Assembly (NCBI RefSeq): GCF_003946045.1
Contig: NZ_RHNW01000003.1
Span: forward strand, 1-64,000
Direction of reading: 5' to 3'
Length of the DNA stretch: 64,000 nucleotides
Source of the DNA: Levilactobacillus mulengensis
GTDB lineage: Bacteria; Bacillota; Bacilli; Lactobacillales; Lactobacillaceae
The translations under genes were made by a program, and so were the position numbers. The notes under the pieces are model-generated. The model was not told the DNA's origin. It made no database searches and was given only the letters and a program-made list of their open reading frames with translations. Shown piece by piece: positions 1-64,000 of this stretch. Positions within the stretch are counted from its first letter, which is position 1; each line of letters opens with the position of its first letter.

Positions 1-790
1 GCATAAAATCTAATTTAAGTTGCTCCAGTTCAAGTATCCCAAGGGCTGAAGCCTATTTGAGTACTTTCAACCTTTAGTTATATTAATAATTTGGCCTGTA
101 TTTAAAGGTGAAGCCATACAATCAACTATTTCAAATTGGTTAATCTTAGGAATTGGAGTTTTTGGAACATTACGCAGTTTAGCAAAATCTCCCCAAAAAG
201 GTGCATAGGAATACACACCCAAGGTTAACTTTCTATGCACATAATCAGTTTTCTTAAACGATTTTATTCTCGTCACCAACATTGATATTAATCGAACGGG
301 AAAAGCTCAGGTATCGACATTCAAGTTTACTGTGTTGTCAATTGGCCATGATATATTTGCACTAGCTCACTTGCTCAGCTTGATTTCGTTTTAATTGAAA
401 TTTATTATGATTGTTTCATTAAAAACGTTTGATGATTGTTACGTTACTGCTTATTCCAAGCCGTCCCCAGACTATTCGAGACTGTTGACGCAGGTCTGCT
501 GTTCTGCTGTTGTTGTGGGTCAGTGCCTTTGCATTCACAAAGGCGAACGTGGAATTTTGTTGAAAATTCAATATCCACAAAGTGACCGCCTGATCGTACA
601 GCACAATTAAATTGTCTCATTGGTTATTAAACACGGGATTGTCAGTAGCTCAAGAAACATCCAATACCTAAGCTGTTACATGAATAATACCGGAGAAACT
701 AGTTTTGTTGACTGAATGACGATAAAATGGGTGGATTAGTTGCAAAATCAACCAATTTACGGTTAGCAATCTCTGAATAATTTGTCGCAC
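1..790. other. AT-rich left edge, no confident gene
   Basis: This stretch is clearly lower in G+C than what follows. Two open frames of 71 codons exist (67-282 on minus, 395-610 on plus, the latter from a TTG). Neither has a convincing ribosome binding site and neither product is recognised. The region may be a decayed gene or the edge of an element lying mostly to the left of the window. Confidence 0.4.
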
Positions 791-894
791 AAAAAAACAG
801 TCTCGCGTTCTACTCGAGACTGCTTGTGGTGAGGTGCGGCGACCTTCGGAATGCTTGCGCACCGATCGCGTACCCCCACCGTGGTTTGGCACCA
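791..894 (-). ncRNA. Putative independent small RNA, about 100 nt
   Basis: On the minus strand a promoter (TTGACT, 17 bp, GATACT at 928-900) is followed within about 6 nt by a compact structured sequence and then by an intrinsic terminator whose perfect 8-bp stem (CAGTCTCG/CGAGACTG, 798-805 with 815-822) is followed by seven T residues. The 5' GTGGTG can pair with CACCAC at 826-831, closing the RNA into one domain. No Shine-Dalgarno plus start codon with a sensible frame is seen, so it is called as RNA. It lacks the GGAAGG-type tetraloop region of 4.5S/SRP RNA and is too short for 6S, RNase P or tmRNA. Its function is unknown. Confidence 0.6.
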
Positions 895-899
895 CGAGT

Positions 900-928
900 A
901 GTATCGCACGTGGTTGCGGGTGAGTCAA
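900..928 (-). promoter_or_regulatory. Sigma-A promoter of the small RNA
   Basis: The minus-strand -35 TTGACT lies at 928-923 and the -10 GATACT at 905-900, with a 17-bp spacer. The match to the vegetative consensus is strong and no gene start follows it. Confidence 0.65.
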
Positions 929-943
929 GCGAAAATTTATCGC

Positions 944-959
944 TGTTTCACGTGGAACA
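944..959. other. parS site (ParB/Spo0J binding)
   Basis: The 16-mer reads TGTTCCACGTGAAACA on the minus strand, which is the consensus parS of Bacillus subtilis Spo0J. It lies between the deoC stop and the small-RNA promoter. Three more sites occur in this window at 6353, 36435 and 46208. Confidence 0.85.
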
Positions 960-968
960 TTTGCCAGC

Positions 969-1622
969 TTAAGCCTTACCGATAACCTTTAAGCCAGAGC
1001 TAGTCCCCAGACGAGAAGCGCCGGCGTCAATCATGGCTTCGGCTTCTTCCTTAGAGTGCACACCACCGGAGGCCTTGACCTTGATGCGGTCGCCCACGGC
1101 CTTCTTCATTAAGACAACGTCCTTAACGCTGGCGCCACGGGTCGAGAAGCCGGTTGAGGTCTTCACAAATTCGGCCCCGGCGTTGGCAACCAGTTCGGAC
1201 GCCTGCATAATCTCTTCGTCGCTCAGCAGGGCCGTTTCGATGATCACTTTGGCCAGCTTGTGGTGGGAGTGAGCGGCGTCGATGACGGCCTTGAGGTCCG
1301 CGGTGACGGCATCCAAATGGCCACTCTTGAATTCACCAATGTTCATGACCACGTCAATTTCGTCGACGCCATCTTGAACGGCCTGTAAGACTTCGGCGAC
1401 CTTGATGGCCGTGGTGTTCGCGCCCAGAGGGAACCCAATCACCGTGTCCGTATTGACGTCGGTGTCGGCCAATTGCTTGTGGGCGTAAGCGACCCAGTAG
1501 GGATTGATCATGACGGAGCGGAAGTTGTTTTCCTTGGCCTCGCGAACGATGCGGTCAATGTCGGTTTGGGTGGCTTCGGGTGCCAGTAAGGTGTGGTCGA
1601 TAGTGCGATTTAAATTTTCCAT
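969..1622 (-). CDS. deoC: Deoxyribose-phosphate aldolase
   Basis: The 217-residue product cleaves 2-deoxyribose-5-phosphate to glyceraldehyde-3-phosphate and acetaldehyde, the last step of deoxynucleoside catabolism in the cytoplasm. The class I aldolase barrel is complete. The strand EFVKTSTGFS carries a conserved lysine near residue 154 and KVKASGG carries a second near 183, the two lysines of the active site. Length is normal for the family. The gene has its own promoter and an AGAGGA ribosome binding site, and is divergent from the SorC-type regulator at 1775. No deoB, deoD or pdp lies beside it, so it is a stand-alone unit here. Confidence 0.96.
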   Translation of the reverse strand: MENLNRTIDHTLLAPEATQTDIDRIVREAKENNFRSVMINPYWVAYAHKQLADTDVNTDTVIGFPLGANTTAIKVAEVLQAVQDGVDEIDVVMNIGEFKSGHLDAVTADLKAVIDAAHSHHKLAKVIIETALLSDEEIMQASELVANAGAEFVKTSTGFSTRGASVKDVVLMKKAVGDRIKVKASGGVHSKEEAEAMIDAGASRLGTSSGLKVIGKA

Positions 1623-1662
1623 GTGAATGTCCTCTTTTCGTGTTTGTCTAATTGACAGTCTT

Positions 1663-1725
1663 AATCTAACACGTTTTCTTACAAATGTAAAATACTATTT
1701 TTAACAAATGTAAAGTGTGGTAAAA
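1663..1725. promoter_or_regulatory. deoC/deoR divergent promoter with repeated operator
   Basis: The motif TTACAAATGTAAA at 1679-1691 recurs as TTAACAAATGTAAA at 1701-1714, with starts 22 bp apart and aligned cores 24 bp apart. The minus-strand deoC promoter (TTTACA 1691-1686, 17 bp, TAGATT 1668-1663) overlaps the first copy. A plus-strand -10 TAAAAT for the regulator is at 1721-1726. The repeats are probably the binding site of the adjacent regulator; this is inferred from position. Confidence 0.55.
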
Positions 1726-1774
1726 TGAAGACAAGCATTTAGTCCGGTCAAAACAACTATCAGGAGGCACCCAC

Positions 1775-2719
1775 ATGGCATTGTCTAAGAAACAAATCGA
1801 ACGGCTCATCGCAATCAGCCGGTACTACTATCAGGATGATCTCAGTCAACAGGAGATTGCCCAGAAGATGAACCTGTCGCGGCCAACGGTGTCCAAGTCG
1901 CTTCAGCTAGCCCGCGAGAATCAGATTGTCACCATTAAGATTCAGGACCCGTTTGAAAATACCGCGGTTATCCGCGAGCAGCTTCAGGAAAAGTATCACC
2001 TGAAGGATGTGGTGATTGCCGAGCAGGCCAACTACGATGAACAGGGCATCTTGGAACAACTCGGTGCCGTGACGGCGGATTATTTGGACCGCATCGTGAC
2101 GGACGGCGTCACCATCGGCATTAACTGGGGGCGGACCATGGAGGCCGTGGCCAATCACCTACACCCGAGCCACAACCGCGACGTGCAGCTGGTGCAGCTC
2201 AAGGGGAGCGTGACCAACTCCAGCGAAACCAACTATTCCGCGGACATTACGCAGAAATTTAACCAGGCCTTTCACACGCAGGCGAGCCTCCTGCCGCTAC
2301 CCATTATCTTTGGCGATGCACAGGTCAAGCAGCTGGCGATGCAGGATCAATTTATCAGTCAGGTCGTCGCCAAGGGAAACGCCGCGGACATTGCGCTGTA
2401 TACGGTTGGCACGACGCGGCCAACCGCGATGCTGTTTCAGTCGGGCTACCTCGCTGCGGACCAGATTGCCCAGTTGCGCACCGATTCCGTGGGAGACGTG
2501 CTCTCCCACTACATCACGGCCGACGGGGCGTTGGCGGCGCCGGACCTGGATGCTCGGACGGTTGCCATCTCGCTGGATCAGTTGGCCAAGAAACGCTATG
2601 CCATTTTAATCGCGGGCGGTCAGGCCAAACTGCAGTCGATTCACGCCGCACTGGTCGGGGGTCACGCCAACGTGTTGATCGTGGATCAGGCGGTGGCGAA
2701 GTCCTTGCTGACACTGTAG
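1775..2719 (+). CDS. deoR: SorC/DeoR-type sugar-binding transcriptional regulator
   Basis: The 314-residue protein has an N-terminal helix-turn-helix (QQEIAQKMNLSRPTVSKSLQ, about residues 25-44) and a C-terminal SorC sugar-phosphate-binding domain in which GVTIGINWGRTM is the typical effector-binding loop. The family binds phosphosugars and represses catabolic operons. B. subtilis DeoR, which senses deoxyribose-5-phosphate, belongs to this family, and the divergent position to deoC supports that role here. The ribosome binding site CAGGAGG precedes the ATG. An intrinsic terminator follows directly. Confidence 0.85.
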   Translation: MALSKKQIERLIAISRYYYQDDLSQQEIAQKMNLSRPTVSKSLQLARENQIVTIKIQDPFENTAVIREQLQEKYHLKDVVIAEQANYDEQGILEQLGAVTADYLDRIVTDGVTIGINWGRTMEAVANHLHPSHNRDVQLVQLKGSVTNSSETNYSADITQKFNQAFHTQASLLPLPIIFGDAQVKQLAMQDQFISQVVAKGNAADIALYTVGTTRPTAMLFQSGYLAADQIAQLRTDSVGDVLSHYITADGALAAPDLDARTVAISLDQLAKKRYAILIAGGQAKLQSIHAALVGGHANVLIVDQAVAKSLLTL

Positions 2720-2735
2720 AAATTAATTGGATAGT

Positions 2736-2777
2736 AAAATGGGTCACAACTTGGATTGCGGGTTGTGACCCATTTTT
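2736..2777 (+). terminator. Intrinsic terminator after deoR, bidirectional
   Basis: AAAATGGGTCACAAC and GTTGTGACCCATTTTT form a long stem with T runs on both strands. It separates deoR from the convergent exported-protein gene. Confidence 0.85.
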
Positions 2778-2799
2778 GTGGAGCGCTTAATTTTACAGA

Positions 2800-3222
2800 T
2801 TAACGTTTGAAAATCGTGGCGCCATAGGTTTCATTGCCCGTGTAATTACCGGCGAGGTTAGGCGTATGTTTTTGAACGATATCGAAATGTGACTTGCTAA
2901 AAATCTTGATTTTGACGCGTGCAGAATGCTTCTTGGCATAATGTAGGCGACCGTAGTAAGTGGTGGCGCTGCGCTTCTTTAACCCACTGAAGCGCCAGTG
3001 GTAGCGTAGGTTAGTCCCCTTGACCTTGATGGTGAAGTGATTCCCCTTGAACGTCGTTTTGTCGTGGAAGCCGCCTTGGCTGCCGTCGGTTAGGCGATAC
3101 CAGGTATGGCTGCGGATGGACCGAGGCAGCGTTGTACTTTTCGCGTTGGCCGTCGTGGGGATACCAAGCGGAGCGAGGGTGATGAGTGCAAGACCGGTGA
3201 CTGCTAGATGGGTTAGTTTCAT
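2800..3222 (-). CDS. Small exported protein, unknown function
   Basis: The 140-residue product starts with a typical signal peptide (MKLTHLAVTGLALITLAPLG, cleavage probably after TTANA near residue 27). The mature part is basic and rich in aromatic residues and contains the phrase LPRSIRSHTWYRL. The same P-x-x-(I/L)-R-x-x-W-(Y/Q)-R phrase occurs in the proteins at 3966 and 17066, so they look like distant paralogues of a lactobacillus-specific secreted family. No catalytic motif is visible and no function is proposed. The neighbour at 3237 is read in the same direction only 14 bp upstream. Confidence 0.75.
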   Translation of the reverse strand: MKLTHLAVTGLALITLAPLGIPTTANAKSTTLPRSIRSHTWYRLTDGSQGGFHDKTTFKGNHFTIKVKGTNLRYHWRFSGLKKRSATTYYGRLHYAKKHSARVKIKIFSKSHFDIVQKHTPNLAGNYTGNETYGATIFKR

Positions 3223-3236
3223 TTTTAAAAGGCTCC

Positions 3237-3746
3237 TTAAAAATTAGGATGATGATCAATGGTGTAGTGCCAGCCTTTATTATTCATATAGGTCGTGTAG
3301 GTCCAAACGTTGTAAGGTGCTTGACCGTAGCCACCATGATCGTTGGACGGGTCAAACTCTCCGAGGGTCCAGTGCTTATGGCCGTTGAGGTAGCGCCAAC
3401 TAGGCTTGATGTAGGTAACATCATCACTTTCACGGGCGCCAAATTCGTACCAACCATTATGATGGCGAACGTAGTAATACTTTGCAGCAATTTTACCATG
3501 TTTCCATTTGCCGTTACGTTTGGTTTTTGTGGCAAAATGAACGGTATGCTTGGTAAAGTGCAGACGTTCATAGCCCCATTTGCCGGTATAGGCATTTTGA
3601 TAAGAATACCAATACTTATGATTCCGGAGGGTCTTACTATTGGTGTAGAGCTTCGTCTTGGCGCTAGCGGTGGTGCTAGGCGTCAGCGCCACTAATCCCG
3701 TGAGAACGGCACTGATAGCTAGCGTTGAATAAACAATCTTTTTCAT
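3237..3746 (-). CDS. Small exported Tyr/His-rich protein, unknown function
   Basis: The start is the ATG at 3746, which follows AAAGGGG with correct spacing; a longer frame upstream has no such site. The 169-residue product has a signal peptide (MKKIVYSTLAISAVLTGLV with cleavage near TASA-KT) and a mature part full of Tyr, Trp, His and Lys, for example HKYWYSYQNAY and KYYYVRHHNGWYEFG. It probably forms a bicistronic unit with the exported protein at 2800. It resembles the other small secreted proteins here in composition, not in clear sequence. Function is unknown. Confidence 0.75.
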   Translation of the reverse strand: MKKIVYSTLAISAVLTGLVALTPSTTASAKTKLYTNSKTLRNHKYWYSYQNAYTGKWGYERLHFTKHTVHFATKTKRNGKWKHGKIAAKYYYVRHHNGWYEFGARESDDVTYIKPSWRYLNGHKHWTLGEFDPSNDHGGYGQAPYNVWTYTTYMNNKGWHYTIDHHPNF

Positions 3747-3965
3747 AATGAATCCCCTTTCATGTGTCTCCAGTATACGAGTGTGAGGAGGCGTTTCAAG
3801 GGTAGTTTGCACTAGAAATAAGCTGAGCTATAATCTAATATATAGCGAATTTATAAGTGCAAGTATAAGGAAATTTGTAAGCCATATCATTGTTATTTTC
3901 GTTGGCACTATGCTGTAATAGATTTGCTAGAAGCTCCAACAGGCATTCGGGGAGGTCGAGTGAAA

Positions 3966-4478
3966 ATGAAGGCAAAGTGGTTAGTCATCTTAGCAATTAT
4001 CTGTTCCATGGTGGTCGGACTAGGGGTTGTCACATCAAGGGAACACGCCCGCGCAGCCAAGCCGCAACAGACGCTGCGGACGTTTCCACGAGCGTTACGC
4101 GGAACCTGGTACCGGTACGAGTATCACCGGTACCGGCGGATTCAGATATCCGCGCACAGTCTCAATGATGACGGCTTTAAGGCCGGGATTCACGCAAAGA
4201 AGTTGCCGCTGAAGATTTCCGCCGCACAACGCCGGGCCCATCCAACCTGGCTCATTGCCTATCCGGTGCGCTACCAGCACGGACGCTGGACGCGAGTGAC
4301 CGGCTGGAATACCTGGGACGGTCATGGCGGGTATTTCCGTCAAATCCAGCAGCGCATTGGCGGGAAGTGGCTGCCCCTCCTCGAGATACAGAGTGGGTCG
4401 CAGTTGAGGACGGATGGGGTCGCCTTTCAGAGCAAACGACTGGCCAAACGATATGCCAATTTAAAAATTAATAACTAA
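3966..4478 (+). CDS. Small exported protein, unknown function
   Basis: A GGGGAGG site at 3949-3955 serves either GTG at 3960 or ATG at 3966. The ATG gives 170 residues beginning MKAKWLVILAIICSMVVGLG, a signal peptide or anchor. The mature region contains FPRALRGTWYRYEYHRYRRI, matching the PKALRGNWQR phrase of the protein at 17066, and GHGGYFRQ, which recalls DHGGYGQ in the protein at 3237. It therefore belongs to the same loose family of secreted lactobacillus proteins. No enzymatic signature is seen. Confidence 0.7.
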   Translation: MKAKWLVILAIICSMVVGLGVVTSREHARAAKPQQTLRTFPRALRGTWYRYEYHRYRRIQISAHSLNDDGFKAGIHAKKLPLKISAAQRRAHPTWLIAYPVRYQHGRWTRVTGWNTWDGHGGYFRQIQQRIGGKWLPLLEIQSGSQLRTDGVAFQSKRLAKRYANLKINN

Positions 4479-4497
4479 TATTTTATTATTAATAATT

Positions 4498-4532
4498 AAA
4501 TGAGCCTGGAGAAAATTCCAGACTCATTTTTG
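4498..4532 (+). terminator. Intrinsic terminator, convergent genes
   Basis: AAATGAGCCTGGA pairs with TCCAGACTCATTTTT around a 6-nt loop. Confidence 0.8.
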
Positions 4533-4609
4533 ATGTTCTTATTTATATGACCGAAACGTACGACAAAAGGCAACTAGTTCCGCTTAAAACAGCTAACCGT
4601 CTTTTGTCC

Positions 4610-5368
4610 TTAATACCACCAACGCGGATAGGTCGGATCAGATGCACGCCAAACGGCATCTTCGCCAAACCAATCGTACGGCGAGGTTTCCAAGTAGATG
4701 GGCTGCCGGAAGAGTTTAATCAAGCCCCACATGAGAAACGGGAGGAACAAGATGAACGTGACCCGATCCCAGGTTGGCCCGGTTTTAACCGTTTTGACCT
4801 TGGCGATGTGCTTACTGATGAAGGGCTGGTAGCGGTTGAAGACGGCCATGGTCGAGGCCGCGGTGCCGACCTTGTTCGGTAGATGCCAGGTCAGAAAGGT
4901 CTTGTTGAGGTCGGAAACACTGTGATAGAGGTCCTCCGAGGGATAGATGATCGTATGCCAGCCGTTGTTCGGGTAGACCAAGATAAATGAAATGCGTTGT
5001 TGTAACCGTTGTTGCCGTTGGATGACGGCAATCTGATGGTCACCATCAGTCGTTTTGCCAGCTAACTGTTGCTGGGCTAAGCGGTGTAAAACGCGGTCGC
5101 CCAGCTCGTTGCCCGCGGTGTTAAAGGGGTCCTGGTAGTTGAATCCAGCGAGGGGCGTGCTGAGGTGGCTGTAGGTATAGACCCAAAGTTGCGGCTGATG
5201 GCGGGTCTGCGCCCACTGATGGTTGATCCGTTTAATCTCGGCTTTCTGCTGAGGAGACAACAGGTTGGCCTGGTCCCGCACAACCGGCGCCGCCTGGGCG
5301 GTCAGTAGCCCGCAGATTCCGGCAATGGCCGTGAACCAGATAATCAAACTTGTTTTTGCCTTACCCAT
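4610..5368 (-). CDS. TPM-domain membrane protein
   Basis: The 252-residue protein opens with a signal peptide or membrane anchor (residues 1-26), then VVRDQANLLSPQQKAEIKRI, the usual start of the TPM domain (YgcG/Psb32 family), and has a second membrane segment near residues 200-216 (VTFILFLPFLMWGLIKLF). TPM proteins are extracytoplasmic and poorly characterised; some are linked to protein quality control or phosphatase activity. The typical low-complexity Gly/Ser tail is absent and the C-terminus is Trp/Tyr rich. It is a single gene with its own ribosome binding site (AGAGGCGAG). Confidence 0.75.
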   Translation of the reverse strand: MGKAKTSLIIWFTAIAGICGLLTAQAAPVVRDQANLLSPQQKAEIKRINHQWAQTRHQPQLWVYTYSHLSTPLAGFNYQDPFNTAGNELGDRVLHRLAQQQLAGKTTDGDHQIAVIQRQQRLQQRISFILVYPNNGWHTIIYPSEDLYHSVSDLNKTFLTWHLPNKVGTAASTMAVFNRYQPFISKHIAKVKTVKTGPTWDRVTFILFLPFLMWGLIKLFRQPIYLETSPYDWFGEDAVWRASDPTYPRWWY

Positions 5369-5459
5369 CGTGCTCGCCTCTTTACTTATATGCCACCATT
5401 ATAGCATGGCGCCGGTGATGTATAATAGATAGGTGAGATTTTTTAGATGAGGTGAGTTT

Positions 5460-6350
5460 TTGAAGAAATTAGCACCCTTGTTCGTGGGGTTAGGCGCGGT
5501 GAGTTTTGGGATTCCAGCATCATTATTTAAAATTGCGGCTCGTGAAGGCGTGGTCAACGGACCACTCCTGTTCTGGTCGTTTCTAAGTGCCGTCATTATT
5601 TTAGGCGTGATTCACTTCGCGCGGCGGCAATGGCTGCGGTATCAGCACACCAATTGGAAACAGATTGGGCTGGTAATTGCGGCCGGTACAGCTTCCGGGT
5701 TCACCAATACGTTTTATATTCAGTCGTTAAAATTGATTCCGGTGGCGGCCGCGGCCGTCATGTTGATGCAGGCGGTCTGGTTGTCCGTGCTACTGGGCGC
5801 GGTGATCCACCGGCAATGGCCGTCACGGGTCCAGGTGCTGAGCATTGTCCTGGTTCTGATAGGGACGGTCTTGGCGGCGGGACTTTTCCCGATTACGCAG
5901 GCACTGTCCCCACTGGGGCTGTTCTTCAGTTTCCTAGCGGCGTGCGCGTACGCCTGCACCATGCAGTTCACGGCAAGCCTAGGCAATAACCTGGATGCCT
6001 TGAGCAAGACTTGGTTGCTCTGTATCGGGGCGTTCATTCTGATCTCCATCGTCTGGGGACCGCAGATTGTGACGGCCAAGGTGACCGGCAATACCATCTT
6101 CTGGGGTGTGTTGATTGCCCTATTCTCGATGGTCTTTCCACTGGTGGCCTACTCCATCTTCATGCCGTACTTGGAACTGGGTATCGGCCCAATCCTGTCA
6201 TCACTAGAATTGCCATCATCCATCACGGTGGCCTTCATCCTGTTGGGTGAGACGGTCGATTGGCCGCAAATCGTGGGGGTATTGGTCATCATCGGCGCGG
6301 TTATTTTACCAAATGTTTGGAGCATGCGGCGCCGAGGTCAAATCAATTAA
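5460..6350 (+). CDS. EamA/DMT-family transporter
   Basis: The 296-residue membrane protein has about ten hydrophobic segments in two repeats. The motif LELGIGPILSSLELPSSITVAFILLGE is the typical EamA end of the second half. The family contains exporters of amino acids, nucleosides or other metabolites, and the substrate cannot be read from sequence. Translation probably starts at TTG 5460, just after GATGAGGTGAG; a TATAAT lies at 5419-5424. It is monocistronic, with a parS site and then a terminator directly downstream. Confidence 0.85.
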   Translation: MKKLAPLFVGLGAVSFGIPASLFKIAAREGVVNGPLLFWSFLSAVIILGVIHFARRQWLRYQHTNWKQIGLVIAAGTASGFTNTFYIQSLKLIPVAAAAVMLMQAVWLSVLLGAVIHRQWPSRVQVLSIVLVLIGTVLAAGLFPITQALSPLGLFFSFLAACAYACTMQFTASLGNNLDALSKTWLLCIGAFILISIVWGPQIVTAKVTGNTIFWGVLIALFSMVFPLVAYSIFMPYLELGIGPILSSLELPSSITVAFILLGETVDWPQIVGVLVIIGAVILPNVWSMRRRGQIN

Positions 6351-6352
6351 AC

Positions 6353-6368
6353 TGTTTCACGTGAAACA
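6353..6368. other. parS site (ParB binding)
   Basis: TGTTTCACGTGAAACA is a perfect 16-bp palindrome and a consensus parS. It sits 3 bp after the stop of the EamA transporter gene and just before its terminator. Confidence 0.88.
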
Positions 6369-6402
6369 AAAGGTCGTCTGAATTTTTTCAGACGACCTTT
6401 TC
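6369..6402. terminator. Bidirectional terminator
   Basis: AAAGGTCGTCTGAA pairs with TTCAGACGACCTTTT around TTTT. It ends the EamA gene on the plus strand and the 43-codon peptide gene on the minus strand; the peptide stop codon lies inside the stem. Confidence 0.85.
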
Positions 6403-6519
6403 GTTTTGGCTCAAGTTGTTGGGACTAACCGTGGTCGTGGTCGTTCGGTGGGTCAGGACCACACTGGCCGTAGCGCCCAGAATCAAAATAGCGAGAATAA
6501 TCTTAAGGATTCGTTTCAT
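6388..6519 (-). CDS. Small membrane peptide (43 aa), unknown
   Basis: An ATG at 6519 follows AGAAGG at suitable spacing and opens a 43-codon frame. The product has a Lys/Arg start, one strong membrane helix (ILKIILAILILGATASVVL) and a polar Thr/Asn/Ser tail. The stop codon falls in the bidirectional terminator. This architecture suits a small membrane protein or a type I toxin-like peptide. A second peptide of similar layout is at 13529-13639, so the two flank the SMC operon. Function is unknown. Confidence 0.5.
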   Translation of the reverse strand: MKRILKIILAILILGATASVVLTHRTTTTTVSPNNLSQNEKVV

Positions 6520-7006
6520 GGGAGCAGGCCTTCTTTGGCAGTGAGTATACCACGAAATGGGGGTGCCGAGGGCGAGGGTGTCTGGTGAAAACTGATTGTG
6601 ACGGTCAATATTGGCTTATCTTCTCTGGAAATTTAGATGTAACGGGCAATGGGGGGTATCTGAAGCCCATTTACAAGGTAATAGTTAAGCCGAACAACCG
6701 CCTTAGTCAGTTATCACGGATAGGCTGTAGCATTGTTGCCAAATTGTGGTAACGTATCACGTTACTATCCGCGTCACGTCAATGATATAGCCACTAACTG
6801 GTAGCTGCACGTGGTGGTCAAAAGGGGCTCCTGTTATAGTTAAGACGTTGGCGAGCCCGACAAGCAAATGAGGGTAATCACCAACGGAAAAATGGCCTGC
6901 AGGCATTTTTCAAAAATAGTGTGTCCCAGAGCTGAACTTTGCTAGACGTGCGGCGTGGCGTCTCATATACTGGAATGAAACACCTAAAATTAAGGGGGTT
7001 ACCCAT
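6520..7006. other. Intergenic region upstream of the SMC operon
   Basis: No gene is supported. It contains a spaced inverted repeat GTAACG-TATCA-CGTTAC at 6749-6765, a terminator-like hairpin (GAAAAATG..CCTGCAGG..CATTTTTC) at 6886-6911, and the operon promoter at 6943-6971. The GTAAC arms recur in the leader hairpin at 6998-7017. Confidence 0.45.
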
Positions 7007-7021
7007 ATCGCGGTAACGTTG
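6943..7021 (+). promoter_or_regulatory. SMC operon promoter and leader hairpin over the start
   Basis: A -10 TATACT at 6966-6971 has a weak -35 TAGACG 17 bp upstream. The leader has a strong AAGGGGG (6992-6998), but the first usual start codon, TTG 7019, is 20 nt away. Between them GTTACC (6998-7003) and GGTAAC (7012-7017) can form a 6-bp hairpin that would bring the ribosome binding site next to the TTG. An ATC at 7007, in frame and at normal spacing, is the alternative start. Confidence 0.45.
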
Positions 7022-8518
7022 GATCCAAAATTAAAGAAGCTATTGCAGGCCAGCAACCTGGGCCTGAGTCGCGACCACCGCTTAGCGGGATGGTACGTCT
7101 TGACGATTCTCTATCATGATGGGGCGGCCAGTGGTGCGGTGACGAACCTGAATTACCTGGTCCAGAAATATAACAATTCGTATTTAGACGCTGAGGAAAG
7201 ACCGCTCACGGAAGACGTGTTGAAGCGTATTCTGGATATCTTGGGCAACCAAGCGAGTCTGGTTGAAGTGTCCCCGCGCAAGGTGCGTAGTCGGATGGTG
7301 AATGGGGGCTACCACATCCATCAGTCATACGTTTACAAGATTACCAGTAGTGGCATTGAATATATCACCATGATGCAAAAGGTGATTGACGCGGACAATA
7401 CGGTTACGGCCAACATTACCCGGATTCGGGAGTACTGTGAACTGGTAGCCAAGCTAGCGGACCCCACGCTTTCGGCTGCCAACACCCAACTGTACAACGA
7501 CTTCCAAAACATGTTGTCCGCGTATGCGGATGTCATGAAGGGGATGCACAAGCTGGATGAAGACCTGAGTGAACTGGCCAACGACTTGGCATTCAATCAT
7601 GGCGGGACCGCGGCCAGTCAGTTGCAACAGATGTTGCAGGACAAGGCGATTCCGGCGTTCAAGCAGCTGTTGAATCAGGGCCCGCGGATTCAAGCGTTGG
7701 CAGATTCGACCAATTTCAGTCAGCGGGTCGCCCGTAGTCAACAGGGGAGCGACGATTTGGATGCTGCCCATGCGGCTGGCGACCAGGCGAAGATGCTCTT
7801 GCGGTTTCAACGGGTCCAGGACTATGCGCAGCGGCAACTATTACGGCTAGCGGCTAGTTTCGACCCGAGTGCGACCGCTATCGACAATAGTCTCGACACG
7901 GTTTATTTATTGTTCCAAACGATTTTAAGTGCGATTCGCTTGTTGAGTCAGGAGTATGATCACATTCAGAGCCAAACGGTGGATGTGAAGGCCCTGACCA
8001 AACAGGTGGATCGGCTCCTGAAACACTATTCCTCAATTATTGTGCGCCAGCCGATTCCCCGGTACCTCCCCAATGATCGGGAGGACCTGGATGACACGGC
8101 CGACCTGCTGAACGCCACCACCATGGGCCCCGTCGTCTATGCGGCGGCAATCCGGACGAAGAAAGTGGCGACAGCGGCCGACAATCCTCAGCTGGCAACG
8201 GATGATCCGGAAGTGCCAACTGCTCAGGAAGGCCTAGCAGAATTTCAGAAATTAGTGATGCGTGATGCCACGCACGGGGTGGTCGACCACGACCTGACCT
8301 TCCACTCGCGGCATGCGCGTGACGAGGTGATTCGGTTGTACAGCGCCACCGGGTACGATCACTACGATAGCTTTGCCCCGTTTGGTCGTGCGATTGGCGA
8401 GGTCACGGCATTAGAGACCGGGCCGATTCACATTCACTGTGTTGGGGAGACCTATACGGTGACCTTGCCGGATGCCTTTACCCTAACGTTTGCGGAGGAG
8501 GAAGCGAAGAATGAGTGA
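7019..8518 (+). CDS. jetA: Wadjet/MksF-like kleisin subunit
   Basis: This is the first of four overlapping genes. The 499-residue product is soluble and mostly helical, with a winged-helix-like N-terminus (residues about 20-125), a long helical middle (about 130-330) and a C-terminal region that may bind the SMC ATPase. Size, order and fold type match the kleisin component (JetA/MksF) of Wadjet and MksBEF condensin-like systems, which bind foreign circular DNA and lead to its cleavage. No single diagnostic motif is visible, so identity rests on the operon. The next start overlaps its stop by 8 bp. The start codon is unusual (TTG or ATC, see leader entry). Confidence 0.65.
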   Translation: MDPKLKKLLQASNLGLSRDHRLAGWYVLTILYHDGAASGAVTNLNYLVQKYNNSYLDAEERPLTEDVLKRILDILGNQASLVEVSPRKVRSRMVNGGYHIHQSYVYKITSSGIEYITMMQKVIDADNTVTANITRIREYCELVAKLADPTLSAANTQLYNDFQNMLSAYADVMKGMHKLDEDLSELANDLAFNHGGTAASQLQQMLQDKAIPAFKQLLNQGPRIQALADSTNFSQRVARSQQGSDDLDAAHAAGDQAKMLLRFQRVQDYAQRQLLRLAASFDPSATAIDNSLDTVYLLFQTILSAIRLLSQEYDHIQSQTVDVKALTKQVDRLLKHYSSIIVRQPIPRYLPNDREDLDDTADLLNATTMGPVVYAAAIRTKKVATAADNPQLATDDPEVPTAQEGLAEFQKLVMRDATHGVVDHDLTFHSRHARDEVIRLYSATGYDHYDSFAPFGRAIGEVTALETGPIHIHCVGETYTVTLPDAFTLTFAEEEAKNE

Positions 8519-9539
8519 GTTACGGGCGACGGAACGCTTAATCATTAATCAGTTAATTGATCACGGAATCTTTACCAGCACGATTACACCGCAGACTGCC
8601 GGAACCACGGCGGATGCCATCAACGCACTGAAACGACCGGTCACCCAACAGCGACTGAACAGTTATTTTAAAACGTTATTGGGTGTCGTGCCCGATAATT
8701 ATCAGGAAAATTTACTCTTCCTGTTTAGCGATAAGCGCTTGGATGCCGAATCGGTTCACGTCCTGTTGGCGACGATTAAAGCTGTCATTAATTTACCGGA
8801 ACTCCAGAACACCCAGAGTGACCGGGTGGTACCGACGCAGACCGTGATTAGTCAGGTGCGCAGTGAGGTCGTTTCGCTCGATGAAAAGGAAATTCGGCGG
8901 CGCATCACGGCACTCTTTGTGGACCGCTTTGCGTTGTTCACGCCGGATATGCCGGAGTTGGGACCGAGTGAGCAGACGGAAGAGGTCGAGGACTACTGGG
9001 ATATCAGTCCGGACTTCAACTACGTCGCGCAGTGTCTGGTCAACCATTTGCAAGCTGGTGAAAGCGCCCAACCGGCAACGGCGACGCAGCGGGTCAACCG
9101 CGCGCTGCTGAATCACCGTTACCTGAGTCGGTCCTCCAAGCTCTGGCCAGACTTGTTGCTGCACAAGGAAGAAATCGCGGCACAGTGGGCACAACTCGAC
9201 CGCTTTGAGTTGGAGTGTGGGGATGACTATGCGCTCCTCCTGGACAAGACCCGCCAACCGAGTCGGGCCAAACCATTTGTGGTGGCGATTGCCGTGGCGG
9301 GGTCGTTGGGGGTGGGTCTACCGGTGGATCAACTGGGAATCCGGATCCGTTCGATGATTCGACAAATTTTTCCAGATGAGTCCGTGACGGTCACACTGGT
9401 CAAGCAGGCACTAACGGATTTCGGCTTGGTCATCGCGGAAAATAGTTACGTCAGTCCCACGCCGATTGCCAGCCGCTTTGCGATGAAGACGATGTTAGAA
9501 CAGGATGCAGGCGGACAGTCACCTGAAGGGGAGAATTAA
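8511..9539 (+). CDS. jetB: Wadjet/MksE-like subunit
   Basis: ATG 8511 follows GGAGGAGG and overlaps the end of the first gene (ATGAGTGA), implying coupled translation. The product has 342 residues and two probable winged-helix regions; the second (about 190-250) includes the phrase LSRSSKLWPDLLLHKEEI. The position between kleisin and SMC matches JetB/MksE, which bridges the kleisin. It is longer than the roughly 200-residue DUF4194 proteins of type I systems and closer in size to DUF2398 proteins. The identification is by context. Confidence 0.6.
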   Translation: MSELRATERLIINQLIDHGIFTSTITPQTAGTTADAINALKRPVTQQRLNSYFKTLLGVVPDNYQENLLFLFSDKRLDAESVHVLLATIKAVINLPELQNTQSDRVVPTQTVISQVRSEVVSLDEKEIRRRITALFVDRFALFTPDMPELGPSEQTEEVEDYWDISPDFNYVAQCLVNHLQAGESAQPATATQRVNRALLNHRYLSRSSKLWPDLLLHKEEIAAQWAQLDRFELECGDDYALLLDKTRQPSRAKPFVVAIAVAGSLGVGLPVDQLGIRIRSMIRQIFPDESVTVTLVKQALTDFGLVIAENSYVSPTPIASRFAMKTMLEQDAGGQSPEGEN

Positions 9540-9540
9540 T

Positions 9541-12500
9541 TTGACGAAAACACATGAGCAATTGACACCAGTGAGCTACCACCTCCGCAACTTCAATAAG
9601 TATGTGAAATTGGATATGCAGGCCGCTGAGAACGGCAATCTGACCCTGATTGGGGAAAATGCTGCCGGGAAGACGACGCTGGCAAACTGCTTCTTTCCCA
9701 TGCTGATTGACGGGTCCATCGCGACGCCCTCATTTAATTCGGCGAAGGGCACGGATAAATTAGATCAAACTGGGAACCCACGGAATAGCGCGCGGGAGAC
9801 CCGGAACTTTGAGAGTATGCTCCTCGGCTGGGGAAGCGGTGCCATGCAGGTCCGAACCGGCTATAGTTACATTTACCTGCAGTCCACGAAGCGCCAGGTG
9901 ATCTTAGGCCTGGGCGCGCATCGAGCAGTGGGCGAAACGCGGAAGCCAACTTGGTGGTTCGTGGTGATCAGCGATAGTCCCCACGCGGACTTAGACTTGG
10001 TGACGACCGATGAGGCGGGAAAGAGCCTGGATGAGGCAGATTTCCAGGCAGCTAATGCGGCCCTGGGTAAACAGTTACGACTCTTTAATCAAGCCACGAA
10101 TTATCGGGAGTACGTGGCCACTCAAGTGTACGGGTTCACGGGTGGCGCGGCCTTGGGAAAATTAGCCGCCGTGTACCGGTTACTGGCGTCACCCATTTTA
10201 ACGGCCGGGAATGCCCGGTTTACCCCGATTCGGGAGGCCTTGAAAAACGCTCAGGAAGGCATTGACCCCCAAATCATGCAACAGGTCGCCGATAGTCAGC
10301 GTGACGTGAACCAGACCAAGGGGGTGTTGGACCGGTTGAAACGGGCCCAACAACGGCTGCAGAAGATGAAGAAAGATATCTTCTGGGGCAACCTGAATCA
10401 TATCCGGGAGACCACCTTGGCGCCGTACAGTCAGTTCAAACACGACTATGAGCAAAAACAAGAGGTCATCGACCAAGCTCGTCAGACCATGGTGTCGGTA
10501 GCGGAACAATTGAAATTGGTGGCAGCGAGTCTGACCCAGGGGACGGAGCAGTTGCGTCAGTTACGTCAGCAGAAGGCTGAGCAACAGAGCATCATGGTGT
10601 TACGGGACCAGTACCAGGAACAAATCAAGAATCTGAATCAGCAATTAGCCACTTACCGGGCCCAGGCCAAGCAACTGGCCGCATTACGGACCCAGCTGGC
10701 GGACCTGGTTCAGCAGCAACAAACCCTGACGGACCGGCAACAGGCCATCAAAGAACAGAATCTACGGCCATTGCTGACGCAGCTGGCAACGCACGCCACC
10801 GATTTAGCAGAACTGATGGACGTGGTCACCGAGGTGGAACCAGCCACCGTGAGTGACCGGTTAGCCCAGTACATTCGGCAGATGAAGAAATTGCTGACCC
10901 GCTACTTGGACGATGAGCAGGCCAAGGAACGGGTTAGCCAGGACGTACAAATCGTTAGTGAGATGCGCGGCGAGCTGGATACCCGCATCGACAAGCGCGT
11001 GGCGGGGCCTTTACAGGGACGGGCACGGAAAGAGTTGCACCAAGATAACGCAGAGGTCCATGAATCCGGGGCCGCGAAAATGAACGCGCAGTTCCAACAA
11101 ATTTTGGCTAAGCAACAGGCAGCATTGGCGGCCCATCCTGATTTAAAAGCCATTCTGGCGCAGGATGATTTCTTGAAGCAACTCGGTCAACAGCAAAAAT
11201 CCTTGGCGGGGATGGTCCAAGAGCTGACAGAAAATGACCGGCAGTTGGCAACGCTAACCGGGAATCAACAGCTGATCGATCAGCAAATTGCCCAGGTGGT
11301 TGGGACCATGGATGCGGACTTTGATGAGGCACAAGCAGAAGCGGACCGGCAGACTGCGCAGGACAAGCGAGATGCCCTGGTGATTGATACGCAGCTGGAT
11401 CAAAAGATTGTTCAGGCGGAGCAGAATCAGGAAAAGTTCAGACAAGAACAAACGGTTTTGACGACTAAACGCGCGAATGCCGAGGGGCGGATCAGTTCTG
11501 CCCAGGAGGACATGACCGGCCTGGAACAACGCCTTACAAAATTGCGTGAAGACGGTAAGTTAATGCTCCAGACACTGGCGCCCTATATGCCAGCGGAAAC
11601 CCAGCTGACCACGATTCTAGAGGCGCTGGCCTTTGTTCAGCAACATACCAGTGAGGTCCGCAATAGTAGTTATGCCGACGTGAGCGATCGCGTTGGCCGG
11701 GCTATCCACCGGAACAACAGCGACGGCATTGACCGCAGTGCCCTCGATACCATTTTTGAGGAGCGGGGCTACAGCGACTTTGCCAGTGCCATGCGCCAGC
11801 AGCGTTCCATCAGTCAAAATGGTCTGATTGTGGTGGCGTTTGATATTAACCGGGCCCTACTGCTGATGACCACGGATGAAAGCCACGTGAAAAAATCCTT
11901 GGCGGAACTGACGACAGGCAATAACGTCGCCCAGGAAACCTACTTGGCCGCCGCTGTGCAACGAATTACGGCGCAGTACCGGTTGATTGATGCCTATAAC
12001 CAGATGTTGACGGAGGGGGTCAGTCGGGAACAGAGTATTAAGCTCAAGATTGAGCTGATTCCAGCCGACGTGGATCCCCAGATTATTGCGGAGGCCTGTG
12101 ACCCGCAGCTACAGGAGCGACCGGCATTATTAGCTGAAGTTCAGAATCGCTTAGAGAAGCTGGCCAATGACCTGACCGTGGCGGATGACGATGATCTCTT
12201 CGAGGCAGCGGCCCAACGGTTACTGGATACGCGGCAATGGTCCACGTTCAAGGTCCTAATCAAGCGGCGGCAGAGTGACGAGAATCACTATGAAGAGGTC
12301 GACGATAAGTTCGTTCAGTCTGGGGGTTCAGGCGCGGAAAAGGCGCAGGCCATGGTTTTGCCCCTGCTGTTGGTACCCAAGATGGTCTTGCAGCGGGCGA
12401 CCCTCACCGACGCCCCGTACCTGGTCATGTTTGATGAATTTGCCGATAAGCTTGACCCGGAAACGGCCAAGTCATTCGCGAAGACCATCGCGCGCTTTGG

Positions 12501-12666
12501 CTTTAACTTTATCGCGACGATGCCAAGTGGCGCACAGAATAAAATCTTGGCGGACCGGGTCGATAACGTGGCGTATGATGTGATTGCCCCCGTCAACCAA
12601 AACGATGGTCGGTTCCACGTGAACGTGGTCCGAGAAGCGCTGACTTGGGGGGATGTCCATGCGTGA
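9541..12666 (+). CDS. jetC: SMC-like ATPase (Wadjet JetC/MksB)
   Basis: TTG 9541, preceded by AAGGGGAG, is chosen; a longer frame from 9505 lies inside the previous gene. The 1041-residue protein has an N-terminal Walker A (GENAAGKTT, residues 38-46), long Gln-rich coiled coils (about 240-480 and 530-720), and a C-terminal signature (SGGSGAEKAQ, about 927) with Walker B (LVMFDEFADKLD, about 961). This is the SMC/Rad50-type head-coil-head layout of JetC. An ATP-driven loop-extruding or DNA-clamping role is expected. It overlaps the Toprim gene downstream. The protein is somewhat shorter than usual JetC proteins. Confidence 0.85.
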   Translation: MTKTHEQLTPVSYHLRNFNKYVKLDMQAAENGNLTLIGENAAGKTTLANCFFPMLIDGSIATPSFNSAKGTDKLDQTGNPRNSARETRNFESMLLGWGSGAMQVRTGYSYIYLQSTKRQVILGLGAHRAVGETRKPTWWFVVISDSPHADLDLVTTDEAGKSLDEADFQAANAALGKQLRLFNQATNYREYVATQVYGFTGGAALGKLAAVYRLLASPILTAGNARFTPIREALKNAQEGIDPQIMQQVADSQRDVNQTKGVLDRLKRAQQRLQKMKKDIFWGNLNHIRETTLAPYSQFKHDYEQKQEVIDQARQTMVSVAEQLKLVAASLTQGTEQLRQLRQQKAEQQSIMVLRDQYQEQIKNLNQQLATYRAQAKQLAALRTQLADLVQQQQTLTDRQQAIKEQNLRPLLTQLATHATDLAELMDVVTEVEPATVSDRLAQYIRQMKKLLTRYLDDEQAKERVSQDVQIVSEMRGELDTRIDKRVAGPLQGRARKELHQDNAEVHESGAAKMNAQFQQILAKQQAALAAHPDLKAILAQDDFLKQLGQQQKSLAGMVQELTENDRQLATLTGNQQLIDQQIAQVVGTMDADFDEAQAEADRQTAQDKRDALVIDTQLDQKIVQAEQNQEKFRQEQTVLTTKRANAEGRISSAQEDMTGLEQRLTKLREDGKLMLQTLAPYMPAETQLTTILEALAFVQQHTSEVRNSSYADVSDRVGRAIHRNNSDGIDRSALDTIFEERGYSDFASAMRQQRSISQNGLIVVAFDINRALLLMTTDESHVKKSLAELTTGNNVAQETYLAAAVQRITAQYRLIDAYNQMLTEGVSREQSIKLKIELIPADVDPQIIAEACDPQLQERPALLAEVQNRLEKLANDLTVADDDDLFEAAAQRLLDTRQWSTFKVLIKRRQSDENHYEEVDDKFVQSGGSGAEKAQAMVLPLLLVPKMVLQRATLTDAPYLVMFDEFADKLDPETAKSFAKTIARFGFNFIATMPSGAQNKILADRVDNVAYDVIAPVNQNDGRFHVNVVREALTWGDVHA

Positions 12667-13465
12667 TTATCAGCAACGCTATACTCTGGCAACGGGTAAA
12701 CGGGTGCCGGTGGAGGCCGATGTACTGGACGGCCTCTTTGACCGAATCGCCAACGGGGACGTGTTACCGCCACGGGGCCAGCAGGCCGTTGACCTAGGAC
12801 TGACGGCCCATAGCCTAAATGACCCTCAGGAAAATCCGGCGGTGTATGACTACTATCACTGGATATTGGCCAATTATTTTGCTCCCGAGCAAATCAAGGA
12901 AGTATCGGCAAAATTGATTGGGATGGCCTTTACCTGCGCCAATATTTTTGCCACAGACCTCCCGCAACCGATGACGCTCAACCCGTGGCAGATTACCGCG
13001 ATGACGCGCTTTCCACTCGCAACTGACCGGGCCGTCATTGTTGAAAACAACGGGGTGTTCGCTTGGCTGCTGCAGCTTCATCCGGACTGGCCACTGATCA
13101 ATCAGTCGGGCAATGATTTCAACGCGGCCTACGTGGCGTTGATGCAGTCCTTAGAAAGCCGGTCCGTTCGGTTCACCTACCTCGGCGACCTGGATAGCCG
13201 CGGCATTCAAATGGCGGATCATCTGTTTGAGCTGCTGACCGCCACGTCGATTGACACCTTTACCGCCTTGCAGTCACCAGCCAATGTGGTTCGGTGGCTG
13301 ATGCTAGCGGGAAAAACGGATACCCAGCGGACGCGGCAACTCACGGTTCAGAATCCCGTTTTCCAAAAGGAAATGAATTCGATTAACCTGTTGGGCAAAT
13401 TTGTGGAACAGGAACAGCTGATTCAAACGTATGAAACGTTAATTATTGATTGGCTAAAGCAATAG
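12659..13465 (+). CDS. jetD: Toprim/DUF2399-like nuclease subunit (JetD)
   Basis: ATG 12659 has GGGGGG 6 nt upstream; ATG 12653 is an in-frame alternative. The product of 268 residues carries a Toprim-type core: VIVENNGVF (glutamate, near residue 127) and YLGDLDSRGIQMADHL (D-x-D, near 178). In Wadjet systems JetD is the Toprim nuclease that cuts DNA caught by the SMC complex. Typical JetD proteins are near 380-400 residues, so this one has a reduced N-terminal arm. It overlaps jetC by 8 bp and is followed by a terminator, closing a four-gene operon. Confidence 0.75.
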   Translation: MRDYQQRYTLATGKRVPVEADVLDGLFDRIANGDVLPPRGQQAVDLGLTAHSLNDPQENPAVYDYYHWILANYFAPEQIKEVSAKLIGMAFTCANIFATDLPQPMTLNPWQITAMTRFPLATDRAVIVENNGVFAWLLQLHPDWPLINQSGNDFNAAYVALMQSLESRSVRFTYLGDLDSRGIQMADHLFELLTATSIDTFTALQSPANVVRWLMLAGKTDTQRTRQLTVQNPVFQKEMNSINLLGKFVEQEQLIQTYETLIIDWLKQ

Positions 13466-13471
13466 AGACAC

Positions 13472-13514
13472 AAAAGCCTCACCCCGGCAATGACAAGTCG
13501 TGGTGAGGCTTTTT
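13472..13514. terminator. Bidirectional terminator after the SMC operon
   Basis: AAAAGCCTCACC pairs with GGTGAGGCTTTTT. It also lies just beyond the stop of the minus-strand peptide at 13529. Confidence 0.85.
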
Positions 13515-13528
13515 GATTGTGTGGATGG

Positions 13529-13639
13529 CTAGTCTGATTTTGATTGCTTAGGGGTCAGCGATGGGTCACAGCTCCCCAGCGTTACAAGGGTAACAGTGAT
13601 AAATAAAGCGGCAAAAGAGGTGATAAGTTTAATCAGCAT
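13529..13639 (-). CDS. Small membrane peptide (36 aa), unknown
   Basis: ATG 13639 follows AAAGGAG and opens a 36-codon frame. The product has a Lys near the start, a hydrophobic helix (LITSFAALFITVTLVTLG) and a short polar tail with one cysteine. Like the peptide at 6388 it is convergent to a neighbouring operon and ends at a shared terminator. It may be a small membrane protein of unknown role; a toxin function is possible but not shown. Confidence 0.5.
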   Translation of the reverse strand: MLIKLITSFAALFITVTLVTLGSCDPSLTPKQSKSD

Positions 13640-13849
13640 GGGAATGGACTCCTTTCAAGCAGCTAGGGATAACTTGTTGGATTAGTTCACTTGCTGTGAG
13701 TGTAGCACGAATGACGGCTCAGTGGGAAAGAATCGTTTTATCCATCAATTGGTCGACAACTCGGTCTGCTGACCCGAATAGCCATAATCGCAATGGTAAG
13801 ACTAATCCGCTAAAATAAGGGCACTATCAGTCATTAAGGAGGAACTATC

Positions 13850-14290
13850 ATGGCCACACTCAAACGCATCGATTCACTGGAATTAGACCTCTTTCTCAAA
13901 GGCATCTTTACCCAGCAGTTTGCCGAGAATCACTTTGATTATGAAGGCAAGGTGGGGGAGGTCCTCGCCGTTGGGGCTTACGCCGGCGAGGACTTGGTCG
14001 GCGGAATCTTGATGCGCCGGCGTTACGACCATTTAGACATTGCCAAGCTGGCGGTCGCTCGGGACTACCGGGGCCGGCGATTGGGGACGCGGCTGATTCA
14101 AGCTGCTGAGCAGGTGGCACGTGACCGGAACATTATCAATATCACGCTGTCGACTCGGAGCTATCAGGCGGTCGGCTTTTACGAAAAATGTGGGTACCAG
14201 ATTTACGGCACGCTGCCAGACCTCCCGTTTGCCGGGGTGACCACGACCTATTTTGTGAAGCGACTGACGGCAAAAAAAGCCCTCAGGTGA
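13850..14290 (+). CDS. GNAT-family N-acetyltransferase
   Basis: The 146-residue protein has the GNAT acetyl-CoA-binding motif A (LAVARDYRGRRLGTRLI, about residues 66-82, with R-x-x-R-x-x-G) and the C-terminal phrase YEKCGYQIYG. It transfers an acetyl group from acetyl-CoA to an amine; the substrate is unknown. ATG 13850 follows AAGGAGG. Its stop lies 4 bp before the end of the convergent exported-protein gene. Confidence 0.88.
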   Translation: MATLKRIDSLELDLFLKGIFTQQFAENHFDYEGKVGEVLAVGAYAGEDLVGGILMRRRYDHLDIAKLAVARDYRGRRLGTRLIQAAEQVARDRNIINITLSTRSYQAVGFYEKCGYQIYGTLPDLPFAGVTTTYFVKRLTAKKALR

Positions 14291-14294
14291 GAGC

Positions 14295-15197
14295 TTAATC
14301 ACTGACGCCATCGTAACCAATGAACGTGTAGTAGGCCTGGCCGCCGATGCGGTAGAGACTATCAAACGTTCCCGCGGTCCCTGTCTCCGGGTTACCCTTG
14401 GTATGTTGGGGCGTGTGGAGGTTCTTTAAAGTTAATTTGTATTGGGTGTTACCCGAGTGGTGGACCCGGGTCGTCTTGACGCCCTGGACGTCGTGACTAA
14501 AGTACAGCGTCCGGTAAGGGTCGTGGAAGTCCGTCTTGGTGATTTTGGCCATGCCAACGGGTTTCTGGTAGAAGCCCAGTCCTGCGTTGGCCTTGGCATC
14601 ATACTTTAGGACTTCCAGGTAGCCATCCGGGGTGACCCGGATACTCTGGCTGTCCGGTTCGATGGGGCTCAACGCCGCGTCGGCACCGCCGATGTAGAGG
14701 TCACCGTGGCTGTAGCCCGGCATGTAATCCGGGGCCTTGACCCGCTTAAACGCGGACAGCTTGGCGGTATCGGTGATGGTGGCCTGGGGATCATAGGCAC
14801 TGTCGCCAGGATCAATCGTATAGCCAGCCTTGGCGCTGTTGGCCAGCGCCGCGTAACTCAGTCGGGCCAAGAACAACTGTAAGCTAGGGACCAAGTAGCT
14901 GCCGGATTTGGTCGTCGTCAGGTTCCCGGCTACCGTGATGCCGGCAGGGAGGGTGAGCTTTTGGCGAATCGGGTGGCCCGACTTGTAGGTTGGAAAGTAG
15001 GCGACCTTGACCGTCACCGGCCGGGTCGTCTGGTAGTAGGCACTGAGGTTCAAGAAGTCCGTGCTGGCCGTGTAGTCGCCGACCTTGACCAGGGCACTGG
15101 GTTTTTCAGTTTGGGCGCGGGCGGCTAGTAAGCCACTGCCGATTGCCAGGCCTAAGGCTAACAAACCGAGACTACTTTTAATGAGTTTTTTGTGGAT
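14295..15197 (-). CDS. Exported protein, unknown, probable ATC start
   Basis: The first usual start codon (TTG 15164) would remove half of a clear signal peptide. Reading upstream in frame gives HKKLIKSSLGLLALGLAIG, a complete signal sequence, and the codon before it at 15197-15195 is ATC, 9 nt after an excellent AAAGGAG. I therefore place the start there. The 300-residue product has a signal peptide cut near ARAQ and a mature part with repeated Tyr/Gly motifs such as GGQAYYTFIGYDG. No family is recognised. If ATC does not support initiation, the gene is expressed poorly or not at all. Confidence 0.6.
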   Translation of the reverse strand: MHKKLIKSSLGLLALGLAIGSGLLAARAQTEKPSALVKVGDYTASTDFLNLSAYYQTTRPVTVKVAYFPTYKSGHPIRQKLTLPAGITVAGNLTTTKSGSYLVPSLQLFLARLSYAALANSAKAGYTIDPGDSAYDPQATITDTAKLSAFKRVKAPDYMPGYSHGDLYIGGADAALSPIEPDSQSIRVTPDGYLEVLKYDAKANAGLGFYQKPVGMAKITKTDFHDPYRTLYFSHDVQGVKTTRVHHSGNTQYKLTLKNLHTPQHTKGNPETGTAGTFDSLYRIGGQAYYTFIGYDGVSD

Positions 15198-15285
15198 GGG
15201 AACCGGCTCCTTTCGAAATTGCTAATACGCCTAGTATACCTGAAAAATGCGCGAAATGCACCGGAAATACGGGCTGAATCGGCGG

Positions 15286-15302
15286 GTTAACCCGGGTTAT
15301 AT
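15286..15302. promoter_or_regulatory. Palindromic operator candidate, copy 1
   Basis: GTTAACCCGGGTTATAT contains the palindrome TTAACCCGGGTTA. Nearly identical copies are at 15966 and 16013. It lies upstream of the broken XRE gene. Confidence 0.5.
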
Positions 15303-15398
15303 TTGGCAAAATATTGGGTGATTTCTCTGACAACCAAACGGTTCGGTGTCGTACCAGAAATGTTTGGTATGATGAGGATGTTTAGAGGAGGCAGCATC

Positions 15399-15965
15399 AT
15401 GAAAATTCGTGAAGCATTAAAGCAACAACGGGAGTAGCGACACTGGTCACAACAAGAACTCGCCGACCAACTCCAGATTTCCCGGCAATCGATTTCTAAA
15501 TGGGAACGGGGAGCGGCCTTACCGAGCTTTGCCAACGTGGTCGCCATCAGCGATCTCTTTCACTTGTCCATCGACCAGCTGATTCGCGGGGACGCTGAGT
15601 TGATGACCAAGTTGACCGTTAAAAAGGACGAAGATATTGGTCCGGTGGGTCGGATTATCTATGGTGGTCTATTCTGGGGGGCCATTGGCTTTCTGATCAC
15701 CTGGGCGTTGGGTATTGGTTATGAGGATGCCGCGGAGCTGGTTCAACTGCCACTGATGATTATCTTTGTGAGTTTACTACTCGCCATCTATGCCAATCAA
15801 AAGCAGCACCGAGCCCCGCTGTCTCGAACCGTCATCTGGCTAAGCATTGGGTTAATTGCGTTAATGATCCTACCGATGATTAGTATGGACGTTTCAGCTG
15901 CGATGGCAGCAATTCCGGGGAACCTCCGAGCTGGGTGGAACGCCGGTCAGCATGGGGGCTGGTAA
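15399..15965 (+). pseudogene. XRE-family membrane-linked regulator, stop codon 13
   Basis: ATG 15399 follows GAGGAGG and reads MKIREALKQQRE, then TAG at 15435-15437, then continues in the same frame through a textbook Cro/cI helix-turn-helix (SQQELADQLQISRQSISKWE) and two or three membrane segments (IIYGGLFWGAIGFLITWALG, LPLMIIFVSLLLAIY). Without the stop it would be a 188-residue DNA-binding membrane protein. A single base change accounts for the TAG. The rest of the frame is undamaged, so inactivation is recent, or the stop is sometimes read through. Confidence 0.8.
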
Positions 15966-15981
15966 GTTAACCCGGGTTGTA
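15966..15981. promoter_or_regulatory. Palindromic operator candidate, copy 2
   Basis: GTTAACCCGGGTTGTA starts one base after the stop of the broken XRE gene and shares the palindrome with copies 1 and 3. Confidence 0.5.
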
Positions 15982-16012
15982 GCGGCCAGAATCTCGGGAG
16001 CCGGTCCGGGAA

Positions 16013-16029
16013 ATTAACCCGGGTTATAT
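16013..16029. promoter_or_regulatory. Palindromic operator candidate, copy 3
   Basis: ATTAACCCGGGTTATAT lies about 120 bp upstream of the DeoR-type gene at 16151. Copies 2 and 3 are 47 bp apart. Confidence 0.5.
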
Positions 16030-16150
16030 TTTCCGCGACACTTAGCGTGACAGGTACCGGTCAATCCAGCCTACCGTTCTCGCCGGTTTTAGCGTAGACT
16101 AGAAGGAAAGACGACGAATTTTACTTTCTATCGAAAGGAGCTTTTTCCTA

Positions 16151-16900
16151 ATGGCCAACGAACGGCGCGAACAGATTATTCAAATCGTGAATCAGCAGCA
16201 CAAGGTGGCAGTCACCGACCTGGCTCAGCGGACCAAAGTCTCGCTGGTAACCATGCGCAAGGACCTCACGGAATTAGAAGCGGAGGGTCTCTTGCAGCGA
16301 CAACACGGTTTTGCGGTGGTCAATAACCCGGATGATTTGAATTACCGGTTGGCCCAGCACCATGAGGAGAAGCAACGCATTGCGCTGGCCGCGGCTGAGT
16401 TGGTCGCCGACAACACGACCATCATGATTGAATCCGGCTCGGCCTGCGCGCTCCTAGCGGACACGTTAGGCCAGCAGGAAAAACGCGTAACCATCGTTAC
16501 CAACTCCTACTATATTGCGAACTTTGTGGCGAGCTATCCGAATCTGGACGTCTTCGTTTTAGGTGGCAAGTACCAGCCGGAATCCCAGGTCGTGGTCGGG
16601 TCATTGACCAAGCAACTTCTCCAATCCTTCCACGTGGAACAGCTCTTTGTCGGCACCGATGGCTTTGATCAGACCAATGGTTTCTCGGGTGCCAACATTC
16701 TCCGGACCGAGGCGGCCCAAGAGATGGCGCAACGGGCCGATGATCTGATTGTCCTGACCGACGCCAGTAAATTTCAAAAACCCAGCTTGATTCAACAGTT
16801 TCCGCTGACCGCCGTTTCTACGGTCATTACGGATAGCGGGATTGCACCCGCAACCGCTGATTTTCTCCGCCAACACTCACTAAATTTAACAGTAGTCTAA
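16151..16900 (+). CDS. DeoR/GlpR-family transcriptional regulator
   Basis: The 249-residue protein has the N-terminal winged helix of the family (VAVTDLAQRTKVSLVTMRKD, about residues 19-38) and a C-terminal sensor domain of the phosphosugar-isomerase fold (MIESGSACALLADTL, VTNSYYIANFV, VLGGKYQPESQVVVG, FVGTDGF). Such proteins repress sugar utilisation genes and release DNA on binding a sugar phosphate. No transport or sugar gene is adjacent, so the target is unknown. An AAAGGAG site precedes the ATG. A degenerate parS-like sequence lies inside the gene at 16626-16641. Confidence 0.9.
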   Translation: MANERREQIIQIVNQQHKVAVTDLAQRTKVSLVTMRKDLTELEAEGLLQRQHGFAVVNNPDDLNYRLAQHHEEKQRIALAAAELVADNTTIMIESGSACALLADTLGQQEKRVTIVTNSYYIANFVASYPNLDVFVLGGKYQPESQVVVGSLTKQLLQSFHVEQLFVGTDGFDQTNGFSGANILRTEAAQEMAQRADDLIVLTDASKFQKPSLIQQFPLTAVSTVITDSGIAPATADFLRQHSLNLTVV

Positions 16901-16912
16901 GCACTACAGCGA

Positions 16913-16944
16913 CGCGTTTTCTCTCAGAGGCAACGCGTTTTTTT
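16913..16944 (+). terminator. Intrinsic terminator
   Basis: CGCGTT and AACGCG form a short stem followed by a run of T residues. Confidence 0.65.
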
Positions 16945-17065
16945 CTGCCTGAAATTTGTGGTAGTTAATAACGGAAATTTTTAACCGGTCGGGGTATACT
17001 AATGGCGAAGACCAGTCAACGGAAGTCATAAAAAGCTGAATTGAATTCTCTTGGAGGATGAGAAC

Positions 17066-17470
17066 ATGAAAAAGTTGGGACAAATGATGGTAGTTGCCTT
17101 AACTACGGTGATGATTGGCGGGGTTGCGTCTAGTACGGCGAACGCGGCCACCTGGCACTCTGGCACCCCAAAAGCGCTGCGGGGCAATTGGCAACGGCAG
17201 TACCATGATCAGGGGGAAAAGATTGTCATGCACTTCAAAGTGAGTGCCAAGACCATCCACCTGTCACGGGTAAAGTCTGCGGAGACCTCCTGGACAAATC
17301 TAAAATACCAAAAGGTTGGTAAGAACACTTACAAACTGAAGGGGATTTATAAAAATGGGGAACTGACCGACAAGGATGCCCGCCTCCAAATCGTGACGAA
17401 AAATAAAAAGATTGAATTCAAGAATGCCTGGTCCAGTAAATACGATTACCTGGGCTGGTACCACAAATAA
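17066..17470 (+). CDS. Small exported protein, unknown function
   Basis: ATG 17066 lies 8 nt after GGAGG. The 134-residue product has a signal peptide ending STANA-AT and a basic mature part beginning TPKALRGNWQRQYHDQ. It shares the A-L-R-G-x-W phrase with the protein at 3966 and a similar layout with those at 2800 and 3237. The fold may be a small beta barrel, judging from alternating short strands; that is only an impression. Function is unknown. Confidence 0.75.
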   Translation: MKKLGQMMVVALTTVMIGGVASSTANAATWHSGTPKALRGNWQRQYHDQGEKIVMHFKVSAKTIHLSRVKSAETSWTNLKYQKVGKNTYKLKGIYKNGELTDKDARLQIVTKNKKIEFKNAWSSKYDYLGWYHK

Positions 17471-17480
17471 CTGACAACTA

Positions 17481-17507
17481 AAAGACTGGGAAGGCCCAGT
17501 CTTTTTT
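17481..17507 (+). terminator. Intrinsic terminator
   Basis: AAAGACTGGG pairs with CCCAGTCTTTTTT. Confidence 0.85.
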
Positions 17508-17538
17508 AGCAGGCCGGGAAATTGGCGAAGTAAACTTG

Positions 17539-17595
17539 TTGACTTTAAAGTAACAGGTCACTATACTAGCCTATGTTATTTATAAAGTTACAGGT
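17539..17595 (+). promoter_or_regulatory. Promoter with direct repeats, NmrA-type gene
   Basis: TTGACT (17539-17544), a 17-bp spacer and TATACT (17562-17567) form a strong promoter. TAAAGTAACAGGT (17546-17558) sits in the spacer and recurs as TAAAGTTACAGGT (17583-17595) downstream of the start point. This layout suits repression by a winged-helix regulator, possibly HxlR type. Confidence 0.6.
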
Positions 17596-17630
17596 GAAAA
17601 ATTAGCCAGCAGTAAATAAGGAGATAATTA

Positions 17631-18491
17631 ATGATGAAATATGCAATTTCAGCCGCAACCGGTCGCTTTGGTCAGTTAGTCATCAATGACCTGTTAAAGA
17701 CCGTCGATGCCAGTGATATCGTCGCCATCGTCCGTAACGCCAGCAAGGGACAACAGGTCTTACCGGCAGAAGTCACCGTTCGTCAAGCAGACTACAACGA
17801 CGAAGCCGCTTTGAAACAAGCCTTGACGGGTATCGACCGGCTTTTGTTCATTTCATCCGTTCCCGGGGGCAAGGTTTCCCGGCAACAGCAACACGCTAAC
17901 GTGATTGCTGCGGCGCAAAAGGCCGAGGTGGGCTACGTCGCCTACACCAGTTTTGCTCATGCCGATACGGCCAAGTCGCCACTGTCCGTGGATCACGTCG
18001 CCACGGAAAAACTCCTGAAGGCCAGTGGTCTGCGCTACAGCTTCCTGCGTAACGCCTGGTATTTGGAAAATGAAACCAACTATCTGAAGGCCGGTGTTCA
18101 TGGTCAAAACGCGGTTTATGCGGCGGGGCATGGGAAAATCAGCTTTGCACTCGAACGGGAATATGCCGAAGGTACCGCACGGGTCATGACGATGGCGGAC
18201 CCCAAGGCCGTTTACGAATTCGGTGGGGAACCCCGGACCTACGCGGACCTGGCAGAAACCCTGTGGAAGGTGACTGGGAAGTCCTTCACCTTTAAGAGCG
18301 TGGATGACGCGACCTACCGGGAATCCCTGGCGGCAGCGGGCATGGCCCCAGAGATGGTTGAGGTGTTGTCGTCGATGCAAGCCATGATGCGCGAGGGTGA
18401 GCTGGATGTCGAATCTAGTGATCTACCCGACGTCTTAGGCCGGCAATTGACGACCTTCCCCGATGCCATTCATGAAATCTTGCGGCGTTAG
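17631..18491 (+). CDS. NmrA/YtfG-type NAD(P)H:quinone oxidoreductase
   Basis: The 286-residue protein has an atypical short-chain dehydrogenase fold. Its N-terminus (MKYAISAATGRFGQLVINDL) carries the NmrA-type G-x-x-G-x-x-G dinucleotide loop, followed by the strand LLFISSVPG and YVAYTSFAHAD. Relatives such as E. coli QorB/YtfG reduce quinones with NADPH. ATG 17631 follows GGAGAT; ATG 17634 is also possible. A repeat-bearing promoter upstream suggests control by a redox- or electrophile-sensing repressor. Confidence 0.8.
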   Translation: MMKYAISAATGRFGQLVINDLLKTVDASDIVAIVRNASKGQQVLPAEVTVRQADYNDEAALKQALTGIDRLLFISSVPGGKVSRQQQHANVIAAAQKAEVGYVAYTSFAHADTAKSPLSVDHVATEKLLKASGLRYSFLRNAWYLENETNYLKAGVHGQNAVYAAGHGKISFALEREYAEGTARVMTMADPKAVYEFGGEPRTYADLAETLWKVTGKSFTFKSVDDATYRESLAAAGMAPEMVEVLSSMQAMMREGELDVESSDLPDVLGRQLTTFPDAIHEILRR

Positions 18492-18539
18492 GCTAGGGGA
18501 CTTGCCGTAGCGGCTAGTCATAAACAAATAGTTAAACGC

Positions 18540-18574
18540 AAGTCGATTGGCCCGGATGGTCGGTCGGCTTTTTT
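18540..18574 (+). terminator. Intrinsic terminator
   Basis: A 13-bp stem with G-T pairs (AAGTCGATTGGCC with GGTCGGTCGGCTT) is followed by T residues. Confidence 0.75.
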
Positions 18575-18645
18575 CGTGCCATTACGAACCAATTTAACTA
18601 AAATCAATTCAGTCACTTCCTCAATTACAATTAAATCTTTCTTCA

Positions 18646-21539
<2,894 letters not shown>

Positions 21540-21554
21540 CTAGACAAATATGAG

Positions 21555-21589
21555 AGAACCGACCGAGATGTTTGGGGTCGGTTCTTTTT
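21555..21589 (+). terminator. lacLM terminator
   Basis: AGAACCGACC pairs with GGTCGGTTCTTTTT. Confidence 0.85.
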
Positions 21590-21650
21590 GGTTGCACTTG
21601 TTTAGCTGGCTAGTATGATTCAGGTAGTGATTAGGTTAGGAGTGAGCAGT

Positions 21651-21833
21651 GTGAGACGGTCAAAAGATAAAACTGGTGGCAGACAGCCAGTCAAACCCAG
21701 CGTCTATTCTGAATCAGAATTAGATCCAGTGTTTATCGCGATGATTAAGAAGAGACTGTTGTCTGCGGCGTCGCAGCCGGATTTGACAGAGACACAATTA
21801 GCTGAGCTACTGGACCAGCAATTTGGGAAATAA
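21651..21833 (+). CDS. Small hypothetical protein (60 aa)
   Basis: GTG 21651 follows TTAGGAG with usual spacing. The product is a short soluble protein with a basic Lys/Arg-Pro N-terminus and a predicted helical C-terminal half (SELDPVFIAMIKKRLLSA, then LTETQLAELLDQQFG). No family is recognised. A terminator follows, which supports a real transcription unit. Confidence 0.5.
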   Translation: MRRSKDKTGGRQPVKPSVYSESELDPVFIAMIKKRLLSAASQPDLTETQLAELLDQQFGK

Positions 21834-21857
21834 GCGATAGATTTTCAAATAGTTTTG

Positions 21858-21902
21858 AACCGACAATTACTGTAAATCACGAGTGGTAATTGTCGGTTTT
21901 TC
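21858..21902 (+). terminator. Intrinsic terminator
   Basis: AACCGACAATTAC pairs with GTAATTGTCGGTT, followed by TTTTCT. Confidence 0.8.
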
Positions 21903-21912
21903 TATAAATTCA

Positions 21913-21975
21913 GCATAATCAAGTGAGCCCCTAAGGTTGAATGGTAATTTCAACCTTAGGGGCTTATGATTAAGC
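21913..21975. repeat. Long imperfect palindrome, 63 bp
   Basis: A perfect 16-bp stem (AGCCCCTAAGGTTGAA at 21926-21941 with its complement at 21949-21964) has a 7-nt loop. Outside it the arms continue imperfectly as GCATAATCA and TGATTAAGC. There is no T run, so it is not a normal terminator. It may be a small REP-like or MITE-like element. Confidence 0.6.
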
Positions 21976-22030
21976 GTAATTTGAAAAATAGGTGGGACGG
22001 TAAACGGTCTCTGGAAACGAGTGTTTAGTA

Positions 22031-22867
22031 ATGAAGAGAAAAATCGCGTTAGGGCTGATTGCCTTGCTGGCTTTGATGCTGGCGGCTTGTGGGCATCAGG
22101 CGACTAATCGACAGAGTCAGCGTGCCAGTGGCGATGAAATAGCATTTGGTAGAACTGGGCAAACGGCGAAGAGCCAGGTTTGGTACGGCATTAAGGGAAC
22201 CGCGCAACCGAGTTCAAGGTCGACGTTGACCTCGGTAACGATCACCCAGAATGGCAAGGCCACCTCGTTTCAAGTTCCCGCTTCGTTCACCGTAAAGGAC
22301 GTCGCTAAGCTATCCGTCAAACAGTTGAAGCAAAAGGGGACGGCAATGGCGAAGCAGACATTTATCCGAAAACGCCAAGCCGTGCTCACGTCAATTAAGG
22401 GGGCTTTGGCTGCGGAGAAAAAGATTTTGAAGACTGACCAAAACGCTACCGTTGTTAGTTATGCGGCGGTGAAGATGGATAGACGGATCATCGCCAATTA
22501 TCAACGGCTGTTGGCGCGTACGGCGCAGACCAAATTTAAAAAGCCCCGACCCTTGCCGTTTGCCGTAGCGGTCGTGAAAAAAGCGGGCCGCGTCAAACAG
22601 GAAATGATTAAGGTTGAGAGTTATGCTTTTACAGGCGCAGTCAATAACCCCAACAATCAGTCACTTAACTACCAAAAAACCAGCCGCAAAATCTTCCCTA
22701 GGCCGTACACGCAGACGTCGCCCAAGGCTGTCAAAATTGGGAATGACTACTTTGGCTACTACCGTTACGCGGTGGGCAATGATTCGGGGTATGCCCTGAC
22801 CAAGGTTGCGGGGCCCAGCGCCAACGTAAAATTTGATACGACCTCAATTAAAGGCCAAACGGGGTAG
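22031..22867 (+). CDS. Lipoprotein, unknown function
   Basis: The 278-residue protein has a lipoprotein signal with lipobox LAAC (cysteine 20), so it should be anchored on the outer face of the membrane. The mature part has a Lys-rich helical stretch (about residues 95-150) and a C-terminal part with NDYFGYYRYAVGN. No domain is recognised. The ribosome binding site is weak. Codon use resembles the surrounding chromosome. Confidence 0.8.
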   Translation: MKRKIALGLIALLALMLAACGHQATNRQSQRASGDEIAFGRTGQTAKSQVWYGIKGTAQPSSRSTLTSVTITQNGKATSFQVPASFTVKDVAKLSVKQLKQKGTAMAKQTFIRKRQAVLTSIKGALAAEKKILKTDQNATVVSYAAVKMDRRIIANYQRLLARTAQTKFKKPRPLPFAVAVVKKAGRVKQEMIKVESYAFTGAVNNPNNQSLNYQKTSRKIFPRPYTQTSPKAVKIGNDYFGYYRYAVGNDSGYALTKVAGPSANVKFDTTSIKGQTG

Positions 22868-22893
22868 CTAGCTCGCGTTTGACCGGTTTTCAC

Positions 22894-22907
22894 TGTAAGC
22901 GGTTGCT
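22894..22907 (+). promoter_or_regulatory. cre site upstream of pyruvate oxidase
   Basis: TGTAAGCGGTTGCT matches the cre consensus except at the ends and is flanked by TTTCAC and GTGAAA arms. It lies about 150 bp before the gene. Lactobacillus pox genes are known targets of CcpA. Confidence 0.6.
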
Positions 22908-23049
22908 GTGAAATTAGTCACTAACAAAAAGTAAGTAGAATTACTGGCTTTTCCCCCAAGAGTAGACTATGCTGTCACTGTTAAGTAAGTTTGAGGCATT
23001 TCGACCAAGATTTGTTAGCCGCGATGACCATTAAGGAGTGCGAGTGATT

Positions 23050-24810
23050 ATGGCAAAAATGATTGCAGGACAAGCGCTAGTTAAGGTTTTAGAAGCATGG
23101 GATGTGAACCACATTTACGGCATTCCCGGTGGGTCAATTAACCATACTGTGGAAGGTCTGTATTTAGAAAAGGATCACATCGATTATATTCAGGTCCGTC
23201 ACGAAGAAGTCGGGGCCTTAGCCGCCGCGGCTGACGCCAAGTTCACCGGTAAGATCGGTGTGGCCTTTGGGTCTGCGGGACCTGGTGCCACGCACCTCTT
23301 CAATGGCTTGTACGATGCCAAAATGGACCATGTCCCCGTTTTGGCCCTGGTCGGCCAAGTTCCTCAGGCTGCGATGAACACGAACTACTTCCAAGAAATG
23401 GACGAGACGCCAATGTTTAGCGACGTGGCCGTCTACAACCGCACGGCCACCACGGCGGAACAACTGCCTTATGTGGTCAACCAAGCCATTCGTGAAGCTT
23501 ACCGCCAAAAGGGCCCAGCCGTGGTCATCATTCCTGAAGACCTGGCTGCCACCGAAATTGACTATGAACCCGTCAAGACGCCCAACGTTGTCTCCAATAC
23601 GTTTAGCGAAACCATCGATCCAGCAGCAGTGACTGCGACCATGAAATTACTCAAGGCCGCTAAGCACCCGTTGATCTACGCGGGCCGCGGCTTGCTCGGT
23701 GCCCGGGACGAACTGGTTAAGTTTAGCGAACAATTTAATATCCCAGTGATCAACACGGTGCCCGCTACCGGGGTGATTCCCACGAACCATCCGAATGCTA
23801 TCGGGACGTTTGGTCGTTTGGGGTCCAAGTCCGGTTTTGAAGCCTTACAACACACGGACCTGATTCTCTTCATGGGTTCCGAATTCCCCTTCGCCCAGTT
23901 CTGGCCAAAGGATATTAAGATCATTCAAGTGAACGATAATTCGTTTGATATTGGTAAAATGGTGCCGGTCGATTACGCGGTCATCAGTGATGCTAAGAGT
24001 TACCTGCAGGTCATGATTGACACGGGTGAGACGCTGCCAGAAACGACTTGGCTCACGGCTAACCGGCAAAACAAGGCTAACTGGAATCAGTGGCTCGATC
24101 AATTGGCCGCCGATGACAGTCATGGCTTAGCGCCAGAAGCCGTGACCAAGAAGATTGCGTCCATGGTCGGTCCCAAGGATACTTACGGGGTCGATACCGG
24201 GAACGTATCCGAATGGGCCGTTCGTGGCTTGCCGATGGATCAGGACCAACGCTTCGCCTTATCTGGTTTGTTTGCCACGATGGGCTACGGTCTGCCAGCC
24301 GGGTTAGCCGGGGCGTTAAGCGTGCCCGACGCCCAATCCTGGTCACTGTCCGGGGATGGGGGCTTTGCGATGGTCGCGCCCGATATCATTACCGAAGTGC
24401 GTTATCAATTGCCCGTCATCAACGTGGTCTTCAGCAACCGGCGCTTCGGCTTCATTTACCGGGAACAGGTCGACACGAAACAACACCTGTACGGGGTCGA
24501 TTTGACCGATGCCGACTGGGCTAAGGTGGGCGAAGGCCTGGGTGCGATTGGCTTCACGGTCACTAACAACCAAGAGGTCGAAACAGTCTTTGATCAAATC
24601 AAGGATCTGCAGGCCAAGGGTAACCGCAAGCCAATCGTGGTCAACGCCGTCATCAAGGACGACGACCCGATCGGCACGGCCTTCATGCCACTGGATGCTA
24701 AGCTTTACGGCCAAGACGCCGTGGATGCCTACGCCAAGGAAACTCACATCGACCTGAAAGCACAACCTGCTTTAGGTGAATTACTGCGGGCCCAGGGCGA
24801 CAACTTGTAA
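23050..24810 (+). CDS. pox: Pyruvate oxidase
   Basis: The 586-residue thiamine-diphosphate and FAD enzyme converts pyruvate, phosphate and oxygen to acetyl phosphate, carbon dioxide and hydrogen peroxide. The N-terminal domain has YGIPGGSINHTVEGL and the catalytic glutamate in VRHEEVGALAAAADA. The C-terminal domain has the ThDP motif LSGDGGFAM followed about 25 residues later by FSNRRFGF. Length is that of the Lactobacillus plantarum enzyme. ATG 23050 or the in-frame GTG 23044 could start; the AAGGAG spacing slightly favours the GTG. A cre site upstream implies glucose repression. It may contribute acetate and peroxide production in air. Confidence 0.93.
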   Translation: MAKMIAGQALVKVLEAWDVNHIYGIPGGSINHTVEGLYLEKDHIDYIQVRHEEVGALAAAADAKFTGKIGVAFGSAGPGATHLFNGLYDAKMDHVPVLALVGQVPQAAMNTNYFQEMDETPMFSDVAVYNRTATTAEQLPYVVNQAIREAYRQKGPAVVIIPEDLAATEIDYEPVKTPNVVSNTFSETIDPAAVTATMKLLKAAKHPLIYAGRGLLGARDELVKFSEQFNIPVINTVPATGVIPTNHPNAIGTFGRLGSKSGFEALQHTDLILFMGSEFPFAQFWPKDIKIIQVNDNSFDIGKMVPVDYAVISDAKSYLQVMIDTGETLPETTWLTANRQNKANWNQWLDQLAADDSHGLAPEAVTKKIASMVGPKDTYGVDTGNVSEWAVRGLPMDQDQRFALSGLFATMGYGLPAGLAGALSVPDAQSWSLSGDGGFAMVAPDIITEVRYQLPVINVVFSNRRFGFIYREQVDTKQHLYGVDLTDADWAKVGEGLGAIGFTVTNNQEVETVFDQIKDLQAKGNRKPIVVNAVIKDDDPIGTAFMPLDAKLYGQDAVDAYAKETHIDLKAQPALGELLRAQGDNL

Positions 24811-24833
24811 CTTAAATCTGAAATGACAAAAAG

Positions 24834-24869
24834 GCGAGTTCCCTGATAGTTGGGGCTCGCATTTTTTTG
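24834..24869 (+). terminator. Intrinsic terminator after pyruvate oxidase
   Basis: GCGAGTTCC pairs with GGGGCTCGC, followed by ATTTTTTT. Confidence 0.8.
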
Positions 24870-24946
24870 CGTTAGGTCACTAATTGATGAGCGTTAAGAG
24901 GTTTGACCACTTGTTTAAGAAATTTAGACAAATAGCATAGTCAGTA

Positions 24947-24961
24947 GTCTAACTAGTTGAC
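24947..24961. promoter_or_regulatory. Near-palindrome upstream of tetR gene
   Basis: GTCTAACTAGTTGAC is centred on ACTAGT about 40 bp before the TetR start and could be its own operator. Confidence 0.35.
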
Positions 24962-24994
24962 AAATGTTATTCTAGACATAGAGGAGTTGAACCC

Positions 24995-25639
24995 ATGATT
25001 AACCAAAAAGAGCTAACCATTAAATTAAATCACGTCATTTTGATTCAAGGTTTCCAGAAACTATCCATGAGTAAGCTCGCCACGGCGGTCGGCATCAGCC
25101 GGGCCAGTCTTTACTTGTATTTTAAAAATAAGGACGATATCGTCCAGGCGGTGGTGGACCGTCAGCTGAAATTCATCGCCGAACATCCCGTACCCAAGCA
25201 GTTTTCCCCGGCAACCTTCCTGCCGATTTGGCTCGATTCGCTGTTACTGATGGGCGCAACGACCACCACGTTTACGACCGACCTGCGCAAGGGCTACCCG
25301 GAATTGTCTGCCACGTTCACGGCGGCCTACCACGACTACTTTGACCAGTTGCGGCTCTACGTGGGGCAAGCGCAAACCAGTCAGTTTATTTTTGACCTGT
25401 ACACACCAGACTACGTGATTTTTCAGGCAGAAACGCTGATTCGTGGGGTGCTGAATCAGGTCCGTAACCGGCAATTGTCGCTGGACCAGGCTGGCGAGTA
25501 CCTAGAGTCTACGCTACATTTCCAACTAGCCGGCTTGTTAGTTCCCAGTAGCCAGGCGCAACTAGATGTGAAGCAGGTCGCGGGGTTCGAGGCGACGGTG
25601 CTACGCGAATTCCGCGAGACCTACGCTTTGATTGTGTAA
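24995..25639 (+). CDS. TetR/AcrR-family regulator
   Basis: The 214-residue protein has the family helix-turn-helix (SMSKLATAVGISRASLYLYFKNKDD, with the F-x-N-K-D-D-I-V end typical of TetR, about residues 24-52) and a helical ligand-binding C-terminus. Such proteins usually repress an efflux pump or catabolic gene next door. Here the only neighbour is pyruvate oxidase, read in the same direction, with a terminator between them. GAGGAG precedes the ATG. Confidence 0.88.
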   Translation: MINQKELTIKLNHVILIQGFQKLSMSKLATAVGISRASLYLYFKNKDDIVQAVVDRQLKFIAEHPVPKQFSPATFLPIWLDSLLLMGATTTTFTTDLRKGYPELSATFTAAYHDYFDQLRLYVGQAQTSQFIFDLYTPDYVIFQAETLIRGVLNQVRNRQLSLDQAGEYLESTLHFQLAGLLVPSSQAQLDVKQVAGFEATVLREFRETYALIV

Positions 25640-25670
25640 CGGTCAAATGGTGGTGTAACTTACGCCTCCG

Positions 25671-25832
25671 GGTTGGTGAAAATAAGGCGGGACGCTGTGG
25701 GCGAACGCCGGGAGCCAAGAATCGGTCTCCGGGCTTACTTTGAGCCGCTGGGGAGCGCGTCTCAAAGCTATCAGTTCTCTAAGCGGTAAACCGCTAAGAT
25801 AACTCCCACGGCTGACCTTATTTTCACCAACC
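25671..25832. repeat. Dispersed structured repeat, copy 1
   Basis: The 162-bp element is closed by a perfect 17-bp inverted repeat (GGTTGGTGAAAATAAGG with CCTTATTTTCACCAACC). Inside are smaller hairpins, including CTTTGAG..CTCAAAG, GGGAGCC..GGTCTCC and AGCGGTAAACCGCT. Related copies lie at 38947 and 51038. It carries no gene. Confidence 0.7.
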
Positions 25833-25892
25833 CTGCGGCTCACACTGGTTGAGACCGCTACGCAATAAGTTGGCAACCGTCTACTATTAATT

Positions 25893-25990
25893 AAAATCAG
25901 GTGGGACGCTGCCCGTTCCCACCTTGATCTGCCTCTGGTCGCTCTTATAGGTTGGTGTATTTTCACTACACACTGGTTATGACCATTCCA
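25893..25990. repeat. Dispersed repeat, partial or diverged copy
   Basis: A shorter relative directly after copy 1. It shares GTGGGACGCTG, has its own hairpin (ATCAGGTGGGA..TCCCACCTTGAT), and ends with a TTGATCTGCCTCTGGTCGCT segment that also ends the copy at 38947. The tail CACACTGGTT..AATAAGTTGG matches the tail of copy 1. Confidence 0.5.
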
Positions 25991-26025
25991 TAATAAGTTG
26001 GTCATCTTTTATTACCATTTAGCAT

Positions 26026-26064
26026 AGCACCACAGTCACTAACATTTAGGGCTGTGGTGCTTGT
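26026..26064. terminator. Hairpin, possible terminator
   Basis: AGCACCACAG pairs with CTGTGGTGCT, followed by TGTTG. The T run is weak. Confidence 0.45.
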
Positions 26065-26177
26065 TGCGTCAAGGATAGAGTATCCCGTAGAATTCCTAGA
26101 ACTCGGCCAATGTTGGTAACCGGTGTGCCTAAGAATTAGTGAAAGGTCATTTATTTTGAAAAAGTTCACCATTTTCC

Positions 26178-26208
26178 TTGCCTTAAAGTGCACATCAAGG
26201 GGTAACCT
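26178..26208 (+). promoter_or_regulatory. MerR-type promoter with 19-bp spacer
   Basis: TTGCCT (26178-26183) and TAACCT (26203-26208) are 19 bp apart, the over-long spacing that MerR activators correct. The preceding context ATTTTCCTTGCCTT is repeated at the promoter of the flavodoxin gene (27789). Confidence 0.6.
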
Positions 26209-26283
26209 AGGGTCATTCAGTTGTGAGTCACTAAGTTGCCAAGCAGATCGAACGCTGCTTGGCTCAGACAAAGGAGTCTTAAT

Positions 26284-26352
26284 ATGCGTAAAAAAGTTAT
26301 GATTTTAGCCGCTAACGGGCAAATCGCCCGGCTATTAAGCCGAAGGAGCTAA
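26284..26352 (+). pseudogene. Truncated NAD(P)-binding SDR, 22 codons
   Basis: After an AAAGGAG site the frame reads MRKKVMILAANGQIARLL and then SRRS and a stop. The first part is the dinucleotide-binding start of an atypical short-chain dehydrogenase (G-x-x-G-x-I-A). The remaining 190 or so residues are gone, apparently by a deletion joining it to the MerR leader. The promoter upstream is intact, so it now serves as a leader for merR. Confidence 0.65.
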
Positions 26353-26358
26353 AATAAC

Positions 26359-26796
26359 ATGAACATTAAAGAAGCCAGTGAAAAAACGGGGGTCTCCTCC
26401 GCAGCCATTCGTTACTACGAAAAGGAATCCCTGATTCCCGCCATTGATCGGACGCCGGTGGGCAACCGGGATATTGACGACCGGATTATTCGGCGGATTC
26501 GCTTCGTGACGCAGATGTGAGCCGCGGGGATGAGCATTGAAAATCTCCGTCGTTACATTCAATTATTTGATGCGCAAGAAGATAACGCCAAGGAACAAAA
26601 GGCGCTCTTACAGGAACAACTAGGAGTCATGGAAGAAAAGCGCGACGACCTCCAAGCGGCCATCGACCACCTGAATTACAAGCTCAATCACTTCTATGAT
26701 CACATGGAATCTACCGAGGAAGAATTGCGGGCATTGGAGCGTGAGCATGCTGATAAGGTTGCCAAGCAAGATGATGGAAGCAACCGCAATTTTTAA
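26359..26796 (+). pseudogene. MerR-family regulator with in-frame TGA
   Basis: ATG 26359 after AAGGAG starts a classic MerR protein (KEASEKTGVSSAAIRYYEKE, then a wing). TGA at 26518-26520 interrupts at codon 54, where the family usually has an arginine (CGA to TGA is one change). The frame continues cleanly through AAGMSIENLRRYIQLF, a long dimerisation coiled coil and a normal C-terminus to 26796. Relatives (AdhR/NmlR type) activate genes against aldehydes and electrophiles. The 3' part has possible restart sites but would lack the DNA-binding helix. Confidence 0.8.
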
Positions 26797-26881
26797 ATGA
26801 TCAGTAGATGGCGCGGTTAGTAAGGTTCTCCGAGAGAGTGAAGGCTTCATTAACTTGTACAGTTTCTACTGAGCATTTATC

Positions 26882-26920
26882 TTGTGTTTATAGGGGCCTC
26901 CGTATATACTAAGATATACG
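26882..26920 (+). promoter_or_regulatory. mazEF promoter and operator
   Basis: TTGTGT (26882-26887), 17 bp and TATACT (26905-26910). The inverted repeat CGTATAT-ACTAAG-ATATACG (26901-26920) covers the -10, a natural place for autorepression by the antitoxin. Confidence 0.7.
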
Positions 26921-26936
26921 AAAGGGGCGCTGAAAA

Positions 26937-27215
26937 ATGATGAAAAGTAAGACAGATGAACATGTTATTGGCGAATATGAAACCAGAAAGATAGGCCACT
27001 CATTGGTTTTGACGGTGCCTAAAAAGGCTGGCATAGCCGAGAAAGAAAAATATCTGCTAGTAAAAAAGGATGACGGCTCTTTAGAGTATCGGCCAGTACA
27101 AACCAATCCTTGGCACAATGGGGATTATGATGATATTGATTTTGAAAAGATTAATCAAGAACTTGGAAGTATTGATAATGGATCACCGGTTGGCAAGGAG
27201 AATGTTGAATGGTGA
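26937..27215 (+). CDS. mazE: MazE/PemI-type antitoxin (AbrB fold)
   Basis: The 92-residue protein has an N-terminal swapped-hairpin DNA-binding segment (TRKIGHSLVLTVPKKAGI, about residues 16-33) and an acidic, flexible C-terminus (DYDDIDFEKINQELG) that would wrap around the toxin. It overlaps mazF by 7 bp. Its promoter contains a perfect-arm inverted repeat. The pair is clearly more AT-rich than its neighbours, which suggests acquisition. Confidence 0.85.
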   Translation: MMKSKTDEHVIGEYETRKIGHSLVLTVPKKAGIAEKEKYLLVKKDDGSLEYRPVQTNPWHNGDYDDIDFEKINQELGSIDNGSPVGKENVEW

Positions 27216-27565
27216 CCTTAAAGCAAGGTGACATTGTTTTTATTGATGCGGAACCGCATGCAGGACACGAAGAGGGTGGACATGATCCACAGCGAGGAAA
27301 TATTCGTCGGCCACTGGTTGTGTTATCAAATGATGCTTATAATAGCCGGACTAAGATGATTGTTGGGATGCCTATTACCTCTAAAATAATTAATAATCGG
27401 CGGATATTTTTACCAATTGCTGATCAAGGTAGTGGTGTTAAGGGATCTGTCATTACTTACATGATTCCGAATTACGATTATGTAGCTAGACATGCGGAAG
27501 TTGTTGGTAAGGTTAAGCCCAATATATTAAGCGAGCTACTTAGGCGAGCGCAGAATATATTCTGA
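27209..27565 (+). CDS. mazF: MazF/PemK-type endoribonuclease toxin
   Basis: The 118-residue protein has the complete PemK fold: start KQGDIVFIDAEPHAGHEEGG, the RRPLVVLSND strand with the conserved Arg, MIVGMPITSK, the loop between strands and DQGSGVKGSVITYMIPNYD. Such toxins cut single-stranded mRNA at short motifs when the antitoxin is degraded. Translation is coupled to mazE by overlap. Confidence 0.92.
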   Translation: MVTLKQGDIVFIDAEPHAGHEEGGHDPQRGNIRRPLVVLSNDAYNSRTKMIVGMPITSKIINNRRIFLPIADQGSGVKGSVITYMIPNYDYVARHAEVVGKVKPNILSELLRRAQNIF

Positions 27566-27637
27566 GTTTATGACTTTGTGTAAGAGTGGTTAGTAGATCT
27601 CAATGATAGCTAATCTGATTTTTGATGAGTAGAAATT

Positions 27638-27670
27638 AAGGTGTCTGGGACAAGTCCCAGGCCTTTTTTC
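27638..27670 (+). terminator. Intrinsic terminator after mazEF
   Basis: CTGGGAC-AA-GTCCCAG with AAGG/CCTT extension and a T run. Confidence 0.8.
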
Positions 27671-27788
27671 TATCTGAGTTTATGACTGAGATATTTGTTA
27701 AAAGACAGCAGTTTGCTTGAAATGTCTGTCACTTACTTTTCAGAAAAGGTTACTTTAAAGTGGGTTCAAAAAGATTCGGAAATTTTCC

Positions 27789-27819
27789 TTGCCTTCAAGT
27801 AACTGTAAGGTCGTATCCT
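27789..27819 (+). promoter_or_regulatory. MerR-type promoter of the flavodoxin gene
   Basis: TTGCCT (27789-27794) and TATCCT (27814-27819) are separated by 19 bp, and the upstream context ATTTTCCTTGCCTT is the same as at 26178. The two promoters probably answer to one MerR regulator, the natural candidate being the now interrupted gene at 26359. Confidence 0.6.
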
Positions 27820-27853
27820 AGAGATAACAAATTAGCAAAAAGGGGATTTTAGT

Positions 27854-28330
27854 ATGGCCACAAAAGTGTTGATCGTTGATTATTCATGGTCCGGGAATAC
27901 CGCTAAGCTAGCAACGGCATTGCAACGAGTGACGGGTGCGACGCAGGTTGAGCTGACCGTTCCAGCCGGGACCTTTCCTCAGGATATGTACGCGACTTCA
28001 GATGTGGCGAATCAGCAACTTGCCAGCGGGGACTTGCCGGAATTAACCAGCAAACTGCCCGACCTCGCGGAGTTTGACACGATTCTGGTTGGCGGTCCCG
28101 TTTGGTCGGGCAAGGTGGCCACGCCAGTCCGCAGCTTGTTGCGGCAACTCGCCACCTATACTGGCACGCTGGCCCCGTTTTACACGGACGCCGGGACACC
28201 GGACGATTATGAAGCCGACTTCGCCAGTCTAGCCCCACAAGCAAACGTGGTCCCCGGTCTCGGCCTGACCGCGGGTGACTTGGCCACGGCGGACCAGCCG
28301 TTGACGACCTGGTGGGATAGCTTTAAGTAG
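27854..28330 (+). CDS. Flavodoxin-like protein
   Basis: The 158-residue protein has the flavodoxin FMN loop near its start (VDYSWSGNTAKLATAL, with S-x-S-G-N-T), then ILVGGPVWSGKVATPVRSLL, a typical second flavin-contact region. It probably carries electrons or reduces small substrates. Its MerR-type promoter suggests a role in stress from electrophiles. The next gene, a zinc dehydrogenase, follows in the same direction after 60 bp without a terminator, so they may form one transcript. Confidence 0.85.
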   Translation: MATKVLIVDYSWSGNTAKLATALQRVTGATQVELTVPAGTFPQDMYATSDVANQQLASGDLPELTSKLPDLAEFDTILVGGPVWSGKVATPVRSLLRQLATYTGTLAPFYTDAGTPDDYEADFASLAPQANVVPGLGLTAGDLATADQPLTTWWDSFK

Positions 28331-28390
28331 CTGAAGGTAACTGAAAAGGGTAAACTAATCACAGTTAGAAAAATATTGGAGGATGACCCA

Positions 28391-29434
28391 ATGAAAACAG
28401 CAGTCTTCGTTGAACCGGGCAAAGTAGAAGTCCAAGAATTACCCAAGCCAACCGTCAAGAATCCCACAGACGCCGTCTTGAAAATCGTGCGTGCCTGTGT
28501 CTGTGGTTCCGACCTCTGGTGGTACCGCGGCATTAACGACCGCCAAAAGAATACGCCAGTCGGCCATGAAGCCATTGGTATCGTGGAAACGGTTGGGAGC
28601 GACGTCACCAACGTCCAGCCCGGTGACTTTGTCATTGCACCGTTCACCCACGGTTGTGGCCATTGTGCGGCTTGTTTAGCCGGCTTCGATGGTGACTGTG
28701 AAAATGCCCGGACCGACGATGAAGTCGTGGGCTACCAGGGTGAATACTTACGGTTTAAGAACGCTGACTGGGCCTTGGTCAAGGTTCCGGGTCAGCCCAG
28801 TGATTACTCCGACGCCCAACTGAACGACCTATTAACGCTGGCCGATGTCATGGTGACCGGCTACCACGCCGCTGCGACCGCCGAAGTCAAAGACGGCGAC
28901 ACGGTTGTCGTGATGGGCGACGGTGCCGTGGGCTTGTGTGGTGTGATTGCGGCTAAATTACGGGGCGCCAAGCGCATCATCGCCATGAGTCGGCACGCCG
29001 ACCGTCAAGCCTTAGCCACGGAATTTGGCGCGACTGATATCGTTGCCGAACGGGGCGATGACGCGGTTAAACGTGTGATGGACCTGACCGATGGCGCCGG
29101 GGCTGACGCCGTGCTCGAATGTGTTGGGACGACACAATCCGTTGAAACGGCGGTGAAGGTTGCCCGTGCCGGGGCCGTGGTGGGCCGCGTCGGGGTTCCT
29201 CAGAAAGCTGAAATGAACACCAACAACTTATTCTGGAAGAACATCGGCCTGCGCGGCGGGATTGCTTCCGTCACGACTTACGACCGAGCTGTCTTGCTGG
29301 ACGCCGTTTTGAAAGGTGAGATCCACCCAGGGAAGGTCTTCACGAAGCGCTTTGACCTCGATCACGTGGCCGATGCCTATGCCGCTATGGATAAGCGGGA
29401 AGCCATTAAATCATTGTTAGTGATTAGTGAGTAA
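28391..29434 (+). CDS. Zinc-binding alcohol dehydrogenase
   Basis: ATG 28391 follows TTGGAGG; a longer frame from 28376 is unlikely. The 347-residue medium-chain dehydrogenase has catalytic zinc ligands CGSD (about residue 38) and GHEAIG (about 61), a structural zinc set of the form C-G-H-C-A-A-C, and a Rossmann motif VMGDGAVGLCGV (near 178). It oxidises or reduces alcohols/aldehydes with NAD(P). It probably forms an operon with the flavodoxin, under a MerR-type promoter like that of aldehyde-responsive adh genes. Confidence 0.9.
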   Translation: MKTAVFVEPGKVEVQELPKPTVKNPTDAVLKIVRACVCGSDLWWYRGINDRQKNTPVGHEAIGIVETVGSDVTNVQPGDFVIAPFTHGCGHCAACLAGFDGDCENARTDDEVVGYQGEYLRFKNADWALVKVPGQPSDYSDAQLNDLLTLADVMVTGYHAAATAEVKDGDTVVVMGDGAVGLCGVIAAKLRGAKRIIAMSRHADRQALATEFGATDIVAERGDDAVKRVMDLTDGAGADAVLECVGTTQSVETAVKVARAGAVVGRVGVPQKAEMNTNNLFWKNIGLRGGIASVTTYDRAVLLDAVLKGEIHPGKVFTKRFDLDHVADAYAAMDKREAIKSLLVISE

Positions 29435-29470
29435 TGATTATAGATGTTAAGGCCATCAGAGGAGAAAATC

Positions 29471-29737
29471 ATGAAAATTGATGATTTGATTCAAGAGGAG
29501 TTGAAAGACCCTGAATTTGCTGCAGCCTACCGCGATGAGGGCGAGCTCTTGGATACAGCAATGGCACTCTATCATGCCAGAGAATCAGCGGGGTTAACAC
29601 AGGCTGAACTTGCAGAGCGTGCGGCAACAACTCAGGCAACCATTGCGCGGATTGAGCGAGGAGATAATGTTTCCTTTGTTAAGTATGCCCAGATTGCGCA
29701 TGCCTTAGGTAAGCGTTTGAAAGTTAGTTTTGAGTAA
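29471..29737 (+). CDS. HigA-type XRE antitoxin, no toxin beside it
   Basis: ATG 29471 follows AGAGGAG. The 88-residue protein has an N-terminal helical part (LIQEELKDPEFAAAYRDEGE) and an XRE helix-turn-helix (LTQAELAERAATTQATIARI, about residues 42-61), the layout of HigA-2 antitoxins. A RelE/HigB toxin would normally precede it, but the upstream gene is a dehydrogenase. It is therefore an orphan or a stand-alone regulator. Confidence 0.8.
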   Translation: MKIDDLIQEELKDPEFAAAYRDEGELLDTAMALYHARESAGLTQAELAERAATTQATIARIERGDNVSFVKYAQIAHALGKRLKVSFE

Positions 29738-29802
29738 AACATTTTGAAACTTACGAATTGGCTTATAGTAATTGATTCTTAATTATTAATAACTGTATTA
29801 TT

Positions 29803-29836
29803 AAAAGGCACACATCAGTTAGATGTGTGTCTTTTT
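29803..29836. terminator. Bidirectional terminator
   Basis: AAAAGGCACACATC pairs with GATGTGTGTCTTTTT; genes converge here. Confidence 0.8.
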
Positions 29837-29845
29837 GCAAGCTAG

Positions 29846-31654
29846 TTATTTAATCAAAATCAAACCCTTAGTTCCCCGTGAAGCCGCCACGTACCGGCGA
29901 TTGTCGCCGAGTGGATCGTCCGTATAGAAGGGTGCCGTCCAGTCGGTGACCACGGCGAAGTCAAATTCTAAGCCCTTGGCCACGGTCAACGGCATAACGT
30001 TGATGCCCGGGCGAACAGTTCGCGTGCCGTCACCCGTAAGCAGTTGGGCGGCCGGTAATTGCGCAGCGAGTTCGCTTGCCCGCTGCGTCGAGGGTGTCAG
30101 GATACCAATGCTCTGGCCGGCAGTCGTTGGCAGGGTCGCAAGCACGTTTGTCAAATCAACATTTTCTAAGACTTGCGGCGCCGTGCCCGCGGTCTGGACC
30201 GCCTGAATCGTGGTTCGCCAATCACCCGCAAACTGTGCGAAGAACCGCGTGATCTCGCCGGTTGCACGGTAGCTGGTGGTGAGGTGGCGCACCGCCGTTT
30301 GGGCCGGGTCAAAGTAGTCGGCAATCGTGACGGCTTGGCCCGTGAGCCGTTGGCGGTGGTCGCCCACGATGGTGAGGTCGGCGTTGTGGTAGAGGGCCGT
30401 CAGAAATAGCCAGGTATCGGCGGCGTAGTCCTGGGCCTCGTCCACGAAGAGCGCCGCGGTGGTGGTTTGTTGGAAGTTGGTGAAGCGAATCAGGAGGTAG
30501 AGTTGGTCATAGGGGGTCAGTTCGGCTAATCCCAGTTCCTGCGCAAATGCTGGCCAGTCGAGCCACTCGTTGATGTCTTCCGGCACGCGGTCGACGGCCT
30601 GTAGCCAGCGCCAGGCCCGCTGCATGCGGGACAAGAGCGCCGTGCGGTCGTTGGATTGCGCGTACGCCGCTGGGGCTAGACCGGTTGGCGTTTGGACCAA
30701 GGGTTCTTGAATGATTTGTGCCAATTCAGCGAGGTGGTTGCCGGCCGTCGTTGGGACGGTCAGCCCAAACCGTCGACCCCAGGATTGGACCAAATGTAGG
30801 TAGGTGGTGCTCAACGGTTCGGCCTCACCTAACGCCGGCAACACGCCGCGAATGTAGCGGCTGAAGGCGACGTTGGGGGTCAGAATCAGGATATCTTCCG
30901 GCGTCCAGCTATCGCGATGGCGGTACAGCTGGTAGGCTACGCGTTGTAAGAGCACGGACGTCTTGCCACTGCCGGCAACGCCGTCGACTAGGACGGTGGG
31001 CTGGCTACTTTCACGGATGATGGCGTTTTGTTCCTGTTGAATGGTGGCCGTGATTTCCTGCAGGCCACCGCTGCGATTACTGGCGAGCACGTCTAGTAAC
31101 AGCGGGTCGCCGATGGCCGCGTTGGTGTCGATGACCTGTTGGAGTTGGTCGTGGTCGATGATAAATTGTTGGCGCTGCGTCACCGTCACGGGAATGGTGC
31201 GCCCATTCGCTTGATAGCTGGTCGCCCCGGTCCGGTTGGCGTAGTACGCGTCAGCCACGGGGGCCCGCCAATCGTAGATCAAGTCGTTGGTATTTTCATC
31301 GGTGTAGCCGACCTTGCCGAGATAGAGGGCCTCCGCATCGCCGTCGCCAAAGTCGAGTTGCAGCTTGGCAAAGTAGGCCTGAGGCAAGAGTAATTGCGCG
31401 TGGGCCAAACGGGTGACGGCCGTATCGTGGCGGGCGTTCAGGGCATCAATTTGCCGGTTGCCGGCCTCGATACTGGCAAAGGTCTCCAGTTGATCACTGA
31501 AGGTCCCCAGGTCGAGATGGCCTTCGCCATTGAGTTGTTGCTTCATGGCGCGGGCCGTGGCGGTCAGTTCGGCCAATTGCTGGGTGAGTCGCTGACTGTC
31601 GGTCGTTAATCGTTGGTAAATCTCCTGTAGATGGTGAGCCTCTGATTGTGCCAT
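29846..31654 (-). CDS. helD: HelD-like UvrD/Rep-family helicase
   Basis: The 602-residue protein has an N-terminal coiled-coil arm (about residues 1-70), a nucleotide module with Walker A VDGVAGSGKTSVLLQR (about 221-236), Walker B LFVDEAQDYA (about 405), and C-terminal helicase motifs TVAKGLEFDFAVVTDW and YVAASRGTKGLIL. HelD binds RNA polymerase and frees it from stalled or inactive complexes. B. subtilis HelD is near 770 residues, so this version is compact. ATG 31654 follows GGAGGTG. Confidence 0.85.
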   Translation of the reverse strand: MAQSEAHHLQEIYQRLTTDSQRLTQQLAELTATARAMKQQLNGEGHLDLGTFSDQLETFASIEAGNRQIDALNARHDTAVTRLAHAQLLLPQAYFAKLQLDFGDGDAEALYLGKVGYTDENTNDLIYDWRAPVADAYYANRTGATSYQANGRTIPVTVTQRQQFIIDHDQLQQVIDTNAAIGDPLLLDVLASNRSGGLQEITATIQQEQNAIIRESSQPTVLVDGVAGSGKTSVLLQRVAYQLYRHRDSWTPEDILILTPNVAFSRYIRGVLPALGEAEPLSTTYLHLVQSWGRRFGLTVPTTAGNHLAELAQIIQEPLVQTPTGLAPAAYAQSNDRTALLSRMQRAWRWLQAVDRVPEDINEWLDWPAFAQELGLAELTPYDQLYLLIRFTNFQQTTTAALFVDEAQDYAADTWLFLTALYHNADLTIVGDHRQRLTGQAVTIADYFDPAQTAVRHLTTSYRATGEITRFFAQFAGDWRTTIQAVQTAGTAPQVLENVDLTNVLATLPTTAGQSIGILTPSTQRASELAAQLPAAQLLTGDGTRTVRPGINVMPLTVAKGLEFDFAVVTDWTAPFYTDDPLGDNRRYVAASRGTKGLILIK

Positions 31655-31741
31655 CCAATCACCTCCGAGGCCTCTAGTTTACGCGCTTTGGCGGCAATGA
31701 CCAGTCTGTTTTTCGCGGGACGGCCATGGTATAATAGATGT

Positions 31742-31849
31742 GGGGAAAAGGCCGGGTACTCAAATGTGGTGCCTGGCCACTAACTGTAAAAAATTAATGA
31801 TTAATAACAAAAAACACGTTGTAACTTTAATTAGTTAGAACGTGTTTTT
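31742..31849 (+). ncRNA. Candidate small transcript between helD and the flavoprotein
   Basis: An extended -10 (TGGTATAAT at 31727-31735) on the plus strand is followed by a 10-bp hairpin with G-T pairs (GGCCGGGTAC and GTGCCTGGCC, 31749-31777) and then by the terminator at 31810. There is no -35 of quality. A 19-codon frame from ATG 31738 would be almost leaderless. Evidence is thin. Confidence 0.3.
31810..31849. terminator. Bidirectional terminator
   Basis: AAAAACACGTT pairs with AACGTGTTTTT. On the minus strand it would terminate readthrough toward helD from the flavoprotein gene, which ends at 31855. Confidence 0.75.
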
Positions 31850-31854
31850 AAGAA

Positions 31855-32445
31855 CTAGATGGTGAATTTCTGTAGAATCTGTTGTCGTTGCGCCAACGGT
31901 TTCTTCTCGACTTGGGCGAAGTTGTGCCATTTGAAATGCCAGAGGCGGGTCTTCAGAAAAGTCCCCCGGAAGAGGAGCTTGGCCAAAGGCGCGCCAAACA
32001 CTAAACGATAAAGCAGGTTGGGCGTGCTCATGGTCGTGATGATGTCAATCTTTGGTTGCTTGGTCAGTTTGGTCTTCATGGTGTCGGCCTGATACAGTTG
32101 CCCCTTGGCGTAAACTTTGTCGAGAAAACCCTTGGTCATGGCCGGCATGACTTCCCACCAAACCGGGAACATGAAGATGATCCGGTCGGCCGCGAGCAGG
32201 CGTTGCTGGTAGTCGGCGACTTGGGGGTCGGTGGCCTGTCCACGGCGCCAATTGCTAAGGTCGGCAGCGGACATGACTGGGTTGAAGCCATCCGCGTGTA
32301 GATCCATTAAATCAATGTCATTATTTTCCTGACGCAACTGGGTCATGACGCGTTGTAGCAATGCCGCTAAGAATGAGCGGTGGTGGGGCACGTTGTTGCC
32401 AGCGGTTGCGGTGTAGGGATGATCAAAGATGATAACAGTTTTCAT
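31855..32445 (-). CDS. Flavodoxin-fold NAD(P)H oxidoreductase
   Basis: ATG 32445 after GAGG gives 196 residues; a longer frame to 32511 overlaps the divergent operator. The protein begins MKTVIIFDHPYTATAGNN and has the strand RIIFMFPVWWEVMPAMTKGFLDKVYAKG, the hallmark of the NQO1/MdaB/KefF quinone-reductase family. It uses FMN/FAD and NAD(P)H to reduce quinones by two electrons. It is divergent from the Crp/Fnr gene at 32545 with about 100 bp between starts, so the regulator probably controls it. Confidence 0.85.
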   Translation of the reverse strand: MKTVIIFDHPYTATAGNNVPHHRSFLAALLQRVMTQLRQENNDIDLMDLHADGFNPVMSAADLSNWRRGQATDPQVADYQQRLLAADRIIFMFPVWWEVMPAMTKGFLDKVYAKGQLYQADTMKTKLTKQPKIDIITTMSTPNLLYRLVFGAPLAKLLFRGTFLKTRLWHFKWHNFAQVEKKPLAQRQQILQKFTI

Positions 32446-32504
32446 AAGTAAGACCTCGTTTTTAGTTAATACAGTGAGTATAGACGGGGTGCCCGTCGTC
32501 GGCA

Positions 32505-32518
32505 TTAACATATGTTAA
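32505..32518. promoter_or_regulatory. Perfect palindrome in divergent promoter
   Basis: TTAACATATGTTAA is a 14-bp perfect palindrome in the 99 bp between the flavoprotein and Crp/Fnr starts. It is the best candidate operator for the adjacent regulator. Confidence 0.5.
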
Positions 32519-32544
32519 CGGGGTCAGTGAAAGGGGACGGCAAT

Positions 32545-33117
32545 ATGGTCGCACCAGCATACTTAGTCCAAAAATTTCCGGAAATTGGCGCGCACTGGGC
32601 AGAGCTACAGGACTTATTCATCACTAAAAAGGTTCCAGCCGGTACGACGCTACTCGCGGAGGGGGACGTGGCCACTGAAATTTTTATCATCACGCAAGGG
32701 GCGCTGCGGCTCTGGCACAATAGTGCGGGCAAGGACGTGACCCTGCAATTCTTCTTCGAGAATCAGCTGGTTTCTTCCTTTGAAAGCTTCTACCTGGGCC
32801 AGCCCAGTGGCTTTTCGATTGAGAGTTTCGAAGACACTGAGGTCCTGATGCTCAGCCGGGCGGATGCCAACCGGATTCAACAAAAGTATCCAGCGATTGA
32901 ACCCGCCGTTACACGGTTCGTTTGCGAACGGTTCATTGCCTACCGCAACATTTTCTTTGACCAGCTCCAGTATTCACCGGTTGAGCGTTACCAGAAGCTG
33001 GCAGCCGATGCCCCGGAAATTTTGGACCGGGTGCCGCTGCATCTGGTGGCGTCTTACTTGGGGATGACGCCGGTGTCGTTGAGTCGGATTCGAACGCGAT
33101 TGAAGGCACAAGATTAA
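32545..33117 (+). CDS. Crp/Fnr-family transcriptional regulator
   Basis: ATG 32545 follows AAAGGGG. The 190-residue protein has a cyclic-nucleotide-binding-type beta barrel (VPAGTTLLAEGDVATEIFIITQGALRLW, about residues 30-58) and a C-terminal helix-turn-helix (VPLHLVASYLGMTPVSLSRI). The loop that binds cAMP in Crp is not conserved and there is no cysteine cluster for an iron-sulfur centre. The effector is unknown. Divergent to a quinone-reductase-like gene, it may answer redox or quinone stress. Confidence 0.88.
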   Translation: MVAPAYLVQKFPEIGAHWAELQDLFITKKVPAGTTLLAEGDVATEIFIITQGALRLWHNSAGKDVTLQFFFENQLVSSFESFYLGQPSGFSIESFEDTEVLMLSRADANRIQQKYPAIEPAVTRFVCERFIAYRNIFFDQLQYSPVERYQKLAADAPEILDRVPLHLVASYLGMTPVSLSRIRTRLKAQD

Positions 33118-33127
33118 CATAGCTTCA

Positions 33128-33185
33128 AAAAGGCGTGGCGTAGATTTATCCTGAGTGTTCAGGTAAATTTACGCCACGTCTTTTT
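33128..33185. terminator. Bidirectional terminator
   Basis: A long imperfect stem (GGCGTGGCGTAGATTTA with TAAATTTACGCCACGTC) is flanked by A and T runs. Confidence 0.8.
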
Positions 33186-33404
33186 AGTGGTTAGTGTTAG
33201 GTTCGTTGGATTTGGCCGCGAGAAATTGCTGTTCACTACGTCCGATTTTGGCCATTAGATACGTGTTTGCGGTGATTTTTAGCGTCTCAATCAAGGAATC
33301 GTATTCTGAGACTGATAGGACAACGACATCATTTTTACCGCCAGGGGTTGTGATGATGAGTGGTTCAGAAACTTCGTTGACAGTTTTTAGATATGTTTTC
33401 AGAA
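33184..33404 (-). pseudogene. YefM/Phd antitoxin lacking its N-terminus
   Basis: The minus-strand frame contains LKTVNEVSEPLIITTPGGKN, DVVVLSVSEYDSLIETLKIT and a C-terminal tail, which is a YefM antitoxin from about residue 15 on. The N-terminal beta strand is missing and the frame runs into antisense of a short-chain dehydrogenase gene. No YoeB toxin follows. The dimerisation and DNA-binding part is incomplete, so it is probably inactive unless a downstream Met (for example in MIKMFVL) is used. Confidence 0.7.
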
Positions 33405-34006
33405 CAAACATCTTAATCATTGGCGCAACGGGTTCTGTGGGCAGTGTCACCCGGCAATACTTTTTAGACAATACGGACGATCAATTGACCCTGATGGCAC
33501 GGAGCACGAGCTGCTTGGGTAGCTTGAATGCCGACCGTGAGCGGGCGCTAGCTGGCAGTGTGACCGATGCAGCGCTGTTAAAGACGGCCTTGCAGGGCCA
33601 AGATGTGGTGTTCGCGGCGTTGAGTGGCAACTTAGCGGGCATGGCCCAGAGTTTGGTGACCGCGATGGATGCGGCTGGCGTCAAACGGCTGTTGTTCATT
33701 GCCTCCATGGGTATTTATAATGAAATTCCTGCTAGCCTAGGTGCCGGTGGTAACCTGCAAAGCAACCCCATGCTACGCGGCTATCGGGCTGCAGCGGACG
33801 TGATTGAAGTCTCCGACCTGAACTACACGGTCATTTGTCCCGGTTGGTTTGATGGCGGCAATGACACCGACTATGAGGTCACTAAGAAGGGTGAACCGTT
33901 TGGGGGCCAAGACGTGTCGCGTAAGAGCATTGCTGATTTGGTGATGCGGTTGGCTCATGACGAGACGTTGGGTTCCCGTGACAGCTTAGGCATTAACCGG
34001 AAATAG
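33405..34006 (+). pseudogene. NAD(P)-binding SDR lacking its start
   Basis: The plus frame reads NILIIGATGSVGSVTRQYFL with the G-x-x-G-x-x-G loop, then FAALSGNLAGM, RLLFIASMGIYNEIP and a normal end, a complete atypical short-chain dehydrogenase except for its first one or two codons. The usual ATG and ribosome binding site have been replaced by the end of the YefM fragment. A weak in-frame TTG upstream has no ribosome binding site. The neighbours suggest that a deletion fused two divergent genes. Confidence 0.75.
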
Positions 34007-34257
34007 AGGCGTGCTGCCGGCTACTGGATTTCAAAGGATGAGGAATCCAATCCTGAACGCAATCAATCAGAAGAAGGCTATTTAGATGAACGAAGAAATT
34101 GTCAACCACGCCCGTTTAAAAACGGACGCTTGTGAGAACCACACCCCATAGCATGGCGACCACAATTTACTTAGATACAGCGCTAGCCTACGAATAGGAC
34201 TTATCCGCTAATTACCGAAGCCTTTTAGGTCCGTAGGTTGCCAGACGGACTTGTTTC

Positions 34258-35511
34258 TTATAAAGCTACTAAACCTTTAGCTAGAATATTTTTAGCTGCA
34301 TTACGGTCGCGCACATGAAATGTCCCACAATTAGGGCACGTCCACTTGCGGTCAGCCAACGTCAACTTATTCTTGCCGACCATGATGTACCCACAGTGGC
34401 TACAAGTTTGCGTCGTATTTCGGGGATCAATCGTCAAAAATTTCCGGCCATATAGGTCAGCTTTGTAAGCCAACATGCCCAGTAAAGTTCGCCAACCAAC
34501 GTCCGAGATGCTCATTGCCAACGCGTGATTCCGCAACATATTTTTACTCCGCAGTTCTTCAGCTACAACTAAATCGTGGTTTTTGATCAAGGTCGTAGAG
34601 ACGTAGTGTAGGAAGTTTTTACGTTGATTGGTAACTTTGAGCTGTAACTTAGCTACTAGTAACCGTTGCTTTTGATAGTTCTTTGATTCTGATAACCGTC
34701 GTTGACTCTTTTTAGCTCGTCTGGCCCGTCGTGATAGTTTCCGCTGGGCTTTAGCCAGCTTTCCTTTAATCATCCGGTAATAGCGCGGATTATCAATCAC
34801 CTGTCCATTGGAATCTGTCAGGAAATTATCAAGATTCAAATCAATGCCGACTTTAGATTTGACGATTGGTTGTTTAGCAACAAAGGGGTGTTCTGACCCA
34901 ATCTGTAGGGACACAAAGTAATGATCTGCAGCGTCCATTGAAACTGTTGTCGTTCCAATTCTAATGTCATTAGCTTGGTCTAAAATCTTCGATGGAAGTC
35001 CCTTGAAACGGAGACGGCCTAGTTTGGGTAGCCATAGGTGGTGAGTGTCAGTTAGTCTAACGCTACCATTCTTCATAGTTGGAACTGTCACTTTGGCACT
35101 GTAAAGACAAGATGTTTGATAAGTCTGAGAATAACCACGTTTATGAAACTTAGGCGTTCCAGCCTGATGAACCTGGTAGAATAATTTCCAAGCTGTTTTG
35201 TAATTCTTGATGGCATTAGCCTTCATCAGACTGTCAAAGTCTGGATGGTTGAGCCAACCATGGATATTGGAGATAGCAGTTGATGGCTTTTTCAGCCGTT
35301 CAGTCAAGTCAGCAATCCGCTTCAAAACAAGCGTGATTGGTGTTTTAACTTTCTTCAACCAAAATAGGTCATTGTTCATCCCGTTCATTTCGTTATAAAT
35401 AAAGCGACTCGCATCACTGTTACGTTTGATCAGCCTTTTCTGTTCGGTTGAAGGAAAGACCCGGACCTTAACCCCATAATGATAAGGTAATTGTGCCATC
35501 GTCTTCGTCAT
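34258..35511 (-). CDS. tnpB: TnpB RNA-guided nuclease
   Basis: ATG 35511 follows AAAGGAGGTGG; the frame extends further but without support. The 417-residue protein has the RuvC parts in order: VGIDLNLDNFLTD (first Asp, about residue 180), VVAEELRSKNM (Glu, about 285) and RDRNAAKNIL (last Asp), with a zinc finger CSHCGY..CPNCG between the last two. TnpB uses an RNA from the element end to cut matching DNA and favours element retention. All catalytic residues appear intact. Confidence 0.93.
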   Translation of the reverse strand: MTKTMAQLPYHYGVKVRVFPSTEQKRLIKRNSDASRFIYNEMNGMNNDLFWLKKVKTPITLVLKRIADLTERLKKPSTAISNIHGWLNHPDFDSLMKANAIKNYKTAWKLFYQVHQAGTPKFHKRGYSQTYQTSCLYSAKVTVPTMKNGSVRLTDTHHLWLPKLGRLRFKGLPSKILDQANDIRIGTTTVSMDAADHYFVSLQIGSEHPFVAKQPIVKSKVGIDLNLDNFLTDSNGQVIDNPRYYRMIKGKLAKAQRKLSRRARRAKKSQRRLSESKNYQKQRLLVAKLQLKVTNQRKNFLHYVSTTLIKNHDLVVAEELRSKNMLRNHALAMSISDVGWRTLLGMLAYKADLYGRKFLTIDPRNTTQTCSHCGYIMVGKNKLTLADRKWTCPNCGTFHVRDRNAAKNILAKGLVAL

Positions 35512-35607
35512 AAATTGCCACCTCCTTTTGCTTGATAGTAAGCATATCATATGAGTATACTGTATCCATAGTAAGTTGTCTTATAATAATATTTATGGAG
35601 GGTGCAT

Positions 35608-36027
35608 ATGAGTAAAAGTGATGGCGGAGAAATCCACGAACGAGGCTATGTTTACAACTTTCATTTTCAATTGGCCTGGGTCACCAAATACCGACACGAA
35701 GCGTTTACAACGCCCAAGCTGGTCGCTGAAATGACCGACATTCTAACGAAGATAGCCCGACTGAACGAAGTGACAATTGAGCAAATGGAGGTAATGCCTG
35801 ATTATATCCACTTACTACTAAGCTTTAAGCCCAAGTACGCGCCAACCAATGTTGTCAAAGCCTTCAAGGGCGGCTCGGCTCGCCTATTCTTTGAACTACA
35901 TCCAGAGATAAAGGCTCAAAAATCCTGGGGTGGACATCTTTGGTCGGCTAGTTACTTCATGAGTACCCTGGGTGATATGAGCAAGACGACCGTAGAAAAT
36001 TATATTGCTAATCAGCGAAAGGCATAG
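35608..36027 (+). CDS. tnpA: TnpA Y1 transposase, IS200/IS605 family
   Basis: ATG 35608 follows GGAGGG. The 139-residue protein has the single-strand transposase fold, with the catalytic tyrosine in VENYIANQ near the C-terminus and the GGHLWSASYFMSTLG strand. The metal-binding His-x-His motif, usually PDHVHLL, reads PDYIHLLLS here, so the first histidine seems replaced by tyrosine. Whether this is normal for the subgroup or inactivating cannot be decided by eye. Confidence 0.9.
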   Translation: MSKSDGGEIHERGYVYNFHFQLAWVTKYRHEAFTTPKLVAEMTDILTKIARLNEVTIEQMEVMPDYIHLLLSFKPKYAPTNVVKAFKGGSARLFFELHPEIKAQKSWGGHLWSASYFMSTLGDMSKTTVENYIANQRKA

Positions 36028-36434
36028 GTGGCATTCATCCCTTGTTTGAAAACAAGGGAATTCTGCCAAATTTATATTAAATTTGTACCGCGCGTACAAT
36101 ACCGCCATGGCCGCCGATGATACAACGGTGTTGGACCGTTTGCTGGGGCCAGACTTTACGCTGACGCACATGACCGGTTACGTTCAGCCACGGGCGGAAT
36201 GGTTGCGGGAGCTGGACCAGGGCACGATGCGTTACTTTGCCTCCGAGGAAGAACACGTGACGATGCAACCGACCGCGGCGGGCTGGCAATTAGTTGGGCA
36301 GAACCGCGTCACTGCCAGCATTCATGGCAGTGGTAAGTATGCGTGGCCGTTGAACACGGAGATGGTAATTCAACAGGTTGCTGGCAATTGGCAGATCATG
36401 TCGGCCGTGGTGACCACGTATTAGGTTAATAGAA

Positions 36435-36450
36435 TGTTTCACATGAAACA
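36435..36450. other. parS-like site, one mismatch
   Basis: TGTTTCACATGAAACA differs from the parS palindrome by one base in the centre (CACATG for CACGTG). It follows the SnoaL-like gene by 10 bp. Confidence 0.7.
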
Positions 36451-36492
36451 ACGCTAGCTTGGTCACTAGTGGCTAGGGCTGGCGTTGTTTTG
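36450..36492 (+). terminator. Intrinsic terminator
   Basis: AACGCTAGC and GCTAGGGCTGGCGTT form an imperfect stem before TTTT. Confidence 0.6.
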
Positions 36493-36641
36493 GTTAGGGA
36501 TGAATCAAGGTAGTGTGCGACTCAAATATAGGCCGACTCAACTCATCAAAATCACCGGGCGTTGAAGACACTGAGGGAATTGTTAGAAATGTGAAGGTTT
36601 GGTGACTTGTTGTCGAGATGGGTAGGACCTGATTTTAATTG

Positions 36642-36671
36642 TTGGGAATCAGTAGCTTCTCATGGTATACT
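36642..36671 (+). promoter_or_regulatory. Promoter of the antisense RNA
   Basis: TTGGGA (36642-36647), 18 bp, then the extended -10 TGGTATACT (36663-36671). Confidence 0.65.
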
Positions 36672-36676
36672 GAACG

Positions 36677-36796
36677 CAACAAAGGCGAGGGTGTTGGAGC
36701 ACCCCCGCCAATGGCAGAGTCGTTATTCACGACCAACAGTTTTATAGCGAACAAGAATCGTCCTAAACCCGTTGAAAGTTTAGAGGACGATTTTTA
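36677..36796 (+). ncRNA. Candidate antitoxin RNA of a type I toxin locus
   Basis: From the promoter at 36642 a transcript of about 120 nt runs to a terminator at 36756-36795. It contains a G+C-rich hairpin (GGCGAGGGTG..CACCCCCGCC, 36682-36709) and a small one (GTCGT..ACGAC). It converges on the toxin gene and shares its terminator, the arrangement of Fst/par-type loci. Pairing is expected at the shared terminator; complementary repeats to the toxin leader were not clearly found. Confidence 0.6.
36756..36796. terminator. Shared bidirectional terminator of the toxin locus
   Basis: AATCGTCC..TAAAC pairs with GTTTAGAGGACGATT, with T runs on both strands. The toxin stop codon lies at its edge. 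Confidence 0.8.
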
Positions 36797-36949
36797 TTTG
36801 TCCGGATGTTTAAACTCATGCCACGTCTTTTGCAACTTAACGATAGCCTTAACGAGGCTCGTCAATCGGTGTACCAACAGCGTACAGAGCGATATCAGAA
36901 CAACGCCAAAAGCGACTAGGTCAAGTAACGTGACCGCTATCCAAGACAA
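36794..36949 (-). CDS. Putative type I toxin, small membrane peptide (51 aa)
   Basis: TTG 36949 lies 5 nt after AAAGGAGG and opens a 51-codon frame. The product has a hydrophobic helix (WIAVTLLDLVAFGVVLISLC, about residues 3-22), then a second hydrophobic turn and a charged tail (LQKTWHEFKHPDK). The layout, one membrane segment with a charged C-terminus and a convergent small RNA sharing the terminator, matches Fst-like membrane toxins of Gram-positive bacteria. No protein-level family match is claimed. Confidence 0.6.
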   Translation of the reverse strand: MSWIAVTLLDLVAFGVVLISLCTLLVHRLTSLVKAIVKLQKTWHEFKHPDK

Positions 36950-37258
36950 GGCAACCTCCTTTCGTTTGGTATGGTGAAACGCTCTTACAACTCACGTCAT
37001 AAGCCCCAGTCCCTTACAATTAGATTTACCGGTCGTCATTAACTTCTCTACGAAATTCAGTGTAACAGAGTTGGGACAAATAACCGCCTGAAAGCCCTCC
37101 ATATCAGCATTTAAATGTTTTGCTATAACGTTATTTATTTCTCGCTAAACAAAGTAGTATGCACCAAAAAAGATTGATCTCAGCGAACTGAGGTCAATCT
37201 TTTTTGCAACGGTGGCCCTCTGAACAGAGCCGAGTTGCGGTTATGTGGATTTCTAAGG
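36950..37258. other. Leader of toxin gene and spacer
   Basis: It holds the toxin ribosome binding site (36954-36961), no clear toxin promoter, and the terminator at 37165. No gene is supported. Confidence 0.4.
37165..37206. terminator. Terminator of mleS, bidirectional
   Basis: AAAAAAGATTGATCTCAG pairs with CTGAGGTCAATCTTTTTT. Confidence 0.85.
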
Positions 37259-38896
37259 TTAGTTATTTTCAGGGTAAACGGGGGCCCATTTCATTTCAGC
37301 CACGGCCTGTTTGGCGTCGCTAATGGGTTCCTTGTTCAGGCCCTGATCCAGAACACTTTGGGCCACAATCTCGGCCAGCTTCTGGGAGAAGGTCGTCAGC
37401 TGGTCAACGGGGGGTAAGACCGCGGCACCGGGCTGGCTGGCGTCGACCAGACCGCCCAAGGCGTGGCAGGCGGCGGAAAGCGTTTCGCCGTTCAAGACCT
37501 TGGCCGTGGCGGCAATCAGGCCGAAGCCCAGGCCGGGGTACATCAGCGCGTTATTGCCTTGGCCAATGTGGTAGGTCGTGCCCTGGTAGTCCACGTCGCC
37601 GGCAGGAATTCCGGTGGCAATCAGCGCCTGACCGTCCGTCCAGTTGATCAGGTCAGCTGCGGTCGCCTCGGCGAGCTTCGTGGGGTTAGACAGTGGGAAA
37701 ATAATTGGCCGTGGGGTGTGAGCGGCCATATCCTTGACGATGGCCTCGGTAAACGTGCCCGGTTGCGTCGATGTCCCAATCAGAACGGTTGGGTGAATCG
37801 TGTGGACTACGGCGGCTAAGCTCGTGAGTTCGTTGGCGTTGGCAAATTCGGACCGGTCACGCGTAAATGGCCGTTGGGCGGCAGTCAGGTCAGGGGTGTC
37901 GGTGAACAACAGGCCCTGACGGTCGACCGCGTAGAAATGGCTACGCGCTTCGGCCTCGGATAGGCCGGCCCGCATGAGTTCGTCGAGAATCTGGTTGGCA
38001 ATCCCCATGCCGGCGGTCCCGGCACCAAACGTCACGAATTTTTGATCGGTGATTGCTTCGTGAGAAATGTTGAGGGCACCCAGAATACCGGCGAGCACAA
38101 CCATCCCAGTTCCCTGGATATCGTCGTTAAAGGTGAGAAATTGGTCCTGGTATTTATCGAGAATGACCTGCGCGTTGCCACGACCGAAGTCCTCCCAGTG
38201 TAGCAGGGATTCGGGAAACAGCTTGCGTTCGGCGGTCACAAATTTATCAATAATAGCGAGGTAGTCGTCACCGGCCATGCGACGATGATGGTTTCCCAGG
38301 TACAGCGGGTCGTCCAGCAATTTTTGATTGTTGGTCCCAGCATCAATACTGACGGGCAGAACCTGGGCCGGGTCGATACCAGCCGCGGCGGTGTACACCA
38401 TCAGCTTGCCCACGGCGATGTCGACCCCGTTGACACCCCAGTCGCCCATGCCCAGAATTCCTTCGGCATCGGTGACCACGACCAGGCGAATGTCCCGACC
38501 GTCAGCGGCGTTTTTCAGCGTTGCTTCGATGTTGTCGGGATCGTCCACGGAAATGAAGACCGCATTTTGTGGGTCCGTGAACAGGTGGCTGTATTCTTCA
38601 ATGGCGTCGGCTACCGTGGGGTCGTACACGATGGGCATGAATTCCACCACGTGGTCGGCCATCAGCTTGAAGAATAAGGTCCGGTTTTCGTTAAAAATGG
38701 TCATTAAAAAGAGCCGCTTTTCAAGATTGTTGGCCTTACTTTGATATTGGGCATAGGCCTGGGTTGCCTGTTCGTCCAGCGTTTGGACATGGCTCGGCAG
38801 GGTGCCGACGAGGCCGAGGGCTTGGCGTTCGGCCGTGGTAAAGGCGGTACCCTTGTTTAAGAAGGGGTTATTTAAAATGCTAGCTGTTGAGTTCAT
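37259..38896 (-). CDS. mleS: Malolactic enzyme
   Basis: ATG 38896 follows TTTGGAGG. The 545-residue protein belongs to the malic-enzyme family and opens with [20 protein letters not shown], as lactobacillus malolactic enzymes do. It has the metal and malate site ([18 protein letters not shown]), the conserved catalytic Lys in [15 protein letters not shown] and the NAD loop [13 protein letters not shown]. It converts L-malate to L-lactate and carbon dioxide with NAD and manganese, which with transport yields proton motive force. The LysR gene mleR is divergent. The malate transporter usually found downstream is absent; a terminator follows. Confidence 0.93.
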
Positions 38897-38946
38897 AATG
38901 ATTTTTCCTCCAAATTTCAATTTGTTGGGTTAAACATGTCGCCTCC

Positions 38947-39170
38947 GGACCGGTGAAAACTGAGCCGGAACGCTGTGGTGTTCGTTCCCGACGGCGAATT
39001 CAAAGTGCCCTGCTGTGGGGCCGGTTCCAGCCTGAGAAGCGGGCTTCCGCCTCGACTTTGAGCCAAAAGGCGGTCTCAAAGGTCGTCCCGTGCTCTAGGC
39101 AGGTAAAGCTCCTGCCAAGACCACCGACACAGCTGGTCGCTTTGATTCGCCTCTGGTCACTAGGACAGTT
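38947..39170. repeat. Dispersed structured repeat, copy 2
   Basis: It begins GGACCGGTGAAAACTGAGCC, shares CCGGAACGCTGTGG, CCTGAGAAGCGG and the hairpin CTTTGAG..CTCAAAG with the other copies, and has GGCAGG..CCTGCC where copy 1 has AGCGGT..ACCGCT. The 3' end differs: it carries the TTTGATTCGCCTCTGGTCACT tail seen after copy 1 at 25920, then an extra hairpin (GGTCACTAGGAC..GTCCTGTGACC) to 39201. The rest of the mleS-mleR spacer holds no gene. Confidence 0.6.
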
Positions 39171-39426
39171 CTAGCTGATTGTCCCTAGTCCTGTGACCGA
39201 CAGGGGTTAACTCGTCAGTGTGTATTAGATGTTTGATGATTAGATGGCTAATTCATGATTGCTATCATGGATTGATTAACTAACGTTGCTGACATTAAAC
39301 GTTAATCACTGCTTCAACTTTACAAGTCCTACTATAGGTGGCCAGGCTAGTTATAGTCAAACATAGCAGTTGATATAAAAATAATTTATAATAGGTCTAC
39401 AAACGTTGATATTAGGGGGACTAAAT

Positions 39427-40311
39427 ATGAACACGAAAGACTTAGCCTATTTTTCAGATTTAACCCAGGCCAAAAACTTTTCCAAAGTGGCGCAGGATTT
39501 TGGCGTGACCCAGCCGACGATTACCATGGCTATCAAACGGCTGGAGGCGGAATTTCAGACTAAATTGGTGCTGCGCGACCGGACGCGTAACGATTTGGTC
39601 GTGACGGCTAGCGGGGAGCAGCTGGCGGTTCATGCGCGGGCAATTTTGGCCGAACTTGACCTGACGCACCAAGAGATCACGCATCTGACGCAGGATCAGA
39701 CCGTATTAGGACTGCCCCCAATCATTGAAAATCACTACTTCCCCCGGGTGGCGGCCCATTTGCAGGCACAGGGGATGCTGGCCAACCTCCAAACGCTGGA
39801 GGGCGGGTCGGTGTGGTTGCGGCAGGCGTTGCGGGACGGTCAAGCTGACCTAGCGTTGCTGGGGTCCACGGCACCCCTAAGCTATAAATCGCTAGTGGCC
39901 GAGGAATTTGACCGCCAACCGTTTCGCATTTTTGTGGCAGCGGATCACCCCCTAGCTAAACGGCAGCGCATTTACTTCAGTGAGTTGAAGTACGAAAAGT
40001 TCGTTCTATTCGATAGTAGCTTTGTCCACAACACGGCCTTTAATCAGTTCACACGACGCAACCATTTTCGACCAGAAGTGGTCTTCCGGGCCAACGACAC
40101 CCACGTCATCATGAACTTGGTCGCCCAAAATGTTGGCGTGACCTTCCTCACAGCCATTGGCGCCCAGCACCGTGACGACGTGGTTCAGCTGGAACTGCTG
40201 GATGATGCTCAACCAAAGTTTATTGCCAGCATCGTTTACCGTGACTCTCACGTGTTGACGCCAACTCAGAAACAAGTGTTGGCGGTATTACGAACGACGT
40301 TGGGAGAATAG
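39427..40311 (+). CDS. mleR: LysR-family regulator of the malolactic gene
   Basis: ATG 39427 follows AGGGGG. The 294-residue protein has the LysR helix-turn-helix (NFSKVAQDFGVTQPTITMAIKRLE, about residues 17-40) and a two-lobed effector domain. Its divergent position to mleS matches known mleR genes, which activate malolactic fermentation in response to malate. About 530 bp separate the two starts, filled largely by repeat copy 2. Confidence 0.85.
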   Translation: MNTKDLAYFSDLTQAKNFSKVAQDFGVTQPTITMAIKRLEAEFQTKLVLRDRTRNDLVVTASGEQLAVHARAILAELDLTHQEITHLTQDQTVLGLPPIIENHYFPRVAAHLQAQGMLANLQTLEGGSVWLRQALRDGQADLALLGSTAPLSYKSLVAEEFDRQPFRIFVAADHPLAKRQRIYFSELKYEKFVLFDSSFVHNTAFNQFTRRNHFRPEVVFRANDTHVIMNLVAQNVGVTFLTAIGAQHRDDVVQLELLDDAQPKFIASIVYRDSHVLTPTQKQVLAVLRTTLGE

Positions 40312-40353
40312 GGTGGCAATCCAGTGACTGGTTCACGTCAGGTTTCCTGACAG

Positions 40354-40455
40354 TTCTTTAAACATACTTGAAGAACTATGGTTAATTTTTATTTTCTTCA
40401 AGTATACTTGAAGAAATACGTTGATTTACCATTTTCTTCAAGTATAATTGAAGAA
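40354..40455. promoter_or_regulatory. Three 22-bp palindromes at exact 40-bp spacing
   Basis: Copies begin at 40354, 40394 and 40434. The middle one is a perfect palindrome (TTCTTCAAGTA plus its complement), the third has one mismatch and the first three. The 18-bp spacers also resemble each other. A promoter (TTGATT 40421-40426, 16 bp, TATAAT 40443-40448) lies across the third copy. Confidence 0.75.
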
Positions 40456-40476
40456 AATGAATTAGAGGTGATCCAC

Positions 40477-41664
40477 ATGGTCGTTCGGCAACTTTACCTG
40501 GATCGATTGAAAAAGTATCAAGATACGGAATTTGTTAAGGTTATTACCGGTGTTCGGCGATCCGGGAAGACCTTTGTACTACGGATGTTTCGCGATTACC
40601 TGCAAGAAAGCGGGATTGCGTCCAATCAGATTATCTTTATCAATTTTGAATCCATGAAGTATCAGCACCTACTCACCAAAGAAGCGTTGTATCAGTATGT
40701 CACGGAACACGTGGTTGCTCACCGAAAGATGTATTTATTTTTCGATGAGGTTCAGCGAGTGGTTGGCTGGGAGGATGCCATCAATAGCTTTCGGGTTGAT
40801 TTTGATGCAGACATCTATGTCTCTGGTTCTAACGCATCCTTACTGTCAGGTGAGCTTGCGACCTTACTGACTGGCCGGATGATTGAGATTCCGATTTACC
40901 CGTTGTCTTTTAAAGAGTTTTTACAATTCACGAAAAATACTAAGCCACTTGAATTGGCTTTCAATGATTATGTGACAGAGGGTGGATTCCCAGCTGTGGC
41001 CCTGGTTGACGATGCTGAGGTCAAACGTAGTGTTCTCGATGGGATTTACAGTTCGATTTTGTTACGTGATGTGAACGAGCGAGCCGCAATTAGAAACGAT
41101 GGGATGCTGACGCAGGTGGCAACGTACTTGCTCAGTGAAATCGGTAATCCAATCTCTGGTAACAAGATTTCAGGTGTTTTGCAAAATGAGGGATGGAAGG
41201 TCAATCCGACTTCAACATTGCGCTATATGGGGTTACTCTGCGATGCCTTCATTTTTTACCCTGCCAAACGCTATGATCTTCGGGGCAAGAATTATCTGCG
41301 CTCGACGGCCAAATATTATGCGGTTGATACAGGGCTGCGGAATGTCACGCTGAATCGTAATTATCGCGATAACTTTGGCCATCAGATTGAAAATATTGTT
41401 TACCTGGAGCTGCTACGTCGGGGCTACCGGGTTGATGTCGGTAAATATGATGATCAAGAAATTGATTTCGTCGCAAAACGGGGTAGCGAGGTGGCCTACT
41501 ACCAGGTGACAATGCAGTTGCCTACCAAGGATAACCGTGAGATTGGGAATCTACAGGCTTTGGCTGACAACTATCCCAAGACCTTGATTACAGCCAATCG
41601 GATGGACGTGGGCGAAGCAGCTGGCATTCCGATTGTCCATATCGTGGATTGGCTATTGAATTAG
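40477..41664 (+). CDS. AAA ATPase with DUF4143 domain
   Basis: ATG 40477 follows TAGAGGTG. The 395-residue protein has Walker A GVRRSGKTF (about residues 22-30), Walker B MYLFFDEVQRV (about 85-95), sensor DIYVSGSNASLL and a C-terminal DUF4143 nuclease-like region with YDDQEIDFVAKRG..VAYYQVT, the D-x(n)-E-V/Q-V-T pattern of restriction-like folds. The family is widespread, often mobile and poorly understood. Expression is probably autoregulated through the tandem palindromes upstream. A bidirectional terminator follows. Confidence 0.85.
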   Translation: MVVRQLYLDRLKKYQDTEFVKVITGVRRSGKTFVLRMFRDYLQESGIASNQIIFINFESMKYQHLLTKEALYQYVTEHVVAHRKMYLFFDEVQRVVGWEDAINSFRVDFDADIYVSGSNASLLSGELATLLTGRMIEIPIYPLSFKEFLQFTKNTKPLELAFNDYVTEGGFPAVALVDDAEVKRSVLDGIYSSILLRDVNERAAIRNDGMLTQVATYLLSEIGNPISGNKISGVLQNEGWKVNPTSTLRYMGLLCDAFIFYPAKRYDLRGKNYLRSTAKYYAVDTGLRNVTLNRNYRDNFGHQIENIVYLELLRRGYRVDVGKYDDQEIDFVAKRGSEVAYYQVTMQLPTKDNREIGNLQALADNYPKTLITANRMDVGEAAGIPIVHIVDWLLN

Positions 41665-41710
41665 GTCATGCCGGTTGCTAGCAAAATCGGCAGCGTAAAA
41701 ATAGTAAGCG

Positions 41711-41746
41711 AAAAAGCGTCTGGGACAGCAACCCCAGGCGCTTTTG
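41711..41746. terminator. Bidirectional terminator
   Basis: AAAAAGCGTCTGGG pairs with CCCAGGCGCTTTTG. Confidence 0.85.
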
Positions 41747-41783
41747 CTAGTTAAATTTACGCGATTGCATCAAGTGGCTAAAT

Positions 41784-43286
41784 CTACTCGCCAGATTTAG
41801 GGTTTAGTTCAATCACCTGCGTCGCCACGTCCGTCACAAACTGCTGGTCGTGCTCCACGAATAATAGCGTGGGGTTGGCCGTGGTCACCAGGGTGGTCAG
41901 CTGCTCCTGATTGAAGACGTCAAGGTAGTTGAGCGGCTCATCCCAAATGAACAGGTTGGCCGGCGTGATCAGCGATTGGGCGAGCTCGACCTTTTTCTGT
42001 TGCCCCATGCTCATTTGCTCGATGGGGGTGTGAAAAACATCACGCGGCAAGCCCAGCTTCTTGAGCGTGTTCAACAAGGCATTGCGGTCCAGGTGGTGGG
42101 CCGTGGCAAATGCCGTCAGTGATCCCTGATTATCCTCTGAAAGTTGCCGGGTCAGGCTCAAGGACAGCTGCGGCTTCAACTCGGCAACGCCGGTAGCGGT
42201 CCCGGTAAAGGTTCCCCGCAGATAGTGGAGGAAGGAAGATTTGCCGCTACCGTTGGGGCCAATGATGGCGAGCCGGTCACCCTGTTCGAGGTCAAACGAG
42301 ATGGGCTGAAATAGCTGCCGGTCGCCGTACCACAGCGAAAAGTCAGCGACATGGAGGAGCGGCTGGTAGTGGGTCGCGACCGGCGTCAGGGTGAGGGGTG
42401 CCACGTGCTCAATGTTTTGGCGGAGGCCCTCGGTGGCCTTAAGTTCCCGGTCACGCCGACGTTCCAGGTTGCGGGCCCGTTTCATCATTTTCGCGGGGAG
42501 GGTACTACTGCCAACGGCGCCCCAGCCGCTATTTTTCTCGTGAGGATTGCCATGGGTGCGGCTTTCGGTGATTTTGGCCCAGTTGGTGCGGTCAACCGCG
42601 ACGTGTTGCAGGCGATTGGCTTCCTTTTTCAAGCGCGCATCGCGTTCCTCCTCGAAGGCGTCACGGCGCTGTTTCTGTTCCTCGTAAACGGCAAAGTTGC
42701 CGTGGTAGAGAATGACCTGCTGGCGTTCGATGGCTAGCGTGTGGTCGGTCACCTGATTGAGAAAGTGGCGGTCATGACTGACGACGATAAACCCCTGGCG
42801 CTTGCTCCGCAGGTAGGCGGCGACCCGTTGGCGACTGGGCAGGTCGAGGTGATTGGTGGGCTCGTCAATCAGTGGGTAGGCCTGGTCGTCAGCAAATAAA
42901 ATGGCGAGGAGCGCCTTGGTTTGTTCTCCACCGGAGAGCGAGGCAAAGGGTTGCGTGAGCCGCGCGGGGTCCAGGTCGAGTTGGCGAAGCTCACGTTCGA
43001 GCTGCCAATCGGCGACCGGTGAAATGGCCTGCAGGACGGCAGTGGCCGACTGGCTAGGATCAGCAACGGTGGCGGGAAAATACACATAGTTCTGGTTGCC
43101 AGTAATGGTGCCCTGGTAGGGTAGACGCCCCCGCAACAGGTTAAACAGCGTGGTCTTTCCCCGACCGTTGCGGCCGACTAAGCCCAGTTTCCACTGGGAT
43201 TCTAACGATAATTCAACATGATCAAAGAGTAAGCTGGCATTCGTATCAAAGCCGAAGGTCAGGTGGTGTAAGGCAATTTTTGGCAT
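41784..43286 (-). CDS. ABC-F ribosomal protection protein, Lsa-like
   Basis: The 500-residue cytosolic protein has two ABC domains without membrane segments: Walker A GRNGRGKTT (about 39), signature LSGGEQTK (about 118), Walker B LIDEPTNHLD, then a charged linker (about 205-300) and the second domain with GPNGSGKSS, MSMGQQKK and IWDEPLNYLDVFNQEQL. The last phrase and the length match the Lsa group of ABC-F proteins, which in enterococci and others displace lincosamides, streptogramin A and pleuromutilins from the ribosome. Resistance in this organism is inferred only. The ribosome binding site is weak and a structured leader precedes it. Confidence 0.88.
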   Translation of the reverse strand: MPKIALHHLTFGFDTNASLLFDHVELSLESQWKLGLVGRNGRGKTTLFNLLRGRLPYQGTITGNQNYVYFPATVADPSQSATAVLQAISPVADWQLERELRQLDLDPARLTQPFASLSGGEQTKALLAILFADDQAYPLIDEPTNHLDLPSRQRVAAYLRSKRQGFIVVSHDRHFLNQVTDHTLAIERQQVILYHGNFAVYEEQKQRRDAFEEERDARLKKEANRLQHVAVDRTNWAKITESRTHGNPHEKNSGWGAVGSSTLPAKMMKRARNLERRRDRELKATEGLRQNIEHVAPLTLTPVATHYQPLLHVADFSLWYGDRQLFQPISFDLEQGDRLAIIGPNGSGKSSFLHYLRGTFTGTATGVAELKPQLSLSLTRQLSEDNQGSLTAFATAHHLDRNALLNTLKKLGLPRDVFHTPIEQMSMGQQKKVELAQSLITPANLFIWDEPLNYLDVFNQEQLTTLVTTANPTLLFVEHDQQFVTDVATQVIELNPKSGE

Positions 43287-43703
43287 ATAACGGGACTTCC
43301 CATCTAGGTTGACTAAGGGTCTTCAGTAATGGGGTGTTAGATGCTGCGTTCTTCACATTAATCGCATTCTTTCTCGGTTTAGATGGTTCCGCTGGTAGCT
43401 AGAAGGAAGCGATTAACGGAACTCTTAAATGAATTTTAGATTAGAAAACAATTAAAATCAAGTGAAAACGTTTAAGCTAGTTGCTGGCGACTGACTTTAC
43501 TAGGAACCCCTAAGTCGTTGGGAAGGGATTCAGAAGAAAAGCGATAGTCGCTGGTTTGGGTCAAAAGGTACGCCCGATAACGATTTAGCCCTCAGACAAT
43601 TCTAGTTTTTCTTTAATTTTCACAGAAGGTTTGGTATGCTTGTCAGATACTGAAAAAATCTCGGGGCAAGTACGGCATAGGCCTAGAGGGAAAGCGGGTT
43701 CAC
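43287..43703. other. Leader of the ABC-F gene and spacer
   Basis: On the minus strand two mutually exclusive hairpins are possible: GTTCCG..CGGAAC (43422-43386) or TTAATCGC..GCGATTAA (43416-43358), which share bases. This could be an attenuation leader, common for ABC-F resistance genes. No leader peptide or T run was found. The remaining bases up to the lysE start hold no gene. Confidence 0.35.
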
Positions 43704-44321
43704 ATGTCAGCAATTTATTTGCGTGGTCTCCTATTGAGTCTGGCCTTGGTATCCTCCATTGGGATGCAAAATTTGTTCGTCTTTAACAACGCTATCAACC
43801 AACCACTGAAGCGGGCCTGGCCCGTCACATTAATGGTCTGGTTTGCCGATACGGCACTGACTTTGGCAGGGTTCTTCGGCATGGGGGCAATCATCAGTGC
43901 CCACGAAATGTTTAAACTGATTATCATGTTCCTGGGTGGATTACTGGTCATTTGGATTGGGTTTGGCATCTTGCGGTCGGCGGCGAGCTTTAAGCTAGAG
44001 AGTGCCAACACGCTGTTACCGATGAAAAAATCCCTGATCAACGCGTGGGTCGTGACCTGGGCCAATCCGCAAGCCATTATCGATACCAGTCTGATGTTCG
44101 GGGCGATGCGGGGATCGTTGAGCAATACGCAAGTCACACCATTTATCTCGGGTGTGGTTTCGGCCACGGCCATCTGGTTCTTCGGTATCACGCTGATTCT
44201 GGGACTCCTAAAGGAACGCCTGCCACAACGCTTCCTGATGTGGGTCAACATTGTTTCCGGAGTCGTCGTAATGTTTTACGGGGTCTACTTGCTGTACCAA
44301 GTTGTACTGATGGTGATTTAG
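43704..44321 (+). CDS. LysE/ArgO-family amino acid exporter
   Basis: The 205-residue membrane protein has six hydrophobic segments and the LysE family signature (SSIGMQNLFVFNNAINQ near residues 17-33, then NPQAIIDTSLMFG near 128). The family exports basic or other amino acids. No regulator lies beside it. A terminator follows. Confidence 0.88.
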   Translation: MSAIYLRGLLLSLALVSSIGMQNLFVFNNAINQPLKRAWPVTLMVWFADTALTLAGFFGMGAIISAHEMFKLIIMFLGGLLVIWIGFGILRSAASFKLESANTLLPMKKSLINAWVVTWANPQAIIDTSLMFGAMRGSLSNTQVTPFISGVVSATAIWFFGITLILGLLKERLPQRFLMWVNIVSGVVVMFYGVYLLYQVVLMVI

Positions 44322-44330
44322 AAATTAATG

Positions 44331-44358
44331 AACGGCCCTGAGACTAGGGGCCGTTTTT
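44331..44358 (+). terminator. Intrinsic terminator
   Basis: AACGGCCC pairs with GGGGCCGTTTTT. Confidence 0.8.
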
Positions 44359-44418
44359 GTTTACCCTTTTTTAGGTGTAGATTAGAGGGAGAACCGTTCG
44401 GATTCAAAGGAGGAACCC

Positions 44419-45354
44419 ATGAAAAAAGCAGAAATTCTAAATAGTCTTCGGGTGGCGGCCGTTGCCGATGCTTTAGGCGTCCCGGCGGAAATGAAACAGC
44501 GGGGTCAGTATCAGTTGCTGGGGATGACCGGTGAAGGAACCTGGTCGCAACCGATGGGAAGTTGGTCGGATGATACGTCGATGACCCTGTGCCTAATTCA
44601 AAATATTTTGGAACAAGGGAGTGCCGATGACCTGTTGAATAAGTTTGAACGCTACATGATGTTTGGTGAATGGACGCCGCGGGGGGTGACCTTTGATGTG
44701 GGCCGCACCTGCGCCCATGCCGTTCGCCAACATGCCATTAACCACGTTCCCGCGGTTCAGTGTGGGGATGCTTCAGAACAGGCTAATGGTAATGGCGCGT
44801 TGATGCGAATTGCGCCGTTGGCATTTAGCCTTGCGAAACAGCCAGTTGATGAGCGCATTCGCCAGTCAATCGCCATGACCACCATCACGCACGGCCATCC
44901 ACGAGCGGTCGTTGGCAGTGTCATTTATTTGGAAGTCCTGCATGAACTATTGCAGGGACACACGTTACCAACTGCGCTAAAGACAGTACAGGCACGAGTG
45001 CTAGCGGTATTTTCTGGCGAGCTAGTAATGGCACAGGAGCTGGCGGCCTACCAGCGATTGTTTGCGATTGACTTTGGCCAGCTACCCGTTTCCGCGATTA
45101 AAACATCGGGCTACGTGGTGGACACCCTAGAGGCAGCGGTCTGGGTGGCCTTGAATTACCAGGACTTACAGACCGGGCTGTTGGCTGCGGTCAATCTGGG
45201 TGGGGATGTGGATACGATTGCGACGGTAGCGGGCTCGCTCATGTCCGTCGCACACCCGGACCAACCGGTGCCAGCGGACTGGTGGCAGGCTACGTTGAAT
45301 CATGAATTGCTGGACAAACTGATGGTGCCCTTTGCGGCTAGATTTGGCGATTAG
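44419..45354 (+). CDS. ADP-ribosylglycohydrolase family protein
   Basis: The 311-residue protein has the dinuclear metal motifs of the DraG/ARH family: GSWSDDTSMTLCL (about residues 47-59), ANGNGALMRIAPLAF (about 122-136), THGHPRAVVGSV and GGDVDTIATVAGSL (about 256-269). The enzymes remove ADP-ribose from proteins or small molecules; the target here is unknown and no ADP-ribosyltransferase is adjacent. ATG 44419 follows AAAGGAGG. Confidence 0.92.
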   Translation: MKKAEILNSLRVAAVADALGVPAEMKQRGQYQLLGMTGEGTWSQPMGSWSDDTSMTLCLIQNILEQGSADDLLNKFERYMMFGEWTPRGVTFDVGRTCAHAVRQHAINHVPAVQCGDASEQANGNGALMRIAPLAFSLAKQPVDERIRQSIAMTTITHGHPRAVVGSVIYLEVLHELLQGHTLPTALKTVQARVLAVFSGELVMAQELAAYQRLFAIDFGQLPVSAIKTSGYVVDTLEAAVWVALNYQDLQTGLLAAVNLGGDVDTIATVAGSLMSVAHPDQPVPADWWQATLNHELLDKLMVPFAARFGD

Positions 45355-45366
45355 TGGCCAAATTAA

Positions 45367-45408
45367 AATCCCTAGGTAACGACGAATAATTGTCGTTACC
45401 TAGGGATT
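45367..45408. terminator. Perfect 17-bp hairpin, bidirectional terminator
   Basis: AATCCCTAGGTAACGAC and its exact complement flank an 8-nt loop, between convergent genes. Confidence 0.75.
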
Positions 45409-45424
45409 CTTTGGTTATTTTAAA

Positions 45425-46129
45425 TTAATCTTTCGGTCGAAAGGGCACCACATTATCACCCGCATCACCATTGTCAGGGTCGTCGGCCGACATGTCATCG
45501 AAGACCGACTGCATGAAATTGTCGAATTCAGCCGGCGTATCCGGCACGTCCTCCGCCGTGTACTCATCGGTCGCGAGCTTGGTAAATAACTGGTGGTGCC
45601 GGGCGTAGGCAAAGATATTGTGTAGCGCCTTGATGTCGGCGGGATAGGCGTAGAGCCCGAAGGTCAGGTTGGCCTCGTCGAGAAAATACTTGAAGTCGCG
45701 CTTGCCCATGGCCAGTTTGGTGGCCTGATAGGCATCGTTCATGATGATGCCCATCATGGTGTTTTTGAGTGTCAGGTAAACAACGTCCTCGTTGCCGGCC
45801 ACGTCGATTAGATCAGCGAACGCAATATCATGTGTTTCCCGCCGGCCCGTCCGCAGATTTTTACCGGAGAGGGTCACGTGGGTGGTCGCTGGTTTTTGCC
45901 GGGGGGCTGGGCTCTCCGGTGTCTGCTTGAGGGCCAGTGCCATGAATGCATGGAAGGCCTTGTCATCGGTCAGGTTGAGCTTGTCGCGCATCTCGTTGAT
46001 CAAGAGTCCCAGTGCGGTGCTGTAGGCAGCCGGATCCTTGAGGGTCTGCGTTGCCGCCGCGGCCTTGACCCAGGGCTCGCCGTCCGGACCGATACCTAAT
46101 GTGAAGAGTGGTGCACCTTCGTCGTCCAT
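45425..46129 (-). CDS. Hypothetical acidic protein (234 aa)
   Basis: ATG 46129 follows CGGGAGG; the frame extends upstream past the parS site but without a start signal. The product is soluble and acidic, with a C-terminal tail rich in Asp (SADDPDNGDAGDN) and ending VVPFRPKD. The middle contains VTLSGKNLRTGRRETHDIAF. No family is recognised. The Cad-family gene lies upstream in the same direction, about 95 bp away across parS. Confidence 0.75.
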   Translation of the reverse strand: MDDEGAPLFTLGIGPDGEPWVKAAAATQTLKDPAAYSTALGLLINEMRDKLNLTDDKAFHAFMALALKQTPESPAPRQKPATTHVTLSGKNLRTGRRETHDIAFADLIDVAGNEDVVYLTLKNTMMGIIMNDAYQATKLAMGKRDFKYFLDEANLTFGLYAYPADIKALHNIFAYARHHQLFTKLATDEYTAEDVPDTPAEFDNFMQSVFDDMSADDPDNGDAGDNVVPFRPKD

Positions 46130-46207
46130 GTTTTCCTCCCGTAAAAACGCATTTAGTCCCTCAATTATAACGTAATTGACCACAGCGGTGGGCCGTAACC
46201 GAAAAAA

Positions 46208-46223
46208 TGTTCCATGTGAAACA
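46208..46223. other. parS-like site, one mismatch
   Basis: TGTTCCATGTGAAACA has the parS arms and one central change (CATGTG for CACGTG). It is 2 bp from the end of the Cad-family gene. Confidence 0.7.
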
Positions 46224-46224
46224 T

Positions 46225-46794
46225 CTAAAGTAAAATGGCGAGGCCCACGCAAACGAACAGCAATGGCGACAACCAAGCTCCGAACCGCGCGAAGAAGTGA
46301 CTGGCGGCGGGCGACTGGGCAACGCGGTGACTGACAATCAGCCAGAGGCCAATCAGGGTCAGGAAAATAACCAGAACGCCACCAAACTCGGGATGGTCGA
46401 GCCGCGTAAAGTAGGGGATGTAGATGCTGAGGTTGTCGCCACCGTTACCAATCGTCAGCGACCAGACCAATGGCAGGCTGACCACGCGCGTTAAGGCTGG
46501 TGGCAAGCCGGTTGTGTGGCGCACGTGCCACCATCGCCACAGACCGGTGATCCCCAAAGTTAGGGGAACTAGCCCCAGCCAGCGGGTCCATTCGGCTAAG
46601 TTGTAGTGTAAGACCCCTCGGCTAGCTAGCCAGGCGACCAGAATCAGGGTGAGAATCCCTAGGTATTGGCCGAGAACAATGTGGTGGCGTTGTCGCGGTG
46701 TCTCTGCGGCCAACCACAGCAGGAGCAAGACGACCAGGTCGTCGGTGTCGGTAACCAAGAAGATACCAATGGCGGTTAAGGTGAAGACTAGCAT
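46225..46794 (-). CDS. Cadmium-resistance-family (CadD-like) membrane protein
   Basis: The 189-residue protein has five or six membrane segments and the motifs LVTDTDDLVVLLLLW (residues 13-27) and LTIGNGGDNLSIYIPYF, which characterise the CadD family. Members confer modest cadmium resistance in staphylococci; other substrates are possible. No CadC-type repressor is adjacent. ATG 46794 follows GAGGAG. Confidence 0.85.
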   Translation of the reverse strand: MLVFTLTAIGIFLVTDTDDLVVLLLLWLAAETPRQRHHIVLGQYLGILTLILVAWLASRGVLHYNLAEWTRWLGLVPLTLGITGLWRWWHVRHTTGLPPALTRVVSLPLVWSLTIGNGGDNLSIYIPYFTRLDHPEFGGVLVIFLTLIGLWLIVSHRVAQSPAASHFFARFGAWLSPLLFVCVGLAILL

Positions 46795-46974
46795 GATGGT
46801 GGGCTCCTCAGTGTTGTAGAATTAAGTCCATTGTACGCTTGATTGGTGTTAGAACAAATCCGTCTACAGTCAAAAGTAGTCAAACTAATAATCTCAATTG
46901 AATCCTACAAAAATTTAGACTGAATATAAATCTTGGTGTAGGCTCACGGCAATCAAACCGAAGAATGTGGAAAA

Positions 46975-48168
46975 ATGAAAGGAATCAAACGCTATGTGGG
47001 TACCCTAAAAAAGTACAAACCATTACTCGGATATATCACCCTGTTTTATCTCGTTATGGGGATTTCCAAGTACACCCAAATCTTGTATTTTCAGCAGAAT
47101 GGACGATTGATGAATTTCTCTTTAGCGTATTCAGCGATGGCAGTTGCCGGCTCATTGTCATTCCTAGTAGCTAATTTGCTTGAAAAGGTGGCCCTAAGAA
47201 AAGTTGCTAATACTTTAGGACTTGTCTACGCGGTTGGTATGTTCCTAAGAGTGTTCTTTCAAAGTCGGGTAGTAGCAATCATCTCAGGAAGTCTTTCCGG
47301 AGTCGGTGCTGCGATTTTAATTTTAGTTATTAGACGGTGGCTATATTTGGAAGCGGATAGAAATTCCCAGGATAGGCAATTTCTCATTTCATCTCGGTAC
47401 ACGTTAATGCAGATAGCGTCACTATTGGCGACGTTAATGACGGGATTGATTTTATTTGCTATTTCAGCAAGTAACAGAGTCTACGTCATTATTTTGATTG
47501 CTTCGGCGCTCGGGATTATTTTGTTGCCAACGGGCTCAGTTCCTAGTGATGAAATTAAGATTGAGAAACGGTCACGAGCTATCACGTTACCAGATAATCG
47601 GGTACGTGGATTATTGTATTTAGGTGTTGTTATTTTTATGGGTATAGCAACGTCACTTGTTGACCCCATAGCGCCAGCAATTTTGAGGTCAGTCGGTTAT
47701 AGTGTTGCGTCTGTGAGTCTTACGATGGCAATTTTAGGCATAGTGGCCATGTTATCAGCCTTTTTATTCCAATTGCCAGTGTTTAATAGACGTCCAGATA
47801 ATTATTTTTGGCTGATTGAATCGGTTTCGGGAATAATTATTATCTTCTGCGGATTGATGAAACGGAACCAAGCCATTTGGACAATGGTCGCTTTTGGCGT
47901 GATGGCCGTTGAGGGAACCGGCTTTTTTATTTTGAAGGAGTTAATCGAGTACGAGATGTTTCCTAAAAATGAGCTAGTTCTTTACTTAGGATTGGCTCAG
48001 TCAGGATTCTTGATTGGGGATGCAATTGGGGCACCACTGGGAACAACCCTCTTTCAGCTTACTAATAGTCGCGTTTTGTTGGTTGTTTACGGGACTATGA
48101 TTATGCTCTGTGGTTTTTTGTACAAAACGTTGTCTAGAAGTTTTAGACGAGATAGGTGTTTCAGATGA
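46975..48168 (+). CDS. MFS-type transporter, low G+C
   Basis: The 397-residue protein has about twelve membrane segments with a polar central loop (SVPSDEIKIEKRSRAI, near residue 185), consistent with a major facilitator. It lacks the usual loop 2-3 signature, so the assignment is by topology. Base composition and codon use are visibly AT-richer than the genes on either side, suggesting transfer. The ribosome binding site is weak. Substrate unknown. Confidence 0.7.
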   Translation: MKGIKRYVGTLKKYKPLLGYITLFYLVMGISKYTQILYFQQNGRLMNFSLAYSAMAVAGSLSFLVANLLEKVALRKVANTLGLVYAVGMFLRVFFQSRVVAIISGSLSGVGAAILILVIRRWLYLEADRNSQDRQFLISSRYTLMQIASLLATLMTGLILFAISASNRVYVIILIASALGIILLPTGSVPSDEIKIEKRSRAITLPDNRVRGLLYLGVVIFMGIATSLVDPIAPAILRSVGYSVASVSLTMAILGIVAMLSAFLFQLPVFNRRPDNYFWLIESVSGIIIIFCGLMKRNQAIWTMVAFGVMAVEGTGFFILKELIEYEMFPKNELVLYLGLAQSGFLIGDAIGAPLGTTLFQLTNSRVLLVVYGTMIMLCGFLYKTLSRSFRRDRCFR

Positions 48169-48204
48169 AAAGTTGCGTTGAGAGCTAAAAGATTAGAAAA
48201 TCAA

Positions 48205-48244
48205 AAAATCCGCTCAATCCCAATCAGGATGTGAGCGGATTTTA
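48205..48244. terminator. Bidirectional terminator
   Basis: AAAATCCGCTCA pairs with TGAGCGGATTTTA between convergent genes. Confidence 0.75.
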
Positions 48245-48259
48245 TTAAATAATCATAAT

Positions 48260-48769
48260 TTAATCAGCCGGAGCGGGTTGGTTCTTGAACACAAGCTTCT
48301 TAGATAGGAAGAAGTTCAAAACCAAAGCGATCGCGTGGCCGATGACCTTGGTCATGGTCCCGTTGGTGTTCAACCAAGAAATCCCCAAGAACAGGATGAC
48401 GGTTTCCAACAGGAACGTGGCGATTCGGGTCATGTAGAACGTGCCCATTTCCCGCATTGGCTTGTCGGACTTGTGCTTGAAGACAAATGTCCGGTCTAAC
48501 CAGAAGGAGCATTGGACACTGATCAGCCAGTCGATGAAGTTGGCTAATTGATAGCCGATGCCCATCGTGTGGTAGAACAGGTAAAACAGGGTGATGTTGA
48601 TGACAACAGAGATAGCCCCAAATAACAGGTAACGAGCGGCTTGGCCTTGGACCTTGTCCTCAACTTGTTTGAGTTGCGCAGCGTATTCGTTTTCCGTTTC
48701 GGTTAACTCAGCTTCGTACTCTTCTTGCGAGGCCGGGTAGTGATCGTGACGTAAGGGTTGACTTTCCAT
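48260..48769 (-). CDS. GtrA-family membrane protein
   Basis: ATG 48769 is preceded by AAAGG; an in-frame GTG at 48799 is possible. The 169-residue protein has an acidic coiled-coil N-terminus (about 1-45, EYEAELTETENEYAAQL) and four membrane segments with RYLLFGAISVVINITLFYLF, the GtrA signature. GtrA proteins are thought to flip lipid-linked sugars for decoration of cell-surface polymers. An inverted repeat GTTTCAC..GTGAAAC lies just upstream (48793-48814). Confidence 0.85.
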   Translation of the reverse strand: MESQPLRHDHYPASQEEYEAELTETENEYAAQLKQVEDKVQGQAARYLLFGAISVVINITLFYLFYHTMGIGYQLANFIDWLISVQCSFWLDRTFVFKHKSDKPMREMGTFYMTRIATFLLETVILFLGISWLNTNGTMTKVIGHAIALVLNFFLSKKLVFKNQPAPAD

Positions 48770-48932
48770 AGATTCCGGAACCTTTCTGTGACGTTTCACT
48801 TAGCTGGGTGAAACCGTCGTGAAAATCCCCTGGTCCCACCTGAGTTATGAAAACGTGTAATTGTAGTTACTAGCTCAATTATACCGTATTTGGCCGGCAC
48901 TGCAATGGTAATACCCTAGCAATTTCAAATGG

Positions 48933-50573
48933 TTAATCAGTGACGTAGGCGTGTTGATAATCGGGACTCCCGTTGAACTTGTTGTAAACGACCCCCTTGA
49001 TCTTGGGATTGACCAGCGTGTTGGTCCGCGCTTCGTAAAGTGGGGTCACGGCTTGGTCACGCAGGGCGGTCCGCGCGGCCGTTAACAGGTCTTGGTACCG
49101 GGCAGTTTGGTTCAGCGCGTCGACACCTTCGGACTTGGTCAGTGCCTGATCATAGGTCTTGTTGTCGTAGTGGCCCATGTTGGAGTTGTTCGTCGAGGAT
49201 AGAATCTGCAGGGATTGAATCGGGTCGGCGTTGTCCATGCTCCAGCCGGTCAGGTTGAGCTCGAAGTTCCCCTTGGAAACGTTGCTCAGCATGGAGGGAA
49301 ATGGCATCGCGGACACGTTGACCTTGAGGCCCAGCGTGCTGCTGACCGTGCTCTGGATGAATTCAGCGACGTTCTTGGTGGTGTCGTCATCGCCGCAGGT
49401 AATCGTGACGGTCAACTGTTGCTTGCCCAACTGCTTCAGCGCCTTTTGGTAAAGCTGCTTGGCCAAGGTTGGATTGTAATCGGCGGTGTTCTTCACGTAG
49501 GCGTCGGTGGTAAAGTCCTTCCCCGTCTTGGCGTTGGTCATCATGTGGTGAATGGCAAACGTTTTGGCTGGTCGTGAGCCGTTCTTCAAGACCTTGTCCG
49601 CGAGTTGTTGGCGGTTGATGGCCAGGGAAATGGCACGCCGCAGGTTCTGGTTAGCGGCAATCTTGTTCTGTTCATTGTATTGAATGAAGCCGATACGGCC
49701 AGCGGCCAACGACTTCAAGTCCGGATTGTGTTTGTTTTGCGTGGTTTGTTCCCCGTCGAGGGTGACCGCATCCAGTCGCTTGGACTGGTACAGGTTGTAG
49801 GCCGTCGAGCTGGTCTTAATGACCTGATATTTGATGCTGCTGAGCTTAACGGTCTTAGCAGCGACGTAGGTTGGGTTCTTCTTTAAGTTCCAGCTGTCAC
49901 TGGTCCCGTTCCAGTTCTTCAGGACGAAGGGCCCGTTGTAAACGGTCGTGGCCGCGGATGAGCCGTATGTCTTCCCGTACTTCTGGACGGCCTTTTGGTT
50001 CAGGGGATAGTAGGTGGTGCTAGCCAGCATCTGCTTGAAGTAGGATGCCGGCCGGCTGAGGGTGATCTTCAGTTGGTACTGACCCACGGCCTTAACGCCC
50101 AACGTTGCGGGGGATTTCTTCCCGGCCGCGATGGCACTGGCATTTTTGATATTCGCAAATTGATAGGTGAACTCTGACTTAGACTTGGGATCTAGCGTCC
50201 GCTTCCAGGAGTAAACGAAGTCCTGAGCCGTGACCGGGTCGCCGTTGCTCCATTTGGCGTTGTGCCGCAAGTTAATGGTGTAATGGTGGCCGCTATCACT
50301 GACGGTCGTCTTGGTTGCCAGCGCATTTTGCGCCTCGCTGTTGGCGTTCAGGCGGTACAGGCCTTCGCCAACTTGGCTGAGCGTGTTGCTGGAGACGCTG
50401 TCGGTGATCTTGGCAACGTCGAGACTGGAAATCGTGGCCGTTTCGTACAGGTTCAGGTGTTGCGCGACCTTCTTAGTGGACTGCGAGTGACCGGTCACGG
50501 CGAAGACGCCGGCGCCGATTAGAATAATGCCGCCGCAAAGGGCGAGTGCTTTCTTGTGTTGTGCTAAACTCAT
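48933..50573 (-). CDS. Oligopeptide-binding protein (OppA-like)
   Basis: The 546-residue extracytoplasmic solute-binding protein (family 5) captures peptides for an ABC importer. Domain landmarks are LNLYETATISSLD, YSWKRTLDPKSKSEF and NLTGWSMDNADPIQSLQIL. The N-terminus has a membrane helix (ALALCGGIILIGAGVFAV) whose cysteine context does not fit the usual lipobox, so anchoring may be by an uncleaved helix. No permease or ATPase genes are adjacent, so it probably supplies a distant Opp complex. A T-box leader controls it. Confidence 0.92.
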   Translation of the reverse strand: MSLAQHKKALALCGGIILIGAGVFAVTGHSQSTKKVAQHLNLYETATISSLDVAKITDSVSSNTLSQVGEGLYRLNANSEAQNALATKTTVSDSGHHYTINLRHNAKWSNGDPVTAQDFVYSWKRTLDPKSKSEFTYQFANIKNASAIAAGKKSPATLGVKAVGQYQLKITLSRPASYFKQMLASTTYYPLNQKAVQKYGKTYGSSAATTVYNGPFVLKNWNGTSDSWNLKKNPTYVAAKTVKLSSIKYQVIKTSSTAYNLYQSKRLDAVTLDGEQTTQNKHNPDLKSLAAGRIGFIQYNEQNKIAANQNLRRAISLAINRQQLADKVLKNGSRPAKTFAIHHMMTNAKTGKDFTTDAYVKNTADYNPTLAKQLYQKALKQLGKQQLTVTITCGDDDTTKNVAEFIQSTVSSTLGLKVNVSAMPFPSMLSNVSKGNFELNLTGWSMDNADPIQSLQILSSTNNSNMGHYDNKTYDQALTKSEGVDALNQTARYQDLLTAARTALRDQAVTPLYEARTNTLVNPKIKGVVYNKFNGSPDYQHAYVTD

Positions 50574-50671
50574 AATTTTTTCCTCCAGAATGATTGAATT
50601 TATCGGTTAGAAAGAATAATGAGCGTTGCCATCGTTTGAGCATAGGTGAATCCCCCTCGGAAAAAGTGTAG

Positions 50672-50965
50672 ACAAAAAACCGTCCTCAACAGCCAATGTG
50701 TTAAGGACGGTTTTAACCGCGGTGCCACCTTAATTAGACGGGTCCCGAAAAAGAGACCGCGCCCCTCTTCACAGGAAACTAACATTTCCCTGACAACTGA
50801 CGTATGTCGCACGTCTTCCCGTACTGCAAAATGGTTCGGGGAAGCCCTCGGTGGTCCATTTAACTACCTGCGTTCGGCCGTACTCTCAGCAACGACGGCT
50901 CTCTTGACGTGCACGATAATCTTGATCTCCACCTCAATGGTTTGTTTCGGACGATTTATTGAATT
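50672..50965 (-). promoter_or_regulatory. T-box riboswitch, probably tRNA-Trp responsive
   Basis: The promoter is TTGACA (51000-50995), 17 bp, TACACT (50977-50972). The leader has the Stem I signatures AGAGAGCC and GCTGAGAGT, the T-box AAGGTGGCACCGCGG (50731-50717), and a terminator (AACCGTCC.., 50678-50711) with six T residues. Pairing GGTGG with CCACC and GATTATC with GGTAGTT leaves a specifier loop containing AAATGGA. TGG followed by A reads Trp. The T-box bulge TGGC expects a tRNA with G at position 73, which fits Trp and argues against Met (ATG). Confidence 0.85.
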
Positions 50966-51037
50966 GAGGCTAGTGTACCCCCGGGAAAAGGTGGTGTCAA
51001 CCGGTAATTTTTAATTGGCGAGCTGCGGCGCCTTACC

Positions 51038-51207
51038 GGGCGGTCAAAATAGGCCGGAACGCTAGGGAAGGACGGTAAAAGCCTGAGGAGCGGTCTTTTA
51101 CCTCGCTTTGAACCGCCTAAACCGCGTTTCAAAGTCGCCATTTACGGGTGTTCCTTGCTATGCCACCCCACCAGTAAATCCCCTGGCTGAGCCTATTTTG
51201 ACCGCCC
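51038..51207. repeat. Dispersed structured repeat, copy 3
   Basis: The 170-bp element is closed by a perfect 17-bp inverted repeat (GGGCGGTCAAAATAGGC with GCCTATTTTGACCGCCC). Internal hairpins include GGTAAAAG..CTTTTACC and CTTTGAA..TTCAAAG. Stem bases differ from copy 1 but pairing is kept. The tail CGGCTCATACTAGTT (51211-51225) matches CGGCTCACACTGGTT after copy 1. Confidence 0.7.
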
Positions 51208-51324
51208 TCACGGCTCATACTAGTTTGGTTCCCGGTTGTCCCCACTTATTTCTGGTGACACTCTGTGTGAGTAGCTGATTTTTGATAGATAATAATCAGA
51301 GATGTAGATATTTGTTATTAATAG

Positions 51325-51684
51325 TTAGTCTTTAATAACAGTTTGATAACTACCGTCTAACAACTGAAATAGATTAGCCGCATCCGTTTCCTGATTCAGT
51401 ACGATGGATAGCCAGTGCTCCTTGTTCATGTGGTAGGCGGGGAGGTAGCCCGGCTTGCTGCGGAGAATACTGCTAAGCTCGGGGTCGACCTTGACGTCTA
51501 ACACGTCGACCTCTTCCTTGCCTGGTAGGCCGAGTTTCTCCTTGGGCACATTCATCACTAACCCGAACCACTTGCCCTGACGATTCTTGAGGACGGCATA
51601 TTTCGGATAGGAGCTGAAGGTGTATTCAGGGGTGACGCCGTAATTATCTTCTGTGTAGGTAAAAATATCCTTGCGCGTGACCAT
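51325..51684 (-). CDS. MmcQ/YjbR-family protein
   Basis: The 119-residue protein matches the MmcQ/YjbR (CyaY-like) fold: FTYTEDNYGVTPEYTFSSYP at the start, the strand YAVLKNRQGKWFGLVMNV, PGYLPAYHMNKEHWLSIVL and a C-terminal LLDGSYQTV. Members bind DNA in some cases and their role is not established. It is a single gene. Confidence 0.88.
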   Translation of the reverse strand: MVTRKDIFTYTEDNYGVTPEYTFSSYPKYAVLKNRQGKWFGLVMNVPKEKLGLPGKEEVDVLDVKVDPELSSILRSKPGYLPAYHMNKEHWLSIVLNQETDAANLFQLLDGSYQTVIKD

Positions 51685-51775
51685 GATGTCACAACCTTTC
51701 TATGTAGAAGTTCTGTCCTTATTCTACACGTAATCTGAAAGATTGTTTGTGGATTGTTTTGGATGTTAGAATCGA

Positions 51776-51828
51776 AAAATCAGCTTCTCACCAACGCAGT
51801 ATTGCGCTCAGTGAAAAGCTGATTTTTA
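51776..51828. terminator. Bidirectional hairpin terminator
   Basis: AAAAATCAGCTTCTCAC pairs with GTGAAAAGCTGATTTTT. Confidence 0.8.
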
Positions 51829-51832
51829 GGTT

Positions 51833-52675
51833 CTATTTCTTAACCGGTGCAGCTGGCGGTGTTGCTAGTCCGGTCTTCAGAGCCGCGCCAATGGCGGGAA
51901 TTTGGCCTAGGTCGGCGACGTGATCACTTGGAACGACGACCACGTTAGCTGGCGAGTTAGCCAGGTCACTGAAGGCCGAAATCGATTGGTTTTCGAAGAA
52001 TTCCTTCGTCGCTGATTCCAGACTGGAGTTCACCGTGTCAATCCGATACTTTTCAGCGTCGGCACGGGTCCGGGTGGCGGTGGCTTGGGCCGTCGCGGTG
52101 GCCATTAAGGCATCGTTCTTGGCCTTGGTGGTCAATTCGATGGACTTGGCTTCCCCCTCAGCCTTAGCGATAGCAGCAATTCGTTCCCGGTCGGCCGTCA
52201 ATTGCTTGTCCATGGCGGATTGAATTGCCTTGGATGGCGTTAATTCGTCAATGTTGGTCCGGTCAACGTTGATGCCATAGGTGTCGGTCAAATCGCCGAT
52301 GGCCGTAGCCAGTTCCTGGTTGATCTTGGCCGTGGACCCCAACGCTTGGTTCAAATCCATCCGCCCGATGATGTCTCGCAAGTGGCCCCGCACCAGTTGC
52401 GCCATGGATTCCACGGAGTCCGTGTTTTCGTACTGGTATTTCACGGCGTTGGTGACGTGGTAGTTCAGCGTTAGGCTGGCCGAGACGTCGGCGTTATCCT
52501 TGGTGATAACTGAATAGTTAGGCAGAGCCAGTGGTGACATCGCCAGACTGACGGTACGAATCTTTTGGATACCCGGCAGATAAAAATGAATCCCGGGCAA
52601 GACGGTGTGCTTGTATTTCCCCAGCGTCTCAACCAATCCTTCATTATTTTGACGAACAATTCTAATCCCAAACAT
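51833..52675 (-). CDS. SPFH/stomatin-like protein
   Basis: ATG 52675 lies 8 nt after GGGGG; TTG 52681 is too close to it. The 280-residue protein has an SPFH domain (RIVRQNNEGLVETLGKYKHT through SLTLNYHVTNAVKYQYEN), followed by an Ala/Glu-rich helix (RERIAAIAKAEGEAKSIEL) that drives oligomerisation, and a Pro/Ala tail. There is no obvious membrane helix at the N-terminus. SPFH proteins form membrane-associated rings. It is 12 bp downstream of the ribbon-helix-helix gene and probably cotranscribed with it. Confidence 0.88.
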   Translation of the reverse strand: MFGIRIVRQNNEGLVETLGKYKHTVLPGIHFYLPGIQKIRTVSLAMSPLALPNYSVITKDNADVSASLTLNYHVTNAVKYQYENTDSVESMAQLVRGHLRDIIGRMDLNQALGSTAKINQELATAIGDLTDTYGINVDRTNIDELTPSKAIQSAMDKQLTADRERIAAIAKAEGEAKSIELTTKAKNDALMATATAQATATRTRADAEKYRIDTVNSSLESATKEFFENQSISAFSDLANSPANVVVVPSDHVADLGQIPAIGAALKTGLATPPAAPVKK

Positions 52676-52687
52676 GTCCAATTCCCC

Positions 52688-53017
52688 CTAGATTTTTTTC
52701 AACGTTAAAATATTCCCGTGACTCTCGATGACCGTGTAGTTGGCGTCCTTGTCCGGCTTCTCCGGGGCCTCCAGCAGATACCGATAGTAAATGCCGGCAA
52801 CCAGAACAAGTCCGGATCTGACGTCCAGGTCTTTCCCGGCAATGGCGCGGCCAATCAGCTGCCGTTGTTCCCAGTTCCCCGCTGGTGCCGCACGCGCCAG
52901 GACCTGTGCGATGTAGGCGTTGATGCTCCGACCATCAGCGTCCGCCGCGTCCGCCACCCGTTTGAATAGACTTTCATCTAGCCGTAATAGAAAACGCTTC
53001 TGAGCTTCTTTTGCCAT
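52688..53017 (-). CDS. Arc-type ribbon-helix-helix regulator
   Basis: ATG 53017 follows CAGGAGG. The 109-residue protein starts with an Arc/HicB-like ribbon-helix-helix (KRFLLRLDESLFKRVADAAD, then GRSINAYIAQVLARA), followed by a C-terminal part with GLVLVAGIYYRYLLEAPEKP and a beta-like tail. The ribbon carries the usual R-x-L-x-L pattern. It is probably the repressor of its own operon with the SPFH gene, through the 11-bp repeats at 53034. Confidence 0.8.
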   Translation of the reverse strand: MAKEAQKRFLLRLDESLFKRVADAADADGRSINAYIAQVLARAAPAGNWEQRQLIGRAIAGKDLDVRSGLVLVAGIYYRYLLEAPEKPDKDANYTVIESHGNILTLKKI

Positions 53018-53033
53018 GATAACGCCCTCCTGA

Positions 53034-53063
53034 TGATAGCTTAATGATATCACGATGATATCA
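53034..53063. promoter_or_regulatory. Three operator repeats at 11-bp spacing
   Basis: TGATAGCT (53034), TGATATCA (53045) and TGATATCA (53056) start exactly 11 bp apart, on one face of the helix, directly upstream of the ribbon-helix-helix gene. This is the classic arrangement for cooperative dimers of such proteins. Confidence 0.7.
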
Positions 53064-53130
53064 TTTTTGCCAGTCCCCTGAACGGTTAAAGTGGTGAACA
53101 CTCGAATTAAAGCGTTAAGGTTGCGGGTGG

Positions 53131-53665
53131 TATAATGGCTAAAACTAAGCCGAAAGGGGCGGAACGTGTGACCAGATTGATAGTGTTACGTGGCAATTCT
53201 GGGTCCGGTAAAACGACGACAGCGCGGCAGTTACAGCGCGTTCTGGGGTCGACAGCCCTGTTGATCAGTCAAGATGTGGTCCGACGTAAAATTTTGCACG
53301 CCCCGGATACGGCAGGGACGCCGGCCATCGCGGTCATAGCCGAGCTGATTGCCTGGGGACGCGCACAGGGATTCGCCGTGATTATTTTAGAAGGCATCCT
53401 GAAACGTTCGGTGTATGGTGAATTTCTGCGGGACCTCAAGCAGGCGTGGGGGTCTGCCATGGTAATCGGTTATTTTGACGTGACCTTTGCGACAACGGTG
53501 AAACGCAACCAGACTAAGGCTCGATCGTTTAGTCGGGCACAGCTAACGCAGTGGTGGCTGGGGCGGGATTTACTGGGGAGTGAAGCCGTTTGTTTTGATG
53601 AGAGCAGCACGGTGGCGGAGCAGTGCCAGCGGCTTTTACAGGAAATTGCGGGGACAGAGTCTTGA
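53131..53665 (+). CDS. Small P-loop kinase, zeta-toxin-like
   Basis: Translation most likely begins at GTG 53168, 7 nt after AAAGGGG, because the earlier ATG at 53135 lies in the -10 box TATAAT (53131-53136); the coding part is thus 53168-53665, 165 residues. It starts VTRLIVLRGNSGSGKTTTAR, with Walker A, followed by SQDVVRRKIL and a C-terminal RSFSRAQLTQWW lid. It resembles uncharacterised nucleoside or antibiotic kinases and zeta toxins. No epsilon antitoxin is present, so a metabolic role is more likely. Confidence 0.75.
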
Positions 53666-53726
53666 TGCTCGCCTAGTACACGGTCCCTTGGTATACTCTG
53701 GCTAGAGAAGCTAAGGGGATGTTTAG

Positions 53727-53996
53727 ATGATGGGGAAGAAGTCACAGGAATCGGCGACGGTTAAGATGACAACTAAGAATCAGATTACGATTCCTAAAGT
53801 GATTCGTGAGGCGCCACAACTAAAGCAACAGGATCAATTGAAGTTTAAGATTTGTGAAAATGGGGAAGTTATTGTGGGGCGCGTAGAAGCTGATGATTTT
53901 TGGACGGTAGTCACCAGACAGGAAAAAGACTATGGTAATCTCAGTACGCCCGAATTAAACTGGCATACAGATGTAGGCACAGAAGACTTTGATTAA
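53727..53996 (+). CDS. AbrB/SpoVT-type small DNA-binding protein
   Basis: The 89-residue protein has the swapped-hairpin signature TVKMTTKNQITIPKVIREA (residues 11-29) followed by LKQQDQLKFKI and an acidic tail (NWHTDVGTEDFD). It could be an orphan antitoxin or a regulator; no toxin gene follows before the terminator. ATG 53727 follows AAGGGG, with ATG 53730 as alternative. Confidence 0.82.
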   Translation: MMGKKSQESATVKMTTKNQITIPKVIREAPQLKQQDQLKFKICENGEVIVGRVEADDFWTVVTRQEKDYGNLSTPELNWHTDVGTEDFD

Positions 53997-54022
53997 CGGC
54001 AGTTAGTTGTTTGATGATGACG

Positions 54023-54060
54023 AAAAATCGGACCCCATACAATGGCGGGTCCGATTTTTA
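54023..54060. terminator. Bidirectional terminator
   Basis: AAAAATCGGACCC pairs with GGGTCCGATTTTTA. Confidence 0.85.
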
Positions 54061-54073
54061 TATTCAAATGGGA

Positions 54074-54802
54074 TTAACGGTTAATCTTAGCGGTCACCAA
54101 TTTCCCCCGGTCGTTGACAATCACCAATTCATTCATCGTAGAATGTTTGGTCGCCACAGCCTTGAAGGTGATACCGCCCTTGGGGGTCAGGGTGGTGGTG
54201 TAGATGTTGCCATTTCGTGGATCCTTGAAGCGAGTGGTGGTCCCGAAGCGGTAACGGTAGGATTTCAGACCAGAGCCGTGATTCGTATCGTTGCGCGTGG
54301 AGAAGGTGACGTCGTAGTACGGTTTGGCAAAGTTAGGCCGTTCCATCACGACCTCCACGCAATCCTGCAGATTCCGGTCAAACAACCCGATGCGGTGGTC
54401 AGCTGTGACGTCCAGCATGAGGTCGGCGCCGTGCTTAAATTCGTGTTCGATTTCAGAATAGTCCCAATAGGTGTAGGTGACGTGGGTCACGTGGCGCTTG
54501 AACGTTCCGGCGGTGTTCTTCGAGTGGCCGGCGAGAACCATGTAGCCTTCCTGATTCAAGAGGTCCTCGGCCTTGGTCTGGTAGTGCGTGCCAATCCGCC
54601 CCGTCAACGTCTGACTGCTCCACAGGTCATTCGCGGGATGGCCCTTTTTCCCGTAGACGTAGTGCACGACCACTTTTCCGTAATTTTTGGGTAGTTTTCC
54701 TTGGTCATTTTGGGTGGCCGGTTGCGACCGACTAAATGCACCGCCACCAACAAATCCAATCACGATAAAAATTCCTAACAGACTCAACCATTTTTTCAAC
54801 AT
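54074..54802 (-). CDS. Exported protein with MucBP-like domain
   Basis: ATG 54802 (or 54805) follows GGGGAGC. The 242-residue protein has an N-terminal membrane helix (LLGIFIVIGFVGGGAF) and then GKVVVHYVYGKKGHPAND, LTGRIGTHYQTKA and EGYMVL, the pattern of a MucBP/mucin-binding repeat (V-x-Y-V, L-x-G-x-x-G-x-x-Y). The C-terminal part is basic with short strands. It lacks an LPXTG motif, so it is probably membrane-anchored. It may bind surface glycans, by analogy only. Confidence 0.7.
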   Translation of the reverse strand: MLKKWLSLLGIFIVIGFVGGGAFSRSQPATQNDQGKLPKNYGKVVVHYVYGKKGHPANDLWSSQTLTGRIGTHYQTKAEDLLNQEGYMVLAGHSKNTAGTFKRHVTHVTYTYWDYSEIEHEFKHGADLMLDVTADHRIGLFDRNLQDCVEVVMERPNFAKPYYDVTFSTRNDTNHGSGLKSYRYRFGTTTRFKDPRNGNIYTTTLTPKGGITFKAVATKHSTMNELVIVNDRGKLVTAKINR

Positions 54803-54979
54803 CATGTGTGCTCCCCGTGGATCGACTTTAAACTAAGCTTACCACTAATTAAGGGGACAAACCTTTAAATGTGAGTAAATAGTTCGACAGACGTATCGTG
54901 GCTAAAATAGTTGCCACTGTTTTGACAACTAGGCATCAGGAAAGGTTGTCTAAATGCTGATATAACAAGAATTATAGAC

Positions 54980-55046
54980 GATTGTAACAGTTTTAAAAAT
55001 GATTGTAACATGTTAGTGTTACAATCCAGAAAAACATGTTACAATT
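54980..55046. promoter_or_regulatory. Four-copy operator of the regulator/NTase pair
   Basis: GATTGTAACA occurs at 54980-54989 and 55001-55010; its reverse complement TGTTACAATC occurs at 55017-55026 and a variant TGTTACAATT at 55037-55046. The set overlaps the likely promoter (TTGTAA 54982, TAACAT 55006) and precedes the GTG start by about 25 bp. Confidence 0.7.
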
Positions 55047-55069
55047 CTGGGTGAGGAGGATGATACACA

Positions 55070-56185
55070 GTGGAACCGCTAAATGAACAGATTATGCGTA
55101 TTAGTCAGGAAATTGGCGTATCAATGGCAGCTGGGGAAGAAATTTCATCGGCTAACCTGCCACTGAATCGGTCTGATCAGAAAAATACTAGGGCGGCTTT
55201 GGGGGAAGTACTTGATCAGCTAGTTTTTTTCGTTGCTTATGATGGTGACAGGGTATTACGACCACTTGCATTCATGTCGCGGCTCAAACAAATGAATCCC
55301 AATAGACCCGTAATTTTGTGTATAGCACAGTTATCAACGCGGGAACGCCGAACATATCTGCAGAATGCGATTCCCTTTATAACGGCTGATGGCGAAACAT
55401 TCTTACCGTTTTTAGGGTTGCGCTTGCATCCAAGGTTAGCTGTTTCATCTGGAAAAATTCCGGATGAGAAGTTTGCTTCAGCAGAGCAACGATTGGCACT
55501 AACGGTTCTTTTTGCTCAGCTAGTCCTTGAGCGACGTCAAGATGCAGAGAATTTATCTGAGATGGTTCCGTTCAAGCACGATGGTGATCTTTTTCTAATG
55601 ACTGGGGGGCAGCGTTTTGTAAGCGCCATTGGCGAAAGAGTAGGTATCAAGAATCGCGTAACCTTTAATCGTGCGGCTAGCCAATTAGTTAAGCGTGGAT
55701 TGTTGAAGTTTAGTGGTGAAACCAAGAACCGTGTATATTCATGTAGGTTTAATAGTCGGAGCTTCTTTAATAATATCAAACAATTTTTGATTTCACCGAT
55801 TCAGAATTCTGGTAGCGTACGCTTGAATTTTTACCCAGAAGAAGTATCAGAGATTGATGCTTTATATACCGGAATTACTGGATTGGCTAAGGTCACAATG
55901 ATTGGTGATGACACAAAGCTAAAGACGTTGGTGGTTAGTCGTTCAGAACGCAACTTACTGGATTGTTGGGCGGACAAAGTGAGCCCTTCGGTGACACCCG
56001 TTTGTGTGCTACAGATATCTAGGTATGATCTCAATGGCTTCAATTGGCTCTTCAGATTAGGTGCAGATTACCCTAAGGACGTGGTAGATCCCATTCATTT
56101 ATTTACAATGTTTAGAAATGATTCAGATGAACGAACACAAGGCGAAGCAGCGGAATTAGTTGATCAGATTTGGAGTAGGGAGTAG
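55070..56185 (+). CDS. Putative autoregulator of a nucleotidyltransferase TA pair
   Basis: GTG 55070 follows GAGGAGG. The 371-residue protein has an N-terminal helical domain, a central nuclease-like-looking region (RPVILCIAQLSTRERRTYLQ) and a wing-helix stretch (FNRAASQLVKRGLLKF, about residues 204-219). It is 3 bp upstream of the nucleotidyltransferase-like gene. By analogy with AbiE-type systems it would be the antitoxin and repressor. I do not recognise the family with certainty. The pair is AT-rich compared with its flanks, as expected for an acquired unit. Confidence 0.55.
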   Translation: MEPLNEQIMRISQEIGVSMAAGEEISSANLPLNRSDQKNTRAALGEVLDQLVFFVAYDGDRVLRPLAFMSRLKQMNPNRPVILCIAQLSTRERRTYLQNAIPFITADGETFLPFLGLRLHPRLAVSSGKIPDEKFASAEQRLALTVLFAQLVLERRQDAENLSEMVPFKHDGDLFLMTGGQRFVSAIGERVGIKNRVTFNRAASQLVKRGLLKFSGETKNRVYSCRFNSRSFFNNIKQFLISPIQNSGSVRLNFYPEEVSEIDALYTGITGLAKVTMIGDDTKLKTLVVSRSERNLLDCWADKVSPSVTPVCVLQISRYDLNGFNWLFRLGADYPKDVVDPIHLFTMFRNDSDERTQGEAAELVDQIWSRE

Positions 56186-56188
56186 CTA

Positions 56189-56980
56189 ATGAAGTTTGAT
56201 AAGTTTTTTACGTACTTTAGAGAATACACGGATTGTTATGTGATTATTGGTGGAAACGCCGCGGCTTTCTGGCTAGAACAAGATCAACAGGATTTTCGAG
56301 CAACCCAAGATTACGACATGGTGGTTATCTTTGAAAGTACAACGGATGACTTCGCTAAACATTTTAGAGCGTTTATTTTAGAAAATCATTATTTTGTATG
56401 CGAGACGGGTACCGATACCAATAAGCAAAAAGTCTACTATCGGTATAAATTGAACCCCCAGACGGGTAATGACGATGTGCCGAAACAGATTGAATTGTTT
56501 TCAAGAATTCCATTAAAGTATCAACTCGATTTGCCAACAGAAACGACGCCTTTACACTATGAGGAGGGGCCCAGCTTGTCTGCAATCGTTTTAGATGATA
56601 ATTACTACCAATTACTCAAGAATTGTCAAGAGCTTGTAGGGGATGTGTCGGTGCTAAGTATTCCAGGGCTGATCTTTTTTAAGGCTAAGGCGCATCTTGA
56701 TATTGTTCAGCGATTAAGTGAAGGCAAAAAGATTAGTCACCGAGCGGATAAGAGTAAGCACTTTAAAGATGTCTGTCGTCTATGTGATTTGTTGAGCCGT
56801 GAAGAGTCTTTTAAAATAGCATCTGTACCGGTTGCTTGTCAAAATGACTTAAGATCATTTATCACAATCGTAGAATCGGAAACGGATAAGGATTTTAAGC
56901 AACGCTTTAGGGCAGACCTGGGATTTGACCTTGGGCGCGGGGATGTTGTAGCTGCTTTAAACACGTTACTTTCAAAATAG
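56189..56980 (+). CDS. Nucleotidyltransferase-fold protein, AbiEii/MenT-like
   Basis: The 263-residue protein shows the core of the DNA polymerase beta-type nucleotidyltransferase fold: YVIIGGNAAAFWLEQ (G-G loop, about residues 19-33), then FRATQDYDMVVIFE with the D-x-D metal pair (about 38-51), and later FFKAKAHLDIVQRL and SKHFKDVCRLCDLL, the Lys- and Asp-bearing helices of AbiEii-type toxins. Such toxins transfer nucleotides to tRNA or other targets and can abort phage infection. It follows its putative regulator by 3 bp. Confidence 0.75.
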   Translation: MKFDKFFTYFREYTDCYVIIGGNAAAFWLEQDQQDFRATQDYDMVVIFESTTDDFAKHFRAFILENHYFVCETGTDTNKQKVYYRYKLNPQTGNDDVPKQIELFSRIPLKYQLDLPTETTPLHYEEGPSLSAIVLDDNYYQLLKNCQELVGDVSVLSIPGLIFFKAKAHLDIVQRLSEGKKISHRADKSKHFKDVCRLCDLLSREESFKIASVPVACQNDLRSFITIVESETDKDFKQRFRADLGFDLGRGDVVAALNTLLSK

Positions 56981-57012
56981 GCTGACACTGTCACTAACTT
57001 AATAGAACGTAA

Positions 57013-57049
57013 AAAAATCGGACTACCTCACAGGATAGCCCGGTTTTAT
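57013..57049. terminator. Terminator between convergent operons
   Basis: AAATCGG(A)CTA pairs imperfectly with TAGCCCGGTTTTA. Confidence 0.6.
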
Positions 57050-57068
57050 TAACAAAATTTAAAATGGC

Positions 57069-58193
57069 TTACTTCCCAGGAACGTAGCTGTCATCAATGA
57101 CCAGAACTGGCTTGATGGTCTTCCCGGAAACGGAATCAGCGTTGGCTTCGTTGATTTGACTGAACTTGTAGAATTTTTCAGTCTTGTCGAAGTCGAACAT
57201 GCCCAGCTTGTAGAATTCAATCAAACGAGGGATGTCGATCTGTGGAACGGAGTCGCCCATGTTAACACCGATGACGCTCTTGTCGTTGACACAGAGGTCG
57301 TTCCAAGTGTCGAGGTCGATGTGTTGGTCGGTAACGGCGATGGCAGCGGAGACCCCACCTTGTGCTAAAGCTTGGATGGAGTTGGAGATGACGCTGGAAA
57401 CACCGGTCGTGTCGACCGCGTAGTTGACACCGAAGCCGCCAGTCAAGTCTTGAACCGCCTTGACCACGTCGTCAACCTTCTTGCTGTTGATGACGTCGGT
57501 GGCGCCGAGTTCCTTGGCTAATTCCAAACGAGAATCGACGATGTCAATGGCAATAACTTTGGTGCAACCAGAGATCCGGCCAGCCATCATAGCAGCCAAC
57601 CCAACGGCCCCAGTCCCAAAGACTGCGATGGTGTCGCCAGGCTTTGGCTTCAAGGTGTTGAGGACAGTCCCAGAACCGGTGACGTAGCCACAGCCCAGCG
57701 GTCCGAGCTTCCGTAAGTCCAGGTCCTTGTCGACCTTAACGGCGTTCCGTTCCCGAACGACCGTGGTCGAAGTGAAGGAACTTTGGTCGAACATGTCAGC
57801 GACATCGTGGCCATTTTCAGTGAAGTGCGCGGTCCCGTCAGGACGAACCCCAGACAGGTTGTTCGCGGCGTAGTTTTCACACTGCGTTGGCATTCCAGCC
57901 AGGCAGCTCTTGCAGTTCCCACAACCGTAGAAACTTAGAACAACGTGGTCGCCGGGCTTGAACTGGGTAACTTCTGGCCCAACCTTTTCAACAATCCCGG
58001 AACCTTCGTGGCCCAAGACGATGGGGTAGTCAATGGTGGCGACCCCGGTACGTAAAGCTTCGTCGGAGTGGCAGATCCCACTGGCAACCATGTGAACTTG
58101 GATATCGTCCGCACCCATGTCAGCCAGTTCAACGTCATCACGAATTTCAAAATCAGCATTTTGCTTATCAACAACTGCAGCTTGAATCTTCAT
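57069..58193 (-). CDS. NAD-dependent zinc alcohol dehydrogenase
   Basis: ATG 58193 follows GAGGTG. The 374-residue medium-chain dehydrogenase has the catalytic zinc ligands GICHSDEA (Cys and following His) and GHEGSG, a structural zinc set within YGCGNCKSCLAGMPTQC, and the NAD loop VFGTGAVGLAAMMAG. It belongs to the class III/aryl-alcohol group and interconverts alcohols and aldehydes. A strong cre site overlaps its promoter. The aldehyde dehydrogenase gene lies upstream in the same direction, separated by a terminator. Confidence 0.93.
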   Translation of the reverse strand: MKIQAAVVDKQNADFEIRDDVELADMGADDIQVHMVASGICHSDEALRTGVATIDYPIVLGHEGSGIVEKVGPEVTQFKPGDHVVLSFYGCGNCKSCLAGMPTQCENYAANNLSGVRPDGTAHFTENGHDVADMFDQSSFTSTTVVRERNAVKVDKDLDLRKLGPLGCGYVTGSGTVLNTLKPKPGDTIAVFGTGAVGLAAMMAGRISGCTKVIAIDIVDSRLELAKELGATDVINSKKVDDVVKAVQDLTGGFGVNYAVDTTGVSSVISNSIQALAQGGVSAAIAVTDQHIDLDTWNDLCVNDKSVIGVNMGDSVPQIDIPRLIEFYKLGMFDFDKTEKFYKFSQINEANADSVSGKTIKPVLVIDDSYVPGK

Positions 58194-58235
58194 AATTGGC
58201 ACCTCGTTTTAAAAGTTATTTACACTTGATAATTA

Positions 58236-58268
58236 TGTCACAATGAGCCCGAAAAGCAAGCGCTTTCA
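58236..58268 (-). promoter_or_regulatory. adh promoter with cre site
   Basis: On the minus strand TGAAAGCGCTTGCT (58268-58255) matches the cre consensus nearly perfectly and overlaps a -35 TTGCTT (58259-58254); a -10 CATAAT lies 16 bp downstream. CcpA should repress adh on good sugars. Confidence 0.75.
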
Positions 58269-58385
58269 TGAAAACGTCACTTTTAGGTTAAGCCTAACAA
58301 CTGCTTGCTAGGACTGCGGTCACGGTCCTGAAACGGGACTGACCACAGATTTGAAAAATGGTAACGCTTTATTCACAATCACAGA

Positions 58386-58416
58386 AAAAAGATAATTCGA
58401 AAGGGAATTATCTTCT
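58386..58416 (-). terminator. Terminator of the aldehyde dehydrogenase gene
   Basis: GAAGATAATTCCC and GAATTATCTTTTTT on the minus strand. Confidence 0.75.
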
Positions 58417-58428
58417 TTCATGGTTAGC

Positions 58429-59904
58429 TTAAGCTTGCGTCTTTTCTGGGTGACCCTGCAGGTAGATGACGTGGGTGTTCAGGAACTCTTCGATCCCGTG
58501 CTTCCCGTCGTCGCCGCCGATCCCGGATTCCTTCCAGCCGGAGTGAGAGCCGTTCATGGCTTCGAAGTTGAAGCGGTTGATATAGGTTTCGCCGTCTTCG
58601 AGCTCGTTAGCTGCCCGCATGGCGTTCTCGATGTTTTCGGTAAAGATGGAAGAGGTCAGGCCGAAGTCACTGTCGTTAGCCATGTCGATGGCGTCGTCCA
58701 AGGTCTTAAAGGTCAAGACTGGCAGAACGGGACCAAAGATTTCGTCTTGCACGATTTCAGAGTCCTGCTTGACGTTGGTAATGACGGTTGGTTCGTAGTA
58801 GAAGCCGTTAGCGATTTTAACCTTGTGCCCACCAGTTTCTAGCTTGCCACCAGCTGCAACGGCCCGGTCGACCATGCCAGCAACCTTGTCGAGGGCGCCT
58901 TGGTTGATCAGGGGACCCATGCCGATGTCTTCGTTCTTCATGGGATCGCCCACGGTAACGGCGGCCATCTTGTTGGCCAATTTCTGGGTAAATTCAGCCG
59001 CAACGTCCTCTTGCACGTAGACCCGTTCACAGTTGTTGCAGAGCTGGCCGTTGTTGTCGACCCGGGAGTCGATGATGGATTGCACGGCGAGGTCGATGTC
59101 GGCGTCCTTGCAGACGATAGCGGGCGCCTTGCCACCTAATTCCAAGGAAACCTTGGCCATGTGGGTGGCGGCGGCCTCCATGACGCGCTTCCCGGAGTTC
59201 ACGGACCCGGTCAAACTGATGATGCCAACCTTCTTGTTCCGGGACATTTCGTCGCCAATGACCGAGCCGGGACCGGTGATGATGTTGACAACACCCTTAG
59301 GAATCCCGACCTTTTCAACGATCTTGGCAAATTCCAAGCCTAAGTTAGGCGTATCGGTACTTGGCTTCATGACAATGGTGTTCCCGGTAACCAAGGCTGG
59401 CCCCATCTTCCGCGCAATCAGGAAGAATGGGAAGTTCCAAGGTAAGATACCAGCGGCCACCCCGATAGGTTGCTTGGCGATCATGATATTTTCGTTGGCG
59501 TTGTCGGACTGCAGGATCTCGCCTTCGTAGGTCCGTGATGCGCTGGCCATATAGTCGAAGTAGTCGGCGGAGAACAGAATTTCCGTGGTGGCTAACGACT
59601 TGATCTTGCCCTGTTCCTCTTGGAGCATGGCAATCAGGTGGTCGGCGTCCTGGCGAATTTCAGTCGCGACGTCGTGCAGGTACTGGCCCCGGGTTGCGGC
59701 GGGCACCTTCTTCCAGGACTTTTGCGCTTCATAGGCGGCGTCGATAGCTTCCCGGCATTCGTCTAAGGTCGCACTGGGAACCGTGGAAATGGGTTCCCCG
59801 GTGGCTGGATTTAACACGGTGATCAGATTGCCGGATGACGAATCCTTAAACTCACCGTTGATATACATTTGATAGTGTTTCAAAGCAACTGAACTCTTGG
59901 ACAT
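58429..59904 (-). CDS. NAD(P)-dependent aldehyde dehydrogenase
   Basis: The 491-residue protein has all ALDH landmarks: GILPWNFPFFLIARKMGPAL (Asn of the oxyanion hole), the glutamate in SLELGGKAPAIV, the catalytic cysteine in NGQLCNNCERV (about residue 285), and EIFGPVLPVLTF. It is closest in feel to lactaldehyde or succinate-semialdehyde dehydrogenases. It probably oxidises short aldehydes to acids and works with the neighbouring alcohol dehydrogenase. A Crp-like site upstream may activate it. Confidence 0.92.
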   Translation of the reverse strand: MSKSSVALKHYQMYINGEFKDSSSGNLITVLNPATGEPISTVPSATLDECREAIDAAYEAQKSWKKVPAATRGQYLHDVATEIRQDADHLIAMLQEEQGKIKSLATTEILFSADYFDYMASASRTYEGEILQSDNANENIMIAKQPIGVAAGILPWNFPFFLIARKMGPALVTGNTIVMKPSTDTPNLGLEFAKIVEKVGIPKGVVNIITGPGSVIGDEMSRNKKVGIISLTGSVNSGKRVMEAAATHMAKVSLELGGKAPAIVCKDADIDLAVQSIIDSRVDNNGQLCNNCERVYVQEDVAAEFTQKLANKMAAVTVGDPMKNEDIGMGPLINQGALDKVAGMVDRAVAAGGKLETGGHKVKIANGFYYEPTVITNVKQDSEIVQDEIFGPVLPVLTFKTLDDAIDMANDSDFGLTSSIFTENIENAMRAANELEDGETYINRFNFEAMNGSHSGWKESGIGGDDGKHGIEEFLNTHVIYLQGHPEKTQA

Positions 59905-60045
59905 AACAATAAGACTCCCTTCAACATCGTCAAGAAAAACTGACTTGACCCCAAAATGATGCCGAGGTGATGACTCGCACCGGACCCAGTAGGTAATTAA
60001 CTGGTTAGGTAATTTTCTGTGGTGTAGAGGTTATCCCTCAACTCT

Positions 60046-60085
60046 GTTATACCGCGTTTTGATTGTTAATGTGATTATTTTCACA
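60046..60085 (-). promoter_or_regulatory. Aldehyde dehydrogenase promoter with Crp-like site
   Basis: TGTGATTATTTTCACA (60070-60085) fits TGTGA-N6-TCACA exactly. A minus-strand -10 TATAAC is at 60051-60046. If transcription starts near 60036-60039 the site is centred close to -41.5, the class II activator position. The rest of 59905-60252 holds no gene. Confidence 0.6.
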
Positions 60086-60198
60086 AATAATATGTTTGGT
60101 GGAGAGTAGTGGCGCTGGCAACCCGGTCGGCGCGTAGGAGCACACAGTTCGGTAGGTGACCTTATCAAGTCTCAGAACATTCGGGACAATGCGGATTG

Positions 60199-60240
60199 AA
60201 AAAAACGAGCAACCGCGGCAGGTTAGCCACAGTTGCTCGA
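60199..60240 (-). terminator. Terminator of the SDR gene
   Basis: CGAGCAAC and GTTGCTCG form an 8-bp stem; on the minus strand TTTTTT follows. Confidence 0.7.
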
Positions 60241-60252
60241 ATGATTATGGAG

Positions 60253-61035
60253 TTAGTCTGTTAGAAATTCCGAATGCTGCTGAAGAAAGGCGTTAACGCC
60301 GGGATGCTCCTGGAGAAAGGTTTGAAGGCGGTCGGGATCGTTCATGACCGCTTTGAGTGCTGAAAATTCAGATTCGCTTTGTTCTCCCGCGGGATAACGC
60401 AGTTCGGTCTGGTTCCGGTCGGCCGCGGCCTGAAGATAGGCCGTCGCCACGTTGGCCGGTTGCATGGCGTCACTGGTCCCGGAGATTCCCTGGATGGTGA
60501 TGAGGCCCACGTAAACGGCCGTGTCAGCCAGTTCGTCGGCCAGGGAATAAGCATAACTACGCAGGGCGGCCTTGGTCAGGGACAGCGTGGTAGTCGCCTT
60601 GACCGGGTTCAGCGCCGCGCCACCCCCGGTAATCAAAATGTTGCGAGGAATATCGGTGTCGGCTAAGTCCAGAAACTGCCGCGTCGTGCGAATCGCGCCA
60701 AGCACGTTCACGTCAAAGGCCTGGGCGATGTGGGTTGCGGGTGTGTCCCGCGGCCGGTCCAGCTGGGTATCGGCCACGTTGTAGACGAAGGTTTCGGGGA
60801 TGCCAAAGTGTTGGACGACCTGCCGAAAGAGGTCGGCGGTCGATTGTGAATTGGCGGCATCGGCTACCAGCCAGTCGGCACTGATGTCGGCGGCGCGTAG
60901 CTGAGCGGTCATGTGTTGGAGCGCCTCCTCGTGGCGCGCAGCCAGGACCACGTGTTTCCCCTGTTGCCCAAACGCCTGCGCGATGGCAAAGCCAAACCCT
61001 GAACCTGCACCTAAGATGACGACCGTTTTTGTCAT
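60253..61035 (-). CDS. Short-chain dehydrogenase/reductase
   Basis: ATG 61035 follows TTGGAGG. The 260-residue protein has the classical SDR nucleotide loop VVILGAGSGFGFAIAQAFG (G-x-x-x-G-x-G) and the strand VVLAARHEEAL. The usual catalytic Ser-Tyr-Lys is altered: ITGGGAALNP and LSLTKAALRSYAYSL have Lys but no Tyr-x-x-x-Lys, so it may not be an active classical reductase. The function is unknown. Confidence 0.8.
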   Translation of the reverse strand: MTKTVVILGAGSGFGFAIAQAFGQQGKHVVLAARHEEALQHMTAQLRAADISADWLVADAANSQSTADLFRQVVQHFGIPETFVYNVADTQLDRPRDTPATHIAQAFDVNVLGAIRTTRQFLDLADTDIPRNILITGGGAALNPVKATTTLSLTKAALRSYAYSLADELADTAVYVGLITIQGISGTSDAMQPANVATAYLQAAADRNQTELRYPAGEQSESEFSALKAVMNDPDRLQTFLQEHPGVNAFLQQHSEFLTD

Positions 61036-61239
61036 AATGAAGCCTCCAATTCGTAGATGGCCACGGGGCGAACTCGTGACATGAGACGCTGTCAGAAACA
61101 CAACGTAGAATCAGTATACGCTTGCCCACGGCGTAATAGCCATTAATTCACCTTATAAATATACTTATGATAAAACCAATTTCGTGCAGGTGGCTGCCGC
61201 CCAGAGTCGAGCAGTTGGCGCGCATCACAGCCTACCAGC

Positions 61240-61563
61240 TCAGTGGCTGGGGCCGTAAAGATTGAGCACAACGACGCCAACTACAACCAGGATAATTCCG
61301 AGAACACTGGCAAAGTTGATGGGCTCGTGCCAGAGGATGACGGCAAGCACAGTGGTGATGACGATCCCGATGCCGGCCCAGATGGCGTAGGCGACGTTTA
61401 GGTCGATGCTTTTCATGGCTAAGGATAGGAAGAAAAAGCAAATGCCATACGCCAGCAGTGCGCCCACCGACGGCCAAAAACGGGTGAAGCCGGCCGCTGC
61501 CTTGAGTAAATTGGTGCCAATGAGTTCTCCGATAATTGCGGTGCCTAGGTAAAGGTAGGACAT
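61240..61563 (-). CDS. SMR-family multidrug efflux protein
   Basis: The 107-residue protein has four membrane helices and the SMR hallmarks: the essential glutamate in IGELIGTNLLKAA (Glu 13), YGICFFFLSLAMKSID, VAYAIWAGIGIV and WHEPIN. SMR proteins are dual-topology dimers that exchange protons for quaternary ammonium or guanidinium compounds. Only one SMR gene is present, so it would act as a homodimer. Confidence 0.94.
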   Translation of the reverse strand: MSYLYLGTAIIGELIGTNLLKAAAGFTRFWPSVGALLAYGICFFFLSLAMKSIDLNVAYAIWAGIGIVITTVLAVILWHEPINFASVLGIILVVVGVVVLNLYGPSH

Positions 61564-61661
61564 TCGCTCACCCCCATAGTTTCAATGACTTCTTGGCCAT
61601 TAGCTTAGCAGGTTCAGTGGGCGATGGGTGAAGAAAGTTTGTTGTTCGTAATTTGAGTAGC

Positions 61662-61698
61662 AAAACAGGCCTGAGCGGAAGTCTTCAGGCCTGTTTTA
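61662..61698. terminator. Terminator of the tagF-like gene
   Basis: AAAACAGGCCTGA pairs with TTCAGGCCTGTTTT. Confidence 0.85.
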
Positions 61699-61722
61699 GC
61701 AGTATTTGGAAAGGTGTCAACG

Positions 61723-64000
61723 TTACTTTAAATCAAAGAAGGTGTTGACGACACGCTGGGTGGCATGACCGTCTTCCCAAGCATTGAACCGCTTGCTGAA
61801 CTGCTGGTAGGCGTCACGGTATTGCCTTTCAACAGCAGGCAGATTGTGTAAGGCACCAAGGACCTCGTCATTCGTTTTTAGCAGGGGGCCTGGCAGGTCC
61901 GTTTCCATGTTGAGGTAGAAGCCACGTAAAACGCTACGGTACTTTTCGTAGTCGTAAACAAAGTAGAGAATTGGTCGTTTTAGAATAGCGTAATCAAAGA
62001 AAACGCTGGAGTAGTCAGTAATGAGGACATCGGAGATCAGATATAACTCGCTAATGTCATCGTAGCTGGACTCGTTGTAAACAAAGTCGCCAAAGCCGGT
62101 TGTATCAAGGTGATCAGTAATAAAGTAGTGGGTTCTGAGCACAAGAACATAATCTTGACCTAATTCTCTTTTTAATCGAGGAATGTCGAGCTTCAAAGTG
62201 AATTTGTAATTACCAACACTATAGTAATCATCATCGCGCCAGGTCGGTGCGTACAGGATAACCTTTTTATCTAGAGAAATCCCCAGCTTTTGCTTGATGT
62301 TATTCGCTTGGCTGGCCTTGTCTGGGGCGCTGAGAATATCATTGCGTGGGTAGCCGGTTGATAACATTTTTTGCGTCGGATACATAAAGGCGTGTTCGAA
62401 GACATTCACAGAAAATTGGTTGGCGGTGATCAGGTAGTCCCATTGGCGAGATTGCTGATAGAAGATTTCCTTGTAGTGTGGATTAGCACTAGCAACGTTA
62501 TCCATGTCAAAAACCAAGTGCTTTAAAGGTGTGCCATGCCAGGTGGCGAGAAATTTTGTTCCGGGTCGTTTGATAAACCACTTTGGTTGTCGCATATTGA
62601 TAACTTGATACTTGGCGGTGGCCAAGTAGTACATGTAGCGCCAGCCAAAGCGCTTAACCACCTTGGTGTCAGACTGATTACGGGGGCCAGTATCTGTGTG
62701 GTCGGCCATAACCCAGATGTGTTTGAATTTACCGGGATAGTTTGCTTGCAGATACTGATAAATAGCCTTGGGACTGTCCGAAAAGTTGCGGCCGAGAAAG
62801 GACTCGTAAAGAATCGTTTTGGGCTTAACGGGTAGTTTCGTGAACCACCAGTCATAGGCCAAGCGCGTCACGCCGCGTCCGTGATGCTTGATGACTCGGC
62901 GCAACTGACGAAGCCGTACAATCGTATTAATCTGTCGCTGGGGGATGGTGCCATGCAGTTGAAAGTGACGCAAAATTTTTCGACTTAATAGCGGCATAGC
63001 TTGAAAGCTGCTCGGCGTATCAATTGATTGAAGATATCGCTGAAGTTGTACGGCTAAATCCTGGGGGTCAGCAACGGTATCGTCGGTGTTGGTGGACAGG
63101 GACTTATACAAGTAGCGATGCAGCCGGTTTAGTGTATAAGCGACGAAGGCATCGCGCAAATCACCAGCAGAAAGTTGGTCTAGACTAAGTTGCCAGGAAG
63201 CTAGTCGATCATGCCAACGGCTAGATGTAGGTAATTGGTGTACAGAAGGCGCATTGATTGGATCGTTGTGTCTGACACGAATATAGGTCGGATTAGCCAA
63301 TTGAAGATAAGCCGATGTGTGGGCCATGACTTGTGTGAGGAAAAGACTATCCGGGTACAAGGGGTTCGTCGCATCAAATTGAATCTTAGTTTGCTGAACG
63401 AGTTCGCGATTGATGACCTTACCAGCAATTGACAGTTGACGCTTGAAATTATCCCAGCGAGTGGTGTTTTGATAGAGCCGATATTTATAATTCAACCAGT
63501 TCTGTGCCTTAATTGGTAAATCATTTGGCGTTTCGGTAGTTAGGTTTGCGGGTAAATCGAGTGGACGATAGGTGACCTTCTTGCGTTTAGAACCTGTGCC
63601 TTTGGGTAAGCTATCCCGCGCGATTGTTTGGGAAAGGGTGTTGATAAAGGCAGTGTGTGGTTCATAGGTCGGGTATTGATGCAAGTCAGCCATGACAGTG
63701 GGAGTTAAGGCGTTAGTACCAGCCAAGTGGGCTAGTGCCTCCGGTAATAAGTAGTCATCACTGTCCATGAACACAAGCCAGTCACCCTTGGCACTCGCAA
63801 TAGCAGCATTACGTGCCGCGCCGATGGTTGAGACGGTTGGTTGGATCAAACGAATCGGAAACGGCGTCTGCCAAGTAGGACTTTGCAAATCCAAGGTTAG
63901 ATCGGTCGCGACTAGCCATTCGAAATCCTGCATGGTTTGCTGGGATAGATTCCGTTTGAGTGCTAGAAGTTGGGGAAGCTCTTCGGCCTTTACTGGCGTA
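61723..64000 (-). CDS. tagF: TagF-like glycerol-phosphate polymerase with GT2 domain, 5' partial
   Basis: The frame is open to the right edge, so the N-terminus is missing. What is visible (about 758 codons) begins inside a family 2 glycosyltransferase domain (SQQTMQDFEWLVATD, then FMDSDDYLLPEA) and continues into a CDP-glycerol glycerophosphotransferase domain with TWHGTPLKHL, LYAPTWRDDD and LITDYSSVFFDYA. These enzymes extend wall teichoic acid chains at the inner membrane face. The two-domain architecture is common in lactobacilli. The first Met at 63933 is internal, not the start. Confidence 0.9.
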   Translation of the reverse strand, partial: TPVKAEELPQLLALKRNLSQQTMQDFEWLVATDLTLDLQSPTWQTPFPIRLIQPTVSTIGAARNAAIASAKGDWLVFMDSDDYLLPEALAHLAGTNALTPTVMADLHQYPTYEPHTAFINTLSQTIARDSLPKGTGSKRKKVTYRPLDLPANLTTETPNDLPIKAQNWLNYKYRLYQNTTRWDNFKRQLSIAGKVINRELVQQTKIQFDATNPLYPDSLFLTQVMAHTSAYLQLANPTYIRVRHNDPINAPSVHQLPTSSRWHDRLASWQLSLDQLSAGDLRDAFVAYTLNRLHRYLYKSLSTNTDDTVADPQDLAVQLQRYLQSIDTPSSFQAMPLLSRKILRHFQLHGTIPQRQINTIVRLRQLRRVIKHHGRGVTRLAYDWWFTKLPVKPKTILYESFLGRNFSDSPKAIYQYLQANYPGKFKHIWVMADHTDTGPRNQSDTKVVKRFGWRYMYYLATAKYQVINMRQPKWFIKRPGTKFLATWHGTPLKHLVFDMDNVASANPHYKEIFYQQSRQWDYLITANQFSVNVFEHAFMYPTQKMLSTGYPRNDILSAPDKASQANNIKQKLGISLDKKVILYAPTWRDDDYYSVGNYKFTLKLDIPRLKRELGQDYVLVLRTHYFITDHLDTTGFGDFVYNESSYDDISELYLISDVLITDYSSVFFDYAILKRPILYFVYDYEKYRSVLRGFYLNMETDLPGPLLKTNDEVLGALHNLPAVERQYRDAYQQFSKRFNAWEDGHATQRVVNTFFDLK

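Follow-up and report, generated by a model that had tools for sequence, protein, structure and literature searches.

The window, a stretch of 64,000 nucleotides from Levilactobacillus mulengensis, carries three intergenic copies of a branched repeat, all on the + strand, together with what looks like the remnant of a further element in tandem with the first. We found copy 1 to be a whole type A element at 25640..25850 (outer limits approximate) which, by alignment of the genome's own copies, comprises a 5′ end with GCCTCC, the core and the 3′ tail TGCGGCTCACACTGGTT. Its terminal stem P1 pairs 25670..25687 with 25816..25833 over 18 perfect base pairs, as supported alike by sequence, fold and model alignment, while sequence and consensus structure define P2 (GCTGTGGG at 25694..25701 with CCCACGGC at 25805..25812), hairpin P4 (CTTTGAG ... 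CTCAAAG, 25738..25767) and hairpin P5 (CTAAGCGG ... CCGCTAAG, 25773..25804), which features an A.A mismatch. Copy 3, a diverged type A element at 51018..51226 (outer limits approximate; 118.4 bits for 51037-51208), has P1 arms at 51038..51054 and 51191..51207 that pair perfectly over 17 bp by sequence and fold. Model R1, built from 31 sequences with copies 1 and 3 both among them, gives E 1.9e-34 for the core of copy 1 and E 4e-23 for copy 3. The sequence-only reading had placed these two copies correctly, and the change in the internal hairpin (CTTTGAG/CTCAAAG against CTTTGAA/TTCAAAG), the conserved GGnACGCT core and the CGGCTCAYACTRGTT tail were all recovered as it described them; the perfect 17-bp stem of differing bases that it gave to both holds for copy 3, copy 1 having 18 bp instead. 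Its third copy, at 38947-39170, does belong to the family, but as a degenerate element of a different core type, B, spanning 38923..39215 by alignment and R2 (outer limits approximate), for whose terminal stem no 3′ arm was found; the B core (39010..39133) scores 136.4 bits, E 1.5e-30, with model R2, whose training set includes copy 2. Against dinucleotide shuffles, the fold z-scores are -6.9 for copy 1, -4.3 for copy 3 and -3.5 for copy 2. What had been proposed as a partial copy at 25893 (about 25890..25983) seems, by eye and by comparison with L. lanxiensis, to be what is left of a second element in tandem, with B-like pieces: L. lanxiensis displays a second type A copy there (R1 128 bits, without the outermost stem), and L. 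wangkuiensis has one copy only at the copy 1 locus. Flank X (25851..25889), lying between copy 1 and this remnant, appears by eye to be locus-specific and in part the reverse complement of the upstream gene's end. A guide-like pairing of the two in a fixed 6:7 register was considered, since two copies looked regular, and dropped after a skip-pattern scan over 128 copies detected no such signal.

Copies 1 and 3 represent core type A, with a core of ~164 nt, and copy 2 represents core type B; the two types have common ends, and the elements measure ~210-300 bp, with stems that are hypervariable yet perfect. Searches with R1 and R2 recovered at least 150 matches to each type in the own genome, i.e., at least 300 in one genome of 3.1 Mb, and because 150 of 150 scored candidates from it match R1, the repeats are not a product of chance. 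Among 27 exact 5′ ends left unmatched, each of the 23 read by eye is either A or B or a form that is deleted or degenerate, and of the remaining four, three coincide with R2 matches and one lies at a contig end. Of 301 Lactobacillaceae genomes, 72, the own genome among them, have type A relatives, in 10 of 40 genera. Between distinct A slots of the own genome, similarity reaches 98.2% at most, and therefore no very recent burst is seen. Carriage by plasmids or phages was rejected, as copy 1 has no match on either. The stem-loop sequence families of PMC2267715 are likewise repeated sequences with a conserved stem-loop; the relevant passage of that paper names L. johnsonii as its sole lactobacillus, and the A/B family is not there. 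As the literature searched held no published description of the A/B family, this very abundant intergenic hairpin family of lactobacilli is apparently undescribed.

Two-sided changes occur in 58 of 60 pairs, with a covariation score of 0.68 against 0.16 in shuffles, and covariation exceeds both shuffled and slid controls. With covariation this strong and hundreds of copies, the condition that had been named as refuting the observation clearly fails. One source of such changes would be a structured RNA whose fold is selected (a 3′-UTR stabilizer, a terminator-like element or a trans-acting ncRNA), which would be consistent with the multi-branched architecture with conserved loops and bulges, the purine-rich loops of the + strand and the codirectional gene that precedes 111 of 187 single copies. 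P2 is indeed RNA-like, alternating between G-U and G-C on the + strand (62 G-U against 7 A-C). Against this, a gene of opposite direction precedes the other 76 of the 187, and the element lacks an Rfam match: there are 0 gathering matches in the window, and permissive scans of the copy 1 stretch and ten other-species loci gave only matches that lay off the element or scored far below gathering, except for one true tRNA beside an element, on which grounds the named RNA families were rejected. Further, the stems other than P2 do not tolerate G-U above A-C in the manner of RNA. Counts of G-U against A-C are 10 to 19 in P1 and 42 to 45 in the de novo fold, unlike the control, RNase P RNA of the same bacterial family, with 167 to 4 (42 to 1) and variable pairs that are 11.8% G-U and 0.3% A-C (Fisher p 8e-16 for P1 and 2e-21 for the de novo fold). 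Levilactobacillus stems favor A-C over G-U (265 against 117 cells), a strand asymmetry that simple two-strand correction does not explain. Across 73 pairs of orthologous cores, single-side differences (53 G-U, 72 A-C, 42 other) do not favor G-U, and 84 double differences lead from one Watson-Crick pair to another. Pairs can swap four ways with hardly any intermediate (e.g., one P5 pair in alignment A3: GC 36, CG 36, AT 25, TA 22, and G-U or A-C 6). Over the whole model structure, alignment A4 holds 151 G-U and 53 A-C cells, the G-U excess sitting in P2 and two adjoining columns that read as internal loop (60 G-U), and the 50 G-U against 11 A-C of type B come mostly from two pairs. RNAalifold energies are -67.3 (+) and -62.4 (-) for A4 and -90.6 (+) and -90.8 (-) for A1; neither a purely plus-strand nor a purely minus-strand RNA was adopted, as the signals are mixed. 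Coordinated change in the stems thus seems to take place at the level of DNA and not of RNA, and therefore the compensatory changes alone are no proof of an RNA gene. Of the three options originally offered, the RNA fold is weakened by the missing G-U preference outside P2, which RNase P shows so strongly, and the alternative of a DNA fold or of a miniature mobile element with structured ends fits better; we regard selection on an RNA fold as rather unlikely. In this family, compensatory covariation seems to have become near-perfect without the wobble tolerance typical of RNA, which bears on the use of covariation as proof of functional RNA.

Our best reading is a single high-copy, family-wide, non-coding DNA-hairpin repeat of the Lactobacillaceae, comprising A and B with their common ends and non-autonomous in nature, to which we give a probability of roughly 55%. 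Because stems outside P2 show no wobble preference, pairing is likely kept mainly at the DNA level: template switching may correct the arms, a DNA hairpin may be under selection, or the two may act together. Template switching during replication may copy one arm from the other, and selection may act alongside it on a folded DNA strand bearing specific unpaired bases. The bulged T is kept in 31 of 31 rows of A1, 126 of 129 of A2 and 124 of 125 of A3. The A.A mismatch is present in 30 of 31 A1 rows and 38 of 40 B rows; among rows from other species and genera, 42 of 50 keep it, and 6 of the 50 have an A-T or T-A pair in its columns. This conservation of unpaired bases argues for recognition of the folded strand. 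In integron attC sites, it is a folded DNA strand that recombines, extrahelical bases matter, and structure is conserved as stem sequence varies; the A/B elements likewise conserve structure while their stem sequence varies. Tentatively, this could be extended to folded-DNA elements of a new class: a conserved, branched single-stranded hairpin with obligatory unpaired bases that a recombinase of the Lactobacillaceae would read, its hypervariable stems rewritten slot by slot through template switching and its cores exchanged like cassettes, though we consider this version doubtful. If it is true, Lactobacillaceae genomes would be a natural record of template-switch mutation, and would caution that arm correction at the DNA level can pass for RNA structure in covariation tests.

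As described in PMC8794818, template switching can create perfect stems and multibase compensatory changes; the hairpins maintained there share these traits with ours, but lie in RNA genes, in contrast to a dispersed repeat in which most stems lack wobble preference. This published mechanism, the multi-state pair swaps without wobble and outer flank arms that change roughly as expected without constraint would also suit large, functionless quasi-palindromes made perfect by template-switch mutation alone. We consider such neutral relics quite unlikely, since correction acting alone ought to have brought the bulged T and the A.A mismatch into pairs more often, yet both persist inside otherwise perfect stems and the mismatch does so across other species and genera. 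The outer flanks are often inverted copies of one another, 34 of 262 copies exceeding the 99th percentile set by mismatched flanks (Mann-Whitney p 8e-17), as could result if template switching left reverse-complement copies of neighboring sequence there; in the A4 set, 2 of 48 exceed the cross 99th percentile, i.e., there is little inverted copying. Selection keeping the outer arms paired has little support (16 two-sided changes against 11.3 expected, 9 of the 16 compensatory; 30 of 93 usable ortholog pairs), and the idea that flank complementarity fades as the core diverges is not supported (Spearman 0.11, p 0.08). Outside the variable P1, other genera have conserved outer motifs (GCC-GCCT before and CGGCTA after, by eye), and inverted target duplication was therefore rejected as the origin of P1 and kept solely for the outer flanks of Levilactobacillus copies. 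Checked with R1 and R2, orthologous slots can be occupied by A or by B, depending on the species, and the copy 1 slot lacks an R1 or R2 match in three congeners sharing both neighboring genes. Under the DNA-hairpin reading, existing elements would change through recombination in the common ends, which exchanges cores, and through local tandem duplication. The many orthologous slots are places to measure template switching.

As a non-autonomous repeat, the element would rely on host or mobile-element activity. MITEs are miniature inverted-repeat transposable elements, which the A/B elements resemble in being short, non-coding and high in copy number, with conserved ends that contain imperfect inverted repeats (GGTTAAAC...GCCTCCGGG and CCCTGCGGCTGACACTGGTTTAACCC, own-copy alignment). 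They differ in their multi-stem cores, which vary within fixed slots. No autonomous partner turned up among the exact 5′ ends, nor any transposase or recombinase for the role in the own genome, and no target-site duplication was evident by eye in the own-copy alignment; the empty slots come only from distant congeners. REP/BIME sequences (GTAG and CGTC families; PMC3733652) are palindromes of 20-40 bp. The A/B elements share with them the high copy number, the intergenic position, mostly downstream of coding regions, and the frequent close spacing of oppositely oriented copies, but are larger and branched with hypervariable perfect stems, and no dedicated RAYT transposase was found. A BIME-like palindrome, selected as double-stranded or cruciform DNA for chromosome architecture or protein binding, would account for the numerous intergenic copies, the converging '><' arrangement in 24 of 31 multi-copy groups ('<>' in none) and the strand bias of 57 of 75 among the best-scoring copies. 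The P1 sequence varies freely across copies and genera, which makes a sequence-reading protein at P1 unlikely, and two of 34 congeners (G022 and G031) lack any match; we judge this explanation improbable. Five Y1 transposase matches correspond to five mutually similar 1.9-kb IS605-type copies, and the one in the window carries tnpA and tnpB (Pfam). The A/B end motifs are absent from all five loci, and mobilization by IS605 TnpA or RAYT was rejected on that account.

The dispersed structured repeat noticed from the sequence alone is real. Two of its window copies, 1 (25640..25850) and 3 (51018..51226; all limits approximate), have perfect terminal stems (P1) of 18 bp and 17 bp with differing letters, as judged by the sequence and by R1, our covariance model of the first core type (A), and the covarying internal hairpin, core and tail claimed for these two copies are likewise present. 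Copy 2 (38923..39215), which had been placed in the same family, is indeed a structured repeat, but the alignment of own-genome copies and R2, the model of a second core type (B) with the same ends, assign it to that type in degenerate form. The supposed partial copy at 25893 is probably what is left of a second element in tandem. RNA folding against dinucleotide shuffles gave z-scores of -6.9 for copy 1, -4.3 for copy 3 and -3.5 for copy 2.

A DNA search with copy 1 recovered at least 40 more near-full-length places at 75% identity or above and five fragments (40 of 190 candidates scored). R1 was built from alignment A1 (31 rows: copy 1, 29 further places from this search and copy 3), and R2 from 40 of the 117 B cores found, 65 of them from the own genome and 52 from relatives. 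Each model matched all 150 candidates scored in the own genome, which thus holds at least 150 matches to each. Both types share the ends 5′ GGTTAAAC...GCCTCCGGGNNGGTGAAAA and 3′ TTTTCnCCNNCCCTGCGGCTgACACTGGTTTAACCC, and an exact element pattern occurs at no fewer than 79 loci in Levilactobacillus lanxiensis, L. wangkuiensis, L. fuyuanensis, L. parabrevis and one metagenome bin. R1 matches were found in 32 of 34 same-genus relatives, in 72 of 301 genomes of a Lactobacillaceae draw (own genome included; 10 of 40 genera; E 1e-6 or better) and, weakly (E 8.8e-4), in one of 23 genomes of other families. Searches with copy 1 of plasmid and phage collections and of Rfam with the element returned zero matches, and at listing level the open-access literature on lactobacilli gave no recognizable description of the A/B family; L. 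johnsonii is named in a paper on stem-loop sequence families (PMC2267715), and REPs are described in another (PMC3733652).

The R1 consensus orders the element as P1 (~18 bp), an internal loop, an inner stem P2 (8 bp) and the hairpins P3, P4 and P5. Two-sided changes affect 22 of 60 pairs in A1 and 58 of 60 in A4, an alignment in which 40 loci from other species and genera contribute 53 rows. In A4, which was aligned to R1 and so leans towards the model, 94.4% of cells are paired against 63.1% in shuffles, with a covariation score of 0.680 against 0.164 (0.07-0.11 for slid structures). Three A4 rows proved to be antisense matches to copies present elsewhere in the set, and the 50 remaining rows were used for later counts unless stated. 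Core sequence motifs in A4 are frequent, not universal: of 50 rows, 36 carry the P3 motif, 29 a P5-like motif and 23 GTGGG, compared with 5, 40 and 34, respectively, of 250 shuffles.

If an RNA fold were under selection, G-U pairs should far outnumber A-C pairs, as they do in the RNase P RNA control (best 30 of 61 Lactobacillaceae genomes), with 167 G-U and 4 A-C among 1,413 cells in variable pairs. By contrast with this control, P1 of A4 has 10 G-U and 19 A-C among 891 cells (Fisher p 8e-16), and the de novo RNAalifold structure of A4 has 42 and 45 (p 2e-21). Counts in the variable pairs are 6 G-U and 10 A-C for A1, and 2 and 2 for B. Across A2 (129 rows, mainly relatives' loci) and A3 (125 rows, own loci), there are 117 G-U and 265 A-C cells on the + strand, excluding pairs with G-U as their commonest state; such cell counts are of sequences, not events, and a rough nearest-neighbor event count gives 136 G-U, consensus G-U columns included, against 220 A-C. 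The A-C excess in the Levilactobacillus stems corresponds to G-T pairs on the opposite strand. Contrary counts come from P2 of A4 (62 G-U, 7 A-C), from the complete model structure of A4 (151 and 53) and from all B pairs (50 and 11, mostly from two pairs); the A4 excess sits in P2 and in two adjacent columns (60 G-U), the latter read by us as internal loop. Overall, the RNA reading of the covariation is weakened and a DNA-hairpin repeat favored; the wobble test bears on what maintains arm pairing and is still compatible with an RNA role for the core. Template switching offers a route to making and maintaining perfect stems (PMC8794818). Certain unpaired letters are also conserved. P3 keeps a bulged T in all 31 A1 rows, in 126 of 129 A2 rows and in 124 of 125 A3 rows, with gaps in the remainder. 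P5 keeps an A.A mismatch in 30 of the 31 A1 rows, 38 of 40 B rows and 42 of 50 A4 rows; six A4 rows pair there, four as A-T and two as T-A. Since simple arm correction should remove these letters more often, their retention suggests that the folded strand is likely recognized to some extent.

When clustered by upstream flank, 510 end matches, to which a single element can contribute twice, fell into 126 groups, some joined through element sequence rather than locus. Among the groups listed, two clear cases, in which the flanks are orthologous and the stem ends match, hold different core types in the same slot: A in the own genome (L052, R1 183 bits) and B in L. wangkuiensis (L126, R2 137.5), and A in L. 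wangkuiensis (L092, R1 173.6) and B in L. lanxiensis (L115, R2 116.7). Among 73 pairs of A cores from the flank groups, we counted 84 double WC-to-WC differences, part of which imported cores could explain, and 167 single-side differences (53 G-U, 72 A-C, 42 other). At the slot of copy 1, the own genome and L. wangkuiensis have A, G010 has B (R2 86.5), G017 has an A-like element with a weak score (R1 48.5) and L. lanxiensis has two tandem A elements (L329; R1 176.7 and 128 bits), the second of which begins within P1, as if a short AAAATAAGG-like match had been the site of duplication. Stretches from the other eight of the 12 genomes gave zero R1 or R2 matches at E 0.01; both neighbor genes lie close together in three of these (G002, G030, G033), and different sequence follows the upstream gene in five (G020, G003, G027, G024, G016).

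Beyond the tail lies a locus-specific flank, X, often reverse-complementary to what precedes the element, in many cases the end of the neighboring gene. In the 262 of 279 copies with sufficient flank, the inverted match had a median of 19.75 against 17 for mismatched pairs (p 8e-17) and exceeded their 99th percentile in 34; direct-orientation matches showed a far weaker excess (p 0.008), and in the A4 set the inverted flank is rare (2 of 48). Between orthologs, X changes at 16.4% and the upstream arm at 5.6% of 1,241 paired sites, a roughly threefold difference in frequency, with 16 two-sided changes against 11.3 expected (30 of 93 ortholog pairs usable). We interpret X as an inverted copy produced by template switching and changing thereafter under little constraint.

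The own genome has five Y1 transposase matches, within five similar ~1.93-kb IS605-type copies (87.6-91.6% alike), all of which lack the A/B end motifs; the window copy (34258-36027) comprises tnpB (34258-35550, - strand; PF07282 and PF01385 in Pfam) and tnpA (35602-36027, + strand; PF01797). Of 87 distinct A slots in the own genome, the two most alike share 98.2% similarity. By eye, 23 of 27 exact 5′ ends without a nearby exact 3′ end were inspected, and each of these 23 is an A, a B or a deleted or degenerate version. Two B elements, L243 and L244, have an internal deletion and retain both ends and a short stem.

A codirectional gene precedes 111 of the 187 singly placed copies. For 114 copies with ORF-based gene calls, P1 begins at a median distance of 32 nt where the upstream gene is codirectional (counted from its stop; n = 65) and of 98 nt where it is opposed (counted from its start; n = 49), and the tail-side gene lies ~400 nt off (medians 418 for n = 58 and 408 for n = 54). 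Of the 31 multi-copy A groups, 24 are arranged '><' and '<>' occurs in none, and the + strand is on the G-rich strand for 57 of the 75 best-scoring own copies and 42 of the other 75. Between copy 1 and the following gene, a stem-loop AGCACCACAG ... CTGTGGTGCT at 26026-26061 resembles a terminator, and a similar motif, by eye, also lies after the element in both L. wangkuiensis and L. lanxiensis. Plain hairpins at 33132-33180, 21925-21965 and 45366-45409, with weak R1 scores on both strands, are probably terminators.
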